In this document: piece after piece, positions 1-64,000 of the stretch
How positions within the stretch are numbered: the stretch's first letter is position 1
How the letters are laid out: the number at the start of each line of letters is the position of its first letter
NCBI RefSeq assembly: GCF_008843165.1
Contig: NZ_CP044427.1
Coordinates: forward strand, 1,364,001-1,428,000
DNA length: 64,000 nucleotides
DNA from: Ornithinimicrobium pratense
GTDB taxonomy: Bacteria; Actinomycetota; Actinomycetes; Actinomycetales; Dermatophilaceae
Direction: 5' to 3'
Program-made: the position numbers and the translations under genes
Notes under the pieces: generated by a model
What the model was told of the DNA's origin: nothing
The model's input: the letters and a program-made list of their open reading frames with translations, nothing else
The model's database searches: none

Positions 1-107
1 GGCTTCGGGTGCTGCACCTGACCCCGGACCAACGCTCGCGGCTGCAGGACGACCTCGCTGCCGACGAGGAGCAGATCGAGGTGCTGGCCGCCGGCGCGAG
101 GTCGTGA
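1..107 (+). CDS. C-terminal fragment of an unidentified protein
   Basis: An open frame enters from the left edge (codons start at position 3) and ends with TGA at 105-107. The last 34 residues are visible: a charged, probably helical tail rich in Leu, Asp and Glu ending in GARS. Nothing in this short piece identifies the family. The codons are GC-rich like the neighbouring genes, so it is probably a real gene end. It converges on the RIO kinase gene, whose stop lies 12 nt downstream on the other strand. Confidence 0.5.
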   Translation, partial: LRVLHLTPDQRSRLQDDLAADEEQIEVLAAGARS

Positions 108-118
108 CCAGGGCCGGG

Positions 119-988
119 TTACAGCGCGGCTGCCACCGCCTCGGCGAAGAGCAGGTCGGCGTCCGCGGCACATCCGCGTGAGCTGAACCACCGGGAGACG
201 TTGACGCAGTCCCGGTGCAGCAGCTCCGGCCCGCGCGGGTTGGACACCACGTCGACGACCTGCGGCAGGTCGATGGCGAGCACGACCTCGCCGTGCAGCA
301 ACAGGTTGTAGGCCGAGAGGTCACCGTGGGCCCAGCCGAGCTCGGCCAGGCCGAGCACGATGGCGCGCACCTGCCCCCAGCAGTGCGCGAGTAGCTCGCT
401 GGACGGGCGGACCTGGGCCAGTCGGGGCGCCGCCTGACCGTCCGGGCTGCCGACGAACTCCATCATCAGCTCGCTGCCCTGCACCGAGACCGGGTAGGGC
501 ACCGCCACGCCCGCGGACCAGGCTGTGCGCAGGGCATCCCACTCCGCGGCGGACCAGCGCCCGGCCGCGACCTCGCGGCCATAGGAGGATCCGCGCTCCA
601 AGGCTCGCTGGTCCCGGCTGCGCCGGACCCCACGCCCCTCAACGTAGACGCTGCTGCGGTGGAAGCTGCTGTGCTCGGCGCCGCGGTATCGCTTGACCGC
701 GAGCAGGCAGGACTCCACCGGGCTGACGTGCTCGGCGGCCCGCTCGACCAGGAAGACGTCGGCCTCCTTGCCGGTCTTGAGCACGCCAAGCTCGGTGTCG
801 ACGGCGCCGGCGTCCACGACCAGCCAGGGGGGCACCGGGGCAGGTCCTCGGCTGCTGCGGTCGACGGCCCAGTAGGTCGTGGCGCGTCGGCCGTCCGTGG
901 CTATCTCGGGCTGGTCGACGCGGACGTAGTCGAAGGTGAAGAAGGGGTCGATCTCACCCGTCGGCTGACGGGGGCCTGCAGTGGGCAC
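119..988 (-). CDS. RIO1-type serine/threonine protein kinase
   Basis: Predicted atypical protein kinase of the RIO family, cytoplasmic, about 289 aa from the GTG at 988. Visible motifs: the RIO signature GKEADVFL (residues 73-80), a VKR lysine near 99, the catalytic loop HGDLSAYN (221-228) and the metal-binding IDLPQ (239-243). These are the key RIO1 features, so activity is likely. The GTG at 988 is preceded by CCAGGAG at good spacing. The same frame is open back to 1147, but that extra N-terminus is Arg/Pro-rich and looks non-coding. A second, stronger Shine-Dalgarno lies upstream and serves a short out-of-frame ORF (954-1046). The bacterial RIO substrate is not known. The gene stands alone, 304 nt downstream of the NhaC gene on the same strand. 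Confidence 0.88.
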   Translation of the reverse strand: MPTAGPRQPTGEIDPFFTFDYVRVDQPEIATDGRRATTYWAVDRSSRGPAPVPPWLVVDAGAVDTELGVLKTGKEADVFLVERAAEHVSPVESCLLAVKRYRGAEHSSFHRSSVYVEGRGVRRSRDQRALERGSSYGREVAAGRWSAAEWDALRTAWSAGVAVPYPVSVQGSELMMEFVGSPDGQAAPRLAQVRPSSELLAHCWGQVRAIVLGLAELGWAHGDLSAYNLLLHGEVVLAIDLPQVVDVVSNPRGPELLHRDCVNVSRWFSSRGCAADADLLFAEAVAAAL

Positions 989-1046
989 GGGAACTCCTGG
1001 AGAGAAGGGTGGCGCTGGTCCGGGGACCGGGGACGCTGTCGGACAT
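954..1046 (-). other. possible 30-codon leader ORF overlapping the RIO kinase start
   Basis: An ATG at 1046 follows a near-perfect Shine-Dalgarno (AAGGAGGAG) and opens a 30-codon frame. It ends at 954, 35 nt inside the kinase gene and in another frame. The peptide begins MSDSVPGPRTS and resembles no known family. It may be a translated leader that couples to or dampens kinase translation. It could also be the true N-terminus if one base is missing from the sequence here. Confidence 0.3.
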
Positions 1047-1292
1047 CTGCTCCTCCTTTCCTCTGGGCGCGGCCGCGCCGTGCCGGGTGCCCGGGTCAGG
1101 CCGGGCGTTGTCCCCCGATGGTGGGGGAGGTGGTTGCGCGGTCGCAAGGGATTTTCCGCTGCGCCCGCGCGCAGCGGCGACAGTCGACCCGGCCGTGTGG
1201 CGTGCCACGCGTGTGTCCTCGGCCGCGGCGCCGCAGCACCAGTCGAGAGGCTGGCGGGCTCGGATGCGCGGTCTGGTCACCGCTCGGACGGG

Positions 1293-2897
1293 CTAGGTGT
1301 GCGCGGCCCGCTCATCCTCGGGGATCTCATGCTCCAGCGGAGTCATGGTGACCTTGGCGATGACGGCGAAGGCGGCGAGCCCGGCGATGGAGGTGAGCAG
1401 CCCGAGGACGCCGTGGCCGGTCAGGGCGTACACGACATACCCGAGGAGGGCCATGGCGCCACTGACCAGGGCGTACGGCAGCTGGGTGGTGACGTGGGTG
1501 ATGACGTTGGCGCCGGAGCCGGTGCTGGACAGGATCGTGGTGTCGCTGATCGGTGAGCAGTGGTCGCCGAGGACCGCTCCGGCCAGCACCGCGCCGAACG
1601 AGGCCAGCAGCAGCTCGTCGCCACCCTGCACGTTGGCCATGATCTGGCCGGCGATCGGCAGCAGCAGGCCGAACGAACCCCAGGAGGTCCCGGTGGAGAA
1701 GGCCATCGCGCCGGCGATGAGGAACATGAGGGGGATGAGCCAGGTGGGCCCGATCGCGGCGGCCTCGACCAGGCTGCCGAGATACTTACCGGTGCCGAGC
1801 TGGTCGATCAGGTCACCGAGCATCCAGGCGAGCAGCAGGATGGAGACCGCCGGGAGCATCGACTTGATGCCCTCCCAGAAGCCCTGGCTCAGGGTGCCAA
1901 GGCTGAAGCGGGGGTCGGCGCCGGTGTAGCGCAGGTAGTAGTAGAGCGCCGCGACGAGCCCGAGCCCGCCGCCCCACAGCAGCGCGGTGCTCACGTCGGT
2001 GTCAGCCAGGATCTCCAGCACCTCCAGGGTCCCGGACTCCCGCCACCCGGTCCAGACGATCCCGCCGATCACCCCCGCGACGAGCAGCGCGAACGGGATG
2101 ACCAGCGCCCGCTTGGCGCCCGGGTGATGCACCGGCAGGTTCTCGGACAGCTCCCCGGGGATGGTCTCCTTCGGGTTGTAGGTGCGGCCCTCGGCAATCG
2201 CGCGACGCTCCTCGACGCGCATCGGGCCGATCTCGATGTGCAGCAGCACCGTCGCCCACACCATGAGCACCGCCACGATCGCGTAGTAGTTCATCGCGGC
2301 CGCGCCGAGGAAGGCCATCACGTGGCTGTGCGTCAGCGTGGAGGCCGCGAGCAGCGGGGCCATGATTCCGATGATCGTGGCGCCCCAGCTGGAGAACGGC
2401 GCGAGGACCGCGACGGGGGCCGAGGTCGAGTCGACGATGTAGGCCAGCTTGGCTCGCGAGACGTGGTGCTTGTCGGTGACCGGACGCGAGACCTGACCCA
2501 CCGCGAGGGCGTTGAAGTAGTCGTCGATGAACATGACGACGCCCAGGACCGCCGGGAGCACCTTGGCCCCGCGCCGGGTCCGGATCCGTCGCACCGCCCA
2601 GTCCGAGAAGGCCTGGGTGCCGCCGGACATCATGATGAACGCGGCGATGATGCCCAGGAGGAGGGTAAAGATGAGGATGTAGACGTAGAAGGTGTTGAGC
2701 GCGCCGTCCTCCCAGAAGATGACGGCGAACGCGTCCCAGACCAGCCGCAGCGTCTCCAGGGGGTTCCACCCCGCGACCAGCAGGGCGCTGACGACAACGC
2801 CGGTCCCCAGGCTGATCAGCACCCGCCGGGTGAGCAGCGCCAACCCGATGGCCAGCACCGGCGGCAGGATCGTCAGCAGTGGATAGTCGTCGACCAT
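1293..2897 (-). CDS. NhaC-family Na+/H+ antiporter
   Basis: Predicted 534-aa polytopic inner-membrane antiporter of the NhaC family (ion transporter superfamily), exchanging Na+ for H+, or acting as a related ion or organic-substrate exchanger. The protein has about 11-13 hydrophobic segments. Characteristic stretches include VMFIDDYFNALAVG near residue 125, APFSSWGATIIG near 170, FSTGTSWGSFG near 405 and GDHCSPISDTTILSSTG near 450. These glycine/serine-rich re-entrant motifs are typical of NhaC-like proteins. The length is slightly over the usual 450-500 aa. Start ATG at 2897 follows GGAGGAG at ideal spacing. The C-terminus is a short acidic tail. No operon partner is obvious. A 16-bp perfect palindrome lies 47-62 nt upstream of the start. 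Substrate cannot be set from sequence alone. Confidence 0.9.
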   Translation of the reverse strand: MVDDYPLLTILPPVLAIGLALLTRRVLISLGTGVVVSALLVAGWNPLETLRLVWDAFAVIFWEDGALNTFYVYILIFTLLLGIIAAFIMMSGGTQAFSDWAVRRIRTRRGAKVLPAVLGVVMFIDDYFNALAVGQVSRPVTDKHHVSRAKLAYIVDSTSAPVAVLAPFSSWGATIIGIMAPLLAASTLTHSHVMAFLGAAAMNYYAIVAVLMVWATVLLHIEIGPMRVEERRAIAEGRTYNPKETIPGELSENLPVHHPGAKRALVIPFALLVAGVIGGIVWTGWRESGTLEVLEILADTDVSTALLWGGGLGLVAALYYYLRYTGADPRFSLGTLSQGFWEGIKSMLPAVSILLLAWMLGDLIDQLGTGKYLGSLVEAAAIGPTWLIPLMFLIAGAMAFSTGTSWGSFGLLLPIAGQIMANVQGGDELLLASFGAVLAGAVLGDHCSPISDTTILSSTGSGANVITHVTTQLPYALVSGAMALLGYVVYALTGHGVLGLLTSIAGLAAFAVIAKVTMTPLEHEIPEDERAAHT

Positions 2898-2943
2898 GGG
2901 CAGCTCCTCCGTGGCGGGGTGGCGACCAGACTAGTGGCCCGCA

Positions 2944-2959
2944 CCCGTCCGCGGACGGG
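2944..2959. promoter_or_regulatory. 16-bp perfect palindrome upstream of the antiporter gene
   Basis: CCCGTCCGCGGACGGG is a perfect inverted repeat without a spacer, 47-62 nt before the NhaC start. It could be an operator. It could also be an extra hairpin at the end of the DoxX transcript. No -10/-35 pair is convincing around it. Confidence 0.35.
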
Positions 2960-2960
2960 A

Positions 2961-2992
2961 ACGGCCCGCCCGGAATGTCCCGGTCGGGCCGT
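2961..2992 (-). terminator. hairpin downstream of the DoxX gene
   Basis: Arms ACGGCCCG (2961-2968) and CGGGCCGT (2985-2992) are perfectly complementary, with further CCGG pairing inside. The hairpin lies 15 nt past the DoxX stop on the minus strand. It lacks a clear T-tract, as is common in actinobacteria. Between it and the NhaC start there is only the 16-bp palindrome. Confidence 0.5.
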
Positions 2993-3007
2993 CTCGCTCA
3001 GCTCAGG

Positions 3008-3601
3008 TCAGCGCAGCCAGCTGTCGCCGACGATGCGACTCCACCACTTGCCCAGGCCGAGGGTGTCCCCGGCACGGGTGGCGGCCACGGTGATCATCGC
3101 AGCGGCCTCCAGCCAGTGGGACGTGGTGATCGGGTTGCTCTGACCCTCCTGGCCGAAGGGGAAGCTCGCCAGGTACATCATGAACACCAGCGCGGTCCCG
3201 GCGATGGCGGCGATCTTGACGCCCGCGCCGGTGATCATCGCCATGCCGATGCCCAGCAGACCGGCCATGAAGATCCAGTCGAAGAAGGGCGCTGCACCGG
3301 CCATCGACTGGAAGATGCCACCGAAGACGCCGCCAGCGTTGTCCAGGAAGCCGAAGGTTGGGCTGCCACCGTTGATCCATGCGCGCTCCCCCGGCGTGGA
3401 GTAACCCAGGCCGAAGAGCTTGTCGAAGAACGCCCAGAGGAAGATCCAGCCGACGACGATGCGCAGGAAGGCCAACGCCCCGCGGGCGAAGGAGCTGCGC
3501 ACGAGGTCGGTCTGCATGGTCACATGTCCGTCCCGGGCGTCCACACCCCGGTCGGTCGAACGGGGGGAAGTCGAACGGGGGGAAGCGGTTCGCTCGCTCA
3601 T
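3008..3601 (-). CDS. DoxX-like integral membrane protein
   Basis: A 197-aa membrane protein with about four transmembrane segments. The first is around residues 50-70, with FLRIVVGWIFLWAFF followed by DKLFGLGY, a pattern typical of DoxX/DoxD-family proteins. The start at 3601 has AGAGGT seven bases upstream. An ATG 33 nt further upstream is in frame but has no ribosome site. The N-terminal 25 residues are hydrophilic and contain the duplicated pentapeptide SPRST, encoded by a 15-bp tandem repeat. DoxX proteins are linked to thiosulfate or redox stress systems in some bacteria, but the role here is unknown. The gene is single, followed by a hairpin terminator, and a small inverted repeat lies just upstream. 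Confidence 0.75.
   Translation of the reverse strand: MSERTASPRSTSPRSTDRGVDARDGHVTMQTDLVRSSFARGALAFLRIVVGWIFLWAFFDKLFGLGYSTPGERAWINGGSPTFGFLDNAGGVFGGIFQSMAGAAPFFDWIFMAGLLGIGMAMITGAGVKIAAIAGTALVFMMYLASFPFGQEGQSNPITTSHWLEAAAMITVAATRAGDTLGLGKWWSRIVGDSWLR
3555..3584. repeat. two tandem 15-bp units inside the DoxX N-terminus
   Basis: GTCGAACGGGGGGAA occurs twice back to back (3555-3569, 3570-3584). On the coding strand it adds five codons (SPRST) without breaking the frame. It probably arose by slippage. Confidence 0.85.
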
Positions 3602-3636
3602 GGTCGGACCTCTCGAGTGTGCAGCGGATGACAACT

Positions 3637-3651
3637 ACTACTTTACGTAGT
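3637..3651. promoter_or_regulatory. inverted repeat in the DoxX/phosphatase divergent spacer
   Basis: ACTAC (3637-3641) and GTAGT (3647-3651) flank TTTAC in the only AT-rich patch of the 118-nt spacer between the two divergent genes, 36-50 nt before the DoxX start. It could be the binding site of a MarR/HxlR-like or other dimeric regulator. No regulator gene is adjacent. Confidence 0.3.
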
Positions 3652-3719
3652 GGGAGGCGTTCAGGCAAGTCTCAGGCTGGGGAGTTGGTGCTCCGATAGC
3701 GGGATGACAGGCTGGCCGG

Positions 3720-4505
3720 GTGGCTATCGACACGCAGAGCATGCTGACCCTGCTGCAGGAGGTGGCCGCCGAGGTCATCGACCCGCGGTTTCGTGCGCTG
3801 GAGGAGGGCCAGATCTCCAGCAAGTCTCACCCCCAAGACCTGGTGACGGTGGCCGACCAGGAGGCCGAGGTGCTCATCACCCGGGCGTTGCGCGCGGCCT
3901 ACCCGCAGGCGCTGGTGCTGGGGGAGGAGGCGTCCGCGCAGGACCCCGGGCTGCTGGCCGCCTTCCGGAGCGCTGCCGCCGATCACGCCTTCACCGTCGA
4001 CCCGGTCGACGGCACCCGCAACTTTGTGCACGGCTCGGCCGACCATGCCGTCATGGTGGGCGAGGTGCGCGGCGGACTGGCAGTCCGCACCTGGATCTGG
4101 CAGCCGCAGCACGGCGTGGCGTATGTGGCCGAGCGGGGGGCAGGGGCGTGGCGCGACGACCGGCGGCTGCCGCAGCTGGAGGTGGAGGCGGATCCGGTGG
4201 GATGGCGCGTGCGAACCTCCGACCCGCGCCAGGTCGGACGCGCGCTGGGTCCTACCCCGCCGATGAAGCTGACCTGGATCAGCTGCGGTATCGACTACCC
4301 CAAGCTGGCCGAGGGCGTCTGCGACGCCGTGGTCTACCGCGGCACCCGGCCCTGGGACCACGTGCCCGGCTCTCTCATCCTGGCCGAGGTGGGTGGGGCC
4401 GTCGGCGACACCCGTGGCCACGCGTACTCCCCCGTGCGCGAGCACCCCGACCTGATCGCCGCCGCCTCACCGACCGTGCTGGACGTCCTGAGCGCGGCCG
4501 GCTGA
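3720..4505 (+). CDS. inositol monophosphatase-family phosphatase
   Basis: A 261-aa Mg2+-dependent phosphatase of the inositol monophosphatase superfamily, cytoplasmic. Motifs: GEE (68-70), DPVDGTRNF (94-102, the metal-binding DxxDGT signature) and WDHVPGSLIL (212-221, the C-terminal WD motif). All metal ligands appear present. Possible substrates are inositol-1-phosphate, histidinol phosphate (HisN type) or a sugar phosphate; sequence alone does not decide. The GTG start at 3720 has only a weak ribosome site. The in-frame ATG at residue 8 (3741) is an alternative start. The gene is divergent from DoxX and convergent with the DUF2304 gene. Confidence 0.85.
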   Translation: MAIDTQSMLTLLQEVAAEVIDPRFRALEEGQISSKSHPQDLVTVADQEAEVLITRALRAAYPQALVLGEEASAQDPGLLAAFRSAAADHAFTVDPVDGTRNFVHGSADHAVMVGEVRGGLAVRTWIWQPQHGVAYVAERGAGAWRDDRRLPQLEVEADPVGWRVRTSDPRQVGRALGPTPPMKLTWISCGIDYPKLAEGVCDAVVYRGTRPWDHVPGSLILAEVGGAVGDTRGHAYSPVREHPDLIAAASPTVLDVLSAAG

Positions 4506-4539
4506 GCGGCTGCCCGGGTGGTGGCGGGTCGCGGTGGCG

Positions 4540-4911
4540 CTACCTGCTGTCCTGATCGGGCGCAGGTCGTCGCCGGTCCAGCGCCTCGCGCAGGGCCAGT
4601 TCGCGCGCCAGCGTGGTGATCTGCAGGTCCGTCTGGCGGCTACGGCGGTAGGCGGCCGCCACATACCCGAAGAAGAACACCACCAGGCCGTAGAGGAGCA
4701 GGTCCGCGCCGCGTCCCACCCCAAGGACCTGGGCGATCCGGGTCAGCAGGCCAGGGAAGATGATCGCCAGGACGGCCACCACCAGGAAGCCGGCCAGCAT
4801 GAGTCGACGGACGGCCTGGTGCCGCGCCCCGGCGGTGGAGCGGGTGAGCATCACCGTGATGCCCACGATCGCGAGCAACAGCAGCACCTTGATCAGCGGC
4901 TGGTCCAGCAT
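4540..4911 (-). CDS. DUF2304 family membrane protein
   Basis: A 123-aa protein with three hydrophobic segments (about residues 7-22, 38-60 and 70-88) followed by a charged helical tail (ELALREALDRR). The size and topology match DUF2304. Genes of this family commonly sit next to a dolichol-phosphate-mannose-synthase-like GT2, as here: the GT2 gene ends 9 nt upstream on the same strand. The protein is probably a membrane partner in lipid-linked sugar metabolism; this is inferred from context. Confidence 0.8.
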   Translation of the reverse strand: MLDQPLIKVLLLLAIVGITVMLTRSTAGARHQAVRRLMLAGFLVVAVLAIIFPGLLTRIAQVLGVGRGADLLLYGLVVFFFGYVAAAYRRSRQTDLQITTLARELALREALDRRRPAPDQDSR

Positions 4912-4920
4912 AGGGTCACC

Positions 4921-5613
4921 TCACTTCAGGATCGAGTCGACCAGGATGTTGACGGAGTTAATGAGCGACTGGCCCTTGGACCTGCTGTAGTCGGTGTAAA
5001 GCACGTGCACCGGGTGCTCGGCCCAGGGCAGACCGGTGCGGCCGAGCTGCAGCACGATCTCGGTGGCGTGCGCCATCCGGTTCTGCCGCAGGTCCAGGGC
5101 CAGGGCGGCGTCCCGGCGCAGCACCCGCAGGCCGTTGTGGGCGTCGCTCAGCTTCATCCCGGTCTGCTGGTTCGTCAGCCAGACCGCGGCCTTGAGCACG
5201 ATCTTCTTCAGCAGGCCCGGGCGGGTCCGGTCGTCGAGGAAGCGGGAGCCGAAGACCGCGCCAAGGTGCCCCTCGCGCGCCTTGGCCACCATCGCGGCTG
5301 CGTCCTGCACCCGGTGCTGGCCGTCCGCGTCGAAGGTGACCAGGTAGGCCGCCTGCGTCGGTTCGGTCGCCCGCAGCACGTAGTCGATGCCGGTCTGCAG
5401 GGCCGCCCCCTGGCCCAGGTTGATCGGGTGGCGGACCACCGTGACCCCGACCTCTCGCGCGATCTGCGCCGAGCGGTCAGCGGAGGCGTCGTCGACGACC
5501 ACGATGTGCGGGAAGACCTCCAGCGCCTCGTGCAGCACGCCCGCGAGCACCTGCTCCTCCTCGAAGACGGGGATGACCAGCCAGGCATCCTCGATGGGGG
5601 GCGTTAGGCTCAT
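4921..5613 (-). CDS. family 2 glycosyltransferase (DPM1/polyprenyl-phosphate type)
   Basis: A 230-aa cytoplasmic GT-A glycosyltransferase without transmembrane segments. An N-terminal LVIPVFEEE and VVVDDASADRSAQIA (nucleotide binding) are followed by NLGQGAALQTGIDYVL and FDADGQHR (DxD-type metal site near residue 100). This order is typical of polyprenyl-phosphate sugar synthases. It probably loads a nucleotide sugar onto a lipid phosphate or a nascent glycan, together with the DUF2304 protein encoded next. The chosen start is the ATG at 5613 (MSLTPP). Another ATG at 5622 would overlap the divergent acetyltransferase gene, which starts at 5617, so the two starts are at most 3 nt apart. Confidence 0.88.
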   Translation of the reverse strand: MSLTPPIEDAWLVIPVFEEEQVLAGVLHEALEVFPHIVVVDDASADRSAQIAREVGVTVVRHPINLGQGAALQTGIDYVLRATEPTQAAYLVTFDADGQHRVQDAAAMVAKAREGHLGAVFGSRFLDDRTRPGLLKKIVLKAAVWLTNQQTGMKLSDAHNGLRVLRRDAALALDLRQNRMAHATEIVLQLGRTGLPWAEHPVHVLYTDYSRSKGQSLINSVNILVDSILK

Positions 5614-5616
5614 GGC

Positions 5617-6237
5617 GTGCATTCTCCCGCATCCCGCATTGTCGACTCCGCAGACGTCTCGCCCGACGCCCAGATCGGCGACGGCAGCTCAGTCTGGCAC
5701 CTCGCCCAGGTCCGTGAGGGCGCCGTCGTGGGCGCCGGGTGCGTCATCGGCCGCGGCGCCTACATCGGCACCGGTGTCCAGCTCGGTGACCACTGCAAGG
5801 TGCAGAACTACGCGCTGGTCTACGAACCGGCGCGGCTGGGCCGGGGCGTGTTCATCGGCCCGGCGGCCGTGCTGACCAACGACACCTTCCCCCGGGCGGT
5901 GAACGCCGACGGCACGCTCAAGAGCGCCGACGACTGGCAGCCGGTCGGGGTGACCATCGGGGACGGCGCCTCGATCGGGGCCCGGGCGGTCTGCGTCGCC
6001 CCGGTGACGATCGGCGAGTGGGCCACCGTCGCCGCCGGCGCCGTCGTCACCAAGGACGTGCCTGCCCACGCCCTGGTCGCTGGCGTGCCCGCACGCCGGA
6101 TCGCCTGGGTCGGACACGCCGGCCGTCCCCTCGACGCGACCGGCACGCCGGGCGAGTGGCGCTGCCCGGCCGACGGCGCCACCTACCGCGAGCGCAACGG
6201 GTCGCTGGCCCGGGTGGACGAGGAGACCGGGCGATGA
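5617..6237 (+). CDS. WbpD/WlbB-like N-acetyltransferase (left-handed beta helix)
   Basis: A 206-aa acyltransferase built from hexapeptide repeats over about residues 10-165 (e.g. IGDGSSVWHLAQVREGAVVG, then KVQNYALVYEPARLG). This pattern matches WbpD/WlbB enzymes, which acetylate the 3-amino group of UDP-2-acetamido-3-amino-2,3-dideoxy-glucuronate. The N-terminus begins HSPASRIVDSADVSPDAQIG. A short extra C-terminal tail of about 30 residues follows the helix. The stop overlaps the ATG of the aminotransferase (ATGA), and the oxidoreductase follows, so the trio forms one operon for a diamino-uronic sugar. The GTG start at 5617 lacks a clear ribosome site and may be leaderless. Codon usage is normal here but changes abruptly in the next gene. 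Confidence 0.85.
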   Translation: MHSPASRIVDSADVSPDAQIGDGSSVWHLAQVREGAVVGAGCVIGRGAYIGTGVQLGDHCKVQNYALVYEPARLGRGVFIGPAAVLTNDTFPRAVNADGTLKSADDWQPVGVTIGDGASIGARAVCVAPVTIGEWATVAAGAVVTKDVPAHALVAGVPARRIAWVGHAGRPLDATGTPGEWRCPADGATYRERNGSLARVDEETGR

Positions 6238-7358
6238 GTGAGCTGTCGATGATTCCTGCTGCGAGGCCTGTGATTGGTGAGGAGGAGCGGGTGGCGGTGG
6301 ATCGGGTGTTGCGTTCGGGGATGGTGGCGCAGGGGCCGGAGGTGGCGGCGTTTGAGGTGGAGTTCGCGGCCGAGTTGGTGGGTGGGCGGACGTGTGTGGC
6401 GGTGAACTCGGGGACCTCGGGGTTGCATTTGGGGTTGTTGGCGGCGGGGGTGGGGCCGGGGGATGAGGTGATTGTGCCGTCCTTCACGTTCGCGGCGACG
6501 GCGAACTCGGTGGCGTTGACGGGCGCGACGCCGGTGTTTGCGGATATCAGTGCGGACACGTTCAACCTGGATCCGGTGTCGGTGGCTGCGGCGGTGAGTG
6601 AGCGGACGGTGGCGGTGATGCCGGTGCACCTGTATGGGCATCCGGCGGACATGGATGGCCTGGCGCAGGTGGCGCAGGAGCATGGTCTGGCGGTGTTTGA
6701 GGACGCGGCGCAGGCGCATGGTGCGACGTGTGGTGGGCGTCCGGTGGGTAGTTTTGGTGCGTTTGGGATGTTCAGCTTGTATCCGACGAAGAACATGACC
6801 TCGGGTGAGGGTGGGATGGTCTCGTGCGCGGATGAGGAGATCGCGCGGGGGGTGCGGTTGTTGCGTAACCAGGGGATGGAGGCGCAGTACGCGAACGAGG
6901 TGGTGGGGTTGAACAATCGGATGACGGATATTCATGCGGCGATCGGGCGGGTGCAGCTGGGCAAGGTGGGGGCGTGGACGGCGCAGCGGCGGGCGAACGC
7001 GGCGTTCTTGGATGAGCACCTGGGCCAGGTGGCGGGGGTGGTGACGCCGGCGGTGCGGGAAGGGTGCACGCACGTGTATCACCAGTACACGATCCGGGTT
7101 GATGGTGCCTCGGGTGCGCAGCGGGATGAGGTGGTGGCTGCGTTGCGGGCCGAGCACAAGGTGGGGTGTGGGGTGTACTACCCGACGCCGAACCATGAGC
7201 TGGTGTCGTTGGCGCGGTTCGCGCCGGCTTGGGAGTTGCCGGTCACGGCGCGGGCGGCGGCTGAGGTGATCAGCCTGCCGGTGCATCCCTCGTTGAGCGA
7301 GGGTGACCTTGAGCGGGTCGTGGAGGCTGTGGCTGCTGTGGTGGGGGCGGGCGCGTGA
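6234..7358 (+). CDS. DegT/DnrJ/EryC1/StrS aminotransferase (WbpE-like)
   Basis: A 374-aa PLP-dependent sugar aminotransferase. Visible features: NSGTSGLHLGLLA (58-70), the Asp of FEDAAQAHGA (157) that contacts PLP, and the Schiff-base lysine in SLYPTKNMTSGEGG (K186). In this context it should transfer an amino group to C3 of a UDP-2-acetamido-3-keto-glucuronate made by the next gene's product. The ATG at 6234 overlaps the upstream stop and follows GAGGAG; the open frame back to 6018 is shadow. Third codon positions are strongly G/T-biased (TTG, GTG, GGG, GGT), unlike the C-biased upstream gene. This suggests a different history for this gene and the first part of the next. Confidence 0.93.
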   Translation: MSELSMIPAARPVIGEEERVAVDRVLRSGMVAQGPEVAAFEVEFAAELVGGRTCVAVNSGTSGLHLGLLAAGVGPGDEVIVPSFTFAATANSVALTGATPVFADISADTFNLDPVSVAAAVSERTVAVMPVHLYGHPADMDGLAQVAQEHGLAVFEDAAQAHGATCGGRPVGSFGAFGMFSLYPTKNMTSGEGGMVSCADEEIARGVRLLRNQGMEAQYANEVVGLNNRMTDIHAAIGRVQLGKVGAWTAQRRANAAFLDEHLGQVAGVVTPAVREGCTHVYHQYTIRVDGASGAQRDEVVAALRAEHKVGCGVYYPTPNHELVSLARFAPAWELPVTARAAAEVISLPVHPSLSEGDLERVVEAVAAVVGAGA

Positions 7359-8359
7359 GTTTCGTGGTGCAGGGTCGGCCGATCCGGATGGGGCTGATCG
7401 GGTTGGGGTCGATGGGTCGGCATCATGCGCGGGTGATCCGTGAGGTGGAGGGGATGGAGTTGGTGGCGGTGGCTGACCCGGTGGGGGATCGGCATGGGGT
7501 GGCTGGGGGGTTGGAGGTGTTGGCGGATGTGGAGGCGTTGATCGGGGCGGGGATTGATGCGGCGATGGTGGCGGTGCCGACGTATCTGCATGAGGAGGTG
7601 GCGTTGGCGTTGGCGGGTGCGGGGGTGCACGCGTTGGTGGAGAAGCCGATCGCGGCGACGGCTGAGTCGGGTGAGCGGGTGGCGGCGGCGTTCGCGGCGG
7701 CGGGGTTGTTGGGGGCGGTGGGGTATGTGGAGCGGTGCAACCCGGCGTTGTTGGAGATGCGGGCCCGGATCGAGGGTGGTGAGTTGGGGGAGGTGTTCCA
7801 GATCACGACCTCGCGGCAGGGGCCGTTCCCCTCGCGGATCGCGGACGTGGGGGTGGTCAAGGACCTGGCTACGCATGATGTGGATCTGACGGCGTGGATC
7901 GCGCAGTCGCGGTATGCGATGGTCGCTGGGCAGATCGCGCACCGTACGGGCCGGGAGCATGAGGACATGGTGGTGGTGACCGGGCGGTTGGAGAACGAGA
8001 TCATCGTCTCGCACACGGTGAACTGGCTCTCGCCGCGTAAGGTCCGTGAGACGGTCGCGACGGGGGAGAAGGGCGCGTTCATCGCGAACACGCTCACCGG
8101 GGACCTGACGTTCGTGGCCAACGGGGACGTGCGCAGTGAGTGGGAGCGTTCTAGCCACTTCCGGGGCGTGTCCGAGGGTGACTCGATCCGCTACGCCCTG
8201 GCCCGGCGTGAGCCGTTGCGGGTGGAGCAGGAGAACTTCCGCGACGCCCTGTGGGGACGCCCGGCCCAGATCGTCTCAATGGAGGAAGGCGTACACACCC
8301 TGCACGTCGTCGAAGCCATCCTCGAGTCCGCCGCGGCTGGGCGCACCATCGCCCTGTGA
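7355..8359 (+). CDS. Gfo/Idh/MocA oxidoreductase (WbpB/WlbA-like sugar 3-dehydrogenase)
   Basis: A 334-aa NAD-dependent oxidoreductase. The Rossmann motif IGLGSMGRHHARVI starts near residue 15, and the catalytic-domain signature VEKPIA is at 95-100. The middle region KDLATHDVDL (about 169-178) carries the His-Asp pair expected near the active site. With the flanking acetyltransferase and aminotransferase it fits UDP-GlcNAcA 3-dehydrogenase (WbpB/WlbA). The GTG start overlaps the upstream TGA by 4 nt. Most of the gene shares the unusual G/T-rich third positions of the aminotransferase gene. From about 8100 to the stop the codons return to the local C-rich pattern, so the compositional boundary lies inside the gene. 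Confidence 0.9.
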   Translation: MSFVVQGRPIRMGLIGLGSMGRHHARVIREVEGMELVAVADPVGDRHGVAGGLEVLADVEALIGAGIDAAMVAVPTYLHEEVALALAGAGVHALVEKPIAATAESGERVAAAFAAAGLLGAVGYVERCNPALLEMRARIEGGELGEVFQITTSRQGPFPSRIADVGVVKDLATHDVDLTAWIAQSRYAMVAGQIAHRTGREHEDMVVVTGRLENEIIVSHTVNWLSPRKVRETVATGEKGAFIANTLTGDLTFVANGDVRSEWERSSHFRGVSEGDSIRYALARREPLRVEQENFRDALWGRPAQIVSMEEGVHTLHVVEAILESAAAGRTIAL

Positions 8360-8375
8360 GGGTGCGGGGTATGTC

Positions 8376-9674
8376 GTGAGGGGCGCGCGCCGCCGTCGCG
8401 TCGTGCTGGCGACCCGGATCTTCGCTCCCGAGGCTGCGGCCGCTACCTTCCGGCTGGGGGCGCTGGTCCGCGCGCTGGCCGGGCACGCGGAGGTTCGGGT
8501 GCTGACCACCATGGCGCCACCGCACCTGCGGGGACCGCAGACGCAGGACGACGGCCCGGTGCGCGTGTCCCGGTGGCCGGTGCTGCGGGACGCGACCGGC
8601 TACGTGCGTGGCTACCTGCCCTACCTCTCCTTCGACCTGCCTCTGGCCCTGCGGCTGCTCACCGGGCCGCGCCCCGACGTTGTCGTGGTCGAGCCGCCGC
8701 CGACGACCGGCGCGGTGACCCGGACCGCGCTGGCCCTGCGTGCCCTCCCGGGGCGGCTCGCCGGTCATCCGCGGATCCCCTATGTCTACTACGCCGCCGA
8801 CGTCTGGTCCGACGCCACCGCTTCGATGGGTGCGCCGGCCATCGTGGTGGCGGCGATGCGCGCGGTCGAGAGCTACGCCCTGCGCGGCGCCAGGGACGTC
8901 ATCGCGGTCTCCGACGGGGTTGCCGACCGCGTCCGGTCCCTGCTCGGGGGCACCACTCGGGTCGGGGTCAGCGTGGTCCCCAACGGGATCGATACCGATG
9001 TCTTCACCTCCGACGGGGAGCGGCACCCGCAGGCCCCAGAGACGCCATACCTGGTGTATGCGGGCACCGCCTCGGAGTGGCAGGGCGCCGAGGTCTTCGC
9101 CGAAGCGATGCGCGAGGTGGTGGCGGCCGAGCCCACAGCCCGGTTGGTCTTCCTGGGCCAGGGTTCGAGCTGGCCCCTGCTCCAGCGGTTGCGTGCCGAG
9201 CTGCCGGACGGCGCGATCGAGCTGCGGCCGCTCGTGCCGCCGGCCGAGGCCGCCGCGTGGCTGCGGGGAGCTGCTGTGGCCCTGGTCAGCGTCCGGCCGG
9301 GGGTCGGCTACGACTTCGCCTACCCGACCAAGGTCATCGCCGCGCTGGCCACCGGTGCCCCGGTTGTTTTCGCCGGTCCCGGCCCGGCGGCCGCCGACGT
9401 GCGGGCATACGGGCTGGGGGACGCGGTGGACCACGACGTCCCGGCGGTGGCGGCGGCGATGCTGGCGGCCGTGCGGAGCGCGGCGCCGGGGGCCGGTCGC
9501 TGGTCGCTGCGGGAGCGGGAGCGGCGTGTCGCCTGGGTGCGGCAGCACCGCAGCCTCAGCGCGACCGGTGAGGCCGCCGCGGCCGTGGTGCTGGACGCAG
9601 CCGCTGAACCCGGGTCACCGCTCCCAAAGTTGCCAGAAGTGGTGCACCGGCCCCGGCCCCTGGCCCACGGATAG
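8376..9674 (+). CDS. family 4 glycosyltransferase
   Basis: About 432 aa, GT-B fold retaining glycosyltransferase of the GT4/WbuB type. The N-terminal domain starts VVLATRIFAPEAAAATFRLG and contains YYAADVWSDATASMG. The C-terminal domain has VVPNGIDTDVF, YAGTASEWQGAEVF and the donor-site region SVRPGVGYDFAYPTKVIAAL. It probably adds one sugar to a lipid-linked glycan, with donor unknown. The start is uncertain: GTG at 8376 (17 nt after the oxidoreductase stop) is chosen, and GTG at 8403 is possible. The frame open back to 8136 is shadow. The last 60 nt overlap the convergent thiD gene. Confidence 0.88.
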   Translation: MRGARRRRVVLATRIFAPEAAAATFRLGALVRALAGHAEVRVLTTMAPPHLRGPQTQDDGPVRVSRWPVLRDATGYVRGYLPYLSFDLPLALRLLTGPRPDVVVVEPPPTTGAVTRTALALRALPGRLAGHPRIPYVYYAADVWSDATASMGAPAIVVAAMRAVESYALRGARDVIAVSDGVADRVRSLLGGTTRVGVSVVPNGIDTDVFTSDGERHPQAPETPYLVYAGTASEWQGAEVFAEAMREVVAAEPTARLVFLGQGSSWPLLQRLRAELPDGAIELRPLVPPAEAAAWLRGAAVALVSVRPGVGYDFAYPTKVIAALATGAPVVFAGPGPAAADVRAYGLGDAVDHDVPAVAAAMLAAVRSAAPGAGRWSLRERERRVAWVRQHRSLSATGEAAAAVVLDAAAEPGSPLPKLPEVVHRPRPLAHG

Positions 9675-10442
9675 CTCGTGGCCGTGCTCTAGGGCACCGA
9701 CGAGCCAGGAGCGGGCGTCGGTGACGGCCTCCAGCCAGCTGTCCCGACGCGGCCGCAGGGCGGTGATGGCGGAGGACAACGAGCACCCTGTCCCGTGGGT
9801 GTGCGGGGTCGCGACCCGCGGCCCGCCCAGCTCGTGGGCCCCGAGGGTGTCGACCAGCAGGTCCAGGACGTGCTCGCCCGAGGCGTGGCCTCCCTTGAGC
9901 AACACCCGCGGGCAGCCCAGGTCCAGGAGTGCGCGGGCCTCGTCCATCATCTGGGCCGGGCCCTCGGCCATGTCCTGCGGGTCCCGTCCCAGGAGCACGG
10001 CGGCCTCGGGCAGGTTGGGCGTGATGAGGTCGGCGTGGCTGGCCAGTGCGCGGAGCTCCTCCACGGCGTCCTCGTCCAGCAACCGGGACCCGGCGGTGGA
10101 GACCATGACGGGGTCGAGGACCAGGTTGGGCAGGAGGCCCTCCTGCGCCAGCTCGTGCACGGCCCGGACCACGTCGGCGCTGCCGAGCATCCCGACCTTG
10201 ACCGCTGCGAGCGTGACGTCGGCGACCAGTGTCTCGACCTGCTCCCGGATGAACCGTGGGGGCACGGCGTGCACGCCGGTCACGCCCTGGGTGCTCTGGG
10301 CGGTGAGCGCGGTCAGGACGGCGCAGCCGTGGGCACCTAGGGCGCCGAAGGTCTTCAGGTCGGCCTGGATGCCGGCCCCGCCGGAGGGGTCGGACCCGGC
10401 GACGGACAGGACGTTGGGCACGCGGCCCGGCTCGGTGCTCAC
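9615..10442 (-). CDS. thiD: hydroxymethylpyrimidine/phosphomethylpyrimidine kinase
   Basis: A 275-aa ribokinase-fold kinase phosphorylating HMP and HMP-P for thiamine phosphate synthesis. It shows SVAGSDPSGGAGIQADLKTF (from about residue 13), LDPVMVSTAGSRLL in the middle, and the anion-hole motif THGTGCSLSSAI near the C-terminus. The GTG start at 10442 overlaps the thiE stop (GTGA), making it the last gene of the thiM-thiE-thiD operon. The longer frame to 10640 is antisense-like and ignored. Its 3' end overlaps the convergent GT4 gene by 60 nt. Confidence 0.95.
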   Translation of the reverse strand: MSTEPGRVPNVLSVAGSDPSGGAGIQADLKTFGALGAHGCAVLTALTAQSTQGVTGVHAVPPRFIREQVETLVADVTLAAVKVGMLGSADVVRAVHELAQEGLLPNLVLDPVMVSTAGSRLLDEDAVEELRALASHADLITPNLPEAAVLLGRDPQDMAEGPAQMMDEARALLDLGCPRVLLKGGHASGEHVLDLLVDTLGAHELGGPRVATPHTHGTGCSLSSAITALRPRRDSWLEAVTDARSWLVGALEHGHELSVGQGPGPVHHFWQLWER

Positions 10443-11128
10443 GAGGGGACCGGGTGCGCGTCCCAGAGGCTGCGCAGCTCGCGGGACGCGGTCTCGGGGT
10501 CCGGCGCGGCGCAGACCGCGCTCACGACGGCGATGCCGCCCAGCGCGCTGCCCCGCAGTCGGCCGGCGACGGCGATGTCGATCCCGCCGATCGCCACCGA
10601 TGGCAGGGCCGCCGCGGCGGCGAGGTCGGCGAGACTGCATACCTTGTCAGGACCCAGGGGGGCGGCATGGTCCGGCTTGGTCGCGGTGGCCCGGACTGGA
10701 CCGAGCCCGAGGTAGTCCACCGTCCCCGGCGGCAGGGCCGCCGCGGCCCGCACCTCCTCGGCCGTGGTGCAGGACAGGCCGAGGTAGGCGCTGCCGCCCA
10801 GCTGCTCGCGGGCCGCGAGCGGGTCGAGGTCGTCCTGGCCCACGTGCGCCCCGTCGGCGCCGATCTCGCCGACCAGGTGCACCCGATCGTTGATGATGAG
10901 CGGGACCCCGCTGTCCCGCAGGCAGACCTGCACCATTCGGCCCAGCGCGACGAACTCGTCGTCGCTGGCGTCCGGGTCACGCAGCTGGACCACGGTCGCC
11001 CCTCCGGCGACCGCGGCCCGGATCGTGGAGATCAGCCCGTGCGGTGCGGTCATCACGGTGTCGGTGACTAGGTACAGACGCAGGTCGAGCGGCCGCGGGG
11101 CGGGGCGGGACTGCACGCCGAGCGTCAT
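10439..11128 (-). CDS. thiE: thiamine phosphate synthase
   Basis: A 229-aa TIM-barrel enzyme joining HMP-PP and THZ-P to thiamine phosphate. Recognisable: GATVVQLRDPDASDDEF (pyrophosphate site, about residues 41-57), NDRVHLVGEIGADGAHVGQ, GLSCTTAEE and DYLGLGPVRATATK. The ATG at 11128 overlaps the thiM stop by 4 nt and the thiD start overlaps its own stop, so the three genes are translationally coupled. The much longer frame upstream is a shadow of thiM. Confidence 0.95.
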   Translation of the reverse strand: MTLGVQSRPAPRPLDLRLYLVTDTVMTAPHGLISTIRAAVAGGATVVQLRDPDASDDEFVALGRMVQVCLRDSGVPLIINDRVHLVGEIGADGAHVGQDDLDPLAAREQLGGSAYLGLSCTTAEEVRAAAALPPGTVDYLGLGPVRATATKPDHAAPLGPDKVCSLADLAAAAALPSVAIGGIDIAVAGRLRGSALGGIAVVSAVCAAPDPETASRELRSLWDAHPVPS

Positions 11129-11952
11129 CGCAGCTCGACCCTTGCGGCGAGGTCCGTCGGCGCCAGGAGCGATAGCTCGTCCAGCAACGCTGCGGCGAAG
11201 GTCCCCGGGCCTGCGGTGCTCTCGGCAGCGGTCTCCGCGGCCAGGGTGAGCGCCGCGGTCGCGGTGGCCGCGCCCACCAGCGGGCTGGGCGCGACGGGCG
11301 TGCAGGCTGCCATGAGAGCGCCCAGGGCGCAGCCCATCCCGGTCACCCGGGTCATCCACGGGTGCCCGTGGGCGAGGCGCAGCAAGGACTGCCCGTCGGT
11401 GAGGTGGTCCGTCGGCCCGCTCACGGCCACCGTGGTGCCGAGCTCGGTGGCCAGGTCCCGCGCGGCGGTCACGGCATCCTCCACGGCGTCGGTGCTGTCC
11501 ACACCTCGCCCGCCCCCGGCGCCGGTCAGCCCGAGGATCTCCGAGGCGTTGCCGCGGACCACCGCCGGAGGGGCCAGGCCGACCAGGTCGCGGGCGACCT
11601 GCGTGCGCCACGGCAGGCCGCCAGCGCCGACGGGGTCCAGCACCCAAGGGGTGCCTGCCTTGGCCGCTCCGCGGACGGCGGCGCGCATGGCCGTGACGGT
11701 GTCGTCGTAGGGGGTGCCCAGGTTCACCGCGACACCGGCCGCGACGCCGGCAAACTCCTCTGCCTCGTGCGTGTTGTCCACCATCGCCACCGAGGCGCCG
11801 GCGGCGAGCAGGACATTGGCCACGAACGGTGCGGCGACGATGTTGGTGAGGCACTGTGTGAGGGGTGACTGATCCCGCACTGCCTCCCAGCAGTCGGCCA
11901 GCTCCCCGGCGGTGGCGGTGACGGCAGCGAGCGCCATGGCGCGGTCGGTCAT
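11125..11952 (-). CDS. thiM: hydroxyethylthiazole kinase
   Basis: A 275-aa kinase that salvages hydroxyethylthiazole by phosphorylation. It contains SPLTQCLTNIVAAPFVANVL near residue 30, VLDPVGAG, VRGNASEIL and the phosphate-binding VTGMGCALGAL (usually TGTGC; Met replaces Thr here). First gene of thiMED, which is a salvage set; no thiC or thiG is nearby. The ATG at 11952 follows AAGGGA, which is also the 3' end of the TPP riboswitch, so ligand binding can hide the ribosome site directly. Confidence 0.95.
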   Translation of the reverse strand: MTDRAMALAAVTATAGELADCWEAVRDQSPLTQCLTNIVAAPFVANVLLAAGASVAMVDNTHEAEEFAGVAAGVAVNLGTPYDDTVTAMRAAVRGAAKAGTPWVLDPVGAGGLPWRTQVARDLVGLAPPAVVRGNASEILGLTGAGGGRGVDSTDAVEDAVTAARDLATELGTTVAVSGPTDHLTDGQSLLRLAHGHPWMTRVTGMGCALGALMAACTPVAPSPLVGAATATAALTLAAETAAESTAGPGTFAAALLDELSLLAPTDLAARVELR

Positions 11953-11957
11953 CAGGA

Positions 11958-12036
11958 CGTTCCCTTCGCTAGTGCGAGCTAGATCAGGTTCGACGGGTCT
12001 GTTCTCAGCCATCCGGTGGATGGCACCCCGCGTCAC
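11958..12036 (-). promoter_or_regulatory. TPP (thi-box) riboswitch
   Basis: Read on the minus strand the leader has GCGGGGTGCC, then GCTGAGA, ACCCGTCGAACCTGATCTAG and AGCGAAGGGA in the order and spacing of the TPP aptamer. Its 3' helix strand contains the Shine-Dalgarno of thiM, suggesting translational control. No separate terminator stem is seen between aptamer and ATG. Confidence 0.93.
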
Positions 12037-12136
12037 CACCGACGATAACGGCTCCCACGGACACCTGCTTTCTCAGCGGGCCCGTCCGGAACGCCGGCGG
12101 GCGGGGGCCGTGCGACAGTGGAGGGGGAGGTATGAG

Positions 12137-12808
12137 ATGAACGCGGAGGACAGGCAGGGACCGTCGGGCGGCCCGACCTGGGGCAGTCCCGGCGCCCGGC
12201 CCGGTGCGCCAGATGCCCAGGAGCAGCTGGCCGATCAGGGGGTCGTGCAGCGGCCGCCCTCGGCGGCGGTGACGGCCAGGGCGGTGCAGACCTGGGTAGA
12301 CCAGACGATCGCCCAGGCCGAACGGCAGGGGGCCTTCGACAACCTGGCCGGGGCCGGCAAGCCGTTGCGGGACGTCGACATCCGCAACGACCCGGACTGG
12401 TGGGTGAAGAGCCTCATCGAGCGCGAACGGCTCGACCTGTCCGAGGCGCTGCCAGGCGTCATGCAGCTGCGTCGGGAGAAGACCACCTTCCCCGAGTCGC
12501 TGCTCGACCTGCACGAGGAGGCCGCGGTCCGGGAGCGGCTCGAAGACTTCAACGAGCGGGTCCTGGCCGACCGGCGCCGACCGCACGTCGGTGCCGGTTC
12601 GCCCCCGGTCGTCGGACGGGTGGACGTCGAGGAGATGATCGGGGCCTGGCGCGACCTGCGTGCGCAACGCGGGGCCTCGGGGACGACTCCGGCCGCTGAG
12701 GCGGTGTCAGGGGACGAGGCGACCGCAGACGCAGGTGCCGCGGATCGGGACGGCGGCAAGGGCAGGGCGCGCCGTCGCCGCTGGTGGACCCGCCGGCGCC
12801 AGCCCTGA
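12137..12808 (+). CDS. DUF1992 (DnaJ-C28-like) domain protein
   Basis: A 223-aa cytoplasmic protein. Residues about 45-115 match the DUF1992 signature: WVDQTIAQAERQGAFDNLAG, GKPLRD, then DPDWWVKSLIERER. In eukaryotes this domain occurs in DNAJC28; in bacteria it is of unknown function. A Gly/Pro-rich N-terminus precedes it. A low-complexity acidic stretch and a strongly basic C-terminal tail (GRARRRRWWTRRRQP) follow, perhaps for nucleic-acid or ribosome binding. The ATG at 12137 follows GGGAGG at good spacing. The gene diverges from thiM. Confidence 0.85.
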   Translation: MNAEDRQGPSGGPTWGSPGARPGAPDAQEQLADQGVVQRPPSAAVTARAVQTWVDQTIAQAERQGAFDNLAGAGKPLRDVDIRNDPDWWVKSLIERERLDLSEALPGVMQLRREKTTFPESLLDLHEEAAVRERLEDFNERVLADRRRPHVGAGSPPVVGRVDVEEMIGAWRDLRAQRGASGTTPAAEAVSGDEATADAGAADRDGGKGRARRRRWWTRRRQP

Positions 12809-12873
12809 CCGACACCTCCCACGAGACCCTCGGGGGAAAGGGGACACCTGCGGGGGCACGGGTTCCGCGCGGG

Positions 12874-14079
12874 TCAGATCCCCAGCCAGGGGGAGAGTGC
12901 CCGGGCGGCGGCGCGGCCGTCGTGGTGCTCCCGGGCCCACGCCGGGCCGCGGGCGGCCAGGTCGCGGTAGCGGTCCCGGTGGGCCACGACGTCGCGGAGC
13001 ACGTCCTCCAGGGTGTCCGCCACGGCCTCGAGGACCGGAAGGCCTGGGGTGCGCTCGCGCACGTGGTCGGCGACGTGCCCCACGACGAGCCGGCCGGCGG
13101 CCATCGACTCGGCCGCTAGCGTGGCGACGTTGCCGAGCACGACCTGGTCCACCACCACGTCGGCGTCGGCGACGAAAGCGGGCATCTGCGTGTGCGGCAC
13201 GCCGGTCAGGCGTCGGTAGACCACCAGCCCCTCCTCTTGCAACCGGGTCAGCACCTCCTCGACCGCCGCGGTCCCCTTGAGCCTCGGGTTGGTCGGTGCG
13301 TGCAGCACGACCGGCTGCTCCCGCCTCAGCAGCGGCTGCGCCGCGCCGGGGGAGAAGCGGTCGACGTCGGCGGTGATCGGGAGCAGGGCCGCGCGGGGCA
13401 CGTGCTCCAGCATGTCCGGCGTCGGCACGAAGACCGGCACCCCGCTGCCCTCGAGCTTCGCCAGCACCGCCCGGGTCCGCTCGACGGTCGCCTGCAGCCG
13501 CTCCCACCGCTCGTCCCACTCCCCGCGGAACGGCGAGTGCGGGTATGCCGCGGCGTGCCGTCGCAGGTCCCGCATCTCCGAGCCGTGCACGACGACCGCG
13601 ACGTCGATCCCAGCTCCCCGCAGGTCGTCCAGATCCTGCGTGATCCACCGCTCGTAAGGGTCGTCCAGCACGGCCCAGGCCGACTCGGCCAGGACGTGGG
13701 TGGCCCCGGGCTGCCCGTCGGTGCCCAGGATCCTGGCCCGGTGGGCTGCCATACCCCGCAGCTGCGCGGTCCGGGGCAGGTGCCAATGACTGGGATAGCC
13801 ATAGTTCACGCCGCCGCGCCCGCGCCGCCCCAGCGACATGGCCCGGGCGCTGGTGCCGGGCAGGGTCTGGGCGGCCAAGGCCCAACGCTCCCCCTGACCG
13901 GCGGTGTTGAGCGGGCCGACGACCAACCGGCGCGAGGACCCGGGGTCGAAGCCGGGCTGCCGGGCGACCTCCCGCTCGGCCCGGAGGCGCAGCACGGTCT
14001 CCCCGATCCCACGCACCGGAGAGGGCAGGGCGGTCCAGGCCTGGTAGGCCCAGCGGCGTGGACCCCGCAGCGGTGACAT
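12874..14079 (-). CDS. glycosyltransferase-like protein (GT-B fold)
   Basis: A 401-aa protein with a two-domain GT-B look. The N-half has VVGPLNTAGQGERWA, SHWHLPRTAQLRG and VVVHGSEMRDLRRHAAAYP. The C-half has VVLHAPTNPRLKGTAAVEEV, YRRLTGVPHTQMPAFVADAD and ESMAAGRLVVG, the layout of GT1/GT4 donor domains. No canonical ExxxxxxxE pair is obvious, so the family assignment is loose. The gene is divergent from the ABC exporter gene (33 nt between starts) and lies inside the glycan region, supporting a role in surface glycan assembly. The C-rich terminal segment is a short helix ending SPWLGI. Confidence 0.7.
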   Translation of the reverse strand: MSPLRGPRRWAYQAWTALPSPVRGIGETVLRLRAEREVARQPGFDPGSSRRLVVGPLNTAGQGERWALAAQTLPGTSARAMSLGRRGRGGVNYGYPSHWHLPRTAQLRGMAAHRARILGTDGQPGATHVLAESAWAVLDDPYERWITQDLDDLRGAGIDVAVVVHGSEMRDLRRHAAAYPHSPFRGEWDERWERLQATVERTRAVLAKLEGSGVPVFVPTPDMLEHVPRAALLPITADVDRFSPGAAQPLLRREQPVVLHAPTNPRLKGTAAVEEVLTRLQEEGLVVYRRLTGVPHTQMPAFVADADVVVDQVVLGNVATLAAESMAAGRLVVGHVADHVRERTPGLPVLEAVADTLEDVLRDVVAHRDRYRDLAARGPAWAREHHDGRAAARALSPWLGI

Positions 14080-14112
14080 GCTGCGAGCGTAGTCGCGGTT
14101 AGGCTGGGCGCG

Positions 14113-15900
14113 ATGCTCGCTCTGTGGCGCACCGTCCGCCAGCTCATGACGGTCCTGCCGGCCGGCACCCGACGGTTCATCGCCACCTTCGCGGTGCTGC
14201 AGAGCCTGCTCGCGGTGCTGGATGTCGCTGCCATCGGGCTACTCGCGATCGTGCTTGCCCCCATGCTCACGGGCCAGGAACTGACTCTGCCCGTCGTCGG
14301 CATCACCTTGGGCGAGCCGCAGGACTTCGGGGTCGTCCTGCTCATCGTGGGCTCGCTCATCGTGCTGAAGTCGGTGCTCGCCATCAGCCTGCAGTGGTGG
14401 GCCACCCGCCGGTTCGCCCGGTTCGAGCAGGTGCTCGGGGCCCGGTTGCTGGCCGCCACCTTCAAGGCACCCTGGACCGAGCGGCTGAGCCGCAACTCCA
14501 CCGACATCATCCGCTCCACCGACGTCGGTGTGGGCTCGACGGTCGCCGGGGTTCTCATCCCCTTCTGCCAGCTGAGCGGGGAGGTGTTCACCTTCGTCGC
14601 CGTGCTCGCCGTGCTGCTCGTGGCTCAGCCTGCCCTGGCCACGGCGACGATCATCTACTTCGGCATCGTCGCCTTCCTGCTCTACCGCGTCGTCCTGCGC
14701 CGCGCCGTGCGCGCAGGGCAGGACAACCGGAAGTTCTCCGCCAGGGCGATGCGGCTGGTCAGCGAGATGGTGCACTCGCTGAAGGAGGTGACCCTGCGGG
14801 ACAAGTCGCAGGAGGTCGCCGACACCGTCCTGAAGGTCCGGCGCCGGGCCTCGCTCGCGCGGGCCAACCAGAACTTCCTGGGGGTGATCCCGCGCTACGT
14901 CCTGGAGGCCGCGCTGGTCGGCGGGTTGATCATCGGCGGCCTCATCGGCTACCTGCAGGACGGCGTCACTGGCGCGGTCACCGCAATCGCGCTCTTCGGC
15001 GTCGCCGGCTTCCGGCTCGTCCCTTCGCTCACCCGGTTCCAGACGATCATGGGCCAGACCGGTGCCAACATGCCCTTCGCCGAGCAGGTGCTGGAGGAGA
15101 TCGAGCGGGGCAAGGAGTATGTGGACGCCGAGCTCACCGGCGGCAACGAGCCCCTACCCGGCGGTGCGCGCACGCTGCGTCTGGACCGGGTCACCTTCAC
15201 CTACCCCGGCGCCTCCACGCCGGCGGTCAAGGACGTCAGCCTTACCCTGCCGTTCGGGCACACGCTGGCCCTCGTCGGGGCCTCCGGCTCAGGGAAGTCG
15301 ACGCTGGTCGACCTGATCCTGGGGCTGCTCCACCCCGACTCGGGCCAGATCTACGTCGAGGACCGGCCCTTGCCGGACGTGCTCAAGGCCTGGCGGTCCC
15401 GGGTCGGCTACGTGCCCCAGGAGGTCACCCTCTTCGACGCCACCGTCGCCCGTAACGTGGCGCTGGCCTGGGACGACGCCAACATCGACGAGGACCAGGT
15501 GCGGCGCGCACTGGACCGGGCCCAGCTCCTCGACGTCGTCGAGTCCCGCCCGGACGGGATCCACGGCAAGGTGGGGGAGCGGGGCCTGCAGCTCTCGGGC
15601 GGTCAGCGCCAGCGGCTCGGTGTCGCCCGGGCGCTCTACACCGACCCGCTCGTCCTGGTGATGGACGAGGCCACCTCCGCGCTCGACACCTCGACCGAGG
15701 CGGCCGTGACCTCGGCGATCCGTGAGCTCTCCGGCGAGGTCTCGGTCATCGTCGTGGCCCACCGGCTGGCCACGATCCGGCACAGCGAACAGGTGTGCTT
15801 CATGCGTGAGGGCGAGCTGGTCGCCAGCGGCACCTTCGCCGAGGTCGTCGCGGCCCAGCCCGACTTCGCCACGCAGGCAGCGCTGGCCGGGCTGACGTGA
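14113..15900 (+). CDS. ABC exporter (fused membrane and ATPase domains), PglK-like
   Basis: A 595-aa half-transporter. The N-terminal region (about 1-310) has six hydrophobic segments. The nucleotide-binding domain (about 350-595) carries Walker A GASGSGKST, Q-loop YVPQEVTLF, signature LSGGQRQRLG, Walker B LVLVMDEATS and the H-loop AHRL. It is expected to work as a homodimer. It sits between glycosyltransferase genes, and its stop overlaps the next GT4 gene (GTGA). A lipid-linked glycan flippase role like PglK is therefore likely, though export of another product cannot be excluded. The coding sequence starts at the ATG at 14113. Confidence 0.9.
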   Translation: MLALWRTVRQLMTVLPAGTRRFIATFAVLQSLLAVLDVAAIGLLAIVLAPMLTGQELTLPVVGITLGEPQDFGVVLLIVGSLIVLKSVLAISLQWWATRRFARFEQVLGARLLAATFKAPWTERLSRNSTDIIRSTDVGVGSTVAGVLIPFCQLSGEVFTFVAVLAVLLVAQPALATATIIYFGIVAFLLYRVVLRRAVRAGQDNRKFSARAMRLVSEMVHSLKEVTLRDKSQEVADTVLKVRRRASLARANQNFLGVIPRYVLEAALVGGLIIGGLIGYLQDGVTGAVTAIALFGVAGFRLVPSLTRFQTIMGQTGANMPFAEQVLEEIERGKEYVDAELTGGNEPLPGGARTLRLDRVTFTYPGASTPAVKDVSLTLPFGHTLALVGASGSGKSTLVDLILGLLHPDSGQIYVEDRPLPDVLKAWRSRVGYVPQEVTLFDATVARNVALAWDDANIDEDQVRRALDRAQLLDVVESRPDGIHGKVGERGLQLSGGQRQRLGVARALYTDPLVLVMDEATSALDTSTEAAVTSAIRELSGEVSVIVVAHRLATIRHSEQVCFMREGELVASGTFAEVVAAQPDFATQAALAGLT

Positions 15901-17333
15901 GCGCCCAGCTCACCGGTCCCGGCGGTCAGGCGCCACGGATCGCGCTCCTCGTCTTCCGGGACGCCGACACCGACTCGCGGGTGCTGCGCAGCGCGGCCAC
16001 CCTCCAGGAGGCAGGTGCGGAGGTGCTGGTGATCGGGCTGGCCCCGACCCGCTCCGGGCTGGAGCCCGGCCCAGCCGTCGTCGGCGGGGTGCCCCTGCAC
16101 CGCACCATGGACCTCGACCTGGTCCGTACCTTCGGCACCGCGGCCAGGGTCTGGCGTCGACTGCGGGGCCGCGACCCTGTGACCGGGGCCACCTCGTCCG
16201 CAGCGGAGCGACCGGACTCGAGCGGCACCGCGGCCAGCGGCACCGCACCATCTCAGGCCTTCGCGGATCCGCCGCAGGCCGGGTCCCGGCTCCCCCTCTC
16301 CTGGCGTAAGGTCTACCAGCGAGGCTTCCGCACCGCACGGTTGGTGCGTTACTGGGCAGGAGCCCTGGTCACCGCTCGCCGGTTCGGGGCCGACGTGGTC
16401 CACGCCAACGACGGGAACACCCTGGCGCCCGCGCTCCTGCTGCGGGTCCTGCAAGGCACGCGGATCGTGTACGACTCCCACGAGCTGTGGCTGCACCGCA
16501 ACGTCCGGCCCCGGTTGATTGCCCCGCTGGTCGAGGCCGTGATCGAGCGGGCTGGTGTCCGCTGGGCAGACGCCGTCCTCACCGTCTCGCCGTCGATCGT
16601 CCGGTGGCTTCAGCGGCACTACCGGCTAGCGGAGCCACCGCTGCTGGTGCGTAACGTCCCGCTCTGGCCGGGAGCACTGCCCGACCCGGCCCGGGGAAGG
16701 CTGCGGGAGCTGGCCGGACTGAGCCCCCGCGACAAGGTGATCTCCTACTGCGGGGGTGTCACGCGCGGGCGTGGCCTGGAGGAGACCATCGACGCGCTCG
16801 CGATGTTGCCCTCGGACGTCCATCTGGTGATGCTCGGCTTCGGCAGCGGGGACTACGTGCGGGGTCTGCTGGCGCGGGCGGCCGCGGCCGGGCTGACTGA
16901 CCGGGTGCACCTCGTCGGGCCGGTGCCCAGTGCGGAGGTCCCCCAGAGCCTGGCCGACGCCGACCTGGCCATCGTCTACGTCCGTCCGATCGTGCTCTCC
17001 TACACCTACTCCCTGCCCAACAAACTCTTCGAGTCGATCCACGCCGGTCTGCCCATCGTGGCCGCGGACCTGCCGGACGTCGCTGCCCTGGTGGAGGAGC
17101 ACGGGGTCGGCACCGTCTTCGCCGTGCCGGAGGGAGCGGTCCAGGAGGACGGCGACCAGCTGGAGGCCGCAGACGACCCCGCGCGCCTGGCCGCGGCCCT
17201 GGCGCAGGTGCTGGCCGACCCGGAGCCCTACCGACGCCATACCCAGGCGTTGGCGCCGCTGCTCGACTGGCGACACGAGGCCGAGCACCTCATCGAGGGC
17301 CACGCCCGTGCCGTGGCAAGATGCGGGACGTGA
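15897..17333 (+). CDS. family 4 glycosyltransferase
   Basis: A 478-aa GT-B glycosyltransferase. The N-domain reads IALLVFRDADTDSRVLRSAA and contains VHANDGNTLAPALLL and IVYDSHELWLHRN. A low-complexity Ser/Ala/Pro-rich insertion at about residues 95-130 probably forms a flexible loop. The C-domain has VISYCGGVTRGRGLEETIDA, MLGFGSGDYV and SYTYSLPNKLFESIHAGLPI, with the PNK..E donor-site motif of GT4. The GTG start overlaps the exporter stop, so expression is coupled. It is probably one step of glycan assembly on the lipid carrier before export. Confidence 0.9.
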   Translation: MSAQLTGPGGQAPRIALLVFRDADTDSRVLRSAATLQEAGAEVLVIGLAPTRSGLEPGPAVVGGVPLHRTMDLDLVRTFGTAARVWRRLRGRDPVTGATSSAAERPDSSGTAASGTAPSQAFADPPQAGSRLPLSWRKVYQRGFRTARLVRYWAGALVTARRFGADVVHANDGNTLAPALLLRVLQGTRIVYDSHELWLHRNVRPRLIAPLVEAVIERAGVRWADAVLTVSPSIVRWLQRHYRLAEPPLLVRNVPLWPGALPDPARGRLRELAGLSPRDKVISYCGGVTRGRGLEETIDALAMLPSDVHLVMLGFGSGDYVRGLLARAAAAGLTDRVHLVGPVPSAEVPQSLADADLAIVYVRPIVLSYTYSLPNKLFESIHAGLPIVAADLPDVAALVEEHGVGTVFAVPEGAVQEDGDQLEAADDPARLAAALAQVLADPEPYRRHTQALAPLLDWRHEAEHLIEGHARAVARCGT

Positions 17334-18463
17334 ACGACACCCGTCCCAGCCTGCTGATCATCTCCTACTCCCGGCTGTTCCGGGACGCCCGCGTGCTGCG
17401 GCAGATCAGGCTGTTCCGAGACGACTACGCCGTGACCACCGTCGGTTATGGACCCGCGCCAGAAGGCGTGGTCGCCCACCACCAGGTCCCGGACGAGATT
17501 ATCTACTGGCACGTCGACCGGAAGCTGGTCGTGGCCCGGATCTACCAGCGTGCCTTTGACACCGCGCCCATCACGCGATGGGCTCGGGAGCAGCTCGTCG
17601 GGCAGGAGTACGACGTCATCCTGGCCAACGACCTGCAGCCCGTGCCGGTCGCGATCGAGATGCGGCCGCGCGGAGGCGTGCACGTCGACCTGCACGAGTA
17701 CGTCACCCGTCAGAAGGAGGAGGTGTGGCGCTTCCGCACCTTCCTGGCGCCGTACTACGGCTACCTCATCAAGAAGTGGGTGCGGCGCGCCAACTCGGTG
17801 ACCACGGTGGGGTTCAAGCTGGCCGAGCAGTACGAGGCAGAGTTCGGGGTGCCGTGCGGCGTCGTCTTCAACGCCCCGGAGCGGCGTGAGCTGACTCCCG
17901 GTGAGGTGGCAGACCCGGTGCGGCTGGTGCACGCGGGGGGCGCGACCCCGGGCCGCCTGGAGATGATGCTGGCGGCCGTCGAGCAGGTGCAGGGGGGAGC
18001 TACCCTCGACCTTTTCCTGGTGGACTCCGGGAGCGGGTATGCGGGGTCTGTGCGCGAGCGGTATGTCGACCATCCCCGGATCCACGTGCATGACGCCGTG
18101 CCGACCAGCGAGCTGGTGAACACCCTGCACCGTTACGACGTGGGCGTCCATATCCTGGCGCCGGTGTCGTTCAACCACCGCTACGCCATGCCCAACAAGA
18201 TCTTCGACTACGTGCAGGCCCGGCTCGGGGTGCTCATCGGGCCCAGCCCGGAGATGGCGGCGCTGGTGCGTGAGCACAGCGTGGGCTGGGTGAGCCAGGG
18301 CTTCACCGCTGCCGACGTGGCCCGCACCATCGACGGGCTGACCCGCGACGACGTGGCCCGGGCCAAGGGGGCCAGCGACGTGGCGGCCCGGGTGCTGTGC
18401 GCCGAGGAGCAGGTCGCCGGGTGGGCCGAACCGGTGCGCGCCCTGGCGCGAAAAGCTGGCTGA
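17321..18463 (+). CDS. family 4 glycosyltransferase
   Basis: A 380-aa GT-B glycosyltransferase related to its upstream neighbour: LLIISYSRLFRDARVLRQIR at the N-terminus, VILANDLQPVPVAIE, VHVDLHEYVTRQKEE, and a C-terminal donor region NHRYAMPNKIFDYVQARLGV. The order (surface motif, acceptor loop, PNK..DY) matches GT4. The ATG at 17321 overlaps the previous gene by 13 nt; GTG at 17333 is an alternative. The next 191 nt hold no convincing gene. The two transferases and the exporter form one operon. Confidence 0.88.
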   Translation: MRDVNDTRPSLLIISYSRLFRDARVLRQIRLFRDDYAVTTVGYGPAPEGVVAHHQVPDEIIYWHVDRKLVVARIYQRAFDTAPITRWAREQLVGQEYDVILANDLQPVPVAIEMRPRGGVHVDLHEYVTRQKEEVWRFRTFLAPYYGYLIKKWVRRANSVTTVGFKLAEQYEAEFGVPCGVVFNAPERRELTPGEVADPVRLVHAGGATPGRLEMMLAAVEQVQGGATLDLFLVDSGSGYAGSVRERYVDHPRIHVHDAVPTSELVNTLHRYDVGVHILAPVSFNHRYAMPNKIFDYVQARLGVLIGPSPEMAALVREHSVGWVSQGFTAADVARTIDGLTRDDVARAKGASDVAARVLCAEEQVAGWAEPVRALARKAG

Positions 18464-18654
18464 GGACTCGACGAGGTCGTCTCCTGGGTCGGCACCCTGA
18501 CCCAGCCGGCGCGGCCGCCGGTCGCCGGGCACCACCTGGACGCCCTCGACCTCGAGGTGCGTCGCACCGTCCGGGACCGCGCCGAACGGCCGGACGTACG
18601 CCATACCGGATCGGACACCGGGGCCCCACCCCGCACCACGGCAGGAGAGAGCGC

Positions 18655-19158
18655 ATGATCACCGGACGACCCGAGGCCCGCCAGGGGCAGGACCACCTCG
18701 TGCTGACCCGCACCTTCCGGGCCCCCGTGGAGGACGTGTGGGCCGCGATCACCGAGCCCGAACGGTTAGGCCGGTGGTTCGGCGTCTGGAGCGGTGACCC
18801 CACGACCGGCCAGGTGCAGGTGCGGTGGGACTTCGAGGACGATGTCGCGGAGGAGACCTACGTCATCGAGGTGTGCGAGGCGCCGCACCGGCTGCGCCTG
18901 CACAACCTTGCCGACGATCCGGGGCAGGTCTGGACGCTCGACCTGCGGCTGAGTGAGCAAGCAGGCCGGACGGTCCTCGACTTCGCCCAGGTGATGAACG
19001 ACGCACTGCCGGTCACCGAGGTCGGCCCCGGGTGGGAGTACTACCTGGACCGGCTGGCCGACAGCGTGCGCACCGGCGAGGTCAGCCGGGTCGGCTGGGA
19101 CGGTTACTTGGACCTGGCGCCGGAGTATGCCGAAGCGTTCGGGGCGAGCAGGCAGTGA
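18655..19158 (+). CDS. SRPBCC (AHSA1/START-like) protein
   Basis: A 167-aa single-domain protein of the SRPBCC superfamily: LVLTRTFRAPVEDVWAAITE and PERLGRWFGVW at the N-terminus, the typical start of the AHSA1 helix-grip fold. A following beta-rich middle ends GWEYYLDRLADSV. Such proteins bind hydrophobic ligands; no ligand is predictable. The ATG at 18655 follows GGAG with good spacing. It is not obviously part of the glycan operon, being separated from the GT4 gene by 191 nt. Confidence 0.85.
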   Translation: MITGRPEARQGQDHLVLTRTFRAPVEDVWAAITEPERLGRWFGVWSGDPTTGQVQVRWDFEDDVAEETYVIEVCEAPHRLRLHNLADDPGQVWTLDLRLSEQAGRTVLDFAQVMNDALPVTEVGPGWEYYLDRLADSVRTGEVSRVGWDGYLDLAPEYAEAFGASRQ

Positions 19159-19197
19159 GCTGCTGACGGGGTGCTGAACGCCCGCGGGAGGCTCCGG

Positions 19198-19800
19198 TCA
19201 GACCGGTCGCAGCGGCTGGTGCGGGGCGTCGGGGAGGTGGATCGAGACCGGGTGGCCGGGACGGACCTCGCCACCGTGCTCGACCACGGCCATGACCCCG
19301 GCCTTGCGGACGACCCGGATGCTGCCTGCGTCCGCGGAGCCGGTGGAGGGGGCAGGTTCCTCGCGCGGGATCCCGTCCTCCCTGGTGAGGACCACCTTGA
19401 GCAGGCCCGACCGGAACTCGTTGATCTGGGCGCACGGGTTGCGCAGCCCGGTCAGCCGGAGGACGGCATCGCCGATGCGCAGCAGGGTCCCCGTGGGCAG
19501 AGCGAGAAGATCCACTCCGGAGGTGGTGATGTTCTCGCCGAGATCACCGGGGGACAGCTCGTAGCCCATCTCGCGTGCTTGCACAAAGAGCTCGGCATGG
19601 ATGAGGTGCACCTGGCGCAGGTTGGGCTGGTTCGGATCGCGCCGCACCCGTGAGCGGTGCTGGACGAGGGTCCCGGCGTGGGCGTCGCCGACGATGCCGA
19701 GACCGGCGACGAGCTGGATCTGCTCGACCGGCACCTTGCTGAAGCGGTGCAGGCGGTCTCGGCTCACTGCCACGACGTGTGGGCTCGACAGGTCAGCCAT
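19198..19800 (-). CDS. MOSC domain protein
   Basis: A 200-aa stand-alone MOSC (molybdenum cofactor sulfurase C-terminal) domain. It shows GLGIVGDAHAGT near residue 32, LSPGDLGENITTSGVDLLAL near 82, and LTGLRNPCAQINEF with the conserved cysteine near 125. MOSC domains handle sulfur transfer to metal cofactors or detoxify N-hydroxylated compounds (YiiM-like). The start is the ATG at 19800, with GGAG seven bases upstream; an in-frame ATG at 19812 lacks one. It is followed downstream by a convergent SRPBCC gene. Confidence 0.85.
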   Translation of the reverse strand: MADLSSPHVVAVSRDRLHRFSKVPVEQIQLVAGLGIVGDAHAGTLVQHRSRVRRDPNQPNLRQVHLIHAELFVQAREMGYELSPGDLGENITTSGVDLLALPTGTLLRIGDAVLRLTGLRNPCAQINEFRSGLLKVVLTREDGIPREEPAPSTGSADAGSIRVVRKAGVMAVVEHGGEVRPGHPVSIHLPDAPHQPLRPV

Positions 19801-19848
19801 GTGTCGCTCCATTTCTGTGTTTCATGGTGGTCGTGCGCGTCCGACGGG

Positions 19849-20430
19849 TCAGGGTAGGTGCTCGTGCACCCAGTCGGCGAGCAGGCGGGCGCAGGCGTCG
19901 ACGCCTTGGGACCAGGTGCGGCCGGCATCCTCGTCGGCCTGGTCGGAGACGTGCTTGACGAGGCGCGCCGGGACGCCCGCGGCGCGGGCTGCCGCGGCGA
20001 CGGCATACCCCTCCATGTCCACGAGGTCGGCCACCTGGGCCACCCGCTCCCGCTCGGAGCCACCCGCGACGAACCGGTCGCCGGTGGCGAGCACCAGCCC
20101 CTCACCGGAGCTGACCGGAAGGTCCAGCGGCGGGCCGTCCGCGCGTCCGGTGACCGCCAGCACCGCCTCACCGGCGTAGTCGTGCTGGACCACGCGGCAT
20201 ACCTCGTGGGTGCCCTCGACCCCGGGACGGAGGCCGCCCGCGGTGCCGACGTTGACGATCTGCTCCGGCAGGGTCCCGGACGCAAGCAGCCGGCTGACCG
20301 CGATCGCAGCGCGCACCTTGCCGACCCCCGTGACGAGCACGGGGTGGTCGACGGTGAAATGGCGGGCCTCCTGCTCCAGCGCCACCACGATGAGGGTGGA
20401 GGAGGGGGTGAGTCGTCCGGCGAGATGCAC
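19849..20430 (-). CDS. MTA/SAH-nucleosidase-like phosphorylase family protein
   Basis: A 193-aa protein of the PNP/UDP phosphorylase superfamily. It shows VVALEQEARHF near the N-terminus, NVGTAGGLRPGVEGTHEV, VDMEGYAVAAAARAAG (the Met-Glu purine/ribose site) and HVSDQADEDAG (catalytic-Asp region). It probably cleaves a purine nucleoside such as methylthioadenosine or S-adenosylhomocysteine. It is shorter than typical MTA nucleosidases (about 230 aa). The GTG at 20430 has AGGA upstream and lies 8 nt after the 2-epimerase stop, so the two genes form an operon without an obvious metabolic link. Confidence 0.75.
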   Translation of the reverse strand: MHLAGRLTPSSTLIVVALEQEARHFTVDHPVLVTGVGKVRAAIAVSRLLASGTLPEQIVNVGTAGGLRPGVEGTHEVCRVVQHDYAGEAVLAVTGRADGPPLDLPVSSGEGLVLATGDRFVAGGSERERVAQVADLVDMEGYAVAAAARAAGVPARLVKHVSDQADEDAGRTWSQGVDACARLLADWVHEHLP

Positions 20431-20438
20431 GGCAGGTC

Positions 20439-21509
20439 CTAGCTGCCGAGGAGCGCGTCGAGGACGGCGGTGGCGGCGTGGCCGTCGCCGTAGGGGGTGG
20501 CGTCGGTAGCCGCGGGCTCGGGGCGCGAGGCAGCGCGGGCGATGTCGTCGGCGCTGGCGGTGCGGGGGTCGACGAGCGCGTTCCAGCCCAGTTCGACGGT
20601 CTCGACCCACTCGGTCTCGCTGCGCACGGTGGTGCACGGGGTGCGCAGTGCGAAGGCCTCCTTCTGCAGGCCGCCGGAGTCGGTGACCACGCCTCGGGCG
20701 GCGTCGACAGCGCCGATCAGAGCGGGGTAGGGCAGGGGGTCGCGCACGGTCAGCGAGCCACCTTCCAGACTCAGGCCCTGAGCCTGGGCACGGGCCCGCA
20801 GCCGGGGGTGGGCCAGCAGCACGACGGGGTGGTCGACCCGCTGCAGGCCGTGGACGATCCCGGCGAGCCGGGCGGGGTCGTCGGTGTTCTCGGCCCGGTG
20901 GATCGTGGCCACGGAGAAGTTGCCCCGCTCCAGGCCCAGGTCGGTCAGGACACCCGCGGTGTCGGTGAGCCCGGAGCGGACCTTCATCAGCACGTCCACC
21001 ATGACGTCACCGACGAGGATCGAGCGTGCGGTCAGGCCCTCGGCGGCCAGGTGGTCCATCGCCACCTGGGTCGGGGCCAGCAGCAGGTCGGCGGCGTGGT
21101 CGGTGAGCACCCGGTTGTGCTCCTCGGGCATGGCCCGGTTGAAGGAGCGCAGCCCGGCCTCCAGGTGCGCCACCGGCAGGTGCAGCTTCACCGCGGACAG
21201 TGCCCCGGCCAGGGTGGAGTTCGTGTCGCCATACACCAGGACCCAGTCGGGGCGGTGCTCGGTGAGCACCTCGTCCATGCGGGCCAGGATCGCGCCGGTC
21301 TGGGCGCCGTGGCCGGCCGAGCCCACCTCCAGGTGCACGTCCGGGTCAGGGATCCCCAGGTCGGCGAAGAAGACGTCGGAGAGCATCGGGTCGTAGTGCT
21401 GCCCGGTGTGCACGATGACGTGCTCGACCTCCCGTCGGGCGCACTCGTCGGCGATCGGTGCGAGCTTGACGAACTGGGGGCGGGCGCCGACGACGGACAG
21501 GATCTTCAT
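20439..21509 (-). CDS. non-hydrolysing UDP-N-acetylglucosamine 2-epimerase (WecB/WbpI type)
   Basis: A 356-aa GT-B-fold epimerase. It begins MKILSVVGARPQFVKLAPI and contains HTGQHYDPMLSDVFF, YGDTNSTLAGAL, HLEAGLRSFNRAMPEEHNR and GVVTDSGGLQKEA, all standard for the family. Near residue 295 it reads RSETEWVET rather than the RxxTERPE of WecB/MnaA. That motif is closer to enzymes acting on diacetamido-uronic substrates (WbpI type); this is my reading, not a computed result. It could convert the gluco sugar made by the WbpA/B/E/D-like enzymes to the manno form. The ATG at 21509 is followed directly by a strong family N-terminus. Confidence 0.9.
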   Translation of the reverse strand: MKILSVVGARPQFVKLAPIADECARREVEHVIVHTGQHYDPMLSDVFFADLGIPDPDVHLEVGSAGHGAQTGAILARMDEVLTEHRPDWVLVYGDTNSTLAGALSAVKLHLPVAHLEAGLRSFNRAMPEEHNRVLTDHAADLLLAPTQVAMDHLAAEGLTARSILVGDVMVDVLMKVRSGLTDTAGVLTDLGLERGNFSVATIHRAENTDDPARLAGIVHGLQRVDHPVVLLAHPRLRARAQAQGLSLEGGSLTVRDPLPYPALIGAVDAARGVVTDSGGLQKEAFALRTPCTTVRSETEWVETVELGWNALVDPRTASADDIARAASRPEPAATDATPYGDGHAATAVLDALLGS

Positions 21510-21564
21510 GGCCCCAGCCTAGGCAGGCACGAGGTATGCCGTGGCGCGCGGCTACGGTGGGGGC

Positions 21565-22605
21565 GTGCGCGTGCTGGTGGTGACGACCTGGTTCCCGACC
21601 CCGTCGTCGCCGACCACCGGGATCTTCGTGGCCCGGGACGTAGCCGCGATCGCGACCCGGCACCAGGTGGTGGTGCTGCACCTGGTGGCGCCGGGTCTGG
21701 CCGATGGTGTCCACGACGCCGGCAGCGACGTGAACACCGACGCCGGCACGGCGGGGCCGGACGGCGTGCACGTCGAGCGCCTGGTCATGGACCTGCGCCG
21801 CCCCGACCACATCCTGCGGGCGGCGCGGCGTATGCGCGCCCTCGCTGCCGGTGCGGATGTCGTGCACTCCATGGCGATCTCGGCGTTGCTGCCGTTCGCG
21901 GTGCGCCACCCGGGGCGAGGTTGGGTGCACACCGAGCACTGGTCGGGCCTCGGGGCACCGGAGACGCTGTCGACGCTGCTGCGGGCAGCGCGCCTGGCGG
22001 TGCGGCCGCTGTTGGCCCGGCCGGACGTCGTGGTGGTCGTCGGCGAAGGTCTCGCGGAGTCGGTCCGGGCGCTGCGCCCGGGGCCGGTTGAGGTCGTGCC
22101 CAACATCGTCACCGCCCCGACGACCCTGACGCCTCGCCGCGACGCTGGCGTCTCACTGGGTCGGCGAGGGCCCCTGGAACTGGTCGCTGTCGGTGGGCTG
22201 ATTCCGCGCAAGGACCCGCTGACTGCGGTCGCGGCGACCGCCGAGCTGCGCAGCCGGGGGATCGATGCCGGACTGACCTGGGTGGGTGCCGGACCGCTGG
22301 AGGCGCAGGTGCGCGATCACGCGGGGCAACTGGCGGTGCCGCTGCGGCTCACCGGGTCGCTGCCCCCGCCCAGGTGGAGGTCGTGGTGTCGCACGCCGAC
22401 ATCTTCCTGCTGCCCACCCACGCGGAGACCTTCTGCCTGGCGGCGGCCGAGGCGCTGGCGGCCGGTCGACCGGTCGTTGTCGGCGACAGTGGTGGTCCCA
22501 GCGCCTTCGTCGCCCCTCCGCGGGGTGCTCTGGTGCCGCCCCGGGCCGGGGCGGCCGTCTGGGCGGACGCGGTCGAACAGGTGTGGAGCCAGGCTGCCGG
22601 GCTGA
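21565..22605 (+). CDS. family 4 glycosyltransferase, N-terminal part (frameshifted)
   Basis: Starts at GTG 21565 with VRVLVVTTWFPTPSSPTTG and continues as a GT4 N-domain: GIFVARDVAAI, VHSMAISALLPFAVRH, GWVHTEHWSGLGAPETL, VVPNIVTAP and VAVGGLIPRKDPLTAVAA. The family reading stops at about 22365 (LTGSLPP). After that this frame turns into Arg/Ser-rich nonsense up to 22605, while the GT4 donor domain continues in the frame of the next entry. One base lost in the C5 run at 22363-22367 explains this. It is either a sequencing error or a real mutation. An upstream in-frame GTG (21541) is possible. Confidence 0.65.
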   Translation: MRVLVVTTWFPTPSSPTTGIFVARDVAAIATRHQVVVLHLVAPGLADGVHDAGSDVNTDAGTAGPDGVHVERLVMDLRRPDHILRAARRMRALAAGADVVHSMAISALLPFAVRHPGRGWVHTEHWSGLGAPETLSTLLRAARLAVRPLLARPDVVVVVGEGLAESVRALRPGPVEVVPNIVTAPTTLTPRRDAGVSLGRRGPLELVAVGGLIPRKDPLTAVAATAELRSRGIDAGLTWVGAGPLEAQVRDHAGQLAVPLRLTGSLPPPRWRSWCRTPTSSCCPPTRRPSAWRRPRRWRPVDRSLSATVVVPAPSSPLRGVLWCRPGPGRPSGRTRSNRCGARLPG

Positions 22606-23834
22606 CGGCGGAGCAGATCGCGCAGGACGTCCGGGTGCGCTACAGCCCCACCCGGTATGTCGATCGCCTGGCCGCGATCTACGCCCCCCTCGGCCAGGCG
22701 GAGCCGGGGAGCGACTCATCGTCGACCACGGGTGGGCACCCGGTGGTTGATCTGGTCATCGCCGTCCACTCCACGCAGCGCCGGGTCGAGCGGGCGGTGC
22801 GCTCGGTGCTCGACGGCTCACCCGGGGTGGACGTGCGCGTGACCCTGGTCGCGCACAACATCGGGGCCGAACAGGTTCGCGCGGTGCTCAGCGAGCAGTC
22901 CCGCGCCGACGAACGGGTGCGGGTGCTGGAGCTGGCTGACGGCATACCGAGCCCGAGCGGGCCGTTCAACGCCGGCCTGGACGCGGCGACCGCGCCGTGG
23001 GCGGCGATCATGGGCTCCGACGACATGCTGGCCCCGGGCGCGCTCGCCGGATGGCTCGAGGCGGTGGCCGGGATGAACCCGGCGGATCCGGTCGTGGTGA
23101 TCCCCCCGTTGCGGCTCGCCGGTCGTACGGTGCCCACCCCGCAGCGTCGGCCGGGGCGCACCGGGCGACACCGCCGGCTGGACCTGGTGGCGGACAGGCT
23201 CAGCTACCGCTCGGCGCCTCTGGGCTTGCTCTCCCGCGGTGCCTTGGCCCTGCCCGGTGCCCGGCTGATGCCGCAGGTCCGGGTCGGGGGAGACGTGCCG
23301 ATGGTCACCGCGCTCTGGGCGCAGGCGCACGTGGTCTACGCCGCGGGGGCACCGGCATACCTGATCCAGGAGGACGCGCCTGACCGGGTGACCTACGAAC
23401 AGCGCCCGATCACCGAGCAGCTCGCCAGCATCGACGCCCTCTGGGGGACGCCATGGGTCATCGCCCTGACGCCCCGCCAGCGCCGATCGGTGGGCACCAA
23501 GGTGCTGCGCATCCACATCTTCGGGGCGATCCTGACCCGCCCGGACCCGCAGTGGTGGACGCCCGAGGAGCGGGTCGAGCTGGCCCGGGTGACCCGGCGG
23601 GTGCTGGCCGAGGCGCCCGGCTGCGCCGACCCGCTGAGCCTGGCCGACGGCGACGTGCTGCGCGCGGTGCTCGACGTCGGCACCCCCGCGGCGCAGCTGA
23701 TCGCTCGGGCCCACGCCCGACGTTGGCACGGCAGCCCGCGCACACTGCTGCCCTCGTCCTGGCGGCACGTCCTGCACCCGGAGGCGCCGGTCCGCTTCAT
23801 GGGCGCGTCGTTGATCGCCGCGCGTGCTCGGTGA
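22374..23834 (+). CDS. GT4 C-terminal domain fused to a GT2-like domain (downstream part of a frameshifted gene)
   Basis: The first part (VVVSHADIFLLPTHAETFCL, then AAAEALAAGRPVVVGDSGGP) is the donor-binding half of a GT4 enzyme whose N-half lies just upstream in another frame. From about residue 120 a second domain begins: VDLVIAVHSTQRRVERAVRS, later MGSDDMLAPGALAGWL, the GT2 pattern with an SDD metal site. Restoring one base near 22365 would give one protein of about 755 aa, a bifunctional GT4-GT2 transferase. The listed start (GTG 22374) is only the first start-like codon in this frame; no ribosome site is seen. Its end overlaps the convergent hydrolase by 38 nt. Confidence 0.7.
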   Translation: MEVVVSHADIFLLPTHAETFCLAAAEALAAGRPVVVGDSGGPSAFVAPPRGALVPPRAGAAVWADAVEQVWSQAAGLTAEQIAQDVRVRYSPTRYVDRLAAIYAPLGQAEPGSDSSSTTGGHPVVDLVIAVHSTQRRVERAVRSVLDGSPGVDVRVTLVAHNIGAEQVRAVLSEQSRADERVRVLELADGIPSPSGPFNAGLDAATAPWAAIMGSDDMLAPGALAGWLEAVAGMNPADPVVVIPPLRLAGRTVPTPQRRPGRTGRHRRLDLVADRLSYRSAPLGLLSRGALALPGARLMPQVRVGGDVPMVTALWAQAHVVYAAGAPAYLIQEDAPDRVTYEQRPITEQLASIDALWGTPWVIALTPRQRRSVGTKVLRIHIFGAILTRPDPQWWTPEERVELARVTRRVLAEAPGCADPLSLADGDVLRAVLDVGTPAAQLIARAHARRWHGSPRTLLPSSWRHVLHPEAPVRFMGASLIAARAR

Positions 23835-24759
23835 CGGTCGTGTCCAACCAGGCCAGCAGCTCAGCCACGACCTCGTCGCGGTTGATCTCGTTGAACACCT
23901 CGTGCCGGGCCCCCGGCCAGACCTTGGTGGCGACCTGGGCCAATCCGGCGGCCCGGTAGAGCTCGGCGACCTCCCGCACTGCGCCAGCACCACCGACCGG
24001 GTCGACCTCCCCGGCTACCAGGTAGACCGGCAGACCCCGTGGCATCCGGTAGACCGTCGACGGCTCACTCACCCAGCGCAGCCCGGTGAGCAGGTCGCGG
24101 TAGAAACCGGCCGTCGCGTGGCCCCCGCAGAGCTCGTCGGCGACGTAGGCGTCCACCTGGGCCTCGTCACGGGAGAGCCAGTCGAAGTCGGTCCGGGCCG
24201 GGCGGAAGGGCCGGTTGTAGGGGCCCAGCGTCAGCGCCTCCATCAGGCGGCTGCGCACCCGCGGTCCCCGCAGCCGACACTCGAGCCGGGCCAGCCGCTC
24301 ACCCAGGAAGCCGGCCAGCCCCGGGTCGCCAGCCGTGCCGGACAACACCAGTGCAGCCAACCGCTCACCGTGGCGTGCTGCGAACGCCCGCGCCAGGAAG
24401 CTGCCCATGCTGTGCCCGAGGAGCACCACCGGCGCACCGGGGTGGCGGCTCTGCGCCTCTTCCACCACCACGAGCAGGTCGTCCACGGCCGCGGCGAAGC
24501 CGTGCTCGTCGCCCAGGTGGGCCAACCCTTCGGGACCGCCCCCACCGACAGTGGTGCGACCGTGGCCGCGATGGTCGGCGGCGGACATGGCATACCCGGC
24601 GCGGCCGAGCTGCTCGGCCAGGTGGGCGTAGCGCGCGGCGTGCTCCACCATCCCGTGGGCCAGCACGACCAACGCCCTGGGCGTGCCGTCGGGCACCCAC
24701 CGGTGCACGTGCAGGACCGTCTCATCGCTCGTGGTCAGGGTGGTGGTGCTCGCGTTCAT
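23797..24759 (-). CDS. alpha/beta hydrolase (lysophospholipase/monoacylglycerol lipase type)
   Basis: A 320-aa serine hydrolase. It has VVLAHGMVEHAARYAHLAEQ (oxyanion HGM region, about residue 33), DHRGHGRT, nucleophile elbow GHSMGS (about 117-122), VAGEVDPVGG (acid) and ARHEVFNE (catalytic His near the C-terminus). This series is typical of bacterial monoacylglycerol lipases. No signal peptide is evident. The ATG at 24759 is chosen because the frame beyond it is antisense to the dehydrogenase gene. It is divergent from that gene with 94 nt between. Confidence 0.88.
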   Translation of the reverse strand: MNASTTTLTTSDETVLHVHRWVPDGTPRALVVLAHGMVEHAARYAHLAEQLGRAGYAMSAADHRGHGRTTVGGGGPEGLAHLGDEHGFAAAVDDLLVVVEEAQSRHPGAPVVLLGHSMGSFLARAFAARHGERLAALVLSGTAGDPGLAGFLGERLARLECRLRGPRVRSRLMEALTLGPYNRPFRPARTDFDWLSRDEAQVDAYVADELCGGHATAGFYRDLLTGLRWVSEPSTVYRMPRGLPVYLVAGEVDPVGGAGAVREVAELYRAAGLAQVATKVWPGARHEVFNEINRDEVVAELLAWLDTTVTEHARRSTTRP

Positions 24760-24853
24760 CTGGTCAGGGTATGTCTGCCAGGGCACGTATCCTGGGCCGG
24801 ACCCCGCCGACCGGAGGGGACTTTCCACCACCGACCAGGACGGACCTGACTGG

Positions 24854-26197
24854 ATGAGGATTGCGGTTGTCGCGTTGGGCAAGATCGGCTTGCCGTTGGC
24901 GGTGCAGTTCGCTGATGCCGACCCCGTGCATGAGGTGGTCGGGGTGGACGTGAACGAGCAGGTGGTGGACCTGGTCAACCAGGGGGTGGAGCCGTTCCCG
25001 GGGGAGGCGCACCTGGGTGAGAAGCTGGCGCAGTTGGTCCCGGCGGGCAGGTTGCGGGCCACGACGGATTATGCGCAGGCGATCCCGGGCGCGGACGTGG
25101 TCGTGCTGGTGGTGCCGTTGTTCGTGGACGAGACCACCGGTCAGCCGGACTTCGGCTGGATGGACTCCGCCACCAAGAGCCTGGCCCAGCACCTGACGCC
25201 CGGCACGCTGGTCTCCTATGAGACGACGCTGCCGGTGGGGACCACCCGGGGTCGGTGGAAGCCGATGATCGAGCAGATCTCCGGGCTCCAAGAGTCGCCC
25301 GCGGCGGGGGAGGACGGTTTCCACCTGGTGTTCTCTCCCGAGCGGGTGCTGACCGGGCGGGTGTTCGCCGACCTGCGGGCCTACCCCAAGCTGGTCGGTG
25401 GCCTCACCCCCGAGGGCACGGCCCGCGCGGTGGAGTTCTACCAGGCGGTCCTGGGCTTTGATGAGCGTGCTGACCTGCCCCGCCCCAACGGGGTGTGGGA
25501 CATGGGCAGCGCGGAGGCGGCGGAGATGGCCAAGCTGGCCGAGACGACCTACCGGGATGTCAACATCGGGCTGGCCAACCAGTTCGCCCGGTTCGCCGAC
25601 ACCGCCGGGATCGACGTGCACAAGGTCATCCAGGCATGCAACTCCCAGCCCTACAGCCACATCCATACCCCCGGCATCGCGGTCGGCGGGCACTGCATCC
25701 CGGTCTACCCCCGGCTCTACCTGTCCACCGACCCCGACGCCACCGTGGTGCGCACCGCCCGCGAGGCCAACGCCACCATGCCGGAGTACGCCGTCTCCCG
25801 CGCCGAGACCGTGCTGGGCTCCCTGCAGGGCCTGAGGGTGGTTGTCCTGGGTGCCTCCTACCGGGGCAGGGTCAAGGAGACCGCCTTCTCCGGAGTGTTC
25901 ACCACCGTCGCGGCCCTGCAGGAGCGCGACGCGCAGGTGCTGGTCCACGACCCCATGTACACCGATGAGGAGCTGGCCGGCTACGGCTGGGACCCCTACC
26001 ACTGGACCCCCGGCACCCCCGGTCAACCCGTTGACGTGGCCATCGTCCAGGCCGACCACCCCGAGTACGCCGACCTGTCCGCCACCGACCTGCCCGGCCT
26101 GCGCCTGCTCCTGGACGGCCGCCGCATCACCGACCCCACCGCCTTCACCGGCATCCCCCGCCTCACCATCGGCGGGGGCGAGACCCCCACCCCATGA
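24854..26197 (+). CDS. nucleotide-sugar 6-dehydrogenase (UDP-GlcNAc/ManNAc dehydrogenase type)
   Basis: A 447-aa NAD-dependent UDP-sugar dehydrogenase making a uronic acid. The Rossmann start MRIAVVALGKIGLPLAVQFA is followed by VVPLFVDETTG, SYETTLPVGTTRGRW, the central-domain FSPERVLTGRV, EMAKLAETTYRDVNIGLANQ and the catalytic loop AVGGHCIPVYP (Cys). It resembles WbpA/WecC-like enzymes, the first step for a UDP-GlcNAcA-derived sugar. The matching 3-dehydrogenase, aminotransferase and acetyltransferase lie at 5617-8359. The first third is G-rich at third codon positions, like wbpE/wbpB, and the rest is C-rich like the region. No strong ribosome site precedes the ATG at 24854. A DUF6541 gene follows after 22 nt. 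Confidence 0.92.
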   Translation: MRIAVVALGKIGLPLAVQFADADPVHEVVGVDVNEQVVDLVNQGVEPFPGEAHLGEKLAQLVPAGRLRATTDYAQAIPGADVVVLVVPLFVDETTGQPDFGWMDSATKSLAQHLTPGTLVSYETTLPVGTTRGRWKPMIEQISGLQESPAAGEDGFHLVFSPERVLTGRVFADLRAYPKLVGGLTPEGTARAVEFYQAVLGFDERADLPRPNGVWDMGSAEAAEMAKLAETTYRDVNIGLANQFARFADTAGIDVHKVIQACNSQPYSHIHTPGIAVGGHCIPVYPRLYLSTDPDATVVRTAREANATMPEYAVSRAETVLGSLQGLRVVVLGASYRGRVKETAFSGVFTTVAALQERDAQVLVHDPMYTDEELAGYGWDPYHWTPGTPGQPVDVAIVQADHPEYADLSATDLPGLRLLLDGRRITDPTAFTGIPRLTIGGGETPTP

Positions 26198-26219
26198 GCC
26201 GCGGTCCGGGGGGCGGCCG

Positions 26220-28208
26220 ATGAGCTGGTGGCAGGTGCTGCCCGGCCTGGTCGGGCTCGTCCTGCTGTGGATGCTGCCGGGGTATGCCGTGCTGCGCCTG
26301 CTCGGGGTGCGAGGGCTGCTCGCCTGGGGCGCCGGGCCGGCGGTGACGACCGGGCTGTCCGGCGTGCTGGCGATCGGCTATGGCCTCCTCGGCGTGCCGT
26401 GGCGGCTGTGGGCGCTTCTGCTGGGACTGCTGTTGGTCGTGGCGGTTGCCGCACTGGTCGGTCGCCTGCTCGGCAGCACGACTGACCCAGCGGGGGTGAC
26501 GGTGGCGGGGGAGCGGCGGCTGCGCCCGGTCGAGCGGCTCTGGCTGGTGCCCACCTGGGCCCTCGGCGGCGGGGTCCTCGCCGCGACGATGATGACCGGG
26601 ATGGGGCGCGCCGACCAGCCCGGGCAGGCGTGGGACGCCGTCTTCCACTACAACGCGGTGTGGTCCATCACGCAGACGGGCAACGCCTCCTCGCTTGGTG
26701 GGCTCTCGCCCATGTATGCCGACCTCGCCGCCCCCTTCTACCCGGCCGTCTGGCACGGCATCGTCGCGGTCGCGCCGGGCTTCCCGGGGGTGACCGAGGC
26801 CGCCAACTCCTCCTCGATCGTCATCGGTGCCGTGATCTGGATCGCGGGGCTGGTCGCGCTGGCCCGCGTCGTCTGGCCGGCCCGGGCGCTGCCTGCCGTC
26901 CTGGTCCCAGTCCTGGCGGCCAGCTTTGTCACCTTCCCGGCGATCGCGGTCTCGATGCTCGCGGTCTGGCCGTTCGCGCTGTCCACCGCGCTGGTGCCCG
27001 GCACGATCGCCTTGCTCATCGCCACCCTGCGCCGGGTGCTGTCCTGGCGGATGCACCTCTCGCTGGGGCTCGGGTTGGCGTGGGCGGTGGCCGGGGTGGT
27101 GCTGGCACATCCCTCGGGCCTGTTCAGCCTGCTGCTGCTTGGCCTGCCCCTGTTGACGGTGCTGCTCTTCCGGCAGCTGCGGCGCCAGGCCCGGGCCGGT
27201 CGTCGGGTGCAGGCGTGGGTGCTCGCCGCCATCTGGGTGCTCGCGGTGGTCGGGGTGCTGACCTTCCTGGTCAACTTCGGGCCGGTGCGCTCGATCATGG
27301 ACTACGAGCGCGGCGGCCAGGAGTCCTACCTGCCCGGGATGGGCTCGCTGATCGTCGACCACCCGCTCGTCTACGTCTACAAGACCACCTCGGTCAACCT
27401 GGTCGTGACCCTGCTGGTCTGGCTCGGCATCGTGCTGAGCGTGCGGTGGCGGCACGCCCGATGGCTTGTGGTCGCCCTCGTCGGCGCGGTCGTGCTTACC
27501 CTGCTGGCCGCCGGCCCGGCCGACAACCCGCTGCGGGTGCTGGCCGGGTTCTGGTACACCCAGGCCTCGCGGCTCAACCAGCTGGTGCTCGTTCCGGCGA
27601 TCATGCTGGCCGCCGGTGCCGGGGCCTGGCTGGCGAGCCGGATCGGCCGCTCGCTGGGTGCGCCGGTGCAGGTGGGCGCTGCCATCCTCGTGGTGCTCCT
27701 CGTCGTCCTCACCTCGGGCCTGCGCTGGACCAGCCATGTGCAGGTCATGGCCTCGACCTACACCACCTACCCGATCGCCTGGGGCACCATGCTGGAACCG
27801 GAGGAGATCGAGATGATCGACCGGGCCGCCGAGGTGCTCCCCGACGACGCGATGGTGCTGGGGGAGCCGGTCGCGGGGTCGCCCTACCTGCTGCACCGCG
27901 CTGGGGTGCAGGTCGTCTTTCCCCAGCTCAGCCCCATACGCGACAGCCCGGAGCGGCGGATCCTCGAACAGCGCTTCGACCAGTGGCGCACCGACCCCGC
28001 CGTGTGCGAGGCGGTGCGTGCGTTGGGGGTGACCCACGTCTACGCCGACTCGCTGAGTTTCTATGACGAGGCCAACGCCAAGTACGAGCCGACCACCCAG
28101 GGCCTCTACCTCTTTGAGCCCACCGAGGGGGACGACTTTCGCAAGGTGGACGAGGGCGGCAGTGCCTCGCTGTGGGAGTTCCACGGCTGCGCCGGCGGAG
28201 ACCGCTGA
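26220..28208 (+). CDS. DUF6541 polytopic membrane protein
   Basis: A 662-aa protein with about 13-14 transmembrane segments over residues 1-500 and a C-terminal extracytoplasmic part of about 150 residues. It matches DUF6541-like actinobacterial envelope proteins: an extracellular loop with WDAVFHYNAVWSITQTGNAS and PFYPAVWHGIVAVAPGFPG after the fourth segment recalls GT-C glycosyltransferases, with acidic/His residues in the first large loop. It may add or transfer polyprenyl-linked sugars outside the membrane. This is inference from topology and from its place after the UDP-sugar dehydrogenase. Confidence 0.75.
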   Translation: MSWWQVLPGLVGLVLLWMLPGYAVLRLLGVRGLLAWGAGPAVTTGLSGVLAIGYGLLGVPWRLWALLLGLLLVVAVAALVGRLLGSTTDPAGVTVAGERRLRPVERLWLVPTWALGGGVLAATMMTGMGRADQPGQAWDAVFHYNAVWSITQTGNASSLGGLSPMYADLAAPFYPAVWHGIVAVAPGFPGVTEAANSSSIVIGAVIWIAGLVALARVVWPARALPAVLVPVLAASFVTFPAIAVSMLAVWPFALSTALVPGTIALLIATLRRVLSWRMHLSLGLGLAWAVAGVVLAHPSGLFSLLLLGLPLLTVLLFRQLRRQARAGRRVQAWVLAAIWVLAVVGVLTFLVNFGPVRSIMDYERGGQESYLPGMGSLIVDHPLVYVYKTTSVNLVVTLLVWLGIVLSVRWRHARWLVVALVGAVVLTLLAAGPADNPLRVLAGFWYTQASRLNQLVLVPAIMLAAGAGAWLASRIGRSLGAPVQVGAAILVVLLVVLTSGLRWTSHVQVMASTYTTYPIAWGTMLEPEEIEMIDRAAEVLPDDAMVLGEPVAGSPYLLHRAGVQVVFPQLSPIRDSPERRILEQRFDQWRTDPAVCEAVRALGVTHVYADSLSFYDEANAKYEPTTQGLYLFEPTEGDDFRKVDEGGSASLWEFHGCAGGDR

Positions 28209-28261
28209 AAGGGCCCCCGCCGGCGCGTCACCGGATGGTCGGCGTCATCCTGGCCTTGCGG

Positions 28262-30427
28262 TCAGTCCTCCGGGTCGTCCAGGTATGCCGCCAGCTGCAC
28301 CTGGAGTGCGGCCGAGACCGCGTCGGTGCCGCCGAGGATCACGATGCGCTCGGGCGTGAACCGCTCCAGCTGCTCGATGGTCGCACCCGGCAGGTCGTCC
28401 TGTCGGGTGAGCAGCACCGGGGCCGCCGATCGGACCGCGATCGGCCCGCCGGACAGGGCGTCCGGGAACCGCTCACCGGTGGACACGAAAACGGTCGAGG
28501 TGTCGTCCGGATAGAGGCCGGCGACCTCGGCTGAGGTGACGTACCGGTCGACGCCGGCCAGTCGGGTCACTGTGCCGTCGGTGTAGTCCTCCAGCGCCGT
28601 CAGCACGCCGTCGGAGATCGCCTCTTCGCCGCCGAGGACGACGATCCGGGCGGGGTTGGTCTCCTGCAGCGCCGAGACCGTGGCCGAGGGCAGACGGTCG
28701 GTGCGGGCCAGCAACACCGGCCCGTCCTCCAGACCGGCGCGCGCGGCACCGGTGACGGCGTCCGGGAAGTTCTGGCCGAGGGCGACGTACACCACGGGGA
28801 CGTCGGTCCCGAAGGTCTTGGCCACCGCCGCGGCGGTTCCGTAGCGGTCCTTGCCCGCCAGCCGGCTGACCGAGTCCGCGCCACCGGGGACGTACTCGGC
28901 CAACGCGTTCTCGACCGAGGCGTTGACGGCCTTGTCGCCGCCAAGCACGACAATCTCCTGCGGCATCAACCGCTCCAGCTCCTCGGCGGTGACGGTGGGT
29001 AGGCTGCCGGCCCGCGTGAGGAGCACCGGGACATCGTCCGTGCCCGCCCGCGCTGAGGCGGGCAGGGCATCGGGGTAGTTGCCGCCTGTGGCGATGTAGA
29101 CGACGTCGACAGACGGGTCCCACGTGGCCGAGACAGCGGCGGCGGTGCCGTAGCGGTCAGCGCCCCAGATGCGCTCGACCATCCTCTCGCCCTGGGTCCA
29201 CACGAAGGTGGCCGAATCGGTCGCGGTACAAGTGGGGGAGTCCTCGTGGGCGTAGCAGGCGGTGATCTGGTCCGCCCCCGGGGCGGCGCCGGTGTAGGTG
29301 AACTCAGCCTGGCCGGTGCCATCGGTGCTGACAGTGCCGGCGGCGGTGTTCGCGCCGGAGACGGTGAAAGAGATCTCGGCGCCGGCGGCCGGGTCGCCGC
29401 TGTTGGACTCGGTCAACGTCGCGGTGACCGTGTGGGTGCTGCCGACCGGGGCGGTGCCGGTGTCGGGCTCGAGCACAAGGTCGTGGGTGACGATGACCGC
29501 GCCGGGGGTGCAGTTGACACCGGGGTCTGGGGTGTAACCGGCCCGCAGGTTGTCCAGGAAGACCGCGGAGTCGAGGATCTGGTCGCCCTGGTCGAAGATC
29601 GACAGGTACAGGGTGTTCGTGCCGGGGCTGACCTGGGTCGAGGCCGCCAGCCGCACCGTACTGGCCCCGTTGAGGTCGGGGGAGTCGTCGTCGAAGGCGC
29701 CCCCGTCGAAGGCGGTGCCCTCCCCGTTCTCCGGGGTCATGCCCCCCAGGCCGGTGGAGTTGATGCTGACCACCTCGCCGTCCTGATCGAAGGCGAAGTT
29801 GTCCGGGGCCACGATCTCGGTGGACTCGGTGGTCCAGGTGCTCTCGTTAAGCTCGGCGACGAAGGCGTCGTTGAACTGGCTGCCGACGTAGTTCGGGTAC
29901 TCCTCGGAGAGGAACTTGAAGTCGAAGGATAGGCAGTTCGCCCCGGCCGGGACGTCCATGTCGACACGCAGGACGGTCACATCGCGGTCGGTGTCCCCAC
30001 GGACGGCGGTCCCGCCCAGGGATGAGGAGGCAAAGGTCCCTGGGTGTGGGACGTTCTCCAGGAGCCCGGTACTGAGCACGCCGAAGCTGCTCCCGCTGAC
30101 CGGGAAGCCGCTGAGGGCGGTGCTGGTGCCGGCGCTGACGTTCTGCCCGTCCGCCAGCGGGATGGTCTCGAAGGCGGCACCGGTGACCAGTGCGGTGTCG
30201 GCCGCCAGGGCCTGGGCGACCGCCAGCGCGGTCGCCGGCGTCGCCTCGGCGGTGCCGAGGGCGGTGGGGGAGGCGGTCTGGCCGGCCTCGTGGGCACGCT
30301 CGCGGTTGGACTCCGGGGAGTCCGCGGCGGTGACAGCGGATGCTGGCACGGCCAGGCCGGCCAGAACCAGGAGTGGTGCGGCGGCCAGAGCGACCCGTCG
30401 GCGCAGCGGCGGATGATGGATGGACAT
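28262..30427 (-). CDS. secreted CWB2-repeat surface protein with choice-of-anchor L and Ig-like domains
   Basis: A 721-aa exported protein. The signal peptide is about residues 1-31 (basic start, then AAAPLLVLAGLAVPASA). Residues about 75-270 form a choice-of-anchor L type domain, with FDFKFLSEEYPNYVGSQFND as its hallmark. An Ig-like (Big1-type) domain follows at about 290-370. Three cell-wall-binding type-2 repeats come after about 375, each with a D-RY-TAA/TSAEV motif and IVVLGG-like core (IWGADRYGTAAAV; LAGKDRYGTAAAV; LAGVDRYVTSAEV). CWB2 repeats bind secondary cell-wall polymers non-covalently. Start ATG 30427 is preceded by AGAGAGG inside a hairpin loop. No sortase motif. A role in adhesion or surface layering is likely, ligand unknown. 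Confidence 0.9.
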   Translation of the reverse strand: MSIHHPPLRRRVALAAAPLLVLAGLAVPASAVTAADSPESNRERAHEAGQTASPTALGTAEATPATALAVAQALAADTALVTGAAFETIPLADGQNVSAGTSTALSGFPVSGSSFGVLSTGLLENVPHPGTFASSSLGGTAVRGDTDRDVTVLRVDMDVPAGANCLSFDFKFLSEEYPNYVGSQFNDAFVAELNESTWTTESTEIVAPDNFAFDQDGEVVSINSTGLGGMTPENGEGTAFDGGAFDDDSPDLNGASTVRLAASTQVSPGTNTLYLSIFDQGDQILDSAVFLDNLRAGYTPDPGVNCTPGAVIVTHDLVLEPDTGTAPVGSTHTVTATLTESNSGDPAAGAEISFTVSGANTAAGTVSTDGTGQAEFTYTGAAPGADQITACYAHEDSPTCTATDSATFVWTQGERMVERIWGADRYGTAAAVSATWDPSVDVVYIATGGNYPDALPASARAGTDDVPVLLTRAGSLPTVTAEELERLMPQEIVVLGGDKAVNASVENALAEYVPGGADSVSRLAGKDRYGTAAAVAKTFGTDVPVVYVALGQNFPDAVTGAARAGLEDGPVLLARTDRLPSATVSALQETNPARIVVLGGEEAISDGVLTALEDYTDGTVTRLAGVDRYVTSAEVAGLYPDDTSTVFVSTGERFPDALSGGPIAVRSAAPVLLTRQDDLPGATIEQLERFTPERIVILGGTDAVSAALQVQLAAYLDDPED

Positions 30428-30430
30428 GGA

Positions 30431-30498
30431 GAAGCCTCTCTGCTTCGAGCCTGCGGCCCGGTCACGGGAGCCGGCAGGCCCTGCACCCGCCGGCAGGG
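30431..30498 (-). promoter_or_regulatory. hairpin-rich leader of the CWB2 gene
   Basis: Three stems lie in a row just upstream of the start: CCCTGC/GCAGGG (30479-30484/30493-30498), a long stem CCTGCGGCCCG.../...CGGGAGCCGGCAGG (30450-30460/30465-30478), and GAAGC/GCTTC (30431-30435/30442-30446), whose loop carries the Shine-Dalgarno. It may be an attenuator or an uncharacterised riboswitch. It does not match a riboswitch class I recognise. Confidence 0.4.
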
Positions 30499-30655
30499 AC
30501 ACCACGTCACGGTCGTGGACCGTCCCTGGCCGACACTGTCCCATCGGCCGCCAGGACCGTCAACGGTCAGGGGCGGCCCGGGAGGGGCCCCGTTCAGAAT
30601 CGGGTAAGTGACAGGCGTGCGCAGAGCGGGCGTTCACAGTGCAGCTCTCGCGTGG

Positions 30656-30700
30656 CCGCAGACAAAGATGCCGCAGACAAAGATGCCGCACACAAAGATG
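30656..30700. repeat. three tandem 15-bp repeats
   Basis: CCGCAGACAAAGATG at 30656-30670 and 30671-30685, then CCGCACACAAAGATG (one change) at 30686-30700. They abut the terminator hairpin and lie in the 330-nt gap between the CWB2 gene start and the DUF3618 gene end. On the minus strand each unit supplies a CATCTTTG after the stem, so the repeats may extend a T-rich terminator tail. Confidence 0.9.
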
Positions 30701-30739
30701 TCCCGTGGAGATGGCCACGGATGGCCACGTCCACGGGAC
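30700..30739 (-). terminator. terminator of the DUF3618 operon
   Basis: Perfect 10-bp arms GTCCCGTGGA (30700-30709) and TCCACGGGAC (30730-30739) with a 20-nt loop made of two GATGGCCACG copies. It lies 18 nt after the DUF3618 stop and is followed on the minus strand by ATCTTTGTG. Confidence 0.6.
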
Positions 30740-30757
30740 AACTCTGCGATCAGATCC

Positions 30758-31483
30758 TCAGGACTGGCTGCCCTGGTCCTTGACCGTCTCTGCGGAGTCC
30801 TGTGCGGATCCCTTGACCTGGTCGGCCTGGGTCGTGGCCTCGTCCTTGACGTGGTCCACGCCCTCCTGGGCCGTGCCCCTCAGGTCCTCAACCGCCTGCT
30901 CCGCCTTGGGCCGGACATCCTCGACGATGCCCTGCGCGGCGGCCTTGGCCTCGTCGACCAGCGGCTGGCTGTGCTCCTGGGCCTGCTCCTTGGCAGTGAC
31001 GGCCAGCTCGCGCTCCTTCTCGGTGCCCGGAAGCAGGGAGCCGAGCAGCCAGCCTGCGCCGAGGGCGATGAGACCAGCGGCGAGCGGGTTGCCCTGCGTC
31101 TTGCGGCGTGCCATCGCCGGGGCGTCGGAGACGGCGTCACGGGCCGAGCCCGCGGCGCCGGTCACCGCGTCGCGAGCCGAGCCGGCAGCGTCGCTCACGG
31201 CGTGGCCCGCGTCCTCGGCGGCCCACTGAGCACGCTCCCCGACACCTGGGGTGGTGTCGAAGGGGTCGTTGTCGCTACCCATGATCTTCTCCTTCAGGTT
31301 GCGGCCCGCGTCCTTGACGCTGCCGGTGACCTTGTCGGCCTGACGCTTGGCGACGTTGGAGGGGCTCACGGCCTCACCGAGGGCGTTGACGTCCCGGCTG
31401 AGGTTGGTGCGCGTCTCCGCGATCTGAGCCCTCAGCACCTCGGGGTCATCGCTGGTGGGCGGCACATTGGGGTTGTTGGTCAT
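30758..31483 (-). CDS. DUF3618 domain protein
   Basis: A 241-aa protein with an N-terminal DUF3618 segment (PEVLRAQIAETRTNLSRDVN), a middle run of amphipathic Ala-rich repeats (DAAGSARDAVTGAAGSARDAV), one hydrophobic segment around residues 130-150 (NPLAAGLIALGAGWLLGSLL) and a long charged helix at the C-terminus. DUF3618 proteins occur in actinobacterial operons with a holin-X-like protein, as here. The ATG overlaps the upstream gene's stop (ATGA). Function unknown; envelope or stress related by context. Confidence 0.85.
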   Translation of the reverse strand: MTNNPNVPPTSDDPEVLRAQIAETRTNLSRDVNALGEAVSPSNVAKRQADKVTGSVKDAGRNLKEKIMGSDNDPFDTTPGVGERAQWAAEDAGHAVSDAAGSARDAVTGAAGSARDAVSDAPAMARRKTQGNPLAAGLIALGAGWLLGSLLPGTEKERELAVTAKEQAQEHSQPLVDEAKAAAQGIVEDVRPKAEQAVEDLRGTAQEGVDHVKDEATTQADQVKGSAQDSAETVKDQGSQS

Positions 31484-31977
31484 CGGTGGTCCTCATTTCC
31501 CTTAAGCGCATCCGGGACCTTCTTGGCGGTCTCGACGGTGTGCGGCATTCCTTCTACGTCCTTGAGCCGGTTGCGGCCGATGACGGCCAGCACCGCGGCG
31601 ATGACGGCCCAGATCAGGGCCACCACGAGAGCGGACCAGCCCAGGCCCATGAGGTCTCCCAGGGCCCACCACAGCGCGATGGACAGGAAGAGCAGGGTGA
31701 AGTGGCCGGCTACACCTGCGCCGCCCAACATCCCAGCCCCCACGCCGGCCTTGCTCGCGCTCTGCTTGAGCTCGGCCTTGGCCAGGGCGACTTCCTGCTG
31801 CATCAGCGTGGACAGGTCCTCGCTGATGTCGGCGATCAGCGCGCCGACGGAGTCGATCTCGCCCTTGTCGTAGTTGTCATGGGCGCCGTGGATCTGCTCA
31901 GCGCGCGGGATGCTCGAGGAGCTCCCCGGCGTGCTGGGCTCGGGTGCGGCGTGCGCGCCGCCTCCGGGGTGGCTCAC
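31480..31977 (-). CDS. phage-holin-like (Holin-X) family membrane protein
   Basis: A 165-aa protein: a hydrophilic N-terminus, an amphipathic stretch ADISEDLSTLMQQEVALAKAELKQSA, then two hydrophobic segments around residues 85-130 and a short basic tail. This is the layout of the actinobacterial Holin-X/phage_holin_3 superfamily. Not a phage gene here: it is the middle cistron of a three-gene operon, with GTG start at 31977 overlapping the previous stop and its own stop overlapping the DUF3618 start. Confidence 0.8.
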   Translation of the reverse strand: MSHPGGGAHAAPEPSTPGSSSSIPRAEQIHGAHDNYDKGEIDSVGALIADISEDLSTLMQQEVALAKAELKQSASKAGVGAGMLGGAGVAGHFTLLFLSIALWWALGDLMGLGWSALVVALIWAVIAAVLAVIGRNRLKDVEGMPHTVETAKKVPDALKGNEDHR

Positions 31978-32786
31978 AGGCGGTCACCGTTCTCGCGCGA
32001 GCCCAGCCCGTCCTCGTAGCCGATCAGCTCGTCATCCTGGCCGACCAGGTCATCCTGCTGGCCGATCAGCTCATCGCCCACCGGCAGCGGCTCAGCCGCG
32101 GTGTCCAGGGTGCTGGGCTGCTCACGGGTGGCGTAGGCGGTGGGGACGCCCGGGGTGGTGGCGTACACACCGGCGTCAGCCACCGGCTCGTAGGTGCTGC
32201 GGCCCGGGTATGAGGCGTCAACAGGCGCGCCGTATCCCGCACCCTGACCGCCGGGGTAGCCGTAGCCGTAGCCATAGTCGGCGTTGGTGTCCGCGGCGTC
32301 ATCGCGCAGGCTGCGGGTCAGGCGCCCGCCGACGAAACCGACGAGGCCGCAGACGGCCAGGAAGGTGCCGGGGTTGCGGCGGGCGTAGCGCTTGACGGAG
32401 TGCAACAGATCGGCCGGCTCATGGCCCTCGAGCCAGTCGGCCACGCCGTCCATCCGTCCGGCGGCCTGCTTCACCAGGCCGGTGGCCATCGAGGAGCCTT
32501 CGGCGCCCTCGGCCATCTGGCTGAACTCGTTGGCCAGGCCGTGCAGGCCCTGGGCCGCACGGTGCTGCTGGTCGCGGGCCTGACCGGTCACGTCGCCGGC
32601 CACCTCGTTCAGCAGGCTCTGGACCTGGCCCTTGGCCTCCTGCGCGACGTGCTGTGCCTCCTGCATGGCGGTCTGCGCAACCTGGCCGGCACTGTCCTTG
32701 ACATCCTGTCCGACAGAGGCGGCCTCCTGCTTGGCAGTGTCCGCAGTGCTGCTCGGGGCGTGCTGGTCGAACGGTCGTTCACTCAT
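31974..32786 (-). CDS. apolipoprotein/LEA-like repeat protein with one membrane segment
   Basis: A 270-aa protein, first gene of the operon. Residues 1-120 are a long Ala/Gln/Asp-rich amphipathic helix (DVKDSAGQVAQTAMQEAQHV) like late-embryogenesis-abundant or apolipoprotein helices. One hydrophobic segment follows (FLAVCGLVGFVGGRL, about 145-160). The tail is Gly/Tyr- and Asp-rich (GYGYGYPGGQ; DELIGQQDDLVGQ repeats). The ATG at 32786 is preceded by GGGAG. The helix plus anchor suggests membrane shielding or a stress role. No specific family is certain. Confidence 0.7.
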   Translation of the reverse strand: MSERPFDQHAPSSTADTAKQEAASVGQDVKDSAGQVAQTAMQEAQHVAQEAKGQVQSLLNEVAGDVTGQARDQQHRAAQGLHGLANEFSQMAEGAEGSSMATGLVKQAAGRMDGVADWLEGHEPADLLHSVKRYARRNPGTFLAVCGLVGFVGGRLTRSLRDDAADTNADYGYGYGYPGGQGAGYGAPVDASYPGRSTYEPVADAGVYATTPGVPTAYATREQPSTLDTAAEPLPVGDELIGQQDDLVGQDDELIGYEDGLGSRENGDRL

Positions 32787-32941
32787 GTGTTTTTCTCCCT
32801 CTCTGGGTGACTGGGCACCTGTGAGGCATCTGGTACCAATCCTTGACACTGTCACGTCTGGGCGCCGGCGACACCTTGAACAGGCGCGTCCACCCGTCAG
32901 GGTGGACGCCGGGGGGCCCGTCGATCAGCGCGCTGAGCGCC

Positions 32942-33721
32942 TCACCACTGCCCCCGTGCGGTGAGAACACCCTTGAGCAGGTCCGCCCGGTCGGTGACGA
33001 TCCCGTCCACGCCCAGGTCCAGCAGCCGGTCCATCTCGGCGGGGTCGTTGATCGTCCACACGTGCACGAAGGCTCCCACCTCCTGCGCTGCGGCGACGCT
33101 GGTAGGGGTGACGACCTCAATGCCCAGGTGCTCGGCCGGCACCTGCAGCCCGTCGACCCCGCGCAGCGTCCGGGCGACGACGGAGGGGCGCACCAGGGGT
33201 GGCAGCGCGGCCGCCGCGCGGAAGGCGGCGGTCGAGCTCTGGCCGGCCGAAGTCACCACGGGGCGGGTGAGCCGCATGACCGCCGCCCTGCGCCGCTGGT
33301 CGGAGAAGCTGGTCACACACACCCGCTCGTGCGCCCGCATCCGCTCGATGACGCGCACGAGCGGAACCACCGCACCCGGGCTCTTGATGTCGATGTTGAC
33401 CCGCAGGCCGGGCCATTCCTCGAGCAGGTCCTCCAGCCGCGGGACCGGTTCGCCGGCACCCACCCTGGCTCGGCTCACCTCCCGCCAGGCCAGCTCCTGG
33501 ATCCGGCCCCGGCGGTCCGTCACGCGGTCCAGCGTCTCGTCGTGGAAGGCAAGGACGACACCGTCTCGGGTGGCGTGCACGTCGGTCTCGACGTACCGGT
33601 AGCCCAGCTCCACCGCAGCCCGGAAGGCGGCCATGGTGTTCTCCAGGCCGGTGCCCCCGGCGTCGTAGCCGCGGTGGGCCATCGGGATCGGCCCCGGGTG
33701 GTCCAGGTATGCCGTACGCAC
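32942..33721 (-). CDS. glycerophosphodiester phosphodiesterase
   Basis: A 259-aa cytoplasmic GDPD-fold enzyme hydrolysing glycerophosphodiesters to sn-glycerol-3-phosphate and an alcohol. It shows MAHRGYDAGGTGLENT (HR motif, residues about 14-29), YVETDVHATRDGV and AFHDETLDR (catalytic E/D/H set), INIDIKSPG, and VHVWTINDPAEM near the end. No signal peptide, so it acts inside the cell. The GTG start at 33721 is divergent from the CDP-alcohol phosphotransferase operon. Confidence 0.93.
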   Translation of the reverse strand: MRTAYLDHPGPIPMAHRGYDAGGTGLENTMAAFRAAVELGYRYVETDVHATRDGVVLAFHDETLDRVTDRRGRIQELAWREVSRARVGAGEPVPRLEDLLEEWPGLRVNIDIKSPGAVVPLVRVIERMRAHERVCVTSFSDQRRRAAVMRLTRPVVTSAGQSSTAAFRAAAALPPLVRPSVVARTLRGVDGLQVPAEHLGIEVVTPTSVAAAQEVGAFVHVWTINDPAEMDRLLDLGVDGIVTDRADLLKGVLTARGQW

Positions 33722-33845
33722 ACCACGAGCCTAGTCGCCCGACCCTACGCAACGCGGGTGTGTTCGCGTGTGTTGACGTGGGGTCCGCCATACTCGCGCA
33801 CGCTCCCGGTCGGCCACGGTGGGCCTTCTGCCAGACTGCGTGCCC

Positions 33846-34448
33846 ATGCAGGGGCTCTACGCGCTCAAACCGTGGTACACCCGCCGGCTCAACGGTGTCG
33901 TCGACGCCGCAGTGAGCCGGGGGTTCTCACCCGACCTCTTCACGGCGGTCGGCATCGTGGGCGCCGCCATGGCCGGTGTCGCGCTCGGACTGGGCTGGTG
34001 GTGGCTGGCGCTGCCGCTGCTGGCGCTGCGCCTGGCGGGGGCCAACCTGGACGGCGCGGTGGCCCGGGCCCGGGGGGTCTCCCGGCCCTGGGGATTCGTG
34101 CTCAACGAGATCGGGGACCGGTTCGGCGATCTGCTGATGTGGGCAGGACTGGCCTGGTGGGCGGCCCAGCACTCGACGAACGCCTTGGTCTGGGTGCTGG
34201 TTGCCACCGTGGCAGCGACGCTGCCGACGTTCGCCTCGCTGTCCGCCGCCGGCGCGGGGGCGACCCGCAGGAACGGCGGCCCGCTGGGCAAGACCGAGCG
34301 CTGCCTGCTGGTCGTCGTGGGCTGCGCGGTCCCGACCTGGCTGGTGGGGGTGTCCGCGGTCGTCGTCGCCGGGTCGGTGCTGACGGCGGCGCTGCGGCTG
34401 CGCTCCGCCCACCGCGAGCTGCGGGCGCCGGTCGAGGTCGCGCCGTGA
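33846..34448 (+). CDS. CDP-alcohol phosphatidyltransferase family protein (variant motif)
   Basis: About 200 aa, polytopic, with five or six hydrophobic segments. The signature is readable near residues 57-86 as ANLDGAVARARGVSRPWG, then FVLNEIGDRFGD. Against D-xx-DG-xx-AR-x8-G-xxx-D-xxx-D, the first Asp is Ala and the third is Asn; the second and the fourth are kept. This may be the normal form of a YnbA-like subfamily, or it may mean altered chemistry. It heads an operon with CDP-DAG synthase and an acyltransferase. The ATG at 33846 has no clear ribosome site (leaderless start possible); GTG 33819 is an alternative. Confidence 0.8.
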   Translation: MQGLYALKPWYTRRLNGVVDAAVSRGFSPDLFTAVGIVGAAMAGVALGLGWWWLALPLLALRLAGANLDGAVARARGVSRPWGFVLNEIGDRFGDLLMWAGLAWWAAQHSTNALVWVLVATVAATLPTFASLSAAGAGATRRNGGPLGKTERCLLVVVGCAVPTWLVGVSAVVVAGSVLTAALRLRSAHRELRAPVEVAP

Positions 34449-34458
34449 GGTGCCCGCG

Positions 34459-35367
34459 GTGAACGGCCCCGCGCAGTGGTGGGACCAGCTCCTGCACCAT
34501 GACCGGGTGCTCACCCTGCCCGTCGAGCTGCCCTGGTTCGGCGAGGTCACCGGGCGCGGGGTGTTCAACCTCTACGTGACCCTGGCCGTGCTGGCCGTGG
34601 GCGGTCTGGCGGTGGTCGTGCTCCGGCAGCCCGAGCTGCGCACTCGCTGGACCACCTGGGTGCTCATCGCCCCGGTCGTCGGGATCCCCATCTGGCTGGG
34701 TCGAGGGCCGACGGCGTTGCTGGCCGTGCTGCTCGCGGTGCTGGCGGTCATCGAGTTCGCCCGGCTGATCGCGCTGCCCAGGCCCGAGACGTGGCTGCTG
34801 CTGATCCTGGCGGTCCTCTACCCGGTGGCCGCGTGGCAGTGGCCCGAGCTGCTCCTTCTCGCGCCGGTGATCGCGCTGGGCTGTGCGCTGCCCGCCATCC
34901 TGCGGGGTGACACCACCCTGGGTGTGGAGCGGGCAGCATTCACCGCCTTCGGCTCGATCTGGCTGTGCTGGTCCCTGGCGCACCTGGTGGTCCTGTGGGA
35001 GGACGCCTTCGTGGTCGTTTTCGCCGCGGCGGCCGCCGACGTGGCCGCCTATGCCGGCGGCAAGAGCCTGCGGCGCTTCCGCTGGGCCGCTCGCCCGTTG
35101 TCCCCGCTCTCGCCCAACAAGACGGTCGGTGGCCTGGTCGGGGCCGTGCTGGGAGCCGTGCTCATCCTGCTCATTCTCGGCGAGCTCAGCGTGGGGATGG
35201 TGGTGGCGGTCGCCGTGGGCGGGGTGCTCGGCGACCTGCTGGAGTCGATGATGAAGCGGCGCGCCGGGGTCAAGGACGCCGGGGCCTGGCTGCCCGGTTT
35301 CGGTGGGCTGCTCGACCGCGTCGACTCCCTGCTCGTCGTGCTGCCGCTCGCGGCTGTGCTGGGATAG
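34459..35367 (+). CDS. phosphatidate cytidylyltransferase (CDP-DAG synthase)
   Basis: A 302-aa polytopic enzyme converting phosphatidate and CTP to CDP-diacylglycerol, with about eight hydrophobic segments. The C-terminal signature reads SMMKRRAGVKDAGAWLPGFG followed by GLLDRVDS, matching the CdsA pattern S-x-x-KR-x4-KD-x5-PG-x-GG-x2-DR-x-D. The GTG start at 34459 follows AGGTG; GTG 34450 is also possible. It sits between a CDP-alcohol phosphotransferase and an acyltransferase, like the E. coli ynbABC arrangement, so it may be a dedicated second synthase for this operon and not the main CdsA. Confidence 0.88.
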   Translation: MNGPAQWWDQLLHHDRVLTLPVELPWFGEVTGRGVFNLYVTLAVLAVGGLAVVVLRQPELRTRWTTWVLIAPVVGIPIWLGRGPTALLAVLLAVLAVIEFARLIALPRPETWLLLILAVLYPVAAWQWPELLLLAPVIALGCALPAILRGDTTLGVERAAFTAFGSIWLCWSLAHLVVLWEDAFVVVFAAAAADVAAYAGGKSLRRFRWAARPLSPLSPNKTVGGLVGAVLGAVLILLILGELSVGMVVAVAVGGVLGDLLESMMKRRAGVKDAGAWLPGFGGLLDRVDSLLVVLPLAAVLG

Positions 35368-35371
35368 GCCC

Positions 35372-36556
35372 ATGACGACGGGAATCTGGGCGGCGCGGGT
35401 CAGGCACATGCTGTGGCGGGGGCTGTGCACGCTGGCCGGTGGGGTGCGGATCGGGGGCCACGTGCCCCCAGGGCCGAAGGTGCTGGTCGCCAACCACACC
35501 TCGCACGCAGACACCGCGGCGCTGCTGGCCGCCCTCCCGCCGTCCTGCCGGCCCCGGTTCGTCGCCGCCCAGGACTACTGGTTCGACCGGGCCTGGCGCC
35601 GCGCGGTAGTGACCACGCTCGTCGGGGCGCTGCCCGTCGCCCGCGCCGGCTCGGGGTACGAGGCGCTGCGCGACGCCGCCCGCCCCGTTCTGGGCGACGG
35701 CGGGAGCGTCGTGATCTACCCCGAGGGCACCCGCGGCGCCCCCGGCACGCCCGTCGGGGAGTTCCGCTCCGGAGCGCTCCGCCTGGCCGCCGACCTCGAC
35801 GTGCCCCTCGTGCCGGTGGGGATCAGCGGCACCGGACGGGTGCTGCCCAAGCACGGCCGGCTCCGGCCCGAGGGCGTAGTGCTGCGCTTCGGCGACCCTC
35901 TGCCCGCCGCGCAGTGCCGGGACACGTCCCCGGAGGTCGTGCGGTCGGCGGTCCAGGCGCTGCGCGACGACAGCGAGGCGGTGCCGTGGCGTGACTCGCG
36001 GACCTTCACCTGGCTGGAGCGGCGCAGCGATGCCCAGCTCATGGGTGCCGGCTTCCTCTGGGGCGCGGCCGAGGCGCTGAGCTGGCCGATCATGGCCGAG
36101 GTGTATGTGGTGGCAGTCGGCGCGGCCCAGCCCGGGCGGGCCGGGCGGGTGGCCACGTCCGTGGCGGCCGGGTCGGTGGTGGGCGTCGTGGGCCACGCTC
36201 TCCTGGCCCGGCGTGGGGTCCACCTGCCGGCTCCGCTGACCCGGCCCCGCATGCACCGTCAGGCCCGCGCGGACCTGCGCCGCAGCGGCCCGGCCGGCAT
36301 CTGGCGACAGATGTTCAACGGGGTCCCGGTCAAGGTCTACGCCAGCGCGGCGGGGGAGCTGGGCACGCCGTTGGTGCCGTTCGCGCTGCATACCGCCGGC
36401 GCGAGGCCTACGCGGATGGCGATGGCGGCGACCGTGGTCCTCCTGGCCGGGAGGTGGGCGCACCCGCTGATGCGGCGCCGCTACCCGGAATTCCTCATCC
36501 TGGGCTCGGCCGTCTTCGCCGAGGGTCTGCACCAGGTCATCCGACGCTGGCGGTAG
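35372..36556 (+). CDS. PlsC-type acyltransferase with an extra C-terminal domain
   Basis: A 394-aa protein. Residues about 1-205 are a 1-acyl-glycerol-3-phosphate acyltransferase domain: VLVANHTSHADT (HX4D box), VVIYPEGTRG and VPVGISGTG. Residues about 220-394 are unlike PlsC and contain hydrophobic stretches (MGAGFLWGAAEALSWPIMAE; VAAGSVVGVVGHALL), probably membrane-embedded, with no family I recognise. It is the third gene of the lipid operon (33846-36556), 4 nt after the CDP-DAG synthase stop. Substrate is unknown. Confidence 0.82.
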   Translation: MTTGIWAARVRHMLWRGLCTLAGGVRIGGHVPPGPKVLVANHTSHADTAALLAALPPSCRPRFVAAQDYWFDRAWRRAVVTTLVGALPVARAGSGYEALRDAARPVLGDGGSVVIYPEGTRGAPGTPVGEFRSGALRLAADLDVPLVPVGISGTGRVLPKHGRLRPEGVVLRFGDPLPAAQCRDTSPEVVRSAVQALRDDSEAVPWRDSRTFTWLERRSDAQLMGAGFLWGAAEALSWPIMAEVYVVAVGAAQPGRAGRVATSVAAGSVVGVVGHALLARRGVHLPAPLTRPRMHRQARADLRRSGPAGIWRQMFNGVPVKVYASAAGELGTPLVPFALHTAGARPTRMAMAATVVLLAGRWAHPLMRRRYPEFLILGSAVFAEGLHQVIRRWR

Positions 36557-36624
36557 GGTGCCGCGGCGGATCGCTGCCCGGTGCGGCGTGCCGGTAGGGG
36601 ACTGGCGGGGGGGATGGGCAGGGC

Positions 36625-37419
36625 TCAGCGCAGGCGGAGCACACCACTGTCCGGTGGGGGTGGGGACGGCTCCCCGACCGGCCCGAACGGCAGCACGCCG
36701 GCCTCCCCGCGCGCGGTGTCGGCGCTGGGGCGCCAGGTCGTGGGGAACGTGGCGCGGGTGGCGACCCGGGTGAGCGAGACGTCGTCCAAGGGCCGGTGCG
36801 AGGCGACCACGACGACGTTGCCGTAGCGGCGCCCCTTGGCCACCTCGCGCAGCACCAGCAGCCCAACGTGGGGCAAAACCGTGCGCAGGGTCGCGGTGAA
36901 CCGGGCCAGCCAGCGCAGGCCGGGTTCGTCGGCCGCGTTCACGACCAGCAGGCCGCCCGGGGCCAGCACCCGGGCCACCTGGGCGGCCCACCAGGTGCCA
37001 GTCAGCCGGGCCGGGATCCGTCCGTCGGCATACGCGTCCTGGACGATCACCTCGGCCGAGCCGTCGCGCAGCGCGGTGATCCCCTCCTCGCCGGTGACCG
37101 GCCGCACCCGGATCCGGTGGCCGCGCGGCAACGGCAGCTCGCGGCGGACCAGTTCGGTCAGGGCGCTGTCCGGCTCCAGCACGATCTGGGGGGAGCCGGG
37201 GTGGACCCGGTGGATCCACCGGGCCAGGGTCAGCCCGCCCCCGCCGACGTGCGTGGTGGCCAGTGGCGCGGGGCCTGGACACAGGGCCTGGAGCACCAGG
37301 CCGATCTGCTCCACATACTCGAAGACGAGCAGGAGCGGGTCGTCGGGGTCGACGTAGGACTGGGCGTGGCCGTCCCGCATGACGGTGGCCCCGCCCCGCT
37401 CGTCCCAGACGATCGACAT
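36625..37419 (-). CDS. spermidine-synthase-like SAM-dependent protein
   Basis: A 264-aa Rossmann-fold protein resembling spermine/spermidine synthases and related methyltransferases: THVGGGGLTLARWIHRVHPG (SAM site), IVLEPDSAL, DAYADGRIPARLTGT near the gate, then LAPGGLLVVN. The spermidine-synthase PDDDxD-type acidic motif is not evident, so true aminopropyl transfer is uncertain; a methyltransferase-like role is as likely. The gene begins 17 nt after the HTH-MurA stop and is probably co-transcribed. Confidence 0.75.
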   Translation of the reverse strand: MSIVWDERGGATVMRDGHAQSYVDPDDPLLLVFEYVEQIGLVLQALCPGPAPLATTHVGGGGLTLARWIHRVHPGSPQIVLEPDSALTELVRRELPLPRGHRIRVRPVTGEEGITALRDGSAEVIVQDAYADGRIPARLTGTWWAAQVARVLAPGGLLVVNAADEPGLRWLARFTATLRTVLPHVGLLVLREVAKGRRYGNVVVVASHRPLDDVSLTRVATRATFPTTWRPSADTARGEAGVLPFGPVGEPSPPPPDSGVLRLR

Positions 37420-37436
37420 CGGCGGCCGGAGGTCGC

Positions 37437-38966
37437 TCAGATGTCGCGGAAGGTCTGGATCTGGGCGCCGAGCGCGTTGAGCCGCACAGCCAGGTCCTCA
37501 TAGCCGCGGTTGATCACGTAGACGTTGCGCAGCACCGAGACCCCGGGGGCAGCCAGCATCGCCAGCAGGATCACCACACCGGGGCGCAGCGCCGGCGGGC
37601 ACATGATCTCCCCGGCGCGCCAGCGGGTCGGGCCCTCGATCATCACCCGGTGCGGGTCCATGAGGTGGACCTTCGCCCCGAGCGTGGTGAGCTCGGTGAG
37701 GTAGATCGCGCGGTTCTCATAGACCCAGTCGTGGATCAGCGTCGAGCCCTGCGCGCAGGCGGCGATGATCGCGAAAAACGGCAGGTTGTCGATGTTGAGG
37801 CCGGGGAAGGGCAACGGGTGGATCTTGTCCATGGGCGCCTTGAGCGGACCAGGTCTGGTGGTCAGGTCGACCAGCCGGGTGTGGCCGTTGGCGGAGGTGT
37901 ACTCCTCGGTGAGGTCGTACTCCATACCCATCGTGTCCAGCACCGCCAGCTCGATCTCCATGAACTCGATCGGCACCCGGCGGATGGTGATCTCGCTGCC
38001 GGTCACGACGGCAGCGGCCAGCAAACTCATGGCCTCGATCGGGTCCTCGGAGGGGGAGTACTCGATGTCCTGCTCGATGTGCTCCACCCCGGTGACGGTC
38101 AGGGTGGTGGTGCCCAGGCCCTCGATCTGCACGCCGAGCTCACGCAGGAAGACACACAGGTCCTGAACCATGTAGTTGCTCGAGGCGTTGCGGATCACCG
38201 TGGTGCCGCGGTGGCGGGCCGCGGCGAGCAGGACGTTCTCGGTGACGGTGTCGCCGCGCTCGGTGAGCACGATCGCGCGCGTGGGCCAGACCGAGGTGTC
38301 GACGATGGCGTGGTAGAAGCCCGTGGTCGCGGTGACCTCCAGCCCGAACTGCCGCAGGGCGGTCATGTGCGGTTCGACGGTGCGGGTGCCCAGGTCGCAG
38401 CCGCCGGCGTAGGGCAGCTCGAAGTTGTCGAACTCGTGCAGCAGCGGACCCAGGAACATGATGATCGTCCGGGTGCGTCGCGCCGCGGTCTCGTCCATCG
38501 CGGCCAGGTCGATCTTCTCCGGAGGGACGATCTCCAGGTCGGAGGAGTCTGGCAACCAGCGGATCTTGAAGCCGATGGAGGTCAGCACCTCGGTGATGCG
38601 GTTGACCTCCTCGATCCGGGCCAGGTTGCGCAAGGTGGTGCGGCCCTTGTTGATCATTGAGGCGCACAGCAGCGCGACTGCGGCGTTCTTGGAGGTGCGC
38701 ACGTCGATCTCGCCGGAGAGCTTGACGCCCCCGGTGATGCGCAGGTTCTGGGGCACGCCGGAGGAGACCTGGACGATCTCGGAGTCCAGCTTCTCGCCGA
38801 TGCGGGCGATCATCTCCAGGGAGAGGTTCTGCTTGCCCTGCTCGATGCGTGCGACCGCGCTCTGGCTGGTGCCCAGCAAGTGGGCCAGATCGGCCTGGGT
38901 GAGGTCCTTGTGGCGGCGGGCGTCACGGATCAGTGCGCCGATCCTGGAGAGGTAGCTCTCGGTCAT
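37437..38966 (-). CDS. murA: UDP-N-acetylglucosamine 1-carboxyvinyltransferase with N-terminal HTH domain
   Basis: A 509-aa fusion. Residues about 5-65 form an XRE-type helix-turn-helix (LTQADLAHLLGTSQSAVARI), and residues about 70-509 are the MurA fold. Catalytic features are present: SKNAA (92-96), YAGGCDLGTR with the PEP-binding Cys190 and Arg195, and FPGLNIDN near the Asp general base. So it should still start peptidoglycan precursor synthesis (UDP-GlcNAc plus PEP). The ordinary MurA is about 420 aa without an HTH. A palindromic site lies just upstream, suggesting self-regulation. ATG 38966 has a weak ribosome site. Confidence 0.93.
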   Translation of the reverse strand: MTESYLSRIGALIRDARRHKDLTQADLAHLLGTSQSAVARIEQGKQNLSLEMIARIGEKLDSEIVQVSSGVPQNLRITGGVKLSGEIDVRTSKNAAVALLCASMINKGRTTLRNLARIEEVNRITEVLTSIGFKIRWLPDSSDLEIVPPEKIDLAAMDETAARRTRTIIMFLGPLLHEFDNFELPYAGGCDLGTRTVEPHMTALRQFGLEVTATTGFYHAIVDTSVWPTRAIVLTERGDTVTENVLLAAARHRGTTVIRNASSNYMVQDLCVFLRELGVQIEGLGTTTLTVTGVEHIEQDIEYSPSEDPIEAMSLLAAAVVTGSEITIRRVPIEFMEIELAVLDTMGMEYDLTEEYTSANGHTRLVDLTTRPGPLKAPMDKIHPLPFPGLNIDNLPFFAIIAACAQGSTLIHDWVYENRAIYLTELTTLGAKVHLMDPHRVMIEGPTRWRAGEIMCPPALRPGVVILLAMLAAPGVSVLRNVYVINRGYEDLAVRLNALGAQIQTFRDI

Positions 38967-38982
38967 GGTGGTCCACTCTAGA

Positions 38983-39007
38983 TCACATATATGAGATAAC
39001 CATGTGA
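38983..39007. promoter_or_regulatory. candidate operator/promoter for HTH-MurA
   Basis: TCACATATATGAGA (38983-38996) is a near-perfect palindrome (two mismatches in 14), the only AT-rich patch around. A second inverted match TCACAT.../...ATGTGA spans 38983-39007. It starts 17 nt upstream of the ATG, where a dimeric HTH protein could block a -10 element. The best candidate ligand is the HTH domain of the adjacent MurA. Confidence 0.45.
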
Positions 39008-39035
39008 GCGCGGCCCCCGGATGGCGGGGCGCTGG

Positions 39036-40301
39036 CTAGGGGTGCCGCTCCACCGCGCTGACCAGCAGCGGGACCACCAGCTCGCGCTGCCAGGGCCGGG
39101 CGCCCTGCTCGGCCGCGGCGGCGTCCAGGCCCTCGGCGTCGCGCTGCGCAGGCGGGCGCCAGAGCAGCCGTCGCACGGTGTCCGGCTGCATGAGGTTCTC
39201 GACCGGGACGTCCACGCGCTCGGACAACGCCGCGAGCCCGGCCCTGACCTCCGTCAGCCGGGCGGCGGCACCGGGGTCCCGGTCGGCCCAGGCACGCGGC
39301 GGTGGCGGGCCGTCCCCCCGCTTCGTCGGCTCCGGCAGCTCGTCCTCGGCCAGCTCTTGCACTGCACGGATCGCGCCCAGCCAGGCGCCCTGGTAGCGCA
39401 GCAGCCCCTGTTCGGCGCGGCGCTGCCGGCTGTGCGAGCGCTCGGCCCGGTCGGGCGCCAGGCTGGTGGCGTCCCGCGGCTGGCGCATCGCCAGGTCGAC
39501 CAGGGTGCTGTCGGGCAGGACCCGACCCGGGGAGACGTCCCGCTCGCGGGCGATGGCGTCTCGGACCAGCCACAGCTCGCGCAGGGCAGCCAGTGCCCGG
39601 GGCTTGCGCAGCCGGTGCATGCCGGAGGTGCGCCGCCAGGCGTCCGGGTCGTTGGGGCCGGGCGGACCGGTGAACCGGGTGAGCGCGTCGAACTCCTGAC
39701 GCGCCCAGTCCAGCTTGCCCTGCTCGGCCAGGTCCCGCTCCATCCGGTCCCGCAGATCGATGAGCAGCTCGACGTCCAACGCGGCATACCGCAGCCACGG
39801 CTCGGGCAGGGGACGGGTGGACCAGTCGACGGCGGAGTGCTCCTTGGCCAGGGTCACGCCCAGGTAGTACTCCAGGACCGCGGACAGCCCCACGCGCGGC
39901 AGGCCGGCCAGCCGTCCGCCGAGCTCGGTGTCGAACAGCTGGGCGGGGCGCATGCCGACCTCGGCCAGGCAGGGGATGTCCTGGGTCGCGGCGTGCAGGA
40001 CCCACTCCGTCCCGGCGAGCGCGTGGCCGATGGCCGTGAGGTCCTCGAAGGCGATCGGGTCGATGAGCAGGGTGCCGACGCCCTCGCGGCGCAGCTGGAC
40101 CAGGTAGGCGCGCTGGCCGTAGCGGTAGCCGGAGGCGCGCTCGGCGTCGACGGCGACCGGACCCTCACCCGAGCGCAGCGCGTCCAGCGCCTCCCGCAGA
40201 CCCTCGGTGGTGTCGACCACGCCCGGGACACCTTCGGCAGGCGCGTCCAGCGGCTCGAAGTCGCTGCTCGGATCGGCGTTCAACGCCGGGTCCACCGCCA
40301 T
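39036..40301 (-). CDS. ribonuclease D-like 3'-5' exoribonuclease with HRDC domain
   Basis: A 421-aa DEDD exonuclease. The exonuclease domain shows VAVDAERASGYRYGQRAYLV (DxE site), HAATQDIPCLAEVG, EHSAVDWSTRPLPEPWLRYA and LDVELLIDLRD. A C-terminal HRDC-like domain is spread over about residues 215-295, and the Pro/Arg-rich tail follows. It probably trims stable RNAs in the cytoplasm. The ATG at 40301 overlaps the DUF3000 stop by 4 nt, so the pair is coupled. The longer frame to 40367 has no ribosome site. Confidence 0.9.
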   Translation of the reverse strand: MAVDPALNADPSSDFEPLDAPAEGVPGVVDTTEGLREALDALRSGEGPVAVDAERASGYRYGQRAYLVQLRREGVGTLLIDPIAFEDLTAIGHALAGTEWVLHAATQDIPCLAEVGMRPAQLFDTELGGRLAGLPRVGLSAVLEYYLGVTLAKEHSAVDWSTRPLPEPWLRYAALDVELLIDLRDRMERDLAEQGKLDWARQEFDALTRFTGPPGPNDPDAWRRTSGMHRLRKPRALAALRELWLVRDAIARERDVSPGRVLPDSTLVDLAMRQPRDATSLAPDRAERSHSRQRRAEQGLLRYQGAWLGAIRAVQELAEDELPEPTKRGDGPPPPRAWADRDPGAAARLTEVRAGLAALSERVDVPVENLMQPDTVRRLLWRPPAQRDAEGLDAAAAEQGARPWQRELVVPLLVSAVERHP

Positions 40302-40942
40302 CAGCGGCGGGTCCCGGACAGCGCGACGACGCCCTCCGGCAGCGGGGGCAGGCCGGCCAGGGTGCACAGCAGGTCACCCCAGGCCCCCAGGGTCGCGGCC
40401 AGCTCGTCAGGCTCCCGGTCCGGGGTCAGCACCGGGGTCCAGGACGCGCGGATCTCCAGCTCCACGGTGGGCTCACGGTCGGCCAGCGCCCCGAAGCTCT
40501 CGGAGGTCACGCAGGTGACCGTGCCCGCCGGGGCGACATAGGCGAGACCCGCCTCGTCCAGGGCGTCGGTGAGCCAGGACCAGCCCGCCTGCCCGGCGAG
40601 CGGGTCATGCCCGACCTCGGGCTCCATCTGGGCCTTGGCGTAGGTCACCGCCCGCCAGGTGCCTTCCCACGGCTCGGGTCCCTCGGGGTCGTGCAGCAGG
40701 ACGAACCTCCCCGTCGCGGCGGCCTCGTCGTCGTCGGTGAGGTGGGAGGGGACAACCTCGCCGGACAGCGCCACCGCGTGCGGCGCCAGCCGCGAGGGCG
40801 CCGGGACCTCCTCCAGCACCAGCTCGGGGCGCACCTGCGCCTCACGGACCCCGGCCAGGGCCCGGGTGAAGATGGTGTCCTCCGGCGCGCCGGGCGTGCC
40901 CGCCGACCGCTGTCGGGGGCGTGCGTCACTGATCCGGCTCAC
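40301..40942 (-). CDS. DUF3000 family protein
   Basis: A 213-aa protein of the actinobacterial DUF3000 family, usually found immediately upstream of the RNase D gene, as here. It has RALAGVREAQVRPELVLEEV, PSRLAPHAVALSGEV, FVLLHDPEGPEPWEGTWR and a C-terminal EPDELAATLGAWGDLL. No known catalytic motif. The GTG at 40942 follows GGGAGG; another GTG is the codon before it. Function unknown. Confidence 0.88.
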   Translation of the reverse strand: MSRISDARPRQRSAGTPGAPEDTIFTRALAGVREAQVRPELVLEEVPAPSRLAPHAVALSGEVVPSHLTDDDEAAATGRFVLLHDPEGPEPWEGTWRAVTYAKAQMEPEVGHDPLAGQAGWSWLTDALDEAGLAYVAPAGTVTCVTSESFGALADREPTVELEIRASWTPVLTPDREPDELAATLGAWGDLLCTLAGLPPLPEGVVALSGTRR

Positions 40943-41042
40943 CACGCCTCCCACAGTAGGCCGGTCGGGCGCCCTCCGGCAGGAGCGCAACGCCGACACG
41001 CCAGCCGGGGGCCAGCGGCCAGGCTGCGCCACAGCCGGCCCG

Positions 41043-41200
41043 GCCGCACAACCTGATCAGCGCAACCTGGGATCAGCGCACAACGTGGGATCAAGGTTGT
41101 GCGGAGGGATCCCCCTCGGGCGCGTTGTCTGCGCGACACAAGGTGGGATCAAGGTTGTGCGGCCTTCTCCACACCGCCTGTCGTCAAGGTTGCGCGCCGG
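41043..41200. repeat. repeat-rich spacer with inverted and direct copies
   Basis: GTGGGATCAAGGTTGTGCGG occurs twice (41085-41104, 41143-41162); a third partial copy GTCAAGGTTGCGCG follows at about 41183. An inverted match CCGCACAACCTGATC (41044-41058) can pair with 41089-41104 to form a long hairpin. The region between DUF3000 and GNAT genes has no supported ORF; the small frames here only translate the repeat. It resembles short interspersed palindromic elements. Confidence 0.75.
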
Positions 41201-41211
41201 TCGGGCCAGGC

Positions 41212-41868
41212 TTACCGGTCGCTCCGCAGCAGGGACCAGCACTCGTCGTCCCACCAGACCTCGCCCTCGGGGGCCAGCACCGCCGCGCGGTCCACCCCGT
41301 CCAGGTGGAAGCCCAGGCGGCACAGCAGCTTGGAGGAGGGCGTGGCGGCAGCGAAGACGCGGGTGGTGATCCGGCGGATGCCGCCCGGGCCCAGGACCAG
41401 CTGCACAATCTCGCCCACCGCCTCCGTCGCCAGGCCCTGCCCCTGCTGGCCGGGGTGCAGGGCGTAGCCCAGACCGGCGTCGACCTCCTCGCTCGTCGCC
41501 GGGGCCTTCACCGAGGACGGCCAGAACCAGAGCCGGACGTCGCCGACGACGGCACCGTCCAGCTCCAGCGCCACGCTGAGTCCGGCCGGGTCAGCGAGCC
41601 ACCGGTCGACCAGGTCCCGTGCTCCGTCCGGGTCGAGCGGGGGATGGCCGAGATAGCGCGTCACCTCCGGCACCGAGCGGTAGGCGTGCACGGCCGCGGC
41701 ATCGGCCGGGGTCAGCTCACGCAGGACGAGCCGGGAGGTTTGTCGTGGCAGCTCGCCCGCGATCCGCGCGTGGGCCGCGGACACCGGGGCAGCGACGGCA
41801 GGGACGGCAGCGACGGCAGCGACGTCGGGTGAGTCGGCGGGGTCAGAGGGCTCGGGGGAGGCACACAT
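41212..41868 (-). CDS. GNAT N-acetyltransferase (RimJ/RimL type)
   Basis: A 218-aa acetyltransferase. After an Ala/Val-rich N-terminal extension of about 40 residues comes the GNAT fold: RLVLRELTPADAAAVHAYRS, EVTRYLGHPPLD, DVRLWFWPSS, GYALHPGQQGQGLATEAVGE (acetyl-CoA loop) and SKLLCRLGFHLDG. It is most like the ribosomal-protein/antibiotic RimL subgroup; the substrate is unknown. The ATG at 41868 is divergent from hemE, 40 nt away. The frame upstream is antisense to hemE. Confidence 0.85.
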   Translation of the reverse strand: MCASPEPSDPADSPDVAAVAAVPAVAAPVSAAHARIAGELPRQTSRLVLRELTPADAAAVHAYRSVPEVTRYLGHPPLDPDGARDLVDRWLADPAGLSVALELDGAVVGDVRLWFWPSSVKAPATSEEVDAGLGYALHPGQQGQGLATEAVGEIVQLVLGPGGIRRITTRVFAAATPSSKLLCRLGFHLDGVDRAAVLAPEGEVWWDDECWSLLRSDR

Positions 41869-41908
41869 CGTGCCCAGTGTCGCAAGCCCCTCGTGGGAGA
41901 CTCGAAGG

Positions 41909-42973
41909 GTGACCACCCTCGCGCAGCAGAGCAGCCAGACCGTGCCCGCCGACAGCCCTCTGGTGCGCGCCGCCCGAGGGCAGGAGGCGCCGCATACCCC
42001 TGTGTGGTTCATGCGCCAGGCAGGGCGGTCGCTGCCGGAGTACCGCAAGCTGCGCGAGGGTGTGCCCATGCTGCAGTCCTGCCGCACTCCGGAGCTGGTC
42101 ACCGAGATCACCCTGCAGCCGGTGCGACGGCACGGGGTCGACGCCGCGATCTTCTTCTCCGACATCGTCGTGCCGCTGCAGGCGGTGGGTCTGGACCTGG
42201 ACATCGTGCCCGGCACCGGCCCCGTCGTCGCCGAGCCGGTGCGCACCCGGGCCGACCTGGACCGTATCCCCGAGCTGACCCCGGAGCACGTCCCGGACAT
42301 CGCCCAGTCGGTTGACCTGCTCGTCGCCGAGCTGGGCGCCACCCCGCTCATCGGCTTCGCCGGGGCGCCGTTCACCCTGGCCTCCTACCTGGTCGAGGGC
42401 GGCCCGTCGAAGAACCACGAGCGCACCAAGGCGCTGATGCACGGTGACCCTGAGCTGTGGCACGACCTGTGCGCCCGGCTGGCCCAGATCTCGCTCACCT
42501 TCCTGCAGGTCCAGGCCGCGGCCGGGGCCAGCGCGGTCCAGCTGTTCGACTCCTGGGCTGGGTTCCTCTCCCGAGCCGATTACGAGCAGCACGTCCTGCC
42601 GCACTCCCGGGCGGTGCTGCAGGGCTTCACCGAGGCGCACCCAGAGGTGCCGCGGATCCACTTCGGCGTCGGCACCGGGGAGCTCCTGCCGCTCATGGCC
42701 GACGCCGGCACCGAGGTCATCGGGGTCGACTACCGGGTCAGTCTCACCGACGCCCTGGAGCGCACCGGGGGACGGTATGCCGTGCAGGGCAACCTGGACC
42801 CCGCCCTGCTCTTCGCCCCCTGGGAGGCGCTGGAGCGTCGGGTCCGCGAGATCGTGGCCGAGGGCCAGGCCGCGCCCGGGCACATCTTCAACCTCGGCCA
42901 CGGCGTCCTGCCGCACACCGACCCCGAGGTGCTCACCCGGGTCACGGCGCTGGTGCACGAGCTCACGAGCTGA
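41909..42973 (+). CDS. hemE: uroporphyrinogen decarboxylase
   Basis: A 354-aa cytoplasmic enzyme converting uroporphyrinogen III to coproporphyrinogen III. Family signatures: TPVWFMRQAGRSLPEYRKLR (N-terminal), AAIFFSDIVVPLQAVGLDLD, FAGAPFTLASYLVEGG, and GHIFNLGHGVLPHTDPEVL (C-terminal). The GTG at 41909 has GGGAGA eight bases upstream; the open frame back to 41870 is not needed. The later heme genes hemG/cgoX and chdC are at 47207-49401, so heme synthesis is split around other genes. Confidence 0.97.
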   Translation: MTTLAQQSSQTVPADSPLVRAARGQEAPHTPVWFMRQAGRSLPEYRKLREGVPMLQSCRTPELVTEITLQPVRRHGVDAAIFFSDIVVPLQAVGLDLDIVPGTGPVVAEPVRTRADLDRIPELTPEHVPDIAQSVDLLVAELGATPLIGFAGAPFTLASYLVEGGPSKNHERTKALMHGDPELWHDLCARLAQISLTFLQVQAAAGASAVQLFDSWAGFLSRADYEQHVLPHSRAVLQGFTEAHPEVPRIHFGVGTGELLPLMADAGTEVIGVDYRVSLTDALERTGGRYAVQGNLDPALLFAPWEALERRVREIVAEGQAAPGHIFNLGHGVLPHTDPEVLTRVTALVHELTS

Positions 42974-43132
42974 GGTCCTGGGCCGCGCGCCGGTTCGTCG
43001 AGGGACGCACCTGCGCCTCCCATCGACTGAGATCCGTGCATGACAGCAGCACTCGGTGACGTGTCGGCACCAGCATGGGTCGCCACCCGCGTGGGTCCGC
43101 CGCAGGGACCGTCGCCGGGGGAAGATGTCGGC

Positions 43133-43360
43133 ATGGACCAAGAGCGACTCGTGCGGCAGCCGCGTGACTGGAGGTTCGATCCCTGGTTGGTCGGGACGAG
43201 CGCGCTCGCCGTGGCCCTGGCCCTTGCCCTGGACCTGCCCTGGTGGGGAGCTGGCCTGCTCGGCGGCGGAGGCTACGCCCTGGGCCTGCTCCTGACGGTG
43301 ACCGTTCAGCGTTGGCGCCGCACCCGCGCCTCGTCCCAGACCGGCTCGTCCGCCTCATAG
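43133..43360 (+). CDS. small two-TM membrane protein
   Basis: A 75-aa protein: a short charged start (MDQERLVRQPRDWRFDPWL), two hydrophobic segments (VGTSALAVALALALDL; WGAGLLGGGGYALGLLL) and a basic, Ser-rich tail. The ATG at 43133 has GGGGGAAG upstream. An ATG at 43040 would add 31 residues without a ribosome site. The last 55 nt overlap the convergent ABC-F gene. Family unknown; the size is that of small actinobacterial DUF proteins. Confidence 0.55.
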   Translation: MDQERLVRQPRDWRFDPWLVGTSALAVALALALDLPWWGAGLLGGGGYALGLLLTVTVQRWRRTRASSQTGSSAS

Positions 43361-45024
43361 ACGGTCCCGCCGGCGCCGAAAACCAGGAAGCGGTCGAAGC
43401 CGCGGGCGAACCAGCGGTCGTGGGTGACGGCGAGCACGGTGCCCTCGAAGCCGGCGAGACCTTCCTCCAGCGCCTCCGCCGAGTGCAGGTCGAGGTTGTC
43501 GGTCGGCTCGTCGAGCAGCAGTAGGGTCGCGCCGGAGAGCTCCAGCAGCAGGATCTGGAAGCGGGCCTGCTGACCGCCCGAGAGGCTCTCGAAGGTCTGC
43601 TCGGCCGCCCGCGCCAGGCCGTAGCGGTCCAGGACCCGCGCCGCCTCCTCGCGCGTGCGTCCGTGCCGGTGCTCGTCCCCGCGGTGCAGGATCTGCAGCA
43701 GGGTGCGGCCCGCCTCCCCGGTCTGTAGACCCTCGTGGGTCTGCGCGAACCAGCCCGGCCGGACCCGGGAGCCCAGCCGCGCGACCCCGGTATGCCGCAC
43801 CGGCGTCGGTCCGCCCGACGCTGCACCGATCGGCTGGTGCTCGACGTCGGGGTCGGAGCCGCCAGCCGCCAGCAGCCGCAGGAAGTGTGACTTGCCTGAG
43901 CCGTTAGACCCCAGGACCGCCACCCGCTCGCCATACCAGACCTCGAGATCGAAGGGCCGCATGAGCGCCTCACCGGTTCCTTCCCCGGGAGCCAGCAGCT
44001 CCAGCCGCCGGCAGACGACGGCACGCTTAGCGGTGCGGCCGCCGGTCAGCCGCATGCGCACGTTTTGCTCGAGGGCGATTTTCTCCGGCGGCCCCGCGTC
44101 CTCGAAGCGCTGCAGCCTGGTCCGGGCCGCCTGGTAGCGGGCTGCCATGTCGGAGTTGTAGGCGGCCTTCTGCTTGTACATGAGCATCAGCCTGCGGAGC
44201 TTGGCGTGCTCCTCGTCCCAGCGCTTGAGTTCCTCCTCGAGCCGGGCGTTGCGCTCCCGCCGGGCCTGGTGCCAGGTGGCGAAGCTGCCCGGGTGGGTCC
44301 AGGCGGTGGCGCCGGCAGCGCTCGGCTCCAGCGTGACGATCCGGGTCGCTGCACGGCTGAGCAGCTCGCGGTCGTGGCTGACCAGCAGCACCGTCTTGGT
44401 GGTGGCCTGCAGCGCGGACTCCAGCCACTGCTTGCCGGGCACGTCGAGGTAGTTGTCCGGCTCGTCCAGGAGCAGCACCTCCTCAGGGCCGCGCAGCAGG
44501 GCCTCCAGGACCAGGCGCTTCTGCTCCCCGCCGGAGAGGGTGCGCACCCTTCGCCACTGCGCCTGCTCGAAGGGCAGACCCAGCGCAGTGGTGGTCACCT
44601 CGTCCCAGCGCGTCTCCTGCTCGTAGCCGCCGACGTCGCCCCAGTCGGCCAGCGCCTGGGCGTAGGCCATCTGGGCGGGCTCGTCGTCGACCTCCATGAT
44701 CGCCAGCTCGGTCGCGTCCAGCGCTCGGGCGGCCTGCCCGATCCGCTCCGGGGCCACCGAGACCAGCAGGTCGCGGACCGTGGAGTCGTCGCGCACCGAG
44801 CCGATGAACTGGCGCATCACACCCAGGCCGCCTGAGCGGTTGAGGGACCCGCCGTGCGGCTCCAGGTCACCGGCGATGATCCGCAGCAGCGTGGTCTTGC
44901 CGGTGCCGTTGGGCCCGACGAGGGCCACCACGGCCCCCTCACCGACGCGAAGGCTCACCTCGTCCAGCAGGGGCCGCCCGTCGGGCAGGACGAAAGAGAT
45001 CTGGCTGAGGTCGACGTGTCCCAT
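43306..45024 (-). CDS. ABC-F family ATP-binding protein
   Basis: A 572-aa soluble protein with two ABC domains and no membrane part. First domain: GPNGTGKTTLLR, LSGGEQKRL, VLLLDEPDNYLD. Second: GSNGSGKSHFLRLL, LSGGQQARFQ, LLLLDEPTDNLD. The linker between them is charged, with RRLMLMYKQKAAYN, like the P-site tRNA interaction motif. ABC-F proteins act on ribosomes, either as translation factors or as ribosome-protection antibiotic resistance proteins; the subfamily cannot be decided here. Confidence 0.92.
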   Translation of the reverse strand: MGHVDLSQISFVLPDGRPLLDEVSLRVGEGAVVALVGPNGTGKTTLLRIIAGDLEPHGGSLNRSGGLGVMRQFIGSVRDDSTVRDLLVSVAPERIGQAARALDATELAIMEVDDEPAQMAYAQALADWGDVGGYEQETRWDEVTTTALGLPFEQAQWRRVRTLSGGEQKRLVLEALLRGPEEVLLLDEPDNYLDVPGKQWLESALQATTKTVLLVSHDRELLSRAATRIVTLEPSAAGATAWTHPGSFATWHQARRERNARLEEELKRWDEEHAKLRRLMLMYKQKAAYNSDMAARYQAARTRLQRFEDAGPPEKIALEQNVRMRLTGGRTAKRAVVCRRLELLAPGEGTGEALMRPFDLEVWYGERVAVLGSNGSGKSHFLRLLAAGGSDPDVEHQPIGAASGGPTPVRHTGVARLGSRVRPGWFAQTHEGLQTGEAGRTLLQILHRGDEHRHGRTREEAARVLDRYGLARAAEQTFESLSGGQQARFQILLLELSGATLLLLDEPTDNLDLHSAEALEEGLAGFEGTVLAVTHDRWFARGFDRFLVFGAGGTVYEADEPVWDEARVRRQR

Positions 45025-45101
45025 CGCCTCGTGAGCCTGCCAGCACTGCGGTCAGGCGTCCACCGGTTTGCCGCCCCGACGGCCGGCCGGACCAGCCAAG
45101 A

Positions 45102-46013
45102 TCAGGCGGAGGGCCCCTGGGCCTCGGGCTCCTCCGCGATGACCTCCCGCGACGCGGCGTCCCGGCCACCGGGGCGACCCAGGAAGCCGTCGGGGGTGAT
45201 GGGCAGGGCCCGCTTGTGCGCGGTGCGGCGATACCAGCCGGTGATCGTCCGCTCGTCCTCCTCTGACACCTCCCGGCCCTCCAGGTAGTCGTCGATGGCG
45301 GCGTAGGTGACCCCGAGGGCCTCCTCGTCGGCCAGCATCGGCCGGTCGCTCTCCAGGTCCGCGGTCGGCACCTTGTCCACGAGGGTGTCCGGGGCCCCGA
45401 GCCACCGGCAGATGTCCCGCACCCGGTTCTTGGGCAGGCCGAAGAGCGGCACGAGGTCGGCGGCACCGTCACCGAACTTGGTGTAGAACCCGACCAGAGC
45501 CTCGGCCGCCTGGTCGGTCCCGAGCACGGCCATCCCGCGCACCCCGGCGACCGCGAACTGCGCCGTCATCCGCTCGCGGGCCTTGACGTTGCCCCGGTGG
45601 TAGTGGGCGCTCTCCTGACCGCCGCCGATCCCGGCCCGCTCCAACTCATCCCACAGGGCGTCGGTCGCGGGGCCGATGTCGACGGTGAGGATCTCGTCGG
45701 CGGCAATGAACTCCACCGCGGCCTGCGCGTCCGCCTCGTCCTTCTGCTCGCGGTAGGGCAGCCGGATCCCGACGAACTGCGCCTCACCGCCGGCCTCGCG
45801 GACCCGCTCGACCGCGAGCTGGGCCAGCCGCCCGGCGGCCGTGGAGTCCACTCCTCCGCTGATGCCCAGGACGTAGCCGCGCAACCCCGTCTCCTGGAGG
45901 TAGCGGGCCAGGAAGTCGATCCGACGCCCGCCCTCCCGGGCCGCGTCGAAAGACTCAGGGTCGACCACTTCCAGGGCCGTCCGGATCTCCTGCTGCAGCT
46001 GCTGGTCGGTCAT
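45102..46013 (-). CDS. nadE: ammonia-dependent NAD+ synthase
   Basis: A 303-aa cytoplasmic enzyme making NAD+ from NaAD, ATP and ammonia. ATP-PPase motif GYVLGISGGVDSTAAG (about residues 46-61) and GTDQAAEALVGFYTKFGDGA are diagnostic; no nitrilase (glutaminase) domain is fused, so ammonia is the donor. A variable C-terminal tail (REVIAEEPEAQGPSA) follows. The ATG start at 46013 lies inside the 3' end of the DUF4349 gene (59-nt overlap), suggesting coupled expression. Confidence 0.95.
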   Translation of the reverse strand: MTDQQLQQEIRTALEVVDPESFDAAREGGRRIDFLARYLQETGLRGYVLGISGGVDSTAAGRLAQLAVERVREAGGEAQFVGIRLPYREQKDEADAQAAVEFIAADEILTVDIGPATDALWDELERAGIGGGQESAHYHRGNVKARERMTAQFAVAGVRGMAVLGTDQAAEALVGFYTKFGDGAADLVPLFGLPKNRVRDICRWLGAPDTLVDKVPTADLESDRPMLADEEALGVTYAAIDDYLEGREVSEEDERTITGWYRRTAHKRALPITPDGFLGRPGGRDAASREVIAEEPEAQGPSA

Positions 46014-47001
46014 CCTTGGATGCTAGCCCGGCCTGCGCGGCGCCCGCCTGGCGGGACGTCGCGCGGGTGGTCCCCGTGCGTGCCCGGGTCCGTCGGCGCC
46101 GCCACAGCAGCAGCGGTATGCCGAGCAGCGCGGCGAGGGCGAGGAAGGGCAGCAGTGCTCCGATGGCGGTCAGCGCTATGGTCCCCGAGGCGACGAACGC
46201 CTCCCACCCCGCACGCAGGCCGGACATGAAGCCGGTGTCGTCGTCCTCGTTCAGCACCTCCAGGTCATCGCTCTCCTCGGCGAGGTGGAGGGTGATCGTG
46301 GAGCGGCTGACGTCGGCCTCCAGCACCTTCATCCGCGCCTTCAGCGCGTCGAGGTCTGCCTCGCGGGAGGTCAGCTCGCGCTCCAGGGAGGCAATCGACT
46401 CCACCGAAGGCGCATCGGCGATGAGGTCGCGCAGCCGCTCGGCGCCGGCCTCCAGGGTCGCGACGCGGGCCTCCACGTCGCGATACTCGGCCGTGACGTC
46501 CTCCGCGGTGCTGCGGGTAAAGGTGACCTCGCCCAGCTCGCTGAGACTGGTGATGATGCCGTCCAGGTCGGAGGAGGGCACGCGCAGGACCATCGAGCCG
46601 TGGCCGTCCCGGTCCTCTGTGCCGGGCACGATCTCCTCGGACTGGACCCAGCCGCCGGCGCCGGAGACAGAGGCGCGGGCCTGGGCCGCGGCTGCCGCGA
46701 CGTCCTCGACCAGCATCTTGAGCTCGACCCGGCGCACCATCATCGGGGCATCCTCGGTAGTCACCGCCCCGGGCGCGACCGACCCGCCAGCGACGGTGCT
46801 GTCGTCTGCGGCGGCGGCCTCGCCGTCACCGTCCATCGCGGAGTCCGGCTGCGCCCTCTCCATGCCGGCGTCGTCCTCGAACTGCTCCACGGAGGCGTCG
46901 CTATCAGCACCCGCCGGGCTGGAGTCGTTGGTCGAACCGGCCGAGCATCCCGCCAGCACCAGCAGGAGGGCCAGCACGGCCGTGATCCATTTCGTCCTCA
47001 T
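45955..47001 (-). CDS. DUF4349 lipoprotein
   Basis: A 348-aa lipoprotein: signal LALLLVLAGCSAG with lipobox Cys at about residue 19, an acidic Ser/Asp/Ala-rich linker, the DUF4349 region at about 95-255 (RRVELKMLVEDVAAAAAQA, SLSELGEVTFTRSTAEDVTA, then YRDVEARVATLEA, a coiled-coil-like pattern), one C-terminal transmembrane segment (IGALLPFLALAALLGIPLLL) and a short basic tail. It may be involved in envelope homeostasis; function unknown. It overlaps nadE by 59 nt at its 3' end. 205 nt separate it from the divergent hemG/cgoX gene. Confidence 0.85.
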   Translation of the reverse strand: MRTKWITAVLALLLVLAGCSAGSTNDSSPAGADSDASVEQFEDDAGMERAQPDSAMDGDGEAAAADDSTVAGGSVAPGAVTTEDAPMMVRRVELKMLVEDVAAAAAQARASVSGAGGWVQSEEIVPGTEDRDGHGSMVLRVPSSDLDGIITSLSELGEVTFTRSTAEDVTAEYRDVEARVATLEAGAERLRDLIADAPSVESIASLERELTSREADLDALKARMKVLEADVSRSTITLHLAEESDDLEVLNEDDDTGFMSGLRAGWEAFVASGTIALTAIGALLPFLALAALLGIPLLLWRRRRTRARTGTTRATSRQAGAAQAGLASKDDRPAAAAGDPDGPGSGRP

Positions 47002-47206
47002 CGTTGTCTCCTGGGTTGGGCCCCGACCGGTGCCGGCGCATACTGCTCCGACCCGCCGAGGCCGGAGCGAGTTCCGGTCAACAGGTCACGAGTTGCTCAC
47101 GATCCCATCCGGGCGGCCCCTTGTGGCGCACCCCCGTGAGCGCGCCGTCGGCGTCCGACGGGGGCCGTGATGAGGTGCCCCAGGACGGGGTGAGACGCTG
47201 TGTGGC

Positions 47207-48697
47207 ATGCCCTCCTACCTGGTCGTCGGCGGCGGGATCAGTGGTCTTGCCTCGGCCGTCGGCATCCTCGACGCAGACCCAGCGGCCCAGGTGACGGTGC
47301 TGGAGGGCAGCGACCGCGTCGGCGGCAAGCTGCGGGGGGCACAGGTCGCCGGCCGCATGGTCGACGTCGGCGCGGAGGCCGTCCTGGCGCGCAGACCGGA
47401 GGCCCTGGAGCTGATCGACCGCGCGGGGCTGGCCGGGGACGTGGTGCACCCGACGGGGGCGTCGGCCCAGGTCTGGAGCCGGGGGAGCCTGCACCCGATG
47501 CCCCGCCGCACCCTCATGGGTGTTCCCGCCGACCCGGAGGCGCTGCGTGGCCTGCTCACCGACGAGGAGGTCGAGCGGGCGCTCGCCGAGGTGGTGCCGA
47601 AGACCGCGAGCCCGGGGATCTCGGACCCCGACCCGCGGGTCGACGACATCTCCGTCGGTGACCTCGTCGCCGACCGCCTCGGCCCCGCGGTCGTCGACCG
47701 GCTGGTGGAGCCGCTGCTCGGCGGGGTCTACGCCGGGCACGCCCGGTTGCTGTCCGCGCGTGCCGCCCTGCCGCAGCTGCGCACGCTCGTCGGGGACGGC
47801 GGCTCGCTGACGGGTGCCGTGGACCGGATGCTGCCGGCGCCCACCGACGGCACCCAGAGCCAGGTCGCCGCGCCGGTCTTCGCCACCGTCCTCGGCGGCC
47901 TGCACCGGCTGCCGGATGCGCTGGCCGACCTACTGGCCGAGCGGGGGGCCACCGTGCGCACCGGCGCCGTGGCCCGGGAGCTGCACGTGCTGCCGGAGGG
48001 GGGCTTCGAGGTGGTGACCGGGCCCCGGCCGGCGCCCACGGCATACCGGGCGGACCGGGTGGTGCTGGCCGTGCCGCCGGCGCCCACCGCGCGCCTGCTG
48101 GCCTCGCTCGCTCCCCAGGCTGCAGACCTGCTCCAGCGCGTGGAGACGGCCTCGGTGGCGGTCATCACCCTGGCGCTGCCCAGCGCCGAGCTCGGCGAAC
48201 TGACCGGCTCCGGCTTTCTCGTCCCTCCGGTCGAGGGCTTGCGGATCAAGGCTGCGACGTTCTCGGCGACCAAGTGGGCCTGGGTCCGCGAGCTCGGCCA
48301 GGGTGCCGGGCCGGAGGGGCAGGACCTCACCTTCCTGCGGGCCTCGATCGGCCGCCACCGCGAGGAGTCGACCCTCCAGCACCCGGACGACGAGCTTGTC
48401 GAAGCCGCGCGGGCCGACCTCGCACTGGTCCTTGGTCGTGACCTTCCGGAGCACGTCGACGCCCACGTGCAGCGCTGGGGCGGTGGGCTGCCGCAGTACG
48501 CAGTCGGGCACGTCGACCTGGTCGAGCAGGTCCACACAGCCGTCGACCGGGTGCCCGGCCTGGCCGTGTGCGGCGCCGGCTACGAGGGCGTCGGCATCCC
48601 CGCCTGTATCGCCTCCGCACGTCGGGCCGTGGACCGGCTCACCGACCACCCCACAGACCCCGCCCCACCAGCACACTCGAGGAGCACAACCGCATGA
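47207..48697 (+). CDS. hemG: protoporphyrinogen/coproporphyrinogen III oxidase (HemG/CgoX-like)
   Basis: A 496-aa FAD-dependent oxidase. The N-terminus [18 protein letters not shown] is the FAD motif, with GGKLRG near residue 45. The middle [20 protein letters not shown] and the C-terminal [20 protein letters not shown] (second FAD site) are typical. In actinobacteria the usual substrate is coproporphyrinogen III (the CPD pathway), fitting the chdC gene that follows with its start overlapping this stop (ATGA). Confidence 0.93.
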
Positions 48698-49401
48698 GCA
48701 ACTACACCCACCCCACCCCGGAGCAGGCCGAGGAGATCAACGCCGAGATCCGGTATGCGGCCTACTCGGTCTTCCGGGCGGCCGCGCCGCTGCCGCAGGA
48801 CCGGGAGGGCCTGGCCCAGGAGGTGGAGCAGCTCTTCGCCGAGCTGTCCGGGCACGGGCTGGTCGTCCGGGGCGTCTACGACGTTGCCGGCCTGCGCGCC
48901 GACGCCGACCTCATGGTCTGGTGGCACGCCGAGGAGGTGGAGCTGGTGCAGACGGCATACCAGCGCTTCCGCCAGACCCATCTGGGGCAGCACCTGGAGC
49001 CGGTGTGGTCCAACGTGGGCCTGCACCGCCCGGCGGAGTTCAACCGCGGGCACGTGCCAGCCTTCCTCTCCGGCCACGAGCCGAAGAAGTTCCTGTGCGT
49101 CTACCCGTTCGTGCGGTCCTACGAGTGGTACGTCCTGGACCCGGCCGAGCGCGGGCAGATGCTGCGCGAGCACGGCGTGGCCGCCAAGGACTACAAGGAC
49201 GTGCTGGCCAACACCATCTCCAGTTTCGCGCTCGGCGACTACGAGTGGCTGCTGGCCTTCGAGGCCGACGAGCTGCATCGGATCGTGGACCTGATGCGCG
49301 ACCTGCGCAACACCCAGGCCCGCCTGCACGTGCGCGAGGAGGTGCCGTTCTTCACCGGCCCCCGCGTCGAGGTCGCTGAGCTGGTGGCCCGGCTGCCCTG
49401 A
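48694..49401 (+). CDS. hemQ: hydrogen-peroxide-dependent heme synthase (ChdC/HemQ)
   Basis: A 235-aa ChdC (formerly HemQ) that decarboxylates coproheme to heme b in the terminal step of the coproporphyrin-dependent pathway. Identifying stretches: [40 protein letters not shown] and [16 protein letters not shown]. The catalytic Tyr-containing [10 protein letters not shown] is expected of actinobacterial ChdC, and FFTGPRV is the C-terminal motif. The ATG at 48694 follows GAGGAG and overlaps the previous stop. Works with the CgoX-type oxidase encoded just upstream. Confidence 0.95.
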
Positions 49402-49414
49402 GCTTGGCCTCGGG

Positions 49415-49876
49415 TCAGTCCTGCGCGGGCACCAGCGTCATCGAGATGCTGTTCATGCAGTAGCGCAGGTCGGTCGGGGTCTCGTAGCCCTCGCCCTCGA
49501 AGACGTGGCCCAGGTGGGAGCCGCAGGAGGCGCAGCGCACCTCGGTGCGAGGGCGGCCCAGCGAGTCGTCCTGGATGTACTGCACGCGGTCCTCAGCGAG
49601 TGGGGCGTAGAAGCTGGGCCAGCCGCAGTGCGCCTCGAACTTGGTCTCGCTGCGGAACAGCTCGACGCCGCAGGCGCGGCAGGCATAGACGCCCTCGGTC
49701 GTGGTCGAGTTGTACTCACCGGTGAACGGGCGCTCGGTGCCCGCCTCGCGCAGCACGTGGTACTCCTCCGGGCTCAACTGCTCGCGCCACTCCTGCTCGC
49801 TCTTGGCCTGCGAGTATGCGGCGGCGGCGTCGGGGCGGGCGGAGTCGGTCGCGGGGGTGCTGTGCTGGGTGCTCAT
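49415..49876 (-). CDS. msrB: peptide-methionine (R)-S-oxide reductase
   Basis: A 153-aa MsrB repairing methionine-R-sulfoxide in proteins. Zn-binding CRAC and CASC pairs, KFEAHCGWPSFYAPL and the catalytic-cysteine motif RYCMNSISM near the C-terminus are clear. A TTG 12 nt upstream is possible, but the ATG at 49876 is preferred. An N-terminal Ala/Ser-rich stretch of about 25 residues precedes the domain. Divergent from the polymerase gene by 85 nt. Confidence 0.95.
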   Translation of the reverse strand: MSTQHSTPATDSARPDAAAAYSQAKSEQEWREQLSPEEYHVLREAGTERPFTGEYNSTTTEGVYACRACGVELFRSETKFEAHCGWPSFYAPLAEDRVQYIQDDSLGRPRTEVRCASCGSHLGHVFEGEGYETPTDLRYCMNSISMTLVPAQD

Positions 49877-49961
49877 ATCGGGAGTCAACCACGAGGTCGG
49901 CGCGATTGTTTCCGGTCCCGGGCACCGGACGGCCGATGGCGCTCCGGGCTACATTGACGCC

Positions 49962-51026
49962 ATGGCCGACGCCACCATGCTGACCGCGCCCGGACCCGAC
50001 GGAGAGGACCGGGAGGTGCGCCTGAGCAGTCCGGACAAGGTGGTCTGGCCGGCCGACGAGGCGAGCGCGGCGATCACCAAGGCCGACCTGGCCGCATACC
50101 TCACCGCCGTCGCCGAGCCCATGCTGCGCGGACTGGCCGACCGTCCCGTCACCCTGCAGCGGGTGCGCGGCGGGATCGAGGGGGAGGTCTTCTACTCCAA
50201 GAACCCGCCCAAGGGGGTGCCGGGGTGGTCGCGGACGACGATGGTGACCTACCCCAGTGGGCGCAGCCACCCTCAGCTGGTCGTGGACGACCTGGCGACA
50301 CTGCTGTGGACCGCGCAGATGGGCACGGTGACCTGGCACCCGTGGCCGGTGCGGACCGGTGACAACGACCACCCGGACGAGGTGCGGATCGACCTGGACC
50401 CCCAGCCGGGCCGGGCCTTCGCCGACGTCGTGGAGGCGGCCCGCGGACTGCGCGAGGTGATGCAGGAGGTGGGGCTGAGCCCGCACGTGAAGACCACGGG
50501 CAACCGGGGAGTGCACGTCTTTGCCGCGATCGAGCCACGGCTGGAGTTCCTGGAGGTCCGGCACGCGGTCATCGGTCTCGCCCGCGAGCTCGAACGCCGG
50601 CTGCCCGACCTGGTGACGACGGCGTGGTGGAAGGAAGAGCGCGGGGAGCGGATCTTCGTCGACTTCAACCAGGCCACCCGCGACCGCACGCTCGCCGCCG
50701 CCTGGAGCCCCCGCATCCAGCCGGGTGCGCCGGTGTCGGTCCCGGTGACGTGGGAGCAGCTGGGCGATGTCGTGCCGGGAGAGCTCACCGTGCACACCGC
50801 GCCGGCATGGCTGTCCGAGCACGGTGATCCCTGGGCCGGGCTGCACGACCAGCCGGGCCGGATCGACGGGGCCTACGCCCTGTGGGAGGCCGATCGGGAA
50901 CGGGGCCTGGGCGAGCTGAACTTCCCGCCCGACCACCCCAAGATGCCGGGGGAGCCGCCACGGGTGCAGCCGAGCAAGAAGGTTGCCGAACACTGGGACG
51001 AGGACGGCAACCGCATCGAGGGCTGA
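49962..51026 (+). CDS. LigD-type polymerase domain protein (DNA polymerase/primase)
   Basis: A 354-aa archaeo-eukaryotic primase-superfamily polymerase like the LigD polymerase module of bacterial NHEJ. Motifs: VFYSKNPPKGVPGWSR, DDLATLLWTAQMGTVTWHPW, DEVRIDLDPQPGRAF (catalytic Asp pair), HVKTTGNRGVHVFA and ERIFVDFNQATRDRTLAAA. It stands apart from a phosphoesterase module. An ATP ligase gene follows after 64 nt. The ATG at 49962 is followed by a short DATMLTAPGPDG leader; the frame upstream to 49701 is antisense to msrB. Confidence 0.92.
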   Translation: MADATMLTAPGPDGEDREVRLSSPDKVVWPADEASAAITKADLAAYLTAVAEPMLRGLADRPVTLQRVRGGIEGEVFYSKNPPKGVPGWSRTTMVTYPSGRSHPQLVVDDLATLLWTAQMGTVTWHPWPVRTGDNDHPDEVRIDLDPQPGRAFADVVEAARGLREVMQEVGLSPHVKTTGNRGVHVFAAIEPRLEFLEVRHAVIGLARELERRLPDLVTTAWWKEERGERIFVDFNQATRDRTLAAAWSPRIQPGAPVSVPVTWEQLGDVVPGELTVHTAPAWLSEHGDPWAGLHDQPGRIDGAYALWEADRERGLGELNFPPDHPKMPGEPPRVQPSKKVAEHWDEDGNRIEG

Positions 51027-51090
51027 GGCCGCTCGACCGCCGTCACGGCAGGAGGGGTGGGAGCGGGCGCGGCTGTGGTTGAGTGGGCCC

Positions 51091-52182
51091 GTGGACCTGC
51101 CCGTGATGCCCCCGGTGAGCCCCATGCTGGCCAAACCGGCCACCAGCCTGCCCGAGGGCTGGCTCTACGACCCCAAGTGGGACGGCTTCCGGTCGATCAT
51201 CTTCCGCGACGGCGACGAGGTCGAGCTGGGCTCGCGCAACGAGAAGCCGATGACGCGCTACTTCCCTGAGCTCGTCGAGGCGGCCCGGGCCGAGCTGCCT
51301 GGGCGGTGCGTGGTGGACGGGGAGATCGTCGTCGCGGACGCCACGGGGGAACGGCTGGACTTCGAGGCACTCGGTCAGCGCATCCATCCCGCGGACTCGC
51401 GCGTGCAGATGCTGTCCCAGGCCACGCCGGCGGCGTTCGTCGCCTTCGACCTCCTCGCCCTGGGTGAGGAGAACCTGACCGGTATGCCGTTCCGCGAACG
51501 GCGCGCCCGGCTCGAGCAGGTGCTGCCCGCGTCGTCGGCCGGGTCCATCCACCTGTCACCGCTGACCGACGACCCGCAGGTCGCGCTGCGGTGGTTCGCC
51601 GAGTTCGAGGGGGCGGGGCTGGACGGGGTCATCGGCAAGGATCCTGAGGCGACCTATCAGCCCAACAAGCGGGTGCTGACCAAGCTCAAGCACACCCGTA
51701 CCACCGACTGCGTGGTCGCCGGCTACCGCACCCACAAGTCCAGCGACGAGGCGATCGGTTCGTTGCTGCTCGGGCTCTACCGGCCCGACGGGCAGCTGGC
51801 CCACGTCGGCGTCTCCTCCTCGTTCCCAATGGCCAGGCGCCGGGCGCTGTTCGAGGAGCTGCAACCGTGGGTGACCGACCTGGAGGGCCACCCCTGGGAC
51901 TGGGCGCGGCACCTGGAGGGGGAGCGGACCCCGAGCAGGAGCACCGGGTCGAGGTGGGCCGCGGGCAAGGACCTGTCGTTCACGCCGCTGCGCCCGGAGC
52001 GGGTTGTCGAGGTCCGCTACGACTACCTCGAGGGCGACCGGTTCCGGCACACCGCTCAGTTCGTGCGCTGGCGGCCGGACCGCGAGCCGGAGAGCTGCAC
52101 CTACGACCAGCTGGACCTACCCACGGACTACCCGCTCAGCCAGGTGCTGGGGGCGCCGCTGACCGGGGGAGGCGCGCGGTGA
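51091..52182 (+). CDS. ATP-dependent DNA ligase
   Basis: A 363-aa ligase. The AMP-binding lysine is in WLYDPKWDGFRS (KxDG), preceded by MLAKPATSLPEGW. Motif III region FVAFDLLAL, motif IV-like GVIGKDPEATYQ, and motif V KLKHTRTTDCVV are visible. The OB-fold end SRWAAGKDLSFTPLRPERVV completes the module. It is like the ligase part of LigD but is separate from the polymerase encoded upstream. No ku gene lies in the window. The GTG at 51091 is preferred; an ATG is five codons downstream. Confidence 0.9.
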   Translation: MDLPVMPPVSPMLAKPATSLPEGWLYDPKWDGFRSIIFRDGDEVELGSRNEKPMTRYFPELVEAARAELPGRCVVDGEIVVADATGERLDFEALGQRIHPADSRVQMLSQATPAAFVAFDLLALGEENLTGMPFRERRARLEQVLPASSAGSIHLSPLTDDPQVALRWFAEFEGAGLDGVIGKDPEATYQPNKRVLTKLKHTRTTDCVVAGYRTHKSSDEAIGSLLLGLYRPDGQLAHVGVSSSFPMARRRALFEELQPWVTDLEGHPWDWARHLEGERTPSRSTGSRWAAGKDLSFTPLRPERVVEVRYDYLEGDRFRHTAQFVRWRPDREPESCTYDQLDLPTDYPLSQVLGAPLTGGGAR

Positions 52183-53492
52183 GCTGGCTGCCCGAGGTGC
52201 TCGCGCGTGCGGGGAAGACAGACGGGCAGAAGACAGGTGCGGGGAACCCAGGTGTGAGGAAGCCAGGTGTGAGGAAGCCAGTGCGAGGTCGCCAGGTCAC
52301 CCAGCAGCCCTCGTCCGAGCTCGGGTCCTCCCTGGGTCGGGCCGCGGTGGCCGGGATCACCGCGGCGGCCGGGGCAGCGGTCGGTGGCGCGGTCTCGATG
52401 GGGACGGCGACCTACTTCGCGCACCGGATCATCACGCCTGAGCATGAGAAGAAGGACGACACCACCATCCTGGCCGTCGACGAGGACGCCGGCACGGTGA
52501 CCTTCCGGCCGACCCCGTGGACCACCGCGCCAGGACGTTACGGGCTGTGGCTCGACCGGGGCGCCGGACATGCCCGGGTGGGGCAGGTGCTGGAGGAGGA
52601 CCGGCAGGTCAAGCCGCCGACGGTGACCCGGGAACTGCTCGGGGTGGACCAAGGGGAGATCGCGCCGGGCCCGGCCCGGTGGAACAAGTACTTCTTCTTC
52701 GGCACACCAGGGTCGGCGGTCGGGCTGGACTACGAGGACGTGGTGGTCACCTCCGACATCGGCGACCTGGCAGCGTGGCGCGTCCCCCCGCAGGAGGGGA
52801 CCGACAACGGCGACTGGGCGATCCTGGTGCACGGCCGCAGCGCCATGCGTGAGGAGACCTTGCGGGCGGTGCCGGTCCTGCACCGGTTGGGCTACACCAC
52901 CCTGATCCCCATGTACCGCAACGATATCGGCGCCCCGGCCTCCAGCGACGGCCGCTACAGCCTGGGGATGGCCGAGTGGCGGGACGTGGACGCCGCGCTG
53001 CGGTACGCCCTGGCGCACGGCGCGAAGCGGCTGGTCCTCATCGGCTGGTCGATGGGCGGCGCCATCGTGCTGCAGGCGCTAAACCGTTCTGACGTGGCGC
53101 ACCGGGTGCACCGGGTGGTCCTCAACGGCCCGGTGATCGACTGGGGCAATGTGCTGGCTCACCAGGCCGATCTGTATTTCATCCCGCGCCCGATCGACCA
53201 CCTCGCCCGTGGTCTGCTGCGCAGCAGGCTGTCCCGGCACGTGCTGGGGATCGCGGAGCCGGTCGACGTCGCGGCGACGAACTGGGTGGACCGTGCAGAC
53301 GAGGTGACCCACCGCATCTTCATCATCCACTCGGCGACCGACGAGACCGTCCCCTACGGGCCGTCCCAGAACCTTGCCCGGCGCCGCCCCGGTCTGGTGC
53401 ACACCTTCGTCTGGCCCCGGGCGCGGCACTGCCAGGAGTGGAACACCAACCCCTCGCTCTGGGACGACCTGGTCGCCAGCTTCCTGCGCTGA
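52179..53492 (+). CDS. alpha/beta hydrolase
   Basis: A 437-aa hydrolase. The N-terminus is basic with a duplicated GVRKP, then a hydrophobic segment (about residues 48-75, AAVAGITAAAGAAVGGAVSM) that may anchor it. The catalytic domain has AILVHGRSAMREE, the nucleophile elbow IGWSMGGAIV, a HSATDETVPYG acid loop and WPRARHCQEW with His. The GTG start overlaps the ligase stop by 4 nt, coupling it to the DNA-repair pair though no functional link is obvious. Confidence 0.85.
   Translation: MSWLPEVLARAGKTDGQKTGAGNPGVRKPGVRKPVRGRQVTQQPSSELGSSLGRAAVAGITAAAGAAVGGAVSMGTATYFAHRIITPEHEKKDDTTILAVDEDAGTVTFRPTPWTTAPGRYGLWLDRGAGHARVGQVLEEDRQVKPPTVTRELLGVDQGEIAPGPARWNKYFFFGTPGSAVGLDYEDVVVTSDIGDLAAWRVPPQEGTDNGDWAILVHGRSAMREETLRAVPVLHRLGYTTLIPMYRNDIGAPASSDGRYSLGMAEWRDVDAALRYALAHGAKRLVLIGWSMGGAIVLQALNRSDVAHRVHRVVLNGPVIDWGNVLAHQADLYFIPRPIDHLARGLLRSRLSRHVLGIAEPVDVAATNWVDRADEVTHRIFIIHSATDETVPYGPSQNLARRRPGLVHTFVWPRARHCQEWNTNPSLWDDLVASFLR
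52248..52277 (+). repeat. two tandem 15-bp units in the hydrolase N-terminus
   Basis: CCAGGTGTGAGGAAG occurs twice in direct succession (52248-52262, 52263-52277), giving GVRKPGVRKP. In frame, so the protein is only lengthened by five residues. Confidence 0.85.
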
Positions 53493-53602
53493 ACACCCGC
53501 CGAAGGGCTGTCGACCGACCCGGGGCCGGGCCACCATGCGCGGCCCAGGCGCGTGCTGCGTTGGGGAGGGCCGCGGCTGGCGGGCCTGGGTTGTCGACCA
53601 GC

Positions 53603-53642
53603 ATTCACCAGGGGCACGGTTCAAGGCCGCGCGCTGTTCACC
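53603..53642 (+). promoter_or_regulatory. GTTCACC-like half sites upstream of the Phn transporter
   Basis: ATTCACC (53603), GTTCAAG (53619) and GTTCACC (53636) lie 16-17 nt apart before phnD. GTTCACC is the conserved core of actinobacterial PHO boxes, but those units repeat every 11 nt, so the spacing is wrong for a classical box. In the 200-nt spacer I see no other strong signal. Confidence 0.25.
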
Positions 53643-53692
53643 CGGGCCCCGTGGGGTGGGGCAGACCCCCCACCGCTACGGAAGGCCCCACC

Positions 53693-54682
53693 ATGCCCAG
53701 GAGCACCACGACCGGTCCTCGCCACCTGGCGACCGTCCTCACCACCACCGCCATCTCCGCGTTGGTGCTAGCAGCCTGCGGGCAGTCCGCTGCCGACGGG
53801 GAGTCGGATGACACTGCCGCGGCCGCGACCGACGGCACCGGTGGCGGGACTATCACCATCACCGGAGTCCCGGCCGAGGAAGCCTCGGCCCTGGTGTCGA
53901 AGTTCGAGCTGCTGATGCACGTCATCGAGGAGGAGACCGGTCACGAGGTCGAGTTCAGCCACTCCACGGACTATGCCGCGGTGATCGAGGCGCTCGTCGC
54001 AGGACAGGCGGACATGTCGATCGGCTCGCCCTTCTCCTACGTGCGCGCCGGGGACCAGGGCGCGGAGGTGGAGGCGCTGGGCGGGCGTATCGAGACCGAA
54101 GGGGATGAGCCCGGGTACGTCTCCTACGCCCTCGTGCCCGCCGACTCCGACATCGAAGGTCTGGCGGACGTGGCGGGCCGGACGGTCTGCTACGTCGATG
54201 AGGGCTCTACCTCCGGCTACCTCTACCCCTCGGCCGGCATGCTCGACCACGACCTGGATCCCCAGGAGGACGTGAACGCCATCTTTACCGGCTCGCACGA
54301 CTCAGCCGTCCTGGCCATGCTCGACGGACAGTGCGACCTGGCGTTCGCCTACGACTCGATGGTCGAGGTGCTCATGCCCGAGCGCGGCGAGCTGTCCGAG
54401 GACCAGTACAAGGTGGTGTGGGAGTCCCCGTTGATCCCCGCATCCCCGATCTACATGAACACCGGGACCCTGGACCAGGAGACGCAGGACGTCCTGCGCC
54501 GGATCTTCCATGAGGAGCGTCTGATCAACGTGGACAACATGGTCGCCGCCGGCTACTGCGAAGACGTCGAGAGCTGTGTGCTGCCGGAGGATTCCTACGA
54601 GTACGCCCCGGTGGAGGACTCCACCTACGACGGCATCCGTGAGGTCTGCGAGATCACCCAGGCCTCGGCCTGCACCAGCTGA
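53693..54682 (+). CDS. phnD: PhnD-type substrate-binding lipoprotein
   Basis: A 329-aa extracytoplasmic binding protein of the phosphonate/phosphite family. Lipobox LVLAAC at residues 24-29 (after SALVLAACG) followed by an Asp/Thr-rich linker. Typical PhnD features: TDYAAVIEALVAGQADMSIG, GPFSYV-like SPFSYVRAG, VCYVDEGSTSGYLYPSA, FTGSHDSAVLAMLDGQCDLA. The ligand could be a phosphonate, phosphite or related anion; no C-P lyase genes are nearby. ATG at 53693 follows GGAAGG. First gene of phnDCE. Confidence 0.92.
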   Translation: MPRSTTTGPRHLATVLTTTAISALVLAACGQSAADGESDDTAAAATDGTGGGTITITGVPAEEASALVSKFELLMHVIEEETGHEVEFSHSTDYAAVIEALVAGQADMSIGSPFSYVRAGDQGAEVEALGGRIETEGDEPGYVSYALVPADSDIEGLADVAGRTVCYVDEGSTSGYLYPSAGMLDHDLDPQEDVNAIFTGSHDSAVLAMLDGQCDLAFAYDSMVEVLMPERGELSEDQYKVVWESPLIPASPIYMNTGTLDQETQDVLRRIFHEERLINVDNMVAAGYCEDVESCVLPEDSYEYAPVEDSTYDGIREVCEITQASACTS

Positions 54683-54693
54683 GCGGGACGACG

Positions 54694-55539
54694 ATGATGA
54701 GCACCGGGGCACCGGCGACTTCCCCCGTCCCTGCAGCCGAGGCTAACCCTGCCGGGATCCCCGGCGTGGGCGGAGGCGGCGGGCCCGGGCAGCACCTGTC
54801 CCTGCGTGGCGTGACCAAGAGGTTCGCCCCTGCCACCACCGCGGTGGACGACGTCACCCTCGAGATCGAGCCGGGCAGCTTCACGATCCTGCTCGGGCTC
54901 TCCGGCTCCGGCAAGTCCACCCTGCTGCGTCTGATCAACGGCTTGCACACCCCGACCTCCGGACGGGTGATGGTGCTGGGGGTCGACGTGGGCAGTGCCG
55001 GCCGGTCCCAGCTGCGTGCGGTGCGTCGTGAGGTCGGGATGGTCTTTCAGCAGTTCCACCTCGTGGGCTCGATGTCGACCCTGGAGAATGTCTGCACTGG
55101 GGCCCTGGGCAGCCTCCGGGGCCCCCGGGCGGGACTGTTCTCCTATCCGCGCGAGGTGCGTGCACGGGCTCTGGAGCAGCTGGAGCGGGTCGGCCTGGCC
55201 GACCAGCGCTTTCAGCGGGCAGACACTCTCTCCGGAGGGCAGCAGCAGCGGGTCGCAGTGGCCCGGGCCCTGGTGCAACGCCCCAAGATGCTGCTGGCCG
55301 ACGAACCGGTGGCCTCCTTAGACCCGGAGTCGAGCCACCAGATCATGTCCCTGATCTCCCGGATCGCGGTGGAGGACGAGCTCACCGTGGTCTGTAGCCT
55401 GCACCAGGTCGACCTGGCGCTGCGCTGGGGCCACCGGGTGCTGGGACTGCGCAAGGGTTCTGTCGTCCTCGACAAGCCCACCGACCGGGTCAGCGCGGAC
55501 GAGGCGATGGGGATCTACGCCTCGGTCGCCGGCACCTGA
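54694..55539 (+). CDS. phnC: PhnC-type ABC transporter ATP-binding protein
   Basis: A 281-aa ABC ATPase. After a Pro/Gly-rich N-terminus: Walker A LGLSGSGKSTLLR (near residue 70), VFQQFHLVGSMSTLENV (Q-loop), signature LSGGQQQRVAVARAL, Walker B MLLADEPVASLDPES and H-loop CSLHQVDLALR. The region matches PhnC. The start is 11 nt after phnD, and its stop overlaps the permease ATG (TGATG), so the operon is tightly packed. Confidence 0.92.
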   Translation: MMSTGAPATSPVPAAEANPAGIPGVGGGGGPGQHLSLRGVTKRFAPATTAVDDVTLEIEPGSFTILLGLSGSGKSTLLRLINGLHTPTSGRVMVLGVDVGSAGRSQLRAVRREVGMVFQQFHLVGSMSTLENVCTGALGSLRGPRAGLFSYPREVRARALEQLERVGLADQRFQRADTLSGGQQQRVAVARALVQRPKMLLADEPVASLDPESSHQIMSLISRIAVEDELTVVCSLHQVDLALRWGHRVLGLRKGSVVLDKPTDRVSADEAMGIYASVAGT

Positions 55540-57266
55540 TGAACAGCACCGTCGCGCCCCCCGAGCTGCGCAAGGGCGACCCGGAGCGGTCGCCGGAGCA
55601 GTCCGTCCCGCCGGTCGAGCAGGACAGGCGCACCATTCCGCTGCCCTCGCTAAGAGGACTGCTGGCCTGGGCGATCGTCCTCGCCTTCGTCAGCGGCGGC
55701 GTCTGGTCCATCATCGACCTGCGCATCAACATCGCCTCGCTGGCGGACAGTTGGGACAACGCGGTGCGCTTCATGAGGCGCACCCTGCCCCTGGACTTCC
55801 CGCCGTGGGTGGAGGTGGCGCGCACGACGGCCTACACCCTGGCCATCGTGCTCCTGGCTACCGTCCTCGCGGTGGTGCTCTCGACCGCAGTCGCCCTGCT
55901 CGCGGCCCGGACGACCTGCCGCTCGCCAGGTGTGCGCGGCGCGGCCCGCGCCTTCATCGTGCTCATGCGTGCCCTCCCCGAGCTGGTGCTGGCGATCATC
56001 TTCATCCGGATCTTCGGTTTCGGGGCGATGGCAGGTGTGCTGGCGCTGGGGCTGCACTCGATCGGGATGGTCGGCAAGATGTATGCCGACGCGATCGAGG
56101 ACCAGGACGATGGCCCCCGACGCAGCCTGGAGAGCGCCGGCGCCACCCGGCTGCAGCAGATCTTCGGCGCCACCATCCCCGGTGTGCTGCCAGCGATGGT
56201 GGCGACCGGGCTGCACCGCTTCGACATCAACCTGCGGGCCTCGGTGATCCTGGGCTTCGTGGGGATCGGTGGCATCGGTGCTGACCTGTCCAGCGCGCTG
56301 TCGACGATGAACTACTCGCGCGGGATGGCGTTGGCACTCGTGGTGCTCGTCCTGTGCATCGCGACGGAGCTGATCTCCGGCCTGCTCCGGATGAGGCTGC
56401 TGGGGCGCTCTGAACCCAGCAGGTTCGGTGTGCTCTGGGCCATCGACCGCGCCCGGTCCAAGGCGCGGGGCCAAGACGCCCAGCAGGGGACGATTCCGCC
56501 CTGGGACGGCGCCCGGATCACCCGGTTGAGCTACCTGGGCCTCAGCGTGCTCGCGGTCGTTGCATCGCTCTGGTATGCCGAGATCGACTGGCAGCGCTTC
56601 CTGGCGGGCTTTGGCCGGATACCGGACGTGGCGCAACGCTTCTGGCCGCCCTCGACGGGCGGTCACGCGGACGTGCTGCTGGACGCCCTGGTGACCACCT
56701 TCCAGATTGCGCTCGCGGCGACCCTGCTCGGGGTGCTCGTGGCCCTGCCGGTCGGCATCCTCGCGGCGCGCAACGTCGTACGCAACAAGGCGGTGGCGCA
56801 GACCTTCCGCACGATCATTGTGGTCACCCGAGGCATCCCCGAGCTGATCCTGGCGATCGTGCTGGTCATCATCTCCGGCCTGGGCGCCGTCGCGGGCACG
56901 CTGGCGCTGGCGATCGGGGCTACGGGTCTGTTCAGCAAACTGGTCGCCGACTCCATCGAGGAGACCGACGTGCGGGTGCAGGAGGCGGTCAGCACCGCTG
57001 GGGCAAGCCACTCTCAGGTCTTGGTGGCGGCGACCCTGCGACAGGCAGCGCCGTCGATCGCGAGTCACCTGATCTACCAGCTCGACGTCAACTTCCGATC
57101 GGCCACCCTGCTGGGCATTGTCGGGGCCGGCGGGATCGGCTTCTACCTGCTCAATGCCACGCGTGTCCTCCAGTTCGAGGTGGTCACCTTCATCCTGCTC
57201 CTAGTGATGGCCGTCGTGCTGGCGTTGGAAGGCATCGCCGTGCTGCTGAGGCGCATCGTGCGTTGA
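55539..57266 (+). CDS. phnE: PhnE-type permease, two permease units fused
   Basis: A 575-aa inner-membrane protein about twice the usual PhnE length (about 260-280). The first unit has LPLDFPPWVEVARTTAYTLA and the EAA-loop region ESAGATRLQQIFGATIPGV. The second has DVLLDALVTTFQIALAATLL, RGIPELILAIVLVI and EAVSTAGASHSQVLVAATLR. Each has about five or six transmembrane segments. The homodimer is replaced by a pseudo-heterodimer in one chain. Third gene of phnDCE; PPK2 follows 61 nt downstream. Confidence 0.9.
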   Translation: MNSTVAPPELRKGDPERSPEQSVPPVEQDRRTIPLPSLRGLLAWAIVLAFVSGGVWSIIDLRINIASLADSWDNAVRFMRRTLPLDFPPWVEVARTTAYTLAIVLLATVLAVVLSTAVALLAARTTCRSPGVRGAARAFIVLMRALPELVLAIIFIRIFGFGAMAGVLALGLHSIGMVGKMYADAIEDQDDGPRRSLESAGATRLQQIFGATIPGVLPAMVATGLHRFDINLRASVILGFVGIGGIGADLSSALSTMNYSRGMALALVVLVLCIATELISGLLRMRLLGRSEPSRFGVLWAIDRARSKARGQDAQQGTIPPWDGARITRLSYLGLSVLAVVASLWYAEIDWQRFLAGFGRIPDVAQRFWPPSTGGHADVLLDALVTTFQIALAATLLGVLVALPVGILAARNVVRNKAVAQTFRTIIVVTRGIPELILAIVLVIISGLGAVAGTLALAIGATGLFSKLVADSIEETDVRVQEAVSTAGASHSQVLVAATLRQAAPSIASHLIYQLDVNFRSATLLGIVGAGGIGFYLLNATRVLQFEVVTFILLLVMAVVLALEGIAVLLRRIVR

Positions 57267-57327
57267 GGGTGGGGCCGGGCACGGTATTGGCCTGCGCCGG
57301 AAGAGGTGTGGCTGACAGGATGGTCCG

Positions 57328-58194
57328 ATGGCCAAGATCAAGCGCACCATCGAGACCGACCGACCGTTTGCCGATGCGCTGCGGGTGCGCGAGGGCTTCG
57401 TGCTCTCCGACCTCGACCCGCGCAGCACGCCGGCCTTCACGGGCAAGAAGGATGACGGCAAGGCGGCGCTGCTGGAGCACGACGACGAGTTGTCGGGCCT
57501 GCAGGAAAAGCTGTATGCCGCCAGCGTGGGCGGCAACTCTCGGCGCCGGGTGCTGCTGGTCGTGCAGGGGATGGACACCTCGGGCAAGGGCGGGCTCATG
57601 CGCCACGTCGTCGGCCTGGTCGATCCCCAGGGGGTGCAGATCACAGCCTTCAAGAAGCCGACCGAGGAGGAGCTGAGCCACCCCTTCCTGTGGCGCATCC
57701 GCAAACGGCTGCCGGAGCCGGGGAAGATTGGCGTCTTCGACCGCTCCCACTACGAGGACGTGCTGGTGGTGCGGGTGCACGACCTGGTCCCGCCTCAGCA
57801 GTGGGCGCGCCGCTACGCCACCATCAACGACTTCGAGCAGGGCTTGGTCGACGACGAGACCAGCGTGGTCAAGGTGATGCTGCACATCTCCTCGGCCGAG
57901 CAGAAGGATCGACTTGGGAGGCGGCTGGACCGGCCCGACAAGCACTGGAAGTTCAACCCCGGTGACATCGACGAGCGGGAGCACTGGCCCGCCTACCAGG
58001 AGGCATACCAGGCGGCCTTGGACCGGTGCAACAGTGAGTCGGCACCGTGGTTCGTGGTGCCGGCCGACCGCAAGTGGTATGCCCGCCTGGCGGTCCAGCA
58101 GCTGCTACTGGAGCACCTGCGGGCCCTCGATCTGCAGTGGCCGGTCGCCGATTTCGACGTGCAGGAGCAGAAGAAGCGGCTGGCGCGGACCTGA
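57328..58194 (+). CDS. polyphosphate kinase 2 family protein
   Basis: A 288-aa PPK2-family kinase transferring phosphate between polyphosphate and nucleotides. Walker A-like LLVVQGMDTSGKGGLMRHVV at about 72-91, lid module region HPFLWRIRKRLPEPGKIGVF and Walker B-like FDRSHYEDVLVVRV, then VMLHISSAEQKDRLGRRLDR. A single-domain (class I-like) PPK2. It follows the phosphonate/phosphate-ester transporter genes, hinting at a phosphorus-storage link. The ATG at 57328 is preceded by GACAGGA. Confidence 0.93.
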   Translation: MAKIKRTIETDRPFADALRVREGFVLSDLDPRSTPAFTGKKDDGKAALLEHDDELSGLQEKLYAASVGGNSRRRVLLVVQGMDTSGKGGLMRHVVGLVDPQGVQITAFKKPTEEELSHPFLWRIRKRLPEPGKIGVFDRSHYEDVLVVRVHDLVPPQQWARRYATINDFEQGLVDDETSVVKVMLHISSAEQKDRLGRRLDRPDKHWKFNPGDIDEREHWPAYQEAYQAALDRCNSESAPWFVVPADRKWYARLAVQQLLLEHLRALDLQWPVADFDVQEQKKRLART

Positions 58195-58230
58195 GAGCTC
58201 AGGTGTCGCCGTGGCTGGGGGTCGCGCCGA

Positions 58231-60354
58231 TCAGGTGAGCCCTTCGGCCGGCACACCCTGCAGCACGACCACAGCACGCGGCCGCATCTCGTAGGTGTTG
58301 CCCGTCTCCCACAGCACCTCGTCCTCAGGGTCGCCACTGCTGGTGTCCACCACGGCCTGCCAGCTCGCGGCGTTGATCCCGTCGGGCACGGTGAACTGCA
58401 CCGGCTCGTGGTGGCCGTTGAAGAGCAGGAGGAAGTGGTCGTCCGTCATCGGCTCGCCACGCTCGTCGCGCTCGGTGATCGCCTCACCGTTGAGGAAGAC
58501 CATCACTGCCTGCTCGTGGGAGTGCCACCCCTCCTCGGTCATCAGGGTGCCGTCGGGAGAGAACCAGAGGATGTCGCCCAGGTCGCTCTGGCCGCCGTGT
58601 CCGGCGTCGCCGGCGAAGAACCGCCGCCGGCGGAAGACCGGGTGGTCGCGGCGGAGGGCGATGAGGTCGGCGGTGAAGTCGAGCAGCTGCTGCTGGTCGG
58701 TGTCGAGCACCCAGTCCATCCAGGCCAGCTCGTTGTCCTGGGCGTAGACGTTGTTGTTACCGCGCTGGGTGCGGGCGATCTCGTCGCCGTGGGCCATCAT
58801 GGGGACGCCCTGGCTGAGCATCAGCGTGGCCAGGAAGTTGCGGTGCTGGCGCTCGCGCAGGGCCAGCACGTCGGGGTCGTCCGTCGGGCCCTCGACGCCG
58901 CAGTTCCAGGAGCGGTTGTGCTCCTCCCCGTCAGCGCCGCCCTCGCCGTTGGCGTCATTGTGCTTGTGGTTGTAGGAGACCAGGTCGCGCATGGTGAAGC
59001 CGTCATGCGCGGTGACGAAGTTGATTGAGGCGATGGGCCTGCGCCCGCTGTGCTCGTAGAGGTCTGAGGAGCCGGTCAGCCGAGAAGCGAACTCGCCCAT
59101 GCTTGCCGGGGCACCCCGCCAGAAGTCGCGGACGGTGTCGCGGTACTTGCCGTTCCACTCGGTCCACAGCGGCGGGAAGTTGCCGACCTGGTAGCCGCCC
59201 TCGCCCAGGTCCCAGGGCTCGGCGATGAGCTTGACCTGGGAGATCACCGGGTCCTGCTGGATGATGTCGAAGAAGGCGGACAGCTTGTCGACCTCGTGGA
59301 ACTGGCGGGCCAGGGTGGCCGCCAGGTCGAAGCGGAAGCCATCGACGTGCATCTCGGTGACCCAGTAGCGCAGGCTGTCCATGATCAGCTGCAGCACGTG
59401 CGGGTGACGCATCAGCAAGCTGTTGCCGGTCCCGGTGGTGTCGTAGTAGTGGGCCTTGTCGGAGTCGACCAGGCGGTAGTAGCTGGCGTTGTCGAGACCG
59501 CGGAAGGACAACGTCGGGCCGAGGTGGTTGCCCTCGGCGGTGTGGTTGTAGACGACGTCGAGGATGACCTCGATGCCGGCGTCGTGCAGTGCCTTGACCA
59601 TCGACTTGAACTCGGTCACCTGCTGGCCGCGTTGGCCCGAGGATGAGTAGGCGTTGTGGGGGGCCAGGAAGCCGATGGTGTTGTAGCCCCAGTAGTTCGA
59701 CAGCCCGTTGTCCTGCAGGTGGGTGTCGTTGACGAACTGGTGGACGGGGAGCAGCTCAACTGCCGTGATGCCGAGCTGGACGAGGTGCTGCACGAGGGCG
59801 GGGTGCGCCATCCCGGCATACGTGCCCCGGATGTTCTCCGGCACCTCGGGGTGGGTCATCGTCATACCCTTGACGTGCGCCTCGTAGATGACGCTGTCGT
59901 GGTAGTCGTGGTTCGGCGGCCGGTCATGGCCCCAGTCGAAATATGGGTTGGTGACGACCCCGAGCATCGTGTGCGGCGAGGAGTCCTCCTCGTTGTAGGA
60001 GGTGGGATCGCCGAAGTCGTAGGCGAACAGCCCCTGGTGTCCCTGGATCTGGCCCTCGATGGCCTTGGCGTAGGGGTCCAGCAGGAGCTTGTGGGGATTG
60101 AACCGGTGCCCCTCGTCCGGCTCGTAGGCCCCGTGCACCCGGTAGCCGTAGCGCTGACCGGGCTGGCACGCCGGCAGGTAGGCGTGCCAGACGTAGGCGT
60201 CAACCTCGGTCAGCGGGATTCTAGTCTCCGCGCCCTGGTCGTCGATGAGGCACAGTTCGACGGCGGTGGCGTTCTCGGAGAAGACGGCGAAGTTCGTGCC
60301 GGTGCCGTCAAAGGTGGCGCCAAGGGGGTAGGGAGAGCCGGGCCAAACATCCAT
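58231..60354 (-). CDS. glgX: glycogen debranching enzyme
   Basis: A 707-aa GH13 isoamylase-type enzyme hydrolysing alpha-1,6 branches in glycogen. An N-terminal CBM48-like part (MDVWPGSPYPLGATFDGTG) is followed by VVYNHTAEGNHLGPTLSFRG, the nucleophile region DGFRFDLAATLAR, the acid/base EPWDLGEGGYQVGNFP, and VTAHDGFTMRDLVSYN (HD). The C-terminal beta domain ends EMRPRAVVVLQGVPAEGLT. The ATG at 60354 is divergent from the YihY gene. Confidence 0.97.
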   Translation of the reverse strand: MDVWPGSPYPLGATFDGTGTNFAVFSENATAVELCLIDDQGAETRIPLTEVDAYVWHAYLPACQPGQRYGYRVHGAYEPDEGHRFNPHKLLLDPYAKAIEGQIQGHQGLFAYDFGDPTSYNEEDSSPHTMLGVVTNPYFDWGHDRPPNHDYHDSVIYEAHVKGMTMTHPEVPENIRGTYAGMAHPALVQHLVQLGITAVELLPVHQFVNDTHLQDNGLSNYWGYNTIGFLAPHNAYSSSGQRGQQVTEFKSMVKALHDAGIEVILDVVYNHTAEGNHLGPTLSFRGLDNASYYRLVDSDKAHYYDTTGTGNSLLMRHPHVLQLIMDSLRYWVTEMHVDGFRFDLAATLARQFHEVDKLSAFFDIIQQDPVISQVKLIAEPWDLGEGGYQVGNFPPLWTEWNGKYRDTVRDFWRGAPASMGEFASRLTGSSDLYEHSGRRPIASINFVTAHDGFTMRDLVSYNHKHNDANGEGGADGEEHNRSWNCGVEGPTDDPDVLALRERQHRNFLATLMLSQGVPMMAHGDEIARTQRGNNNVYAQDNELAWMDWVLDTDQQQLLDFTADLIALRRDHPVFRRRRFFAGDAGHGGQSDLGDILWFSPDGTLMTEEGWHSHEQAVMVFLNGEAITERDERGEPMTDDHFLLLFNGHHEPVQFTVPDGINAASWQAVVDTSSGDPEDEVLWETGNTYEMRPRAVVVLQGVPAEGLT

Positions 60355-60475
60355 ACGTGGAGACTTTCGGGTGGGGGACAGGGGGTCGAGTGACCCCGTC
60401 GTCGGCAGCAGCCCATGATACTTCTCTTCTACCCGTATGCCGCCCCAGTTCGCCTGACCCGGTCCGCCCGCTACC

Positions 60476-61534
60476 GTGATCCGGGTGGCGAGTGGACCGA
60501 CGAAGAAAGAGCGTCTGCGGAGCCTCCTCGCGCCGATTCCGGGGGCGGTCCCCGCCGCGCGGCTGCTCGCCGAGACCGCGTCCTTAGCCTTCCGTTACCG
60601 GGCCACCGGTCTGGCCGCCGAAGCGGCCTTCTTCCTGCTCCTGTCGCTGCCGCCGCTGCTCCTGGGCCTCGTCGCCGGCGCAGGGTTCGCCTCGCGGTGG
60701 CTGGGGGAGGAGACCCTGACGCAGGTGCAGGAGGGGGTGGAGGCCTGGTCACTGACATTCCTCACACCTGCGACGGTCGACGAGGTGATCATGCCGACGC
60801 TCGCGCAGACGCTGACCGCCGGGCGGGCCGACGTCCTGTCCGTCAGCTTCGTCGTCGCGCTCTGGTCCGGCTCGCGGGCGTTGAACACCCTCCTGGAGGC
60901 CATCGCGATCATGTACGGGCAGGGCGGGGACCGCGGCCCGGTGCGGGCCCGCGTCCTCTCGCTCTCCACATACCTGCTGGCCATCCTGGTGATGGGTCTG
61001 ACGCTGCCCCTGCTGCTGATCGGGCCGGGATACCTGCGCACGTGGCTGCCGTCGCAGGTCGAGCCGCTGGTGGGGCTCTACTGGCCGCTGGTGGCGGTGG
61101 TGGGCATCATCAGCCTCACGGGGTTGTTCCACGTCGCCACGCCGGATCGGTCGCCCTACTTCCGCGACCTGCCCGGGGCCTTGTTGGCGGTGGTGATCTG
61201 GGTGGTCGGCTCGACCCTCATCCGGGTCTGGGCCGAGTTCGCGGTCGGCGGTGTCTCGGTCTTCGGCCCGTTGACGGTCCCCATCGTGCTGATGATCTAC
61301 CTGTACTTCCTCGCCCTGGCCGTCCTCATCGGCGCTGCCCTGAACGCCGCGATCCGCCGCCTGTGGCCGCCGCCTGAGTACCGGGGTCCCAGGGCCCGCG
61401 TGAGCGCGTGGCGGGAGGAGCGTCGAGCTCGAGGCGAGTCGGTCGAACCGCGTGACGGAGCCCACGTCTGGACCGGGGGCGAGGACGACGGTGCGGACCT
61501 GGGGCGCCAGGACGGTGATCCCAGTCCTCCCTGA
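60476..61534 (+). CDS. YihY/virulence factor BrkB family membrane protein
   Basis: A 352-aa inner-membrane protein with about six hydrophobic segments. It shows AAEAAFFLLLSLPPLLLGLV, SVSFVVALWSGSRALNTLLE, LLAILVMGLTLPLLLIGPGY and the final VFGPLTVPIVLMIYLYFLAL, the pattern of YihY/BrkB (not a true RNase BN). A charged C-terminal tail of about 50 residues follows. GTG 60476 is the start used; GTG 60485 is possible. Precedes the tRNA cluster by 78 nt. Confidence 0.88.
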   Translation: MIRVASGPTKKERLRSLLAPIPGAVPAARLLAETASLAFRYRATGLAAEAAFFLLLSLPPLLLGLVAGAGFASRWLGEETLTQVQEGVEAWSLTFLTPATVDEVIMPTLAQTLTAGRADVLSVSFVVALWSGSRALNTLLEAIAIMYGQGGDRGPVRARVLSLSTYLLAILVMGLTLPLLLIGPGYLRTWLPSQVEPLVGLYWPLVAVVGIISLTGLFHVATPDRSPYFRDLPGALLAVVIWVVGSTLIRVWAEFAVGGVSVFGPLTVPIVLMIYLYFLALAVLIGAALNAAIRRLWPPPEYRGPRARVSAWREERRARGESVEPRDGAHVWTGGEDDGADLGRQDGDPSPP

Positions 61535-61612
61535 AGGACACGCGGATTTGGCCCCGCCCGCAGGGTCGGCTAATGTGTCGTCTCGCGCCGCTGGTGACAG
61601 CGGGAGCGACCT

Positions 61613-61685
61613 GCGGATGTAGCTCAGTTGGTAGAGCGCAACCTTGCCAAGGTTGAGGTCGCCGGTTCGAGGCCGGTCATCCGCT
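61613..61685 (+). tRNA. tRNA-Gly (GCC)
   Basis: GCGGATG (61613-61619) pairs with CATCCGC (61678-61684). D stem GCTC/GAGC, anticodon stem CAACC/GGTTG with loop TTGCCAA (anticodon GCC), and a T-arm GGTTCGAGGCC complete the cloverleaf. CCA is not encoded. First of three tRNAs. Confidence 0.95.
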
Positions 61686-61713
61686 CGGAGGCACATCCAC
61701 CTTGATGCCTCAT

Positions 61714-61784
61714 GGTGGCGTGGCCGAGAGGCGAGGCAACGGCCTGCAAAGCCGTCTACACGGGTTCAAATCCCGTCGCCACCT
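61714..61784 (+). tRNA. tRNA-Cys (GCA)
   Basis: GGTGGCG (61714-61720) pairs with CGCCACC (61777-61783). Anticodon stem ACGGC/GCCGT with loop CTGCAAA gives anticodon GCA. T-arm CGGGTTCAAATCCCG. CCA is not encoded. Confidence 0.95.
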
Positions 61785-61809
61785 CGCAACTTAGCAACGC
61801 ACCGAGCTC

Positions 61810-61881
61810 GGGCGATTGGCGCAGCGGTAGCGCGCTTCCTTGACACGGAAGAGGTCACTGGTTCGATCCCAGTATCGCCCA
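61810..61881 (+). tRNA. tRNA-Val (GAC)
   Basis: GGGCGAT (61810-61816) pairs with ATCGCCC (61874-61880). Anticodon stem CTTCC/GGAAG with loop TTGACAC gives anticodon GAC. T-arm ACTGGTTCGATCCCAGT. Last tRNA before the terminator and the accessory segment. Confidence 0.95.
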
Positions 61882-61892
61882 CCACGCGGATT

Positions 61893-61928
61893 GGGCCTCT
61901 GAGCAGCGTCAACGTTGCTTAGGGGCCC
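61893..61928 (+). terminator. terminator of the tRNA cluster
   Basis: GGGCCTCTGAGCAGCGTC pairs with AACGTTGCTTAGGGGCCC (17-position stem with three G-U pairs, tiny loop), followed by TTCGCTTTGG. Starts 12 nt after tRNA-Val. The rest of the spacer up to the transposase remnant (61929-62162, 234 nt) holds no supported gene. Confidence 0.65.
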
Positions 61929-62162
61929 TTCGCTTTGGTCGTCCGTGCCAGATGCTCGCCAGATTGGTCAGCGTTACCCGGTTGTTTGGTAGGGCGTCCG
62001 CACCTGGCAGGCGGGCTTCGCTCGCCGCGGTGGAGCGGCGGGGCCGTCGTCGTCGGCGCGACGCTTGTCGGGGCGCCGGTCCTGACGGTGATGGAACCTG
62101 AGGGCGAGAGTGCTGCAGATCCTGCCGGGGTGACCGCTGCACTGTGGCACCCTCTTGGCGCA

Positions 62163-62518
62163 TGAGTCCCATGCACGTCATGGCCATCGTCCAGCTCCGC
62201 ACGAGAACCGCCGAGGGCCGCGCCTACTACGACCGGAAGAAGTCCGCCGGGAAGACGTCGATGGAAACGCGGCGCTGCCTGAAACGGCGCGTGTCCGACC
62301 TGGTGTACAAGGCGATGCTTGACGACCTCGTTGGGCACACGGCGACGGGCCCAGGAGGGCAAAGAGGTAGCGACTCTGACTCCAGCGCGGCCGGCTCGCA
62401 ACCCGTTGCCGGATCTTCGGACAAGCATCTTCCCGACCCGCCATCACCAAGCCTAGAACGACCCTCCCAGCGGCGTCTTGACTCACAGGGGTGCCAGATG
62501 CGCGCATTTTATGGGTGA
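62163..62518 (+). pseudogene. 5'-truncated IS110-type transposase (C-terminal part)
   Basis: From an ATG at 62163 the frame reads HVMAIVQLRTRTAEGRAYYD and KKSAGKTSMETRRCLKRRVS, then DLVYKAMLDDL. This is the C-terminal region of IS110-family transposases, and a tail with SSAAGSQPVAGSSDK and RRLDSQGCQ follows, as in such proteins. The DEDD catalytic half is missing: full-length transposases are about 400 aa and only about 118 remain. No inverted ends are seen. It lies 281 nt after tRNA-Val. Confidence 0.7.
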
Positions 62519-62594
62519 CCGACTATGTGACGCTCCCTGGTGAACGCGAGAGTGGCCTCGTGGATCAAGTCACTATCAGTACGGGCCGCAAGCT

Positions 62595-63215
62595 GTGACC
62601 GGCGACCCCGTCAGTCTGGGGTACCCATTCAGCGGGCGATGGCTCGTCCAGAACAGCCCGGCCAACCGAGTGCCCAGCCACGGTACCCATCTGTTCGGCA
62701 CGACGTACGCGATCGACTTCGTCCCGGTGGACGACCGGGGGCGCTCCGCTCCGCTCGGTCTTGGGTCTCTGTTTCGCCCTCAGGCGCCGCAACTTTTTAC
62801 TGGGTTTGGGCGGCCGATCCTGGCACCATGCTCAGGCGTCGTGGTGGCCACCCATGACGGAGAACTGGACCATCATTCCTACCGTGGCCTGCCCTCCGTG
62901 GGCTACGCACTCAGCCAGCATCGCCGGGCAGCCCACGGTTGGACTGGTTTGGCCGGCAACTATGTGGTGGTCGAGGTGCGACTCGGGGCATTTGTCGCGC
63001 TGTGCCACCTACGCGAAGGGAGCATTACGGTCGCGCCGGGCCAAAGTGTCGCTGCTGGCGAGGTCGTCGGCCAGTGCGGAAACTCGGGCAACAGCACAGA
63101 ACCACACCTGCACGTGCAGGCGATCGACCAAATCGACGTCACTCGTGCCAAGGGGCTGCCCCTTGCCTTCCCTCACGGGCTGCCGCGCAACGGCCGGATC
63201 GTCGAAGCGCCCTGA
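62595..63215 (+). CDS. M23-type peptidase-domain protein without signal peptide
   Basis: A 206-aa protein with a lysostaphin/M23 fold: NRVPSHGTHLFGTTYAIDFV supplies the HxxxD-type zinc pair (H plus D), and TEPHLHVQAID supplies the HxH. GQCGNSGNSTEPHLHV is a typical M23 C-terminal block. The N-terminus MTGDPVSLGYPFSGRWLV has no signal peptide or membrane segment, which is odd for a murein endopeptidase, so it may use another export route or act on another substrate. The GTG at 62595 has a weak ribosome site. Codon use is more mixed than in the first 60 kb. Confidence 0.85.
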   Translation: MTGDPVSLGYPFSGRWLVQNSPANRVPSHGTHLFGTTYAIDFVPVDDRGRSAPLGLGSLFRPQAPQLFTGFGRPILAPCSGVVVATHDGELDHHSYRGLPSVGYALSQHRRAAHGWTGLAGNYVVVEVRLGAFVALCHLREGSITVAPGQSVAAGEVVGQCGNSGNSTEPHLHVQAIDQIDVTRAKGLPLAFPHGLPRNGRIVEAP

Positions 63216-63312
63216 ACGAGCCTGCCCGCGGCATGAGCGGATAGGGGTGAGATCCGTGAACCCAGCACCTCGCTCCACGGTGATCTCCGAGCTGACCCGT
63301 TCCCTGGCCGCT

Positions 63313-63573
63313 TCACTGAGTGCGGTAGGAGGCAGCGACCTTCGATCTTGGTCCTTCGTCTCGAGGCGTACGCCTGAAGTTCAGCACGGCTGCGACGAGG
63401 GAGATGCCCAAGATGAGAGTGGAGATGCCGATCGTCACCCCATCCGCGGTCCGAACCCCATAGGCCAGGTAGACCAATGCGAAGACAGACGTGAGAGCAA
63501 TCAAGATCACGTTGGCTATCTCAGCCTGAACCGCCTTTCGTAGGACACTCTGATCCTGACACGCCCTGTGCAA
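63313..63573 (-). CDS. small membrane protein, unidentified
   Basis: An 86-aa frame with two hydrophobic segments (about 20-42, VILIALTSVFALVYLAYGV, and 46-65, VTIGISTLILGISLVAAVLN) and a charged basic tail. The only in-frame start-like codon is TTG at 63573. No family is recognised. The low GC of the segment and the lack of a good start make it uncertain. Confidence 0.45.
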   Translation of the reverse strand: MHRACQDQSVLRKAVQAEIANVILIALTSVFALVYLAYGVRTADGVTIGISTLILGISLVAAVLNFRRTPRDEGPRSKVAASYRTQ

Positions 63574-63622
63574 GCAGTCGCGTCCCTACACGCCGCAAGA
63601 GCGGATAGGGGACACTGAGTTG

Positions 63623-64000
63623 GTGGACGAGCCGCGATTACGTCGGAGAACGCCAAGGGAACGCAGTCCCTCGCTTGACCGTGGAGTCACCGGCCTTGGG
63701 CTTGGTGGGCTCGCGGGCTTTCAGCTGGCCCTCGCGATGGGCGCCCCCTGGGGTCGCGCGAGCTACGGTGGCGCGCATCCCGGTGTGCTCCCGGGTCATC
63801 TCCGAGTGGTCAGTGCGGGAGCAACTGGGCTCTACACCGCGCTGGCTCTGGCGGTCGTGAGTGAGCGCACACCGCCGCAGCCCCGTCGGCGAGTTCTCAC
63901 GGGGGTGGCCGGACTCATGGGCGTCGGCGTCGTGGTGAACGGCATCTCGCCGTCCGGGCTAGAGCGGGTCATCTGGACACCGACGACCGCTGTGTTGGCG
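63623..64000 (+). CDS. membrane protein, truncated by the window end
   Basis: From GTG 63623 the frame stays open to the last base (126 codons). It has a basic start (VDEPRLRRRTPRERSPSLDR), then hydrophobic, Gly/Ala-rich segments (GLAGFQLALAMGAPWGRASYG; GATGLYTALALAVVSE; VAGLMGVGVVVNGISPSG). The motif LAMGAPWGRASYGG resembles a common small actinobacterial membrane protein family with no known function. AGGGG lies upstream. The C-terminus is outside the window. Confidence 0.6.
   Translation, partial: MDEPRLRRRTPRERSPSLDRGVTGLGLGGLAGFQLALAMGAPWGRASYGGAHPGVLPGHLRVVSAGATGLYTALALAVVSERTPPQPRRRVLTGVAGLMGVGVVVNGISPSGLERVIWTPTTAVLA

Follow-up and report, generated by a model that had tools for sequence, protein, structure and literature searches.

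Gene content of the locus

The window, by which we mean the whole analysed stretch of 64,000 nt from an Ornithinimicrobium genome, contains five enzyme genes, given here with their putative roles.

5617..6237, + strand: UDP-sugar 3-N-acetyltransferase (WbpD/WlbB role); hexapeptide repeats, top PDB match 3mqg (117.5 bits)
6234..7358, + strand: PLP-dependent 3-aminotransferase (WbpE role); PF01041 (407 bits), WbpE 3nyu (221 bits)
7355..8359, + strand: NAD-dependent UDP-sugar 3-dehydrogenase (WbpB/WlbA or GnnA role); PF01408
20439..21509, − strand: UDP-GlcNAc3NAcA 2-epimerase (WbpI role); 8sxv (350 bits), Trp and Tyr specificity residues
24854..26197, + strand: UDP-HexNAc-type nucleotide-sugar 6-dehydrogenase (WbpA role); TIGR03026 (278 bits)

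All five are real open reading frames at the positions given in a preliminary description of this DNA, which had matched them to the WbpD/E/B/A/I steps and assigned them to separate transcription units. The ATG start of the 6-dehydrogenase lies at 24854, and a longer frame from 24683 is an upstream extension. Since the end of the acetyltransferase gene overlaps the start of the aminotransferase gene by four bases, as does the end of the latter with the start of the 3-dehydrogenase gene, these three are read as a single operon; only the 2-epimerase and the 6-dehydrogenase stand apart from it, the five genes being spread over about 20 kb in this genome. Thiamine genes (PF08543, PF02581 and PF02110; 9615-12039, − strand) and a MOSC gene (19198-19812, − strand) do lie in between, as reported, and the gene called a lipase is also there (inside 23797-25062, − strand), but its family is that of the alpha/beta hydrolases (Hydrolase_4).

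Co-occurrence and clustering in relatives

The preliminary description had raised the question of whether the genes co-occur in relatives, and they do: close relatives of all five enzymes were found in 41 of the 149 genomes of the host's order (host counted), distributed over 13 of 20 families. Wherever the 6-dehydrogenase occurs among them (49 genomes), the 3-dehydrogenase, the aminotransferase and the acetyltransferase are present too (49/49), and Fisher p values for the ten enzyme pairs over the 149 genomes range from 2.6e-21 to 6e-42, which is indicative only, because the genomes are related. In a sample of the phylum, the 3-dehydrogenase was present in 11/11 genomes with the 6-dehydrogenase. 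Close relatives were defined by identity cut-offs of 60% (epimerase), 62% (6-dehydrogenase), 50% (3-dehydrogenase), 59% (aminotransferase) and 64% (acetyltransferase), set post hoc at the gap in each match list. Left out below these cut-offs were aminotransferases at 47% (G098) and at 38-43% elsewhere, acetyltransferases at 34-51% (e.g. G010), 3-dehydrogenases at 40% (G079) and 31% (G010), epimerases at 33-48% and 6-dehydrogenases at 31-43%, whereas partial genes were scored as present for the epimerase in G055 (two pieces) and G126, the aminotransferase in G015 and the 3-dehydrogenase in G030.

The five genes share a single contig in 34 of the 41 genomes with the complete set and fall within 29 kb in 31 of these 34, and two genomes (G013 and G119) hold them inside 5.3 kb. 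The description of the genes as scattered is true of this genome, but does not hold in general. Two observations count against the pathway reading, as do the separate units in this genome: among 64 named loci with 10-kb flanks (some shorter), the epimerase was within reach in only 21 and the 6-dehydrogenase in only 9, and in G298, G266 and G306, three more distant members of the phylum, the 3-dehydrogenase had no close aminotransferase next to it. Because of the co-occurrence of the complete set, and of the 6-dehydrogenase with the operon enzymes, we assign the five enzymes to one pathway.

Specificity of the 2-epimerase and the 6-dehydrogenase

In the PDB, the 2-epimerase scored highest with the UDP-GlcNAc3NAcA 2-epimerase 8sxv (350 bits), compared with 238 and 128 bits for others. 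The meaning of its specificity residues was taken from the Thermus thermophilus HB27 enzyme (8SXV; PMC10622841), in which Trp307 takes the place of an Arg in contact with the UDP-GlcNAc C3 hydroxyl and Tyr96 that of a His or Gln. The window epimerase keeps the catalytic residues of the Thermus enzyme together with its Trp and Tyr, and Trp at 301 and Tyr at 93 are present in all 48 distinct epimerase relatives. This sample, a subset of the close relatives made up of 30 loci and those from later loci, comprised 56 entries, eight of them duplicates, and some come from near relatives. The second intact 2-epimerase of the same genome has Arg and Gln at these positions and is of the UDP-GlcNAc type. 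Tyr is the weaker mark, since two enzymes of the Arg type (L133 and L220) have it as well. Unlike the Thermus enzyme, the actinobacterial group has Leu in place of Ala18 (48/48 distinct relatives), as in UDP-GlcNAc epimerases, and the epimerase of a Streptomyces-like relative likewise has Leu. Since Trp can be accompanied by any of Ala, Ser and Leu (7 Ala, 9 Ser and 1 Leu in 17 further Trp-type sequences) and Ala18 has been described for one enzyme, we do not treat it as defining.

The 6-dehydrogenase scored 230 bits with a UDP-ManNAc model and 123 and 89 bits with UDP-glucose models, all of these equivalog models remaining below cut-off, and it is most like the UDP-ManNAc(A) dehydrogenases in both the PDB and NCBIfam. 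The concern that it might be closer to UDP-glucose dehydrogenases is not borne out, as the UDP-glucose models score lower. Cys281, in the motif GGHC, is invariant in the 16 6-dehydrogenase sequences and is presumably the catalytic Cys. Judged by sequence, the enzyme belongs with the UDP-HexNAc dehydrogenases and not with those for UDP-glucose, and its assignment to WbpA is one of role.

These likenesses also fit a different arrangement, in which the epimerase and the 6-dehydrogenase would form a WecB/WecC-type UDP-ManNAcA pathway and the operon would separately provide a 3-amino sugar; indeed, with 263 bits the epimerase passes the WecB model TIGR00236, whose cut-off is 210. Two such unrelated pathways are highly improbable, however, given that each of the 49 genomes with the 6-dehydrogenase also carries the 3-dehydrogenase and the aminotransferase, that the epimerase has Trp and not Arg, and that the genome possesses its own WecC (574 bits versus a cut-off of 459) besides the Arg-type epimerase elsewhere. 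In addition, no PF02350 protein was found in 6 of the 8 genomes that have the 6-dehydrogenase without this epimerase, so that the 6-dehydrogenase seems to be independent of UDP-ManNAc and to have no need of it. These six genomes, the Trp residue and the separate WecC also led us to reject UDP-ManNAcA as the main reading of the locus.

Operon enzymes and the order of the steps

With the five enzymes in one pathway, UDP-GlcNAc would be converted by C6 oxidation, C3 oxidation, C3 amination, N-acetylation and C2 inversion into UDP-2,3-diacetamido-2,3-dideoxy-D-mannuronic acid (UDP-ManNAc3NAcA), which, as predicted from the genes alone, is the likely product and would serve an envelope glycan. The same five reactions are those of WbpA/B/E/D/I in Pseudomonas aeruginosa and of Wlb in Bordetella, which belong to O-antigen or LPS synthesis in Gram-negatives, whereas the host of the window is an actinobacterium. 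The acetyltransferase matched 3mqg, which we take to be Bordetella WlbB, at 117 bits, with the runner-up at 75. For the aminotransferase, WbpE (3nyu) ranked only seventh in the PDB, with 221 bits where the top match had 275, and the enzyme is not specifically closer to WbpE.

A profile search of the PDB with the 3-dehydrogenase gave GnnA (7bvj, 105 bits) and WlbA (3q2k, 92 bits) as the best among the matches listed; 3q2k and 3q2i, both WlbA by their PDB titles, are among its better matches. Structures of the Wlb kind are therefore the nearest to the acetyltransferase and the second-nearest to the 3-dehydrogenase, which seems about equally near to GnnA, a UDP-GlcNAc 3-dehydrogenase, and to WlbA, solved with UDP-GlcNAcA. 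Residues E96, K97, P98, D170, H174 and D175 are invariant in an alignment of 24 sequences of this enzyme; a literature search turned up no open-access paper on the substrate contacts of WlbA. The WbpD/E/B/A/I match is thus supported for the pathway, by co-occurrence, clustering, the epimerase residues and the utr genes discussed below, but the names of the individual enzymes need care.

GnnA acts with a partner, GnnB, and the 3-dehydrogenase and aminotransferase might similarly act first, on UDP-GlcNAc, to give UDP-GlcNAc3NAc, with C6 oxidised later; the end product would be unchanged, the route being unlike that of Wbp. Besides the higher GnnA score, this order is favoured by the curated NCBI families, none of which reached its cut-off with the 3-dehydrogenase, the best being NF040723 (archaeal UDP-GlcNAc 3-dehydrogenase; 200 bits, cut-off 450). 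Furthermore, G085, G073 and G139 have a close 3-dehydrogenase and aminotransferase, with the acetyltransferase too in G085 and G073, and their full-length 6-dehydrogenases (5/5) score best with UDP-glucose models. We regard this order as a serious possibility, albeit not the one we would expect, and its odds overlap those of the main reading, of which it is a variant.

Putative glycan assembly genes and the DUF6541 protein

The window also contains the following genes putatively related to glycan assembly.

4540..4911, − strand: DUF2304 small membrane protein, paired with the GT2 (PF10066, E 2.7e-23)
4921..5622, − strand: GT2 glycosyltransferase, divergent from the acetyltransferase (PF00535, E 6.4e-21)
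8376..9674, + strand: GT4 glycosyltransferase, directly after the operon (PF13692/PF13439)
14113..15900, + strand: ABC half-transporter (PF00005, 112 bits)
15897..17333, + strand: GT4 glycosyltransferase (PF13692, E 7.3e-14)
17321..18463, + strand: probable GT4-like glycosyltransferase (only sub-threshold PF13692, E 0.007)
21541..23834, + strand: GT4 gene with its halves in different frames (change near 22360), then a GT2-like gene (frame analysis, comparison of relatives)
26220..28208, + strand: DUF6541 polytopic membrane protein, predicted GT-C glycosyltransferase (PF20176, 532 bits)

In the 64 named loci, the 3-dehydrogenase has the GT2 gene within 4 kb in 58, the DUF2304 gene within 4.5 kb in 52 and a GT4 gene like that at 8376..9674 within 500 bp in 18, and a number of loci have a relative of the 17321..18463 protein close to genes of the pathway. 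The GT2 product is possibly a polyprenyl-phosphate sugar. The ABC half-transporter is likely to export a lipid-linked glycan; its earlier label, PglK-like, is loose, as it scored 259 bits with MsbA and 232 with PglK, both far below the curated cut-offs.

The membrane protein had been correctly named as DUF6541, a family for which our literature search found no paper. From the matches listed, a GT-C fold is predicted for it, and of the 49 genomes with the 6-dehydrogenase, 29 have its gene no more than 15 kb away from genes of the pathway. An acidic residue, conserved in the first of the outer loops, is typical of GT-C enzymes. Asp139, invariant in 46 DUF6541 sequences, follows the helix 103-128, its placement in the first outer loop being our own reading and not a computed topology.

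We propose that the window glycosyltransferases would put ManNAc3NAcA onto a lipid-linked glycan, that the ABC protein would move this glycan over the membrane, and that the DUF6541 protein would work outside as a GT-C transferase, yielding an anionic cell-envelope polymer of the teichuronic-acid kind. As a whole, from the synthesis of UDP-ManNAc3NAcA by the five enzymes to this polymer, the proposal is very probably correct. Its computed support consists of the enzyme classes, the epimerase specificity marks, the co-occurrence as one pathway and the GT-C fold prediction. Export, polymer type and anchoring, like every substrate and the order of the two oxidations, are what we infer. If the sugar were instead used for protein glycosylation or an S-layer, the DUF6541 protein would be a transferase to protein, which we consider unlikely. 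More speculatively, and with considerable doubt, actinobacteria may use DUF6541 as a polyprenol-dependent extracytoplasmic GT-C to build or anchor diacetamido-uronate polymers, and may reach the precursor by a GnnA-like route, with amination at C3 before oxidation at C6. Gaining or losing the 6-dehydrogenase and the 2-epimerase would then switch the polymer between GlcNAc3NAc, GlcNAc3NAcA and ManNAc3NAcA.

Comparison with known systems and significance

The closest described parallel in enzyme roles is found in Streptomyces griseus, in which the utr (umbrella toxin resistance) genes specify a teichuronic acid with ManNAc3NAcA, as determined by NMR (Cell 2025, PMC13274773). The utr genes share the five enzyme roles with the window, a likeness of published roles, and the epimerase is the variable gene both there and in the window's group. 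The window is set apart by its ABC exporter, its DUF6541 protein and the spread of its genes over 20 kb; conversely, utr, whose teichuronic acid is of a type linked to wall teichoic acid, includes the TarS-like linking glycosyltransferase UtrC, whereas no TarS_linker domain was found among the window proteins scanned with family profiles. A Streptomyces-like genome (G337) has the aminotransferase, 3-dehydrogenase, a TarS-linker GT2 and the 6-dehydrogenase in a row, with the epimerase and acetyltransferase near, roles that are those published for utrA, B, C, D, H and J (PMC13274773). It departs from utr in the lack of a Pfam match at the place of utrE (taking the utr order to follow the gene letters) and in two minus-strand GT4 genes between the epimerase and the acetyltransferase, compared with the single utrF-J operon. 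Another Gram-positive actinobacterium with the sugar predicted here is Cutibacterium acnes, whose wall polysaccharide contains ManNAc3NAcA (PMC6598116); this likeness is by sugar. A literature search combining Ornithinimicrobium, cell wall and uronic acid found no paper.

ManNAc3NAcA is described as a rare bacterial sugar and listed for Gram-negative O-antigens in a 2023 structural paper (PMC10622841). Streptomyces and other bacteria already provide known examples of this sugar and of comparable gene sets; what is new here is the breadth of occurrence within one order and the predicted GT-C fold of the DUF6541 neighbour. S. griseus, with the epimerase, has ManNAc3NAcA, and S. antibioticus, without it, has GlcNAc3NAcA; a teichuronic polymer of this kind is the receptor of the umbrella toxin in Streptomyces (PMC13274773). 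If the enzymes have the functions assigned to them, the chemistry of the wall would be predictable from the genes, the epimerase pointing to ManNAc3NAcA and its absence to GlcNAc3NAcA, and the predicted role of DUF6541 would offer a testable handle on the assembly of the polymer.

Arrangement of the pathway genes in the window and in the order

The genome carrying the window (3.54 Mb, single contig; window at G000:C1:1364001-1428000) has a glycan region in the left half of this stretch, where a minus-strand GT2 gene and its DUF2304 partner are followed by a three-gene operon, GT4 genes, an ABC half-transporter gene, and the epimerase, 6-dehydrogenase and DUF6541 genes:

4540-4911, minus strand, DUF2304 partner
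4921-5622, minus strand, GT2
5617-6237, plus strand, acetyltransferase (operon)
6234-7358, plus strand, aminotransferase (operon)
7355-8359, plus strand, 3-dehydrogenase (operon)
20439-21509, minus strand, 2-epimerase
24854-26197, plus strand, 6-dehydrogenase
26220-28208, plus strand, DUF6541 membrane protein, predicted GT-C

The operon genes overlap by 4 bases at each junction. The 3-dehydrogenase is 89% identical to an O. sufpigmenti protein and at most 84% identical to those of 64 named loci, its closest named kin being Ornithinimicrobium and Serinicoccus.

With each of the five proteins as query, we searched 149 genomes of the order and counted the groups of close relatives, which were found in 42 (epimerase), 49 (6-dehydrogenase), 54 (3-dehydrogenase), 54 (aminotransferase) and 59 (acetyltransferase) genomes. 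Co-occurrence in relatives, proposed as a check in the preliminary description, was borne out: all five were present in 41 of the 149, spread over 13 of 20 families as counted from the tables of matches. The 6-dehydrogenase was accompanied by the three operon enzymes in 49/49 genomes, and the 3-dehydrogenase and aminotransferase coincided in 54/54.

The five genes share one contig in 34 of the 41 genomes (the remaining seven divide them over contigs) and lie within 29 kb in 31 of these 34, within 5.3 kb in G013 and G119; in G005, G113 and G141 the 6-dehydrogenase adjoins the operon. Among the 64 named loci, the aminotransferase adjoins the 3-dehydrogenase in 62, and near the latter are the acetyltransferase (55), GT2 (58) and DUF2304 (52); the 10 kb flanks, some shortened by contig ends, take in the epimerase at 21 loci and the 6-dehydrogenase at 9. 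The preliminary description of the genes as scattered holds for this window, where thiamine, MOSC and hydrolase genes lie in between, but the scatter is thus only one of many arrangements.

Several local features accompany these loci. G119 (L125, L126) carries the acetyltransferase, aminotransferase, 3-dehydrogenase and epimerase in two copies each; the first set, with the 6-dehydrogenase, lies within 5.2 kb, and the second, beginning ~22 kb further on, is arranged like the window and includes ABC and GT4 genes. Two records, L141 (titled Acidobacteria MAG) and L174 (Tissierella sp. Marseille-P2918), contain the cluster in actinobacterial form (82% and 62% to the window for the 3-dehydrogenase) and are possibly mislabelled or contaminating; L174 resembles Varibaculum loci, a likeness of arrangement and GC rather than of directly compared sequence. 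At window 21541-23834, the two halves of a GT4 gene are in different frames (change near 22360), the C-terminal half sharing its frame with the following GT2-like gene, reflecting either a true frameshift or an assembly error; the halves share a single frame in 7 relatives, with the GT2-like gene, found in 4 of these, in another. Codon third positions at 6234-8050 are strongly biased toward G (and T), with G/(G+C) of 0.83 in the aminotransferase and 0.71 in the 3-dehydrogenase (44 other listed window genes: mean 0.46, sd 0.06, max 0.55). The bias begins abruptly at the aminotransferase start and declines along the 3-dehydrogenase, the acetyltransferase of the same operon being normal (0.34). 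It is milder (aminotransferase >0.60) in 13 of 19 measured Ornithinimicrobium/Serinicoccus-like loci, and four Georgenia satyanarayanai and Oceanitalea loci give 0.56-0.62.

Epimerase specificity

According to Thoden et al. 2023 (PMC10622841), the UDP-GlcNAc3NAcA epimerase has Trp307 in place of the Arg of UDP-GlcNAc epimerases, Tyr96 in place of His/Gln and Ala18 in place of Leu/Met. The Trp and Tyr marks occur in 48/48 distinct close relatives, the window's epimerase included, and position 18 is Leu in all 48; the second intact 2-epimerase of the genome (3150748-3151782) has Arg, Gln and Leu. Of another 17 Trp-type sequences drawn from the phylum, 7 carry Ala at position 18, 9 carry Ser, and one, from the Streptomyces-like G337, carries Leu. 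The mark that stays constant is thus Trp, and Leu18 is a trait of the group.

The second intact epimerase belongs to another glycan locus (G000:C1:3147794-3166934; L115, L116), with a DegT aminotransferase, this Arg-type enzyme and a WecC that exceeds its curated cut-off; the locus probably encodes a separate UDP-ManNAcA pathway, and a third 2-epimerase lies there in pieces, in several stretches (3164682-3165632).

Natural gene losses and the order of steps

Eight genomes have the other four genes and lack this epimerase. Six of them yielded no PF02350 protein at E up to 0.001 (two of these, G014 and G084, being assemblies of 80-500 contigs); each of the remaining two has a single one, of the Arg type. 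The 6-dehydrogenase therefore seems, from these gene sets, independent of UDP-ManNAc. The loss mirrors the Streptomyces utr genes: according to PMC13274773, the polymer contains ManNAc3NAcA in S. griseus, which has utrH, and GlcNAc3NAcA in S. antibioticus, which lacks utrH (also utrE and utrF).

Conversely, five genomes (G030, which is fragmented, G032, G073, G085 and G139) have operon genes without a close 6-dehydrogenase, so an order in which the C3 steps precede C6 oxidation is kept as a serious variant. G032 has a different dehydrogenase beside the operon. In G085, G073 and G139, which have close 3-dehydrogenase and aminotransferase genes, neither a UDP-HexNAc-type 6-dehydrogenase nor a Trp-type epimerase was found; all five of their full-length 6-dehydrogenases scored highest with UDP-glucose models, below cut-offs. 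Their product may be UDP-GlcNAc3NAc or another 3-amino sugar.

Comparison with Streptomyces and the proposed pathway

Across 246 genomes of the wider phylum, strict limits gave 11 with the 6-dehydrogenase, all among the 15 with the 3-dehydrogenase, and 20 with the epimerase. Four large genomes of one genus, Streptomyces-like in size and GC, have both dehydrogenases, and G337 among them has the epimerase as well; neither dehydrogenase was found at these limits in at least three further members of the genus (G273, G305, G326). On the minus strand of G337 are, in order, the aminotransferase, the 3-dehydrogenase, a GT2 with a TarS linker domain and the 6-dehydrogenase, and on the plus strand the epimerase and acetyltransferase. 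Likened by roles, with the utr order taken from the letters, these match utrA, B, C (TarS-like), D, H and J of S. griseus; however, the ORF in utrE's place matches no Pfam family, and the epimerase and acetyltransferase are separated by two GT4 genes on the minus strand. In the more distant G298, G266 and G306, a close aminotransferase was not found beside the 3-dehydrogenase and may be located elsewhere in the genome; the acetyltransferases of G298 and G266 are only 39% alike.

Synthesis of the UDP-ManNAc3NAcA precursor by the five enzymes is strongly indicated. Judging from neighbourhood and fold, the GT4s would plausibly transfer the sugar and the ABC protein export the product, and GT2-DUF2304 could plausibly make a lipid-phosphate sugar used by DUF6541. 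ManNAc3NAcA is a constituent of the C. acnes matrix and wall polysaccharide (PMC6598116); with the Streptomyces and C. acnes polymers taken as models, the polymer here would be of the teichuronic-acid kind. The literature searched yielded no description of the pathway in Ornithinimicrobium and its kin. The presence there of this known pathway is well supported, and DUF6541 and the order of steps are the two points worth following.
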